Both the position numbers and the translations under genes were made by a program. From Phoronis ovalis (lineage: Eukaryota; Phoronida; Phoronidae), in NCBI GenBank assembly GCA_028565635.1, contig JAOXYB010038062.1, forward strand, positions 1 through 28,557: 28,557 bases of DNA, given 5' to 3'. Below are positions 1 to 28,557 of this stretch, piece after piece. The stretch's first letter is position 1. The number at the start of each line of letters is the position of its first letter. Under the pieces are notes generated by a model. It was given only the letters and a program-made list of their open reading frames with translations, ran no database searches and was not told the origin of the DNA.

Positions 1-650
1 ATACTCCCGTCTGAAAAAGTGTGTTGAGATATAAAAATATGTTTGCTACCTTCTTTGCGCAATATAGGAAGCAAATCGATAACAAAATACGTTTGATATA
101 CGATACCAGTTTTCCTTAAGTAAATTTGCATTGAAAAGAAGTAACAAATTAAATACATGTAATTGCAGGAGACAGTATTAATGCAAGTAAACATATAGCG
201 AGGTATTATATATCCCGTAATATATATAAGTTTTCGTTATAATTCACGAAACCCTGCACATGCCAGTCACTCCTTTTAACTTAGGTGTATTAACGAATTC
301 GGATTAACATACAATAAATTTAAATGCTACTACAGATCGATAAGAGCTATTAGAAACAAAACATTGCAACATACATTCAGAATCCACGTATTCTCAGTAT
401 TTGATCACTCCTATAAGCAGAGATAATGTACAAATAGTTACCGAGATTTAACCAATACGATTCACCTGTCACAGGCCACACAATATAATAATTGCATTTT
501 ACTTCAAAACATGTTTCAGCGATAACAACTGAATATTAGCAACAAGCCAGAACTCTCGCAGGAACTTTACACTTTCGTCCCGGGACTTTCGTGTAACTTT
601 ATGCCAACCAATCCGTGCAACCAGCCCAGGGGTTGACAGTGAGGGTACTC
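1..650. other. AT-rich spacer, nothing recognised
   Basis: This stretch has no convincing reading frame, repeat or RNA gene. It may be intergenic DNA upstream of the first-exon array, or an intron of a longer gene that starts before the window. Confidence 0.4.
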
Positions 651-733
651 ATGCCTGTTAATAAGGGTAAAAAAGCAGCCCCTTCATACCCTTTGAACTT
701 AAAATGTTTAACTTTGTGGGACCTTTTTATCCT
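651..733 (+). CDS. Weak candidate first exon
   Basis: An ATG at 651 opens a frame beginning MPVNKGKKAAPSYPL. A GTATGT donor at 734 ends it after 27 codons plus two bases, the same phase as the other exons in the window. The first half is basic and looks like the other N-termini; the second half (LKCLTLWDLFI) is hydrophobic and does not. The same frame stays open to 1016 without any recognisable domain. The minus strand is also open over 599-850, so this is a region with few stops in several frames and the ORF could be chance. Transcript evidence is needed to accept it. Confidence 0.2.
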
Positions 734-1260
734 GTATGTACGTACGAAACGGATAAGAACAAAACGGGAACAGCCATATCTTTTTTTCGAAACAAACGGA
801 CATCTGAAATTATATCCTATGTCATTTTTAGAACCAGGTAGTAAAAACACATCATTTTATTATTTTCGAGACCACATTTTATTTCTGATATGCTTTACAT
901 GGTATCCTGAGTGTCGGGTCCAACTACTGAAAGTACACTCTATCACCCTGTTTTCTGCAACGAACATACGTACCCATGGCAACCAGTTTATATCAGCTAC
1001 CACACGTATACACTAAGCAGGTTTTAATAGTATCTACTACGATTGACAATATATTTTTGTTTTGGCCTATTTCTGTTTTAATGCACGTTTCCTAAATGCC
1101 GTTTTATTGTCAAATGATTTACCATATTAATATTCTAAAGCAGCGCACGTCAGCCGGACATGTAACTAAATAATCTTATTCTAACCGATTTATATTTCTT
1201 TAATTTACAAGACTTTTAATCGATATTATAACCTTCGAATTATAATTATCATTAATTGTC

Positions 1261-1310
1261 ATGGCTTTTAAAAGACTTGTGATGGCTACCAAGACCAAGT
1301 CAACAACCAG
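1261..1310 (+). CDS. Alternative first exon 1, with a GC splice donor
   Basis: The exon encodes MAFKRLVMATKTKSTT plus two bases (AG). It ends in AG followed by GCAAGT, a good match to the rarer GC-AG intron donor; no GT donor nearby gives the same phase. If it joins the exon at 2446, whose first base is T, the junction codon is AGT (Ser) and the frame stays open. The peptide is short and basic with several Ser/Thr near Lys, like the other N-termini. The product is unknown. The short length and non-GT donor make this less certain than the GTAAGT members. Confidence 0.5.
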
Positions 1311-2445
1311 GCAAGTTAAATTTATGTTAAAAGGTTGAAATACTTTTCATTTTTGTTGCACAAAACAATTTAATAATGAGTCAAATCATTTACTAAGTTG
1401 ATTGTTTTGTGATTCATTCAGTTTAAAGAAAATGAGATATAAATTCTTAGAGGATACAATAACAAAGAGATAGTGAAATCTTCAGAAATAGTGTTCTGTT
1501 TACAGATGTTGTTTTTCCTATCAGGAGGAGAACAACTATATCCTAAGTTTCTTTAACGTGATATCTAATGAAAAATACTCTGGGCGATTGGTTTTTAAAA
1601 TATTGTATTAGACCCTTAATTTGAATGTCTCGTTGTATTCTTAAAATGACAAAGAGCATTAGAACTCGATAACTTAATATCATCAAATCTGAATGAACAA
1701 TTATTGCTGAAGATTCATATGCTGCAACGTTCACATTTTTAGGACAAATTCATGTATAATATTGTTAAAATTGTTTACAGACTTAAAGCTATAGAAAAAC
1801 ACCGTGCATTTATCGACATATTTGTATAATTATATTAAGTTGCTTTATTTGTTTAAATTGTTTGAAAATATCAAGATTTATCGAATACAATGAACAATTC
1901 ATGATGGTCAATGCCAAAGGCCAACACTATTTGAATTTGGATTTAGATTGCATAGTGTCCATACATAAATCGCAGATATATTTAATTGTGTTATTATAGA
2001 GAATAATTTTACAGTAACGTCTCTATATTGCAGTGCGATGAAAAATTAGCAGTGCAATGTATAACAGACAATATGACATAAAATCATGTTGTGTACTTAT
2101 TTCTAATGAAGTCTAATCAATTTTTTTTGTAAATTTGAATCTTCATTACGCAAAACTGATGCAAAAAAACCTAATGATATTTATATGATTTGCCTTAACG
2201 TACGATTGGTGGTTTAATTTTGACTTTGCGAATTGTTGGAACTATTATAACTAAGATCTAAAAGCAGAATAGTGATATAGCGATATATGTAGACCTACCT
2301 AAAAAAATCAAAAAATTGTCACGCCCGTTTATCACTTTAACCATTTTAGATTTTTCTATGAAACATTAGACATTGCTTTAAACCTGACTTGGACAAGGCA
2401 GCGTGAAATATATCTAATATTTTGTTATACAACGTATATTTGCAG
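1311..2445. other. Putative intron 1, nothing recognised
   Basis: This AT-rich spacer separates the first exon at 1261 from the exon at 2446. Acceptor-like strings occur near 1504 and 1524, but the frames after them stop quickly. The last 30 bases lead into a usable acceptor, TATATTTGCAG, ending at 2445. Confidence 0.4.
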
Positions 2446-2655
2446 TGAGGATTCGAACAGTACGGACGGTTTCCTACCGCAGCCGCCATCCTCCCCTGCA
2501 TCAGCACTTGGCAGAGCGAAGTCCAAGTTGAGCGGTTTGCAAGGATTACAACAACAAACAGCAGATGGTCCATTTTGTAAAATAGGAACAGGGGCTTTCA
2601 TGAAATCTTTGAAAATTGTTAACGAATTCAAAAAGAAAAGAATCCTTAGTGCAGA
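2446..2655 (+). CDS. Probable internal coding exon, phase 2 at both ends
   Basis: A 210-bp block lies between an AG acceptor (2444-2445) and a GTAAGT donor at 2656. One base completes the previous codon; 69 codons and two bases follow. The peptide begins EDSNSTDGFLPQPPSSPASA, continues through GRAKSKLSGLQG, and ends with a basic segment (EFKKKRILSA). It is Ser/Pro/Lys-rich and low in predicted order, with no domain I recognise. The frame is open back to a TAA at 2300 without an ATG, but the protein-like composition starts at the acceptor. It could instead be a first exon starting at the internal ATG at 2600 (MKSLKIVNEF), which gives the same exit phase. Its likely upstream partner is the exon at 1261. 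Confidence 0.6.
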
Positions 2656-3027
2656 GTAAGTGAAATATTGTCATCCTTATTAAATATAAAGAAAATGTTT
2701 GTTTATGTGCTTGTAAATATAATAATAAATATACAGCCAAGTGAAGAATAGGCCTACATGAGAAAAAACAAAAATATTTATGTACGAAATACTGAGATGC
2801 GTTCAGAGCTGAAAAATTATAGGGCTTTTTCTTGTTTTTATAAATTTATTTCTAACAAATGGTAAAATACATTTGCAAGCGTTTTAACTTCTAGGAGCAC
2901 TACAGACAATAAAAATGTATAACGTATTTACTATAGGCATTTAAGTAGAAACTCCGTATCTACCCATGCACTGTGTAAGTGCCCTCTTCCGGTTAACATA
3001 CCTAGCTGTAATTATACGATCCAGGCC

Positions 3028-3036
3028 CTAACGTAA
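3028..3036 (+). promoter_or_regulatory. Conserved upstream element of U4 copy 1
   Basis: CTAACGTAA starts 97 bases before the U4 start. The same nine bases occur at 3821-3829 in the truncated unit and at 4579-4587 (98 bases before U4) in the third unit. The constant distance suggests an upstream promoter element rather than leftover repeat similarity, but no factor can be named. Confidence 0.35.
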
Positions 3037-3065
3037 CTTTGTCGTTGCATTAGATGTAAAGAAAT

Positions 3066-3088
3066 GACACCTGCGTAGGTACGAAAGA
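3066..3088 (+). promoter_or_regulatory. PSE-like element of U4 copy 1
   Basis: The element begins GACACCTGCGTAGGT and starts exactly 59 bases before the U4 start. The third unit has a related sequence at the same distance. Animal snRNA genes read by RNA polymerase II use a proximal sequence element bound by SNAPc at about this position and usually lack a TATA box, as here. The assignment rests on position and conservation between units, not on a known consensus for this species. Confidence 0.5.
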
Positions 3089-3124
3089 TTTTATGTTTAA
3101 ATTGTAATTGCACTTCGTTTCATT

Positions 3125-3268
3125 AGCTTTGCGCAGTGGCGGTACCATAGCCAATGAGGTTTATCCGAGGCGTGGTTATTGCTAGTTGAAAACTTTACCC
3201 AATACCCCGCGCTGACGACGTGAAATACCGTCGGCATGCGCAATTTTTGCACGCTCCTACAGGAGCAG
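3125..3268 (+). ncRNA. U4: U4 spliceosomal snRNA, copy 1 (full length)
   Basis: This copy starts AGCTTTGCGCAGTGGC and matches metazoan U4 along about 144 nt. The 5' stem-loop at 3150-3171 keeps the kink-turn sequences AATGAGG and CCGAGGC that bind the 15.5K/SNU13 protein. The segment TTATTGCTAGTTGAAAAC is the U6-pairing region (stem I). ACCCAATACCCCGC leads into the central stem. AATTTTTG (3242-3249) is the Sm site, followed by the terminal hairpin GCTCC-TACA-GGAGC (3253-3266). U4 chaperones U6 in the U4/U6.U5 tri-snRNP and is removed on spliceosome activation. All functional parts are intact and a PSE-like element is present, so it is probably active. It resembles vertebrate U4 more than my recollection of fly U4. 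Confidence 0.95.
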
Positions 3269-3282
3269 CATCTTAATTAATA

Positions 3283-3301
3283 GTAATGACATATATAGAG
3301 A
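3283..3301 (+). promoter_or_regulatory. Possible 3' box of U4 copy 1
   Basis: GTAATGACATATATAGAGA lies about 15 bases after the terminal hairpin. A close relative follows U4 copy 3 (4835-4853), and a similar string follows the truncated copy. Polymerase II snRNA genes use a purine-rich 3' box at this distance for Integrator-dependent 3' end formation. The call rests on position and conservation only. Confidence 0.35.
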
Positions 3302-3858
3302 TAAATTCATCTCATTACTGAGAAACTTCTGTTACATAACTCGTATCACGGTTTTATCACATACAACCAGATTATAAAGTCGATAGATGTCGCCCTTTTC
3401 CAAAGACTCTGTAGAACAAATTATTTATAAAGTGTACAATTCTTAGACCAGAACAGTGTTTTCCATCCACGATCAAGTAACTACTCAAACTAATTTACAC
3501 ATTTCTTTCTGTTTATTAACTTATGTCATAGGTACAGTAATGTAAATGAGGAAAAATATATTCAAGTCTGAAGTGTTATGATGCGTTTTTTTTTCCATAA
3601 ATTTATTCCCAGCAGTGGTAATATACTTACAAGCGTTTTATCTTAAAACAATGCCGTAGATGATAAAAATATATAACTGTGTTATATAAGAGATAAGCCT
3701 GAGTGCACATCGTCATTTATTTGCTTTATTGTATAAGCGGCGAATGTTGTGCAAATGATATTCAAAAGCTCCGTATGTGTCCACTGTGAGTTGCTTTCTT
3801 GCTGTCATCATACTCATGCGCTAACGTAACTATCACGCTGCATTAGATGTGAACTAAT

Positions 3859-3881
3859 GACACCTTCTTAGGTGTAGAATA
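3859..3881 (+). promoter_or_regulatory. PSE-like element left in the truncated U4 unit
   Basis: GACACCTTCTTAGGTGTAGA is the counterpart of the elements at 3066 and 4618 and is well preserved, although the gene body behind it has lost its 5' half. The CTAACGTAA motif at 3821-3829 is also kept. The unit may still recruit initiation factors without making a functional U4. Confidence 0.4.
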
Positions 3882-3910
3882 TGGTATGTTTAAACTGCAA
3901 TTGTACATTA

Positions 3911-3979
3911 CAATACCCCGCGCTGACGACGTGAAATACCGTCGGCATGCGAAATTTTTGATCGCTCCTACGGGAGCAG
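3911..3979 (+). pseudogene. U4: 5'-truncated U4 snRNA pseudogene (copy 2)
   Basis: Only the 3' half of U4 is present, from CAATACCCCGC through the central stem, an altered Sm region (GAAATTTTTG instead of GCAATTTTTG) and an intact terminal hairpin GCTCC-TACG-GGAGC at 3964-3977. About the first 75 nt are deleted, which removes stem II, the kink-turn stem-loop and stem I, so it cannot pair with U6 or bind the 15.5K protein. Flanking sequence on both sides matches the neighbouring units, so the loss is an internal deletion within a tandem unit, not a retroposed 3' fragment. Confidence 0.85.
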
Positions 3980-4617
3980 CATCTTAATTAGTAGGAATGC
4001 CATCTATAGAGATAAATTCATCCTCAAGCATAACAGACTCTTTTGTCAACAAGCCTTCAGGCTTTATAGAATTGCATAAATGTAAAATGCTTAGATATAC
4101 AAATAGTATTATCAAGCCTCGGTCAAGACTTTGTTATAATTTGATTCATCCTCATTAACTTCTTCTTAAATAATGTACAATTTTCTTTCATTTTTTTAAT
4201 CACTTATCCCACAGACATGGTGGTGTAAATAAAGAACAACAAAAATATTCAGGTCTGAAGTGTTAACATTCCTTTTATTCAGAGTTTTTTCTTCTTTTTT
4301 TCATATTTTATTTTCAGCGATAGTAATATATTTACAAGTGTTTTAGCTTAAAACGAAACTACAGATGATAAAAATATATGTATAATCATGTTAGCTAAGA
4401 GGTAAGTAACCCTGTGTGCATGTTTATTTTACATGTAGTGTACAACGTACTTTATTTTACATATATAAAGTAGTCAGTCTAAACAGCTATTGTCACATTA
4501 AAGGTAAAGCTCTGTATCTGCCCACTAGGAGTCGCCCTCTTGCGGTCAACATACTTGACTTTTAAAAATACGCATGCGCTAACGTAATTTGAACGTTGCA
4601 CTGTTATATGATGCAAA

Positions 4618-4640
4618 GACACCTGTTTATATGTAGAATA
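4618..4640 (+). promoter_or_regulatory. PSE-like element of U4 copy 3
   Basis: GACACCTGTTTATATGTAGA begins exactly 59 bases before the U4 start, as in copy 1. Bases shared by all three units are GACACCT at the 5' side and a GTA/GAA-rich 3' side. Confidence 0.5.
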
Positions 4641-4676
4641 TTTTAGATTTAAGGTGTGCTTGTGGATTGCCTCATT

Positions 4677-4820
4677 AGCTTTGCGCAGTGGCGGTACCAT
4701 AGCCAATGAGGTTTATCCGAGGCGTGGTTATTGCTAGTTGAAAACTTTACCCAATACCCCGCGCTGACGACGTGAAATACCGTCGGCATGCGCAATTTTT
4801 GTACGCTCCTACGGGGGCAA
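4677..4820 (+). ncRNA. U4: U4 spliceosomal snRNA, copy 3 (full length)
   Basis: This copy has the same 5' end, kink-turn stem-loop, U6-pairing region, central stem and Sm site (AATTTTTG) as copy 1. The 5' three quarters, from the first base through the Sm site, appear identical to copy 1 by eye. Differences gather in the terminal hairpin, which reads GCTCC-TACG-GGGGC (4805-4818) and contains a U-G wobble pair. Function is expected to be preserved. Near-identity of the RNA body against diverged flanks is the pattern expected from selection or gene conversion on a multicopy snRNA. Confidence 0.95.
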
Positions 4821-4834
4821 CATCTAAAATAAAA

Positions 4835-4853
4835 GTAATGAAATATCTAAGAC
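4835..4853 (+). promoter_or_regulatory. Possible 3' box of U4 copy 3
   Basis: GTAATGAAATATCTAAGAC lies about 15 bases after the terminal hairpin and matches the string after copy 1 at most positions. Support is positional conservation only. Confidence 0.3.
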
Positions 4854-5105
4854 TAAATTCAAGAGGTATATGTGATCTGTAGGTTTTCAGTTATTACATG
4901 TTGTGACAAAAACACACACACCAGGCCACAAAATCGGAAGATACAGCGCTTTTCCAAAGATTCCAGTTGTACAAAACATATAATTTGCAGACTGTGTTCT
5001 CCACCCTCTGTCAAGGTTTTGCTATTACATGATTTGCACTCATTAACTCTGCAAACTATTATTCTTTCAGTTAGGTTATCTCATAGGTACAGTGATGATG
5101 TAAAT

Positions 5106-5640
5106 TATTTATGTGCTGCGGTATGTATAGAATATTATATCACACAAAATAGTAACTAATAATATTGTTTTATTACTTTCAATTTATGACAAATTTCGAA
5201 TTATTCTAAAATTTTAGAATATGAAATGAAATGTTTACTGAAACATTATTGAATAAATTGATTAAAGTATTTACTCTCCAGTATTAGGTGGCATGTACGA
5301 GTCACATGAAAATCGAAAGCTGTATTTACATTGGGACTTTATTCATTTGATCGAAACCCGTTAAAAATTAACCATTTCGAAACCGGTTAAAATATTCCAT
5401 TTTTTATAGTGTGGACACAAATCGATCAAATCGATTATATAAATTAAAGCAGAGCGCTGTGTGGAAGCAACATTAGGTGACCTGTATAACAGGCGCATTT
5501 TTAACAGACTTCGAATTAGTGTAAAAACGGCTTATTATTAGCCTATTTTAAAATCTTCGATAATTGCATCATTGATTAAATTTGAATTTTCTGAAATTTG
5601 AGAAATGATTTTACTTTTAGCGAGGTACAAAATATGTGTT
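5106..5640. other. Spacer with a short direct repeat
   Basis: No gene is visible. A 16-base motif, TCGAAACCsGTTAAAA, occurs twice 27 bases apart (5351-5366 and 5378-5393) with one difference. Confidence 0.4.
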
Positions 5641-5953
5641 TACATTACGTTATATAGAGGGTGATTCTTTCTTTATATGGCTGACCATCAGTAACCAACT
5701 ATTCAGAGATATACAGAAATATTTATTATTCTGTATAAAAAACACTTACAGAATAATAAAGTTTCCACTAGATAAGTCATGAGATGTATGTATTTGTACA
5801 TTACGTTATATAGAGGGTGTGATTCTTTCTTTATATGGCTGACCATTAGGAACCAACTTTTCAGAGACATACAGAAATATTTATTATTCTGTATAAAAAC
5901 ACTTACAGAATAATAAAGTTTCCACTAGATAAGTCATGAGATGTATGTATTTG
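5641..5953. repeat. Tandem duplication of 156 bp with internal inverted repeat
   Basis: The segment starting TACATTACGTTATATAGAGG is repeated head to tail, with copy 2 starting at 5797. The copies differ by a few substitutions and small indels, so the event is fairly recent. Each contains TTTATTATTCTGT and ACAGAATAATAAA, a perfect 13-bp inverted repeat with a 13-base loop (5722-5734 and 5748-5760 in copy 1). The hairpin suggests a small foldback element or a replication-slippage hot spot. No coding sequence is visible. Confidence 0.85.
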
Positions 5954-6648
5954 TACTGCGCCCTGCCGTTTAATGAGACGTTTGGTTTCAACTGTAAGAG
6001 TAGCTACCGTATTTAGTATGTCGTGCTTAGTTGACAAGTCGGCTAATTACAAGGCGAAGTTTCAAGCCTACTCCAGACGTTTTATATTACAGCAAACAAA
6101 TATAGCCGATAGTGCAATGAATTATTAACACATTAAAATCATAACAGTTTGACCGATATGGTATATATTGACGTAGAAATGTAATTCCATATAATTCGGG
6201 AAAACGTTAAGTTTTACAGATAATAGACTGAATATGACTATCTATAAATTCTTCATTCGGTTATATACGCGTACGTTTACTCAACGCTGTTTGATTTAGA
6301 AGAAGAAGGTTGTCTTAAAGTAGTGGTATTGGACTCCATTGATATGATTTCACTTAACGTTATGGGCCTAAGATTCGATTAAACGTATTAGAATTTTCTG
6401 GTAAAAACTTGAAAAAGAATTGTCATAAGAGATCGCACGGAAGCTATATACCACGTGAAAATAAATACTTGTCAATCAAACTAGAGTTATTTCCCAAGGC
6501 GAATTTTCTAAGTGAAGCCAACTTTATAGGGAAAATGAAAAACTATAATAATAACTAACTTGGTTGCTATGGTAAAGACTTCGGATTTCATATAATTGCA
6601 ATGATTAAAGGATTTAACTATTCTGAAACTACAATCTACAAGAAACCT
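5954..6648. other. Spacer, nothing firm
   Basis: A 36-codon frame from an ATG at 6018 (MSCLVDKSANYKAKFQAYSR) ends in a stop with no credible donor inside it. Nothing else stands out. Confidence 0.35.
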
Positions 6649-6726
6649 CGTTATTTAACATCGTTATTTAACCTCGTTATTTAACATCGTTATTTAACAT
6701 CGTTATTTAACATCGTTATTTAACAT
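6649..6726. repeat. Minisatellite, 13-bp unit x 6
   Basis: CGTTATTTAACAT is repeated six times head to tail with one variant base (CCTCG instead of CATCG after the second copy). It ends about 125 bases before the ATG of the exon at 6850, so it may lie in that exon's promoter or 5' UTR. Confidence 0.9.
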
Positions 6727-6849
6727 GCATAGACAACAAGGCACATGACAGCTAGTTATTGTGTTTTTTTTTTGCAATTGTCGATATTTGTCAACAACAC
6801 AATCTTCATAGCGTTTAAAAGCGATGCGAGCATTTACCTTACTTTAAAT

Positions 6850-6995
6850 ATGTTGAAGAGAAGAAGCTCGTCAAAAAAAGTTTCCTTTAAATCTATTGTA
6901 CAAACTGCACTTGTATCTGTCGCCCTGAGTTCAAGTAGCCGCCGTCGTTTGAACAGTGACAGGACTGATGGAAGGGTTTCTAAACACTGTAACAA
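6850..6995 (+). CDS. Alternative first exon 2
   Basis: The exon encodes MLKRRSSSKKVSFKSIVQTA, then a small hydrophobic patch (LVSVALSSSS), then RRRLNSDRTDGRVSKHCN, and ends with AA before a GTAAGT donor at 6996: 48 codons plus two bases. KRRSSS and RRRLNS fit the basophilic kinase consensus. The same frame has an earlier ATG at 6745 that would add 35 residues, but that stretch is hydrophobic and unlike the other N-termini, so I start at 6850. No domain is recognised. A 13-bp minisatellite lies just upstream. Confidence 0.75.
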
Positions 6996-9241
6996 GTAAG
7001 TAAAAATACATGTGGTATCTTTGGTATTTTTCAAAAATAACACATTAAAAAGTTCCAACAAATTGCATGAATTTAAAGTCTGAGGTAAAATAGTTAAATT
7101 TACATTATTTTCAGTTAATAAGCGTTACTCATTCGTAACATGCTAATCATTTTAATTTCGTTACAAATAAAGGGGCTTGAAATAGATTAATTACGACCAA
7201 AGCTACAGGATCACCTTGGGTTCAGGTGTCAGAAATGTTAATTTTTTGTTTAACATATACAACATTTTTCATATTATTATTATTATTATATTATTATTAG
7301 TTTTATTATAACGTATTGTGAAAGAACCGAATATGATCTACAGATGGCGCTCCTGTTAGTTGATGAGAGTGTTTCCATTGTTCATTGTCAGTTATGACTC
7401 TTCAGTCAGCAGATATAAGTAAAACTTAACATTGGTTTAGGTACAGATTTTATGGCTCTGTTCATTTTCGTACAAGCAACGCTAAATGTTTTCCTCCTCC
7501 ATTTTGACCTGATATTTAGCTTAATGAAACTTTACGTTATTCTTGAAAATAATAAAGTGGCTTTTGACAGTTTGTGTTGTTAGGGATTTATTTTAGGTTC
7601 CTTATGGAATTATATCATTGAATTTGGATCTATTAAACTGTGTAATACTTTATAGCCATAAATACTTACGTGTACAATAGTCAAACTATTAAAAACGGGA
7701 AGAAAAGTATGAATTGTATTTGAAGTAGAGGAATTGGAGTCATAAATAATGATTTATTGTTATCAAGTGCTATGAGAGGGTAATAGTATGCTAGCCACTT
7801 GTTAGCCACTTATTACACCGTATTACAGGTAGATGTATATTACAGGTACATGTTACATATTTCAAAGTATGAACACAAATTAAACCCCGTCATCCATGGA
7901 GAAATTCGGAAATAGCTGCACTTTATTTGGGCATGTAAATAAGTTGAACTTGAAATTAACAGTAAAATAATAGAGAAAATGTTCGAATAAACAGAAAGAG
8001 TGGGTAATAACAGAATAGTTATGTTATCAAATAGTTTCCAGAAAGTTGTCGGTTTTGTTGCGAGAGAGTGAACAACAAAGAGAGCAGCAGTAACTAGGGA
8101 GGAAGAATTTTGTAAAAAAATATACCGTTCCTGTTAACCCCAAGCTACATGTATAGGTATATTAGAGCTCGAAACACTACGTAAAGCAGAAATGCCAGTG
8201 TACGTATTATACACGTTTATTCGTGGTAATTGTCTGCTGGAAGCCGACGTCGCAAAAATAATAAATAAGAAAAAGAAGACTAGCAAAATGCATATTTTCT
8301 GATTTCTATCGCAACTTCTTTATTCAGCTATTGGTCGTACTATACTGTCTAGTGGCGGACCCCCCGGTCTGTTGGCTGTATATAGCCGGTCGGAAGGAGT
8401 CTACTATAGTTAATTAGCAGTTATTGTCCATGACTTGTCTTCGTTCTTCTACGGTGTGATTAATAAAAGTATCCTGCTCAATATCATGTTCATTATATTT
8501 CTTAGAACTAATCCTGCAACTAATCCTCTGGCCAAAACATGTTTTCTTTCTAAAGAAATATTCTATCTAAAAAAAAGTGTAAAAAAACTTTATTGATACA
8601 AAAATAACGGATAGTTCATCATGAAACGTTTTAGTTAATTGATTATCTGTTCCCAGGGTAAACTGTAATATATTTACCTTCATTCGTACTGTATGGTTTA
8701 ATTCCTAATCCCATGGATAGGTCAGCTTGATGTCTTGGGATAAAAGTTATACAGGAAAAGTGTGCTACAGAATATTTTAAAATATCAATATCAAATTTAA
8801 CAAATATTATATCATATTTAACGTATTTATGATGAGACTTATTAAAATGTGGTAGCTATGCACTGCGAAGAAGTACAAGTGTTAGTCATGAATCATTGTA
8901 TAGCACCTGTCTCGATCATCATTAACTGCTTCGTTTTGTTGGTGTAAAAGCTAGGACGCCTCAGTTAGTTTGTATGGTTTTCAGAGTTTATTATCATGTT
9001 AAAGCATTTACATACAACGTAACAAATCAAACTCTTCATAGGTAGAGAACCATGGTGAATGTTTGTGTCTACTCTTCAGGAAAACTAATGTGAAGGTCGT
9101 GACCGATTTTGTGTATCTCTTTAAATATTAGCATCACAGATGAGCATGTTGCTCTATTCAACGCAGTGTGCATTTATTGAAAATTTAGAAATATAGATTT
9201 GAAATTGTTTAAGCACACTTCGAAAAGAAAAATACGAAAGT
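6996..9241. other. Spacer with ATT microsatellite
   Basis: An ATT-type microsatellite lies at 7271-7299. A more GC-rich patch at 8352-8400 contains GGACCCCCCGGTC but forms no tRNA or other structure I recognise. Several short ATG frames here end without a phase-2 donor. Confidence 0.4.
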
Positions 9242-9336
9242 ATGGAAAAGCAGAGAATTTTGAAAATAGGTTCCAAATCTCGGAAATCACTTAACGTAGT
9301 TAACTCTACAAATCCTTTTGGATCAATTGCCAAAAT
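9242..9336 (+). CDS. Alternative first exon 3
   Basis: The exon encodes MEKQRILKIGSKSRKSLNVV and then NSTNPFGSIAK, ending AT before a GTAAGT donor at 9337, with 31 codons plus two bases. A TGA at 9200 in the same frame with no credible acceptor after it supports a first exon. SKSRKSLN carries an RKS basophilic site. The junction codon is ATN, so Ile or Met depending on the first base of the acceptor exon. Strong donor, small exon, unknown protein. Confidence 0.7.
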
Positions 9337-10651
9337 GTAAGTACTGTTTGTAGTGCATATATCGTATATACAAGAATTACATATAGCCATACATACTCTA
9401 TAATAAATCTTTAATATTAATAGCTATTACATTTATCTAGAAATATCTGTTCATTTTATATTTGTGGAACACTTGTATTTCTTACTATATTCTGGATCCG
9501 AGCTCAGACTGTTGGAGCTCATGTTGTTAATTACCTCAGTAGTTATATTACTTGGTAATCAATTCAAGACTGTCTCCTGCACTCCAGGTCTGTCCTTCTT
9601 CAAAAAGTTCAAATAACCTGTTTGAGAATTAACCATGAACGCGAATCAAGTATTTTGATAAGCAATTATGATCATTACTTTCAACTGAAAAAAGGTAATT
9701 GTAATCAGAACACAATAATAAATTATACATCATGAATGGATACATTTAATTAGAACCTCGCGTCATCGTTCAATAGACTTATTGAAAGTGAAATAACATT
9801 TAAACTTCCTAATGAATTTGTATTACGAAGCAAATAATTTCAATTCAACAACTTGTTGAAATATTTTCGTTTCGTTCAGTCAGTTTCAATAGCTTCTTTG
9901 GTAACAAATAAATATTACGGATGTGTTAGGAGAAAAAGCGATTCTCTCGGCTACAAAGAAACATATCTTGATTATTTAAAGTACTTAAGTTGAAACCTTT
10001 GTAAGCTATATATCGATACATGCATCAAAGTGTACATGCTCGGTGTACCATGCAGGATCACGTGTTTATAACCATGTCGTTTAAATTTAAATTTTACTAG
10101 TGTTGGGAAAAACAGAAAATATTAGTACGGAATGCTAGTTCATTCAGCTAGTCCATCATATTGAATGCTCCGTCTTCAATCGCTCTATGACGTAAGACAT
10201 ACAGAAAAAAAACTCACAGTTGTAGATACACTTGTTAAGGTCGTATATTTGACATTTATGGTGTTATATTACTCAGGGATTATGATATAAAGAAAACGTA
10301 ACCTGCCATTTACAGGTGTAAATATTTCTTGGGTGTGATGTCTGGTTAAGAGCTACTTCAAGAAGAAAAAAACGTTATTAAAGACCAGTTGATTTATAGT
10401 CGTCAATTATATTGATTGGCGAGTTTTAAGATTAAATTAAAATTGCCGGATAAAATTGCTATAATCAGAGATTTTATTATGTTCATGCACGTCCATTTTA
10501 AATGATGAGCGAGAAGACTAGACAGATATGTATAAAAAAAACGAGTTATTTGTTTAAATTTGTTTTTTCCTGGTACAAGTCATAAGGAGAGTTTATGAGT
10601 CTATGAAACTAGAATATGGTAGCAGTAACAGTTTATTAGAAACATATAAAT
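9337..10651. other. Spacer, nothing recognised
   Basis: A 27-codon frame at 10504-10587 (MMSEKTRQICIKK...) was considered and not accepted. A TATAAAAAAA string at 10531-10540 lies about 110 bases before the next exon's ATG and could serve as its TATA box. Confidence 0.35.
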
Positions 10652-10767
10652 ATGTCGAAAAACAAAGCAAGGCTCTTAGGCAGAGCTGATAGTCGCAATG
10701 GGGAAAGAGTTACATCGCCAGTACAAAGACCGAAGTCTTTCAAAGCTACTTCAATCGGAATCATGTT
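10652..10767 (+). CDS. Alternative first exon 4
   Basis: The exon encodes MSKNKARLLGRADSRNGERV followed by TSPVQRPKSFKATSIGIM, and ends TT before GTAAGT at 10768: 38 codons plus two bases. An in-frame TAG at 10637 lies just upstream of the ATG. RADSR recurs in the exon at 26154, and SFKAT recurs in the weak candidate at 25679. TSP is a proline-directed site and RPKS a basophilic one. The tail is basic and probably disordered. The donor, upstream stop and shared words make this one of the clearer members. Confidence 0.8.
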
Positions 10768-12208
10768 GTAAGTTTGTATTTTTATGCAGTAGTAGTACCT
10801 GTTCACGTAACTAAAATTGTCAACTATCCAACTGGTATATTTGTATTTGCCGGGACTAGCATTTTTGGTTATCTCGACTCTTAACAACAACTTGGTGAGT
10901 AGTATATTTTTTCTTTATGTTCACTAGCGCCGAATTAAAAACAAATTATAAATTTAATTACAGAAAAGGGCAATTTTATTTGCTGTTGAGAAATTTTGAA
11001 AAACTGTCCATGATATTTAAATTTTACAACTTCTTTTATGCTTCAGACGCGGTCTTATAAATTTTGAGTGTTATTTACATTGTCTCGAGAGTGTGTGTGC
11101 TGGGTGTAAGGAATTATTGGCACGAATCATGACTTCTGGTCTTATTTATAGTCACACAAGATATTTTGATTGAACATCTTAACTACATTTATGAATATAT
11201 GCAAAACATTCTAGAATTGCCTAACGATGCACGTAGTAATTGTTTGTTAATCTCGTTTGAGGCGTAAACCACAAGATGTCGCGCACGCATTCCATTGAAA
11301 AAAATTTAGAAGATCATTAAATGCTATGCAAGCCCAATTTTTCGCTTATGGAAATTAGATGTTTTCGATGACATGACATTTGGAGAATGTAGTCTAGAGT
11401 TATAATACGTATAATAGTGGTTGTGGTAGAATAAGAATGCAAATTACCCAAAAACATCTTTTTCTATAAAAGATAAGATGAAAATATTATATTGTAGGCG
11501 GGATTGAATGCTATGTCAGTCAGTCTTCTTTTGTTATCCCATAGCATTTTTTAAATAAATTAACAGGATAAATAACTGAATAGCAATAATCCATAATTAC
11601 AAGATATTTTTAAAATTGTACGGCAAAATATGTTGTTAGATGTTAGAATACGTGTATTGATCATGAACAGTTACTTTATAATAGCTAAAATTCAAGTTTA
11701 GCATTTTTAGAAGGTTGTAATGAAGGACATTTTGCTCTGCTTTAGTTCGTGTTAACAATAACTTCTGGAGGGTCTTTTCCGCTGTTAGCTTCTTGAAAAA
11801 TAGCAGCTTAAATCATATCTTTTCCTTTGTTTATTGTATTGCTACAGTAACAGAGTGTTGCACATAAACATTCAAAAGTATATCGGTAATATAAAAATAA
11901 GGCATTCATAATTTGAAAAAAATAGAAAACAAAAGTTTACAAAAGAACCAATAGGCCGGAATCAGGTTTCAATTTATTACAACGCATATAAAATGCGATT
12001 TATTTATTAAAAACATTTCATTCAAAAGGCTATTTAACCAAAACTGTAAATTTCAATAGGGTTTTTGTATGTTCTAATTTCATAAATATATACCTCTATA
12101 GCGACCATAGTTATTCATAGACTTGTAACACTTACCAACTACAACAAGATTATATGTGTAATTTTAGGTTAAAAAACTATGTATTTATAAAAAAAATAAA
12201 TTAGAAGG
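10768..12208. other. Spacer with a short inverted repeat
   Basis: AATGCTATG (11507-11515) and CATAGCATT (11540-11548) form a perfect 9-bp inverted repeat with a 24-base loop. A short frame at 11276 (MSRTHSIEKNLEDH) stops with no donor. Nothing else stands out. Confidence 0.4.
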
Positions 12209-12300
12209 ATGAAGAAGATAACTAAAACAGTAAGCGATTTGAAAGATCCGCGTGTAGAGTCAGCTGGCACAGGAGGGAACAGTCCAACTGACCGAAAAGG
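12209..12300 (+). CDS. Alternative first exon 5
   Basis: The exon encodes MKKITKTVSDLKDPRVESAG followed by TGGNSPTDRK and GG before a GTAAGT donor at 12301: 30 codons plus two bases. An in-frame TAA lies 12 bases before the ATG, so translation cannot come from upstream. The junction codon is GGN, always Gly, as in three later members. NSP is a proline-directed phosphorylation context. This peptide is less Arg-rich and more mixed in charge than its neighbours. Product unknown. Confidence 0.78.
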
Positions 12301-13859
12301 GTAAGTTTTCTGAAGGATTATCCGTGCTGAGCTACAGGAAGGGATATTAAAGGATTGGTGATAGCATTAGATAGTATGCCTAGCACATGCTAGCACACGA
12401 CTGTACTACTATAAAATATATGTAACACGATAGTCAAAATGAGTGGCACGAGATTTATAGATATCATTTTGAAGGAGTTATTTTTGAAGGTTTACGTAGT
12501 TTATACTATCGCAAAGTAGTGTTCTCAAAAACGTTTTTTCTGTTTTCTATTTTCTATAGAATATTATTCCCACCAGTCATAACCAATGTTTTTTTTTACT
12601 TCTTACATAGTGTTATAGTGTTGTAGTGTAGGAAAATTAAAATATAAGGCACTTGGCTAGTGGCTAGAGAACGTGATATAAGGCCATGGATTACATACAT
12701 TATATTTTGTGTAGAATTCTTACAGTTGTATTAGATCAGATATAGAAAATAAATTACTATATCAAGACCACAAAGCAGCAACATTTGAAAATCGACAAAG
12801 GCTATTCATATCTTCATAGTTTCATGATAATACTTTATCTCTCTCGGTAGCAAAATTCTAAAATAAATATTAGTAACCGTGTTTTCTATCTGTCATATCT
12901 TAACATACGAGACGTATTTTCTTTAAAACAGCAAAATATGTGGAAAAAGCATACAACCAACATACATTTACAGCAGTTAACAGTTGGTAGCTTTAGATCG
13001 CATAGCAACAATTGCAGGCGGGATAGCAGGTATAATTTTTGTGAAATAGCTACTGTTAGTAGTAGATTGTTGTTTGAGACAATATACAATATGTATAGCT
13101 GAGATTACTAACTACACTCAGTCGCAAGTTAAGGTCTTCTTTATCCAAATTTTTATAGACCTTTGTGCTGATAAGGTAAAGTTTATGACTTGACATGGAT
13201 CATTTATTACTATTGGCTAGTTCCTTGTTCTTGTATTATTTCATGTATCTTTTAATATTTTTGTATTGTCCAGTTAGCAGCTTGTCTTGACCTCTCGGCT
13301 TAACCCGTATACAATCCATATTTCGTGTTAGTATATGTGGGTTTTGATTCCTTGGCATTTGCAATGTATAGTAGATCCATTTTTCAGCAATTTTATGTCA
13401 GTTAGCCCAATGATATATCCTTGATTAGTCTATTTTGGAAATTATTATAACAGTTACGTAAATTAAACTGATTTTGATACAATAAATTACCACTTAACAG
13501 ACGACGATTATGTCCCACTGCTGTGATAATTGTGATGTCATAAAAACAAAAATTTGACAATTGACAAGATAAATGCCGCATATACATAATTTTCAATGGT
13601 TGGCATGAGAACTATACATCTCTATAATAGATGCCAACAATCTCTTCTCTTCAGTTCAGTTGTGTCCGGGAGTTGTGTTAGTATTCTGTTATTTGATATG
13701 AAGTTGCACAGAGAAAAGATATAAGAGAAAAGATCGACTATATGGAGAATAGAATACACTAATCAACGAATACACGTAAAATTGGGAGTTATTTGCTAAT
13801 ACAAAAGCTTTAACTTTAATTAGCTGCTTGTTTTTCTCTGCTCATTTCCCGGATCCAAG
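12301..13859. other. Spacer; possible promoter before the next exon
   Basis: No gene is seen. TCTTCAGTTCAGTTGTG near 13650 resembles an initiator (TCAGT) about 200 bases before the ATG at 13860, but this is a guess. A frame at 12439 (MSGTRFIDIILKELFLK) lacks a suitable donor. Confidence 0.35.
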
Positions 13860-14380
13860 ATGAGTTCTGGCAAAGCAACACAATCTTCTCCTACCAATTT
13901 GCGTAGAAGGAGTATTACAGATTTAAGCATTAGGCTAAAAAGCGCGTCAAAGGTTAAAGGAAGCGGTGAAAATAGTACTTCAGAACAGTCATCAGGTATA
14001 ATTAAAAAAGGTACTTCCAAGGAAAAGGAGAAAAAAGCCACGGCTGGTTTGTATTTAACGCCACAAATAATAGTAAAAACTATACGCAGACGAAGCGTGA
14101 CCATTGCGGATATACCATTATCCTCTCAGTCATCACGACCAGATTCTAGATCTAGCACAACAGTCATGTCAAGTACAAGCAGTTCTGACAGTTTATCATC
14201 AAAAAAATCTCGCGAGAGAAGTACAAGCAGAGACAGAAATGTGAACGGTAAAAATCGCAGGCGGAATTCAAAATCACGATGCGGCGATGCCCCGGTAGAA
14301 GCCAGTCAATGGACTGCATTACAACAGGTGATGTTTAGACGGCCCTCTGGTGGCAATTCCAGACTAGGACTACCAAGTCG
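13860..14380 (+). CDS. Alternative first exon 6, longest N-terminus (173 codons)
   Basis: The exon runs from ATG to a GTATGT donor at 14381, 173 codons plus CG (Arg whatever the next base). The peptide starts MSSGKATQSSPTNLRRRSIT and is dominated by Ser, Arg and Lys. It holds at least four RRxS-type sites: RRRSIT (near residue 18), IRRRSVT (about 79), RRRNS (about 139) and FRRPS (about 161). SSRPDSR near residue 92 is shared with the exon at 18083. A Ser-rich run (STSSSDSLSSKKSRERSTSR) recalls SR-protein-like low-complexity sequence. No globular domain is visible. A chance 173-codon frame of this composition in such AT-rich DNA is unlikely, so this is the most secure coding exon. Confidence 0.9.
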
Positions 14381-16315
14381 GTATGTACTATGTAGTATGG
14401 TAATGACAAACTAAGTATTCGAAGAAAAAATATGCATCTATAAAGTACAAAAAAGCATAACTATATACGGCTTTCCTTTATACATTGTGATGAATATAAA
14501 AAAAATAACTGAATCCATTTAACGCAAGCGTATGCTCATACTCTAAACAGTATTTATAACCACATTATGAATTTTTACACATTTTGCTCACGTTTTGTGC
14601 TTTTCATTGAACTCGTTACGGCTATTCATTAGTGTGCTAATGTAGGAATTTAGCTTGTCGACAGGTGGCAGTGATAATCATACAGATATATAGATGCTGT
14701 GCATATGTAGTTCGATGATAGTGGGTATTGTTTGTGATCTTATAACAACAAAAGCTATAGATTGTCACCTAATATAGTACGGTGACTCTAGATCACGGAA
14801 TCTGTACGCAGTCGTCAGCAACTTTTTAATCAGAACAGAAATTATAATAGTCAAATTTTGTCTCTGTAAATTCTTCTGCGCATTACATGAATTTCTGGTG
14901 TTTCAAATCAAGGGAAATTTTTTTACGTAAAACATGTCAAAAATCTCATGTTTCCAGATCCAATTTTCTAAAGGGAATTTTCAGTTTAAGAGAAAGTCAT
15001 AACTTTGACACCCCATAGATATGTTTAAATGAAATATTATTATTTAGATTACGTTATTAAACTCATGCGTAGTTTAAAGGTAATAGCAGCCTTTCGAGTT
15101 AAATCACAACCGGTCACAACCGGTCACAACTCTCGTGTCGTTGATTATACATCTTGTAAACTTTCCACGTAAGACAGTAGGTGGGTGCAGTTTTTAAGCA
15201 CGATTTATAGTCTGTATATGTATTCACAGAGACGTTGGAATTTAAGGGAAAATCCCATGAGAAAATCATATCATATATCTAGCGATATTTAACTGGGACT
15301 ATTGTATAGCTAAGAGTTTGTTGGAATATTCCCAGTATATATCTAGGCTGCCGTCTTAGATAGTAAAACGTTTCATATTTTTTGTAGGTAATATTCGATA
15401 ACTATATAATACAGTTGTTGCTTTTTCCCGGTGCCTTACAAAGATCGAGGTAGTTACTGTAAATTATTAAAACTTTCAATAACACTTCACGTGAATATCA
15501 CGCGATCATTGATAGTCTAATGCATGGTAAATTCGTCTGGATAAGTGTACTAAATTTTAGAAGTTGTCATAATGATTATTGCTTGTTTTCTATTTGTTTT
15601 TTCAAAATCATCGGCCTTTAGTGAATATATACTTTTTCTCGTATAAATATTTTCAATAATTACGCATTATGCCATAGAAATGCATTCATTTATTTGCTGT
15701 ACCCCAAAAAATTTCAAATAAAATATGTCCACGATATATGAAATATTTAGCCTATTTATTACTAATCCAACAGAGAGCTAGTGAAAATCCGCCAATTGAA
15801 TACATATTTTATAAATCCACTGTTGTACACCCTAACTTTAAGTGTATATATTTTCCTTTGTGAATGCAGAACTGAGTATTTAATTTGGGGTTTACGATTG
15901 AATGGTGAACGCGCGGGTGACGTTCTTACAATATAAAACCTTATAGTTACTATATTTTTGGCTTCACATATTATTACATTATTTGATAAGGAATATATTG
16001 TGAAATACTGCTCAAAGATCTCACGATCATGGATTCATGTTGAAAACAATATCTTGGCGTTTGAGATGTATTACAAGAAATTTCAAATCGTGACATTTAT
16101 ATATATATAATAATTGCTAGCTTCGATCAGTTACGTGCAGGAAGAAATGTTCTCAAAATAGTTGGGTATCGGATTAAGCAAGGATGTTTCCATGGTTGTG
16201 TTTTTCTACATTTATTATTTTTATAAATTATACATTTTTCGCTATCTTTCTGATTATTATTATTATTATAGAATAATCAGTGCTTTCTGTTTTTATTAGA
16301 ATAGTGCTTGTGTTT
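14381..16315. other. Spacer, simple repeats only
   Basis: A 10-base unit CGGTCACAAC is repeated twice at 15111-15130, after a related AAATCACAAC. An ATT microsatellite lies at about 16254-16270 and a TA-rich run near 16100. No exon candidate is found. Confidence 0.4.
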
Positions 16316-16461
16316 ATGTCGTTCAGTTCACCTTTAAAAGTATATAGAGAACAATTCCATAGCCAAAAGCAAGTGGTTATACGTCTAACCAGAAAAGTTA
16401 TGTTCAAAAATATGTACACTGACATAAAGAGATTCTTTACTCGGATAAGTATGACGTCACT
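16316..16461 (+). CDS. Alternative first exon 7 (probable)
   Basis: The exon encodes MSFSSPLKVYREQFHSQKQV, then VIRLTRKVMFKNMYTDIKRF and FTRISMTS, ending CT (Leu) before a GTGAGT donor at 16462: 48 codons plus two bases. The donor is strong. The peptide is basic but more mixed, with hydrophobic residues and several aromatics, so it may be helical rather than disordered. Only 246 bp separate it from the next exon, whose promoter would have to be very close or overlap this exon. Phase agreement and the donor are the main support. Confidence 0.6.
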
Positions 16462-16707
16462 GTGAGTTCAAGTTTTTGAAGACTAAAAATCATTTTCGGA
16501 TATTTGGCCTCAATACATCTATAGACGAAGACTACTTACAACTCAAAATCTCACGAAAAAGGGAAATTCGAAGCTTTATTTGGGACTATACTGCATGTTA
16601 GGCAAACTAAAAAATCTATCATCATGGTACATGGTACTGTGCAGTAACTAAGGAGGTTATAATTCACTTTAAATCCTAGCTATCGACTTTAAAATCGAAA
16701 ATCAAAT

Positions 16708-16820
16708 ATGTCAGGGCCAATGAAACGTGAAAAAACTAAGTCTGGCATGGTAACGCTTGGGGTAATCAATGAGAGACCTCATAGCCAATCATCAAGACCC
16801 AAATCTGGCGCCCGTTACGG
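16708..16820 (+). CDS. Alternative first exon 8
   Basis: The exon encodes MSGPMKREKTKSGMVTLGVI followed by NERPHSQSSRPKSGARY and GG (Gly) before GTAAGT at 16821: 37 codons plus two bases. SSRPKSGA is a variant of the SSRPDSR word in the exons at 13860 and 18083, at a similar place near the junction. It is Ser/Arg/Lys-rich with no recognised domain. Another ATG in a different frame at 16769 opens a longer ORF, but that frame has no phase-2 donor and lacks this composition. Confidence 0.8.
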
Positions 16821-18082
16821 GTAAGTTCTTATATATTAATATTAGACTTTATTTATTGAGGATAGTACATGCAAAGCCAACGGCTTATTTACAGCATGGT
16901 CCTCATTTGATACAAAGTTGTACTAGTTCAATTAACATCATCATACTCGTTCACTTAGTGAGTTAGAACCGCTTGGATTTTCCTGAAAAATAATGTACAA
17001 TCATAACATGTATCATGTTATGTTTGTTTGCATCGAGAACTTTTGTTTCGAGCTTTAGACACGGTCCACCAGATGTCGTTATAGCTAACGTAGATGTTAT
17101 CAAAATGTCGGTGAAAAGTAAACTAAATCTAAAATTGTTATGTTTTGTGACAACACTGTCAAAAACAAGTCAAATTACTTGTAATACGAATGTTAATTTT
17201 TTCCATAGGTTTTAATCTCTTCTTCCACAAATTTATCGCTGACATGACATGTGCCTCCCTCCAAAAGTGTAGGTTAGGTAATACTGTAGTTTCACCATTT
17301 TCATAAACATTTAAAATGTGTATCATTCTTAACTCAGGACAGGGACGGAGACCAAAATTTTGCAGTATAAGCGTGTATAACGAAATAGATACTAAATATT
17401 TGAAATGTGACTTTTCATTTCAGCATTATTTTGTCATGCTTCGATATTATAATTATAAAATAGCGGATATGTACGTACTTTAAACTTGGTGGAAATTTAT
17501 TTATATAGGTAAAGACATAAACATAAGTTATTTTATGATCCTGTTCTATAGTGAACTTAAAATATCTGTTAAAATAAAATACAAATAGCATGAAAGATAA
17601 ATGAACGTATGTAGTTGTATTAAAATGGTTAATTGAGTACGATCCTGCTTTATTATCTTTGTAATCCCTGATAGCAATGTATCAAATCAACGTAAAACAA
17701 ACTTTGATCACATCTGTTACCAAGAAACTTCTTGTACTAATAATTCTGGTAGTAACATGTACAACATACAATTCTGAGTTTGTCTAGTGTCCAGATTAAT
17801 TTTCGCATCAAGGTGTAAGCTTATGAAACATTATATCAGAGCGTTTGAAGGGTAGATAGTTATGCAGTTAGGATAAAGCAAGATTAACGATATTCATTTC
17901 ATCAGCCTATGACCGTTTTCACACCTTTGCATTTGAAACAAATTTTCTTCTGACCGTTCAAGACAGTTAGCAAAATGTATCTCGCTTTTAATGAAAGTAT
18001 GATGCAATGTACTGTGACTCCGATGTACATCTAGTTCTTTCACCAGCGGAGAAATCGTTTGATATCGGATATTTCTAAAGAA
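16821..18082. other. Spacer, ambiguous ORF only
   Basis: A frame at 17015-17215 includes MSVKSKLNLKLL from an ATG at 17105. Its usable GT sites fall in the wrong phase or are weak, and the string before 17211 looks more like an acceptor. No firm feature. Confidence 0.35.
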
Positions 18083-18222
18083 ATGGCCTCACCAAAGCTG
18101 CCTCCGAGCGGAAGGCCTTTGAAACTTGGCTTTTGTTCAGCCAGTGTGATAGCTTCTAAAGTTACAGCAGCGGCACCTTCTCGACCCGATTCTAGACAAA
18201 AATTCAGACATTTCGGAATGGG
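18083..18222 (+). CDS. Alternative first exon 9
   Basis: The exon encodes MASPKLPPSGRPLKLGFCSA, then SVIASKVTAAAPSRPDSRQK and FRHFGM, ending GG (Gly) before GTAAGT at 18223: 46 codons plus two bases. APSRPDSRQ repeats the word seen in the 13860 exon. The opening is Pro/Ser-rich and the middle Ala/Val-rich. In-frame sequence is open upstream to a TAG at 18032 past an acceptor-like CACCAG at 18046. An internal exon entering there in this frame would have phase 0, at odds with the rest, so I prefer the ATG. Confidence 0.78.
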
Positions 18223-20388
18223 GTAAGTTTCATTCAGGTACAACATAGTGTGAAACGTCTTAATTGGGACTGGTTACAACCCTAGCGGCCCTAGCTACGT
18301 ATAGCCTTTAGTTTAGTTAATTCAGAGTTTCAACCAGTCGGAATAAATCTAGCCGCTAGTCATGCAGAGCCGCTAGTATTCCGCAGAGGAACGGAACCCT
18401 AATGGTTGGATTGATTCAGACTAAGTTTTCTAAATTTCAAAAGTAGCAATCAGCGTGCTTGTCACATTTTATACATGTGTCAAGGCGTTTTGAACTAATG
18501 CAACCGGATACAAGACTTTTTTAAGTTTAAGGCGAGTAATGTTTGAATGTTGGTATGGAGTAAGACCAAAGACTGGGATTGTTCATCGGCCTCCGTCTTT
18601 CTTGAACTTTTTGCAGTCGCAGTATGTATTAAATGCTTCTTATTGTAAACTGTTATTGATGTTGGTCACAAGGTGTCACTTATGCAGACAGTTTAGCTTT
18701 CGTGTTGATTTTTAAAAATATTAAATTAAAACATATATATAGTTACTTTGTTTTTCATGACTACTTTTACGTTACAATTTGGATATAAACATGTCCTTTG
18801 TCAAGCAGTGCCAAATATAGTCATGCCATGCATGAAACATTTATATGTCAAGCAAAATGTTGCCACTTAATTGCTATAGTTTCCTTATTGCAGTTCCAAT
18901 AGCGTTCACATTAGGCATCTTCCACATCTATCACTTCAGTTGTACTTCTTTACTTTAGGTTTATTCTGATAATTAGGTTAATTTGCTAGAAGATAAACAC
19001 TTGATACAGTAAACAAATATTAACCCTGGCTTAAAATTCCGTCACATGATAATGTCCGACTTTTTTAGATCGCTGCTCTAAAAGTACAAGTTATTCTGTC
19101 ATTTTCCGCCATTAAGATCGAAATCGACTAAAAAAAATAAACGAATGAGAGATCGTTTCATTACATCATAAACAATTGTGTTGTCATTATATTGTTCATG
19201 GACAGAAACTGTTATTATCGTAATTCGACAAATGACCGTATTACATAAATTTCGCCAATTGTCCGTTTGTTCTTGCTGTATTCGGATAATGACGGCCGAG
19301 AATGATAACTTTATACATGTAAGTCTTCGCGACTTTCGAGTTATGAACCGATAATTGTTACCACGAAACCGTTTTAGCGATTGAAATCTAAAAAAAAAAA
19401 TACAATCGGGCTATCGACTAATTGCCATTTAGTAAATAATCTTTTCCACAAACATGGATTTTTTTCTCAAGGAGATTTAATTGAATCCTGTCTCAAATTA
19501 CAATTATAGGTAACTTCAGATCAAAATTTTATGCCATTTTGCAAACAATAGCGAAGAATTAAATTAACTGAATTACTTGTTATACAAATGCTGAACTATA
19601 CAAAGTCAATCTGATAGCGAGAGTCCATACGCTACTAATCAATTGAACCGAGTGTATCGGATTATTTAAATAAAACGGAGATTAATGTTGCAATTAGCTT
19701 CACGGATTTAAGAAGATTCATCTTAGCTATTAGTGGGGCGTTAAGTCAATAGTTGACGGGTTGGTTGCTTAGTTTTAATATAATTGTCAGTGGAGGAAGG
19801 TGCGTCAATTGAGAAAATTCAATGTGACAATTTCCCGACGAAAATAACGGCGCAAAGGGACACCAATGAAATAAGAAAGCCATAAGAGGCAAACCGAAGA
19901 AATTTCGTAGCTTATTGTTGTACACGTGAGTCCTGTTTGTGTACTTATTTTGTTCGCTGCTACTGCTTTATAAAAATTGAACCATTATTTCGTTTCCGTA
20001 TCTGCCAATCCTGACTCGGACTTAACAGGAAATCGCATTATTAACTTGTATTAACTGCTGTCAGTGAAAGGAAACTCAGACTGAACTAGTCGAAAGAAAA
20101 GACATGGAAAACATCTTTAGTTGATTTGAACTTTACACTAACTTAAAATGTGCAAACTTGCTGGATTCTGTTGAAGACAATTCTTTTTTTGCAACTTGTG
20201 CAATGGTGTAAATTAATGGTGAGTGAAACTTTCTCAGTACAGACGATTCCAATCACTGAGTTAGAATAGCAGCCTACTGTCGATGGAAAATCGTTGAAAC
20301 ACATGTTATGTGACAGGAAACAAAAAAATTGAAATAACTAAATAAATTAAGGACTAAAAATAGTTACAAAAAATTTTGGTAGACAAAG
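18223..20388. other. Spacer with interleaved inverted repeats
   Basis: At 18268-18377 two short inverted repeats interleave: GACTGGTT/AACCAGTC and CTAGCGGC/GCCGCTAG, with a second AGCCGCTAGT at 18368. The remainder is AT-rich. A frame at 19290 (MTAENDNFIH) ends at a good GTAAGT donor but in phase 0. Confidence 0.4.
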
Positions 20389-20600
20389 ATGGCTGCCAAT
20401 GGTAACAGTCAATTACCGGCCATTGGACCGGCAACAACAAAACCTAAACCAGCTATAGTACGTACCTTGTCGCGTGCAAGTTTAAAAAGTGTTAGCTTTA
20501 GGGATTTACCTGAAGAATCTAGCTCTATTGGGACAGGCGCCAGCAGGACGTCAACTCCCAGCTCACGGGTTGGGTCGGGAAAATACAGCCATAGTCGCGG
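20389..20600 (+). CDS. Alternative first exon 10
   Basis: The exon encodes MAANGNSQLPAIGPATTKPK, then PAIVRTLSRASLKSVSFRDL, PEESSSIGTGASRTSTPSSR and VGSGKYSHSR, ending GG (Gly) before GTAAGT at 20601: 70 codons plus two bases. The start context AAAGATGG is close to the animal optimum, and an in-frame TAG lies at 20380. SRASLKSVSF is a dense basophilic phosphorylation context, and TSTPSS a proline-directed one. KSVSFRD resembles KKVSFKS in the exon at 6850. Low-complexity and probably disordered; no domain. Confidence 0.85.
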
Positions 20601-22853
20601 GTAAGTTTGAATGAAGCAAAGAAAAACGCAAACTCGGGAACAAGTATCTACATAAACAGTTTCAGAAAGCTAAATTTAAAGTAAAATTTCTACTTCATTG
20701 TTCTCCCCAGCATCCCCCAAGTGATTTTTGGCGCGGTGTACCGTGTAATAGATAATTTGGAGAACTTCCTAAATTTTACAGCCAGGCTTCGACCATTGTT
20801 GTCTGTGTACTCCGTGTACTTATATGGAATTTTATTTACTTTATGTGCGGTTGATGTTTTCTGAACTGTTAGCACAACCCATAATAAACTACAGCTTTTT
20901 GTTCGACTATTAACTTTATCTTCGAGCTTGTTATAACTGTTTTCACTTCCATTGCCCAAAGTAGGATTTGTGATGTCTTTTCTTGTTGACAACATGCATG
21001 CTTCTTTGTATTGTATGTAGTATATTTCCTATATATGCAGAACATAAGTTTATAAAAGAAATATATAGTAGTGATATCTACACTAATCATGTGTAATGAA
21101 ATTAAAAATTGCATACATGTACTATAATTATAAAAAAGGCGTATTCGCATCTGAAATATGAATAGATAGCATAAAAACCAGTATTCAATTCATATTATAG
21201 CGAAAAAAATTCTCTTGTATCACCAATTTTTTGATTTTTTTTTTTTGAAGGTGTATACAAAAATATGCCCAATTAGAAATATTATGTGTTTTATGCGTAT
21301 CATAATTTGATACGGACACGAAACTTTGTTAAAACTTGCTTATTTAAAATGCATTTGCATCCATTAGTTTTACCTGAGAAACCTCTTCATAATCAATTGA
21401 AGCATATGTATGTACTAAGAGCTTTTAATACCTACAGGCTAGCGCACTTAATTAAAACGTGTATAACATGATTATAAAAAAGACAGTATTATTAAAGATT
21501 TCATTAGAAAATCGATGGCTTAATTAGTCAACCTGTAGAGAACTCGCTGTTAATATCTCGTCTTTACGGAAGTCATTCAAGTCCTTAGAGAGATGGGAAA
21601 ATAAAGAACGCAGATATTTTTGGATCAGAAGTTTATGGGTACAGTGCACACTAACGATGTATAAGATGTGTAAATATAAATTTTTAATATTTTATTAAAT
21701 TGGGCTTCTTCATAGCAGCATTTACAAACCTTCCCTCTGCGAATGTGATTTTTGCTGGATTTCCACCTATATTTATGTTCTAAGCCACCATTTCCTATTA
21801 ACAAACCACTGTTATAAAGACTTCGTTAGCTGAAAAAAAATGTACAGGTAGCAAAACCCTACTTTCTGACACACAGCTTGCTTACAACATAAAGCACTTC
21901 GTATGAAGGTAGATACCACATTTATGCACGTCTACAGACATATAGGAGTTACCAATGCCAGCGGGCATTGTGCCTCCTAGCATAGAAATCAACATTTTCA
22001 TTACATTCCAGTCATGAATTTGTTAGAGTAATTTTCGAAATTTCTTTTGTTAATTAATATTGTGGTGTATTAGGTATTCTTTTATTGAGAAGAGCCTAGG
22101 GGTTAGACGAAAATGTTGAACCGGCTCATTAAATGTAAACAAGCATCGTGTTTCTCAAGTATATAACTCGGACACTTGTTACCTTGCACAGTTTACTAAA
22201 AGACAACTTTAGAAACATGATGACACTTGACGTTGCGCTCTGTTTTCATTATGTTGAATGTAGGTGACCGAATTAAATAAGCTAGACTTTACTACACAGA
22301 TTCATGATTTATTGTATATCTTGTATTATTCGGGTCGATTCGTTTATTATTCGCGATTTTCGCGGTCACATGTCGTCCGCGATAGTAATTCAATATGTAA
22401 AATAGGAATATTTGCTTTTCCATTCGGGAAAATTAAAACTTGTCATACCTATGTGGATCATACTTTTGTTTACGAAACCAAGTCTACCTATGCTAATGTG
22501 ATCTCCCTATGGTTCAACTCGGAGGAAATTGAAAGATTCAAATATCGCCATGACAACTGCTGAGTTTTGCACTTGATATTTATAATGTTTTTATTGATTC
22601 AAGTATAAAGGATTCCTGAGGATGAGTAGTGTTCGTTGTCTTACAAATTGCTTCAAGCAGTTGGCGTCTGCTGAATACTGATGATCTATGTTACGACTCA
22701 AGAGCGAGACATAATTCTACGACGGAATCTGATATTTCAGCAAATAATTTAGAATATATTTAGAATTAAACAGTTGAAACGCGATGTTTCACATTTGGCA
22801 TTATAGCCATAGGCTACGGGAATATTGAACTATAGTGCTTAATTTACTAAAAC
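20601..22853. other. Spacer, chance ORFs
   Basis: A 99-codon open frame at 22264-22563 begins right after an acceptor-like TGTAG. It has no internal ATG, and entering it in phase 2 would meet TGA at once, so it does not fit the array. It is probably chance. A weak exon candidate at 21349 is listed separately. Confidence 0.35.
21349..21407 (+). CDS. Weak candidate first exon
   Basis: ATG to a GTATGT donor at 21408 gives MHLHPLVLPEKPLHNQLKH plus AT, in the same phase 2. The peptide is His/Pro/Leu-rich and lacks the Ser/Arg character of the others, and the frame is part of a longer chance-like ORF. Phase alone would match one time in three. Confidence 0.2.
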
Positions 22854-23128
22854 ATGAGCCGTAAGCAGAAACCACCGTCTTTAACTTTGCCGACCATTGG
22901 CACAAATCAAGAAGGGCCGTATCGTCACGCCCCCTCACGGTTGAATCATTCTGCATCAATAGGATGTCTGACAGACTGTTTGCCAACTTCACCCCGGGTC
23001 CGTAAATCTTCTGCTGGATATAGGACGAAATTAAGCGCTAGTAAATCCAGTAGCAGCACTGAAACGTTGTTTACACCGAGGAGTACTAAAGTGAGATTTC
23101 GGTATGAATACACTGGTTCGTCACCAAG
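22854..23128 (+). CDS. Alternative first exon 11
   Basis: The exon encodes MSRKQKPPSLTLPTIGTNQE, then a stretch with SRLNHSASIGCLTDCLPTSP, RVRKSSAGYRTKLSASKSSS and FTPRSTKVRFRYEYTGSSP, ending AG before a GTACTT donor at 23129: 91 codons plus two bases. An in-frame TAA sits immediately upstream (22848). The donor is weaker than GTAAGT but follows AAG. LPTIG echoes LPAIG in the exon at 20389. RVRKSS is basophilic; PTSP and FTPR are proline-directed contexts. No domain is recognised. Confidence 0.8.
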
Positions 23129-23559
23129 GTACTTTTAAAAAAATATTTTTTATTTCGTTTTGCTGTTAATTTCAGTAATATCATAATGTTTCAGTGATAT
23201 CTTTTTTATTTAACACTACCTTATAAATCCATACGATGTACGATCGCTGTTGCATGATTCATATATTTTTTTTAGCTTTTAAAATATGTTGATGGTTTCT
23301 AGCTTTACTACTGTCCCGGGGGCGGGTACTGTCCTTGCTCTGATTATTCTGGATCTGTCTTGCGAGTTTGTTTTCTTGCGAGGTTTGGTTTCCTCAATCT
23401 ATCGTACATTTACTAGTAGTACTGTCAACCCCTCTATCACTGGTGACGTCATCTGGCAAATGCCCGTTGGGCCACTTATTATGTCATCACAACTTTGTTA
23501 CGTTTGGATATTCATATAAGTACGCATACATGTTTGTTAGTGTATCTAAAACATGAAAA
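23129..23559. other. Short spacer with GC-richer patch
   Basis: Sequence at 23290-23510 is richer in GC and open in two + frames (from 23286 and 23368), with hydrophobic translations lacking known motifs. GT sites there do not give phase 2. It may include the promoter of the next exon. Confidence 0.35.
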
Positions 23560-23657
23560 ATGCAAGATACAAAACAAAATACAGCGGCTCTTCATACGTC
23601 GCCGTGTGAGAACCAAACTCCAATCAGTCGACTGGCCGTGACACCGGTGATACAAAG
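23560..23657 (+). CDS. Alternative first exon 12 (probable)
   Basis: The exon encodes MQDTKQNTAALHTSPCENQT followed by PISRLAVTPVIQ and AG before a GTACTC donor at 23658: 32 codons plus two bases. A TGA in frame lies two codons before the ATG. The donor is modest but preceded by AAAG. The peptide is Thr/Gln/Pro-rich rather than Arg-rich, with HTSP and VTPV proline-directed contexts. It follows exon 11 by only 431 bp. Support is phase, upstream stop and similarity in style, so moderate. Confidence 0.5.
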
Positions 23658-24974
23658 GTACTCACAAATACTCAGATACTATGTAAGCTGGCAATTTGTA
23701 CCAAACATTTCGCTTGTATGGTTCTGCTTATTCTTTGGTTCCAACTGTTAATCGGGGTCAGACTGAGGCAAAGGGTAAACTGTAAACGTTTCAGTTAAAA
23801 AACTTGTTTTAACATGATGCTGAATAGATGAATGACAGTGGTTAATATTTATTTTTTGGCAATAGTTATTGTTAATTATTTTTTGTATATTGTTACTTAA
23901 CGCAAGGTGGTCATGACTTACAAGGCTGCCGGCCTTGGTACTTGTTACATATCTTAGATTTCGCTTAGAATTATAAGTTATGTCGTCAGTTGTGATTTAA
24001 ATACGTCAATTATTTTTTCTGTCATGCCTTTTGTTAGTGTAGTATCCGGGGCTAGTATAGCGTGTACATGAATTTTATAGTCGGATTTTTATCCACGAGA
24101 CAGATATCATAGAAGACTCATGTCTGAATCATTCTTAAAACTATTTTAAATATGCATGATTCAATAAAAACTTCGATGTTTAAGAATAATACTTTTCTTC
24201 TAATAATATATTTAGCGAAAATGGGGATTTTTGTTTAGAAATGAATACATAGTTTTAACTTATATTTAAAAGTATAAACATCTATTTTTTTGGATAATTA
24301 TGAATTTTCAATTATTTCAGCATCATAATATTAACTTATCATAAGTATGAAACTTTTAAAAAGTAAGGTAAACAATTTAATTGGAACCGGTGCTTTTACA
24401 AAGTGTTCTGCGGTTTAAGTTAACTATACAATTAACGAAGTGTCGCCTGTAGACAAATATTACGAACAATAAAATTTACATAAAACCTGTTCAAACATAT
24501 AGCTACTTGCTTATAAAACATAGTCATTATACTGGCTTTTAACGGCTTGGGAACAGCAAGATTCATATTCCAATTATTAAATATAAATTAAGAAAGAACT
24601 GTCGCTAAAAAGTAAGTTTAACACTAACATCGCCTCGAGCTGAAACAGGATTGTATTCAGTTGTGAATTTTTGATGCGAAAACTGTTAACTTCTCCGGAG
24701 AACTTCTATCCGACTTTATATACTGTTGGAATGTAATCTTCCATACTACTGGCAAGATTTAGAAACTCCCTCAGAAAAAACTATATTTCGTGTGTTGGAT
24801 TGAGATCTTTGCTGTATTCTCCCCTGGGGGCTTGTTGATTAGTTGATTAAAGGTTATAAGAAGACCTCCTTGAAAAAGATAATGACATAGACAGTCTCTT
24901 CTACTTTCAACATTGAACCTCATTGATTTCAATGCATTCAGCAGTCTTATCATTTTCATAACGGATTAAATACA

Positions 24975-25065
24975 TAAGAAATTAAAAGATTTATCTGTGT
25001 ACTTAATCGTCTTAACGACAAAGTTAAGAAATTGAAAGATTCATCTAACTTTGTCGTGAAGACGA
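24975..25065. repeat. Foldback: 20-bp stem with interleaved direct repeat
   Basis: TCGTCTTAACGACAAAGTTA (25007-25026) pairs with TAACTTTGTCGTGAAGACGA (25046-25065) at 19 of 20 positions across a 19-base loop. A 22-base direct repeat, TAAGAAATTrAAAGATTyATCT, lies at 24975-24996 and again at 25025-25046, so its second copy fills the loop. The stem and loop sizes are near those of a microRNA precursor, but no known microRNA is recognised. A small mobile-element remnant is an alternative. Confidence 0.7.
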
Positions 25066-25678
25066 CTGTGGACGTTGTTTGTTTTGATTTGCGCTTGTCA
25101 CAAGCCAAGTGCACTATAGCCGGTTCTAGGGTGCGATTAGCCAACCACGTCAGCTATTTTGGCTCCTGATGGTCACATAGAAGACATGGTACTTGTCTAG
25201 GGTGCGATACGACACCCGTGTGTGTTTTATTAGGTCATATTTTTGCGATGTCTAGCTCATCACGTGGAATTTGATAGCAGATCAATATATACCTTTTTTT
25301 TTAGCAAAAGTGGATTAGAATTTTTAGCAACTTTTATTTTTAAGAAAATTAAGATTGTTCGTATTTCTAGTGCGAAATTGGATTATTATTCGATTCTTCA
25401 ATTTGGATTACGAGACGGCAATTAAGTTGACACAGAGTTGTACTCATATTGAAGATTCGAACAGTCAAGAACGTTTTTTCAATTTTAGACAAAACATCTA
25501 ACACTTTAAGAATGCATAGATCACACGGTCTATTAGCATGCAATTGTAATAATCGAAGTTTAACCACATAGTAAAACTAATCACAGGTGACGGAATACAC
25601 TACAAAAAGAAAAGCTATTGTTTGCAAATTGAAATAATAGACGAGTTGATTTTATAAATATTTAATGACAGTATTGAC

Positions 25679-25743
25679 ATGTATGAGACATGTATGCCTA
25701 AGCGTAAAATACAAAGGAGAGGCAATAGTTTCAAGGCAACGGA
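25679..25743 (+). CDS. Weak candidate first exon
   Basis: ATG at 25679 encodes MYETCMPKRKIQRRGNSFKA and T, then GA before GTGTAT at 25744: 21 codons plus two bases in phase 2. RRGNSFKAT carries a basophilic site and shares SFKAT with the exon at 10652. The donor is poor, and the frame stays open to a TAG about 55 bases on. A longer ORF overlaps in another frame. Composition is persuasive, the splice site is not. Confidence 0.3.
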
Positions 25744-26153
25744 GTGTATGGACGAAACTATGGTTCAGATGTTTCCGATATATCCGGATACTTTTTAGAA
25801 GAATGTCTTTTGTAAATTTTAAATCATTTGAACGAAGTAAAGTACTGGAGGCAGTATTTGTAATGTTTACTGTTTCGAGTACTCTTTAGAATTTCTAGCT
25901 ATCGACTTTCGCCTGGTTTGTTTGTAATAAGTGCTGTTGACATTGACTTGATGCTGGGAAGGTACATAACATTTATTCAGTAACTTCGGCAATAACTACA
26001 TGGATTGGAAGACCATCCACTATATTCTGTCGTTGGCAACAAAAGGAGTATTTATATTTTGAAAACTTTGTAGGTGTTCTTCACCTCGCAACCCCAAAGA
26101 GACCCGTGTGGATTATCATTTTTTCTTCATTCCTCTAAATTTCGTCTCAAAAA

Positions 26154-26572
26154 ATGAGTCGTCGAGGTTCCGTCATGACAACGAACTTGAAGGCGAAGTC
26201 TGTGGCTTCTTCTAAACGATCAAGTTTAAAAGAGTCCACACCATTAGGATTTACAAGGCTAAGTTCAATATCAGAACCTATGCCTGTCAAAGAAGGGGAC
26301 ATTTATTATAAAACAACTAGATGGTATCCATCTGTGAAAGACGAAGAAGATGAAGAGGTTTACGTCTCAGTTGTGAGACCGGATATTGTCAGCACCACCG
26401 GGGCCAACAGAACCCACCCCCGTTCAGCGGGGAAAGATTCCTCGGAAAGGGCGGATTCCCGGAGAGGCTCGGTCATGAGTGACAAAGCTCGAGATGAAAA
26501 CATAGCAACCCCAGCACCAGGAGACGAGACATTGAAGCCAGACAGAGAACATACAGAAAGAGGTGTAGGAAG
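26154..26572 (+). CDS. Alternative first exon 13, long N-terminus (139 codons)
   Basis: The exon encodes MSRRGSVMTTNLKAKSVASS, then KRSSLKESTPLGFTRLSSIS, an aromatic and acidic middle (YYKTTRWYPSVKDEEDEEVY), and a charged tail with ERADSRRGSVMSDKARDE. An in-frame TAA lies at 26136. I place the donor at 26573 (AAG before GTGATA) because it keeps 139 codons plus two bases; a competing GTGTAG at 26563 would give another phase. SRRGSVM occurs at residue 2 and again near residue 102. SRRGSV and SKRSSL are basophilic kinase contexts, and ADSR is shared with the exon at 10652. No domain is recognised. Confidence 0.82.
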
Positions 26573-27673
26573 GTGATAAATTAAGTTCCCTTAATACATT
26601 AATTAAAAGTATTAATTTTTTTGATAGATATAGGTCCCGGGATATAAGTCGACCAAGTGTTTTTTTCCCTTTGTTATTTACGTCTGAAACCCGGTCTGAG
26701 ACGACTACGTTCAAACTATCCAGCATTTCTTAGGCCTACACGTGAATAACACGATGCACAGTACAGAAACACTGCGGTATATATATAATATTTATCATGG
26801 ACAGATTCACTGAATGTTGAGTATATAACTCATTAGAAAAGTGAGAATCTGTTAGCTTTTAGATACTTTAAAAATAACTTTTAGTAAAACTATACAATAA
26901 AAGCATTACTAACACTTTATTTAAAAATCTTATATCAATAAGAAATATGTCCGTAAAAATAAGATAACCGCAGATTTGGTTGTCGGGTTATCTCATGCTA
27001 TATCTGAACTTGCAGAGCAAAATATTCACAAAATACTAATATAAATTCGTAATCATGCATGGTCGAAACTATCCATTTATCAGTGTAGATGTCATATATT
27101 ATGTATCAAATGTAAATTACTTGGAATGTTGAACCCATGACATTTCAAAACGGATTTCCTACAGCCTAGAACATTTTCTTGTGGACCAATTTTTGTGTAA
27201 CAGATGTCACTGTACACCGTGACAAGCCATTGACTTGAGTGTACTTTTTCTCAGTTTATAAGATAAACGTATTAGTTTTGATCTAGGCTTACTATTTGGT
27301 TGTGGAAAGAAAGGCTGCACTAGTTTTTAAAGATTAATTTGAATTATAATGAGTAAATATGCTGGACAATCAAAGTTTCTTGGTTACATGTCAAACATAT
27401 TGGTTACTGTGAAATGAAAGCAATCAATCTATATGACACGTATAACTCAAAAATAAAGTTTATCTCTAATCCCTTATGACTGAAATTTATATTTATGAAA
27501 AATAGTATTATCCAAGCAAAATACTAGATTTTATCTGGATTTTGCTGCATGGGTGCGACATCTAGCGAGTATAGGAAAATTCACTTGTGTCACGACTTGG
27601 AAACGGGACGCTAAATTTGGGATCTATCTTATGTGTTCAGATTTCCAATTTTCATGTTAAGTGATTAACCAGA
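26573..27673. other. Spacer, nothing recognised
   Basis: AT-rich. A frame at 27350 (MSKYAGQSKFLGYMSNILVT) ends in a stop with no phase-2 donor and is not accepted. Confidence 0.35.
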
Positions 27674-27744
27674 ATGGCTTCTAAGATTGTAAAGAAGAAA
27701 GAATCTCAATATTCAGTGAGAGTAAATTCGGGCTGCGGAAAAGA
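27674..27744 (+). CDS. Alternative first exon 14
   Basis: The exon encodes MASKIVKKKESQYSVRVNSG followed by CGK and GA before GTAAGT at 27745: 23 codons plus two bases. An in-frame TGA at 27662 precedes the ATG, and the context AGAATGG is favourable. Very short and basic. Two other GT sites inside (after TCA and AGA) would leave different phases. The junction codon GAN gives Glu or Asp. This is the last member seen; the shared acceptor exon should lie downstream of the window. Confidence 0.75.
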
Positions 27745-28557
27745 GTAAGTTCTAGTCAGTTTATAAATTTTGTTGACTTTGGTTAGAAACAAAGATGGCG
27801 GATATTGTAAACCTTTTCACATAAAAGTTTACTTTTGTATGCTTGAGTGTACTTTGTTCATAGATCTAAACAAAGTTTGTCAATAACTATATTTACAGCC
27901 CTGTTTATCATAATAAACTCTCGTAATTCATAAATACGGCAGTCGGGTCTCATTTCAGACCTGTTGAGGATCCCGGGTTGATGGCGTTGACAGCTAGTTG
28001 ACAACCCGTGCCGAAATTTTCTTACTGGAAATGATATAGGCCCGAAAATAATAAAGTCGAGTATCTATTTTTGGTTAGTGGGTATATAGCAAATAAAATT
28101 ATTACCGAGAACCAACTGATTGCAAAAAGACAAAACCGAGATCTGTGCTGTGGCAGCCCCATTCTGATAACTAGTTTATTTCTTTGAAGTTTGGTTGCAG
28201 TTACATTTTAGTAGTCTAGAATGACACTCACTGATTCTTCAATAAACTGTTCATAATCGTAATTATTTGGTCCGGGCGTAGGTAGGTGGATGAATTATTT
28301 AATCAGTGACGATCTATGAATTTTTTCACTAGGAATGAAGATGCAGTTGCAAATTAAACCAGATTATATCGGGATCCCAGATGGGGAATACTAGGGCAGG
28401 TGTAATTATATAAACCCCAGGGTTAAACTTGTGACCAGCTGGGGTGTTATTTTATTCATGATACCTGAATTAAACTTACCAGTTTGCATAATTTTGCTGA
28501 CTTTCAGCAGACTATATGCTGCTGATGTCTTAATAGCTTCGCTCTGGATCAATTATT
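27745..28557. other. Spacer to window end, no acceptor exon found
   Basis: CGGGTTG and CAACCCG near 27973-28008 form a 7-bp inverted repeat. Short frames at 27795 (MADIVNLFT) and 28335 (MKMQLQIKPDYIGIPDGEY) lack donors. I found no convincing phase-2 acceptor exon, so the common body of the gene is not here. Confidence 0.4.

Follow-up and report, generated by a model that had tools for sequence, protein, structure and literature searches.

A putative array of alternative first exons at the 5′ end of the androglobin gene of Phoronis ovalis

The window analysed here (28,557 nucleotides of Phoronis ovalis DNA, positions 1 to 28,557 of contig JAOXYB010038062.1, assembly GCA_028565635.1) appears to carry about a dozen alternative first exons of the androglobin gene (ADGB), spread over about 26.5 kb and all predicted to be spliced to a single exon 2 located on a second contig, C951, a reading to which, judging from sequence, we assign a probability of roughly 85%. 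Androglobin occurs in cilia and in the tails of sperm. Each first exon would start at an ATG of its own, code for a tail rich in Ser, Arg and Lys and exit in phase 2, and every tail would be joined to the one ADGB exon 2, about 3559 bases into C951. Since the phase-2 acceptor of that exon supplies a G, the reading frame of every tail would run on into the sequence AASIAG...WPEF and from there into the calpain-like domain.

All 14 blocks that a previous sequence-only reading had described on the + strand of the window were located at the coordinates first given (Table 1), and its central claim, an array of ATG-started first-exon frames leaving in phase 2, proved real. GTAAGT donors of the + strand were collected where an ATG-open frame of 23 aa or longer ran into them, and the phase of the longest frame was scored: 8 out of the 9 qualifying donors fell in phase 2, one in phase 0 and none in phase 1. 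Simulated counts averaged about 0.4 per phase in 1,000 first-order Markov sequences; a single sequence had a phase with 4, and in no sequence did any phase reach 5. If each phase were equally likely, at least 8 of nine qualifying donors would share a phase with a probability of 0.003. The sole out-of-phase donor (19319, phase 0, 29 aa) was not coding-like by codon usage, and lowering the threshold to at least 15 aa yielded 9 GTAAGT donors in one phase. That donors had been chosen regardless of phase was true of the eight GTAAGT sites but not of the 13860 and 22854 blocks, in which phase-0 donors outscore the phase-2 ones (4.3 bits at 14328 against 2.0 at 14381; 2.2 and 2.4 bits at 22998 and 23091 against 0.2 at 23129), so that phase had chosen those donors too, in addition to those of blocks 1261, 16316, 23560 and 26154, where it had helped in the first reading. 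The occurrence of weak donors, or of donors with better-scoring out-of-phase rivals, was counted against the proposed array. ARAGORN detected no tRNA.

The individual blocks differed in strength. For block 1261 the best reading is a tail split over two exons (1261-1310 plus 2446-2655), with a GC donor. The frame running into donor 6996 contains two in-frame ATGs, at 6745 and 6850, the second of which we judged to be the start of tail B. Codon usage was coding-like (p<0.05) in 8 of the 14 tails, 7 of them devoid of a significant homolog, and not significant in the other 6, the canonical 23-residue exon included; null windows were of at most 150 bases, which makes these p values rough for longer tails. 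Blocks 16316 and 23560 are weak as tails. Thus, of the approximately 14 first exons claimed, all exist as blocks, but the credible tails in the window number 12, of unequal strength. Beyond the window, a further candidate tail lies at C951:2948-3012.

Table 1. Blocks of the putative first-exon array and the overlap at the window end. Slashes mark exon borders; codon-usage p values are rough for longer tails.
Feature	Peptide	Position	Strand	Splice sites and remarks	Codon-usage p
Tail A exon 1	MAFKRLVMATKTKSTT	1261..1310	+	GC donor at 1311 (AG/GCAAGT), leaves phase 2	
Tail A exon 2		2446..2655	+	acceptor ttgcag/T, enters and leaves in phase 2, GTAAGT donor	0.001 (both exons together)
Tail B	MLKRRSSSKKVSF...	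6850..6995	+	GTAAGT donor, phase 2	0.24, weak
Tail C	MEKQRILKIGSKSRK...	9242..9336	+	GTAAGT donor, phase 2	0.33, weak
Tail D	MSKNKARLLGRADSR...	10652..10767	+	GTAAGT donor, phase 2	0.003
Tail E	MKKITKTVSDLKDPR...	12209..12300	+	GTAAGT donor, phase 2	0.001
Tail F	MSSGKATQSSPTNLRRR..., 173 aa	13860..14380	+	GTATGT donor at 14381, phase 2	0.064
Doubtful tail	MSFSSPLKVYREQF...	16316..16461	+	GTGAGT donor, 2.7 bits; without homolog	0.30
Tail G	MSGPMKREKTKSG...	16708..16820	+	GTAAGT donor, phase 2	0.017
Tail H	MASPKLPPSGRPLK...	18083..18222	+	GTAAGT donor, phase 2	0.006
Tail I	MAANGNSQLPAIGP...	20389..20600	+	GTAAGT donor, phase 2	0.004
Tail J	MSRKQKPPSLTLPT...	22854..23128	+	weak phase-2 donor AAG/GTACTT (0.2 bits)	0.009
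Doubtful tail	MQDTKQNTAALHTS...	23560..23657	+	weak donor GTACTC (-0.3 bits); without homolog	0.056
Tail K	MSRRGSVMTTNLKAK...	26154..26572	+	donor AAG/GTGATA, phase 2	0.001
Canonical androglobin first exon	MASKIVKKKESQYSVRVNSGCGK	27674..27744	+	GTAAGT donor, phase 2	0.129
Overlap		28481..28557	+	last 77 bases of the window, identical to the first 77 of C951	

The common body had been expected beyond position 28557, and a conserved-domain exon with a phase-2 acceptor was to be sought downstream; both were found on C951, the only contig found to share the end sequence of the window (no overlapping contig was found for the window start). The link to C951 depends on this 77-base end overlap, at which the assembly graph may also branch, and this was counted against the preferred reading. 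ADGB exons follow on C951 in order and on the same strand as the array; the acceptor of exon 2 is in phase 2 and its first base is G. Nine pieces of these exons are collinear with human ADGB over approximately residues 36 to 530, though two pieces are weak alone (E 0.015 and 0.30). The exon peptides matched the calpain-like Peptidase_C2 domain (E 3.7e-9) and the ciliary FAP42 (E 1.9e-9). An Androglobin_II match lies on a different contig, C4640, and the far end of C951 overlaps no contig found. The canonical start MASKxxKKKES is encoded in the 27674 block, and its AAS...WPEW/F continuation on C951 from 3559. An ADGB-led query gave 479 matches, and among the 120 listed the top named ones were androglobin or androglobin-like. 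Junction codons of all 14 blocks with exon 2 were sense codons, a weak test. The signalling gene previously envisaged gives way to androglobin, a ciliary and sperm protein. Two other bodies were considered and rejected: PDE4, as PDEase_I matches occur elsewhere in the assembly but neither on C951 nor on the contig of the window, and AMPK gamma, as a CBS domain search gave no match. The window is supported as the 5′ part of the ADGB gene, with the common exon 2 on C951.

The tie of blocks 1261 to 23560 to androglobin is a predicted one, and the upstream blocks might instead be first exons of another gene further on, or of several, leaving only 27674 to androglobin. We regard this as very improbable, given that the common phase of the blocks is that of the ADGB acceptor, that a reading of the C951 frames revealed no other + strand gene body separating the array from ADGB exon 2, and that androglobin entries of seven bivalves, of Haliotis and, weakly, of Lottia begin with 26154-like tails.

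By sequence comparison, 26154 is a homolog of an alternative tail that androglobin carries in bivalves and gastropods. The 26154 and 27674 tails each outscored all 200 shuffles (p=0.005) against 88 other-species tails, which had been cut automatically before the AAS motif, some (e.g. P0082) still including body sequence; within a set of 120 N-termini, 27674 also matched Owenia P0011 (E 4e-4). No significant homologs of the other 12 tails were found among the same 88. The best score of tail A (Ruditapes P0022, p=0.085) was not significant, although by eye this tail resembles those of MAxFKKL type in Mya, Crassostrea and Lineus. When all the tails were used by themselves as a protein query, none of the 8000 candidates scored reached E 0.001, the Pfam matches of five tails were all under curated cut-offs, and a PDB search with one tail (1261+2446) gave no match.

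Such confinement of significant homologs to two blocks, together with the six tails that lack a codon-usage signal and the weakness of 16316 and 23560 throughout, would fit an array in which only two or three blocks (26154, 27674 and perhaps 1261+2446) are working ADGB first exons and the rest are decayed or chance phase-2 frames. We consider this unlikely: eight GTAAGT donors unselected for phase (nine with the shorter frames) share one phase, most of the coding-like tails are precisely those without a significant homolog, and detectable homology would be lost in fast-evolving tails. Different tails are, moreover, present in database entries of other species, 4 in oyster and 3 in mussel, all of them predicted proteins. 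Among 36 species examined from the 120 listed homologs, 7 presented 2-4 tail types on the same exon 2, again in predicted proteins. Where the boundary was clear, the residue preceding AAS in other species was R, E, L, M, G, S or A, each of which has a codon ending in G, matching the first base of exon 2. Predicted isoforms in databases reach X50 in Mytilus edulis and X26 in Mercenaria, and run from X2 to X22 in Crassostrea virginica. These are single-species gene models with differing N-terminal tails on the same exon 2, and two window tails are homologous to such tails, whereas the present analysis describes the array in the genome, the constancy of its phase and how far it extends. Literature searches turned up no paper describing a comparable set of alternative starts in androglobin. 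In PMC9249397, the N-terminal truncation of human ADGB starts at residue 58, past the tail. Our verdict is that the alternative-first-exon cluster is in part ancient.

The tails are Ser/Arg/Lys-rich, and their mutual similarity was not above chance (2 of 66 pairs with p<0.05 versus 3.3 expected, for 12 tails, 16316 and 23560 being left out), and origin by recent exon duplication was consequently rejected. R-x-x-S/T sites were enriched relative to shuffles in the 12 window tails (34 versus 20.4, p=0.001) and in 49 non-redundant tails of other species (108 versus 71.4, p=0.001); an R[VPIL]xS motif spotted by eye in the window was weak in those 49 tails (sites p=0.018, tails p=0.047). Of the clusters to which the array had been likened, plectin remains a fitting comparison and UGT1 and protocadherin do not, because the tails show no mutual similarity above chance. 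In the 5′ cluster of plectin (PLEC), many unrelated short first exons are joined to one common exon 2, giving differing N-terminal tails, and the ADGB array would have the same layout in an unrelated gene, plectin being a cytolinker and androglobin a ciliary and sperm calpain-like globin protein. The variable first exons of UGT1A and the clustered protocadherins are likewise arrayed ahead of a common body, but those exons are large duplicates that resemble one another and code for whole domains, whereas the ADGB ones are short, not detectably alike and encode tails only.

The blocks would be transcribed and used as alternatives to one another, each tail perhaps being under a separate promoter that works in certain ciliated or sperm-forming cells. 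X-box motifs upstream of the tails are only suggestive: with 400 bp, a distance picked after looking at the data, rotation P was 0.013-0.031 for summed and strongest scores and 0.075-0.092 for sites scoring at least 9, and with 600 bp it was 0.045-0.44, the value varying with measure, set and distance. The tails, probably disordered and rich in R-x-x-S/T, may alter how a ciliary protein that is otherwise constant docks or is regulated by kinases. In Tetrahymena, motility changed only slightly when Adgb was lost, according to PMC8175508, a result counted against the preferred reading.

More tentatively, and with the odds somewhat against it, bilaterian androglobin might possess an ancient bank of alternative tails, some pre-dating the mollusc/phoronid split, each with its own ciliary (RFX/FOXJ1-type) promoter, giving cell-type-specific versions of a central-apparatus/sperm-tail protein with different kinase sites and different docking. 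If so, one single-copy ciliary gene would have been diversified by promoter choice instead of gene duplication. An extensive set of alternative starts, conserved in part, would represent a hidden route of diversification, of which single-isoform studies would capture only a part, and it makes testable the question of whether different ciliated cells and sperm carry different androglobin tails.

Along its plus strand, the window carries a series of ATG-started frames, each of which enters a splice donor and exits in phase 2. GTAAGT donors were counted if an open frame of 23 residues or more, starting at an ATG, ran into them; by this count the plus strand yielded 1, 0 and 8 donors in phases 0, 1 and 2, respectively, and the minus strand 0, 1 and 1. 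With equal odds, the probability that at least eight of nine donors share a phase is 0.003; among 1000 Markov sequences, four donors in a single phase occurred once and five never. The codon usage of the exception outside phase 2, donor 19319, was not coding-like. The encoded N-terminal tails (named here by the start coordinate of their first exon) are rich in Ser, Arg and Lys (S 17.5%, R 9.7% and K 9.6% over 12 tails). Codon usage, scored with a model trained on 418 codons from the gene that follows downstream, reached p<0.05 in 8 of 14 tails (1261+2446, 10652, 12209, 16708, 18083, 20389, 22854 and 26154), a threshold not reached by tails 6850, 9242, 13860, 16316, 23560 and 27674. Tails 16316 and 23560 are doubtful and were set aside, and the strongest donor of tails 13860 and 22854 is another than the phase-2 one. 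Block 1261 is best understood as a short exon that uses a GC donor and joins exon 2446-2655 in phase to form tail A; its donor at 1311 likely belongs to a GC-AG intron (AG/GCAAGT). By eye, the frame MKLLKSKVNNLIGTGAFTKCSAV at 24347-24418 resembled KIGTGAFMKSLKI of exon 2446-2655 and no good phase-2 donor was seen for it; this frame is possibly a decayed tail.

The assembly holding the window comprises 77.4 Mb in 4805 contigs. A single COX1 was found in it (contig C1114, with TGA translated as Trp); its nearest match was the phoronid Phoronopsis harmeri (90% amino-acid identity), followed by an ENA entry (87%) and, among the 120 matches listed, molluscs with 86% at most, so that the animal is probably a phoronid, provided that C1114 is its own. 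The final 77 bases of the window are also the initial 77 bases of a contig of 16,164 bases (C951), and a search of the assembly found this stretch on no further contig, a match that would represent the usual end overlap between neighbouring contigs in k-mer assembly. The plus strand of C951 contains, in order, exons aligning in nine pieces with the human androglobin (ADGB) sequence, from about residue 36 to 530, two of the pieces being weak alone (residues 36-61, E 0.015; residues 112-140, E 0.30). Its calpain-like part matched Pfam Peptidase_C2 (E 3.7e-9) and also FAP42, a ciliary protein of solved structure (E 1.9e-9); the Androglobin_II domain sits on a separate contig, C4640. The sequence-only reading had pointed to a downstream exon with a phase-2 acceptor, and such an exon was found: the first androglobin exon of C951 starts tttatag/G GCA GCA TCA ATT GCT, its acceptor being in phase 2 and supplying G. 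Joined to this acceptor, all 14 tails yield a sense codon (E, K, M, L, G, R, L, G, G, G, R, R, R, E), a weak test because a stop arises solely from TA preceding the G.

Additional features of the window and of contig C951
Feature	Position	Strand	Remarks
U4 spliceosomal RNA gene, complete, copy 1	3125-3265	+	Rfam 120.5 bits
U4 spliceosomal RNA, partial copy	3911-4022		fragment
U4 spliceosomal RNA gene, complete, copy 2	4677-4817	+	Rfam 119 bits
Candidate extra tail MARRASSALSAHLGADLRNHS	C951:2948-3012		GTAAGT donor in phase 2; follows the canonical exon 1 and precedes exon 2

The U4 copies lie in units repeating at about 1.55 kb, between tail A and tail B (6850-6995). Elsewhere in the assembly, PDEase_I matches on contigs C4544, C1947 and C514 occupy long open frames that have few introns or contain an in-frame stop, and intron-rich PDEase_I matches are also present; the assembly may hold more than one organism.

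A protein query led by the C951 exons returned 479 proteins, and the comparisons that follow use the 120 listed. The top named matches among these were androglobins, many labelled as isoforms (up to X50); their N-termini differ, yet most of those read continue into the common AASIAAS...WPEW exon. More than one tail type was found in 7 of the 36 species examined from these entries, with at least four in Crassostrea virginica, at least three in Mytilus edulis and at least two each in Mya, Dreissena, Apostichopus, Littorina and Styela, counts that are lower bounds because the entries are cluster representatives, and to which entries from different assemblies contribute in some species. Against the 120 N-termini, a small set to which the E-values refer, tail 26154 matched that of Pinctada (E 1.3e-11) and also Pecten, Dreissena, Mercenaria, Ostrea, Crassostrea, Haliotis and Mytilus, and weakly Lottia (E 0.005), while the canonical start, tail 27674, was 71% identical to its Owenia counterpart across 24 aligned columns, the final E among them (E 4e-4). 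Against 88 distinct tails with 200 shuffles, only these two were significant (p=0.005 each); the other 12 had no significant match (p 0.085 to 0.95). In entries of other species with a clear exon boundary, AAS is preceded by R, E, L, M, G, S or A. Each of these residues has a G-ending codon, as required by a phase-2 junction supplying G; a few entries (Symsagittifera, Clavelina, Pomacea and Physella) show no clear boundary.

Clusters of alternative first exons are already known as a kind, and androglobin isoforms are already in database annotation; within the literature searched, androglobin appears undescribed as a member of such clusters. No description of androglobin with alternative first exons was found by a search of the main texts of largely open-access papers, and nothing in that literature combined ADGB and an alternative promoter with isoforms and cilia. 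Passages of PMC5650170 (androglobin, isoforms, oyster) make no mention of such isoforms, and the papers found on alternative first exons in molluscs or invertebrates included none on androglobin, judged by title or abstract start. A term search of the main text of a recent evolutionary study (PMC13331133) gave no words beginning 'exon', 'splice' or 'promoter'; in the part consulted, near-identical entries from a single species are viewed as possible isoforms or artefacts. Passages of PMC11119863 deal with one promoter region only.

In a first scan, the four RFX X-box-like sites with one mismatch lay at 970, 6563, 17716 and 27375, and from each of them the ATG of a tail follows 287-367 bases downstream. 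A second scan, with another spacer allowed, further picked up strong sites at positions 5681 and 20392, neither upstream of a tail. Depending on the measure, P was 0.013-0.092 at 400 bp and 0.045-0.44 at 600 bp, so that X-box enrichment upstream of tails is marginal.

Each first exon probably has its own promoter and is then probably spliced onto exon 2, the common ADGB acceptor exon, which would swap the N-terminal tail in front of the calpain-like domain. According to passages of PMC8175508, Tetrahymena Adgb is part of the central apparatus C1b/C1f projection and co-precipitates with Cfap174, and its loss causes only minor motility changes; passages of PMC9249397 describe mouse Adgb as required for sperm flagella and as binding septin 10. 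The motif R-x-x-S/T occurs at 34 sites in 12 of the window tails vs 20.4 in shuffles (p=0.001), and at 108 vs 71.4 across 49 non-redundant tails from other species (p=0.001), an enrichment that suggests control of the tails by basophilic kinases.
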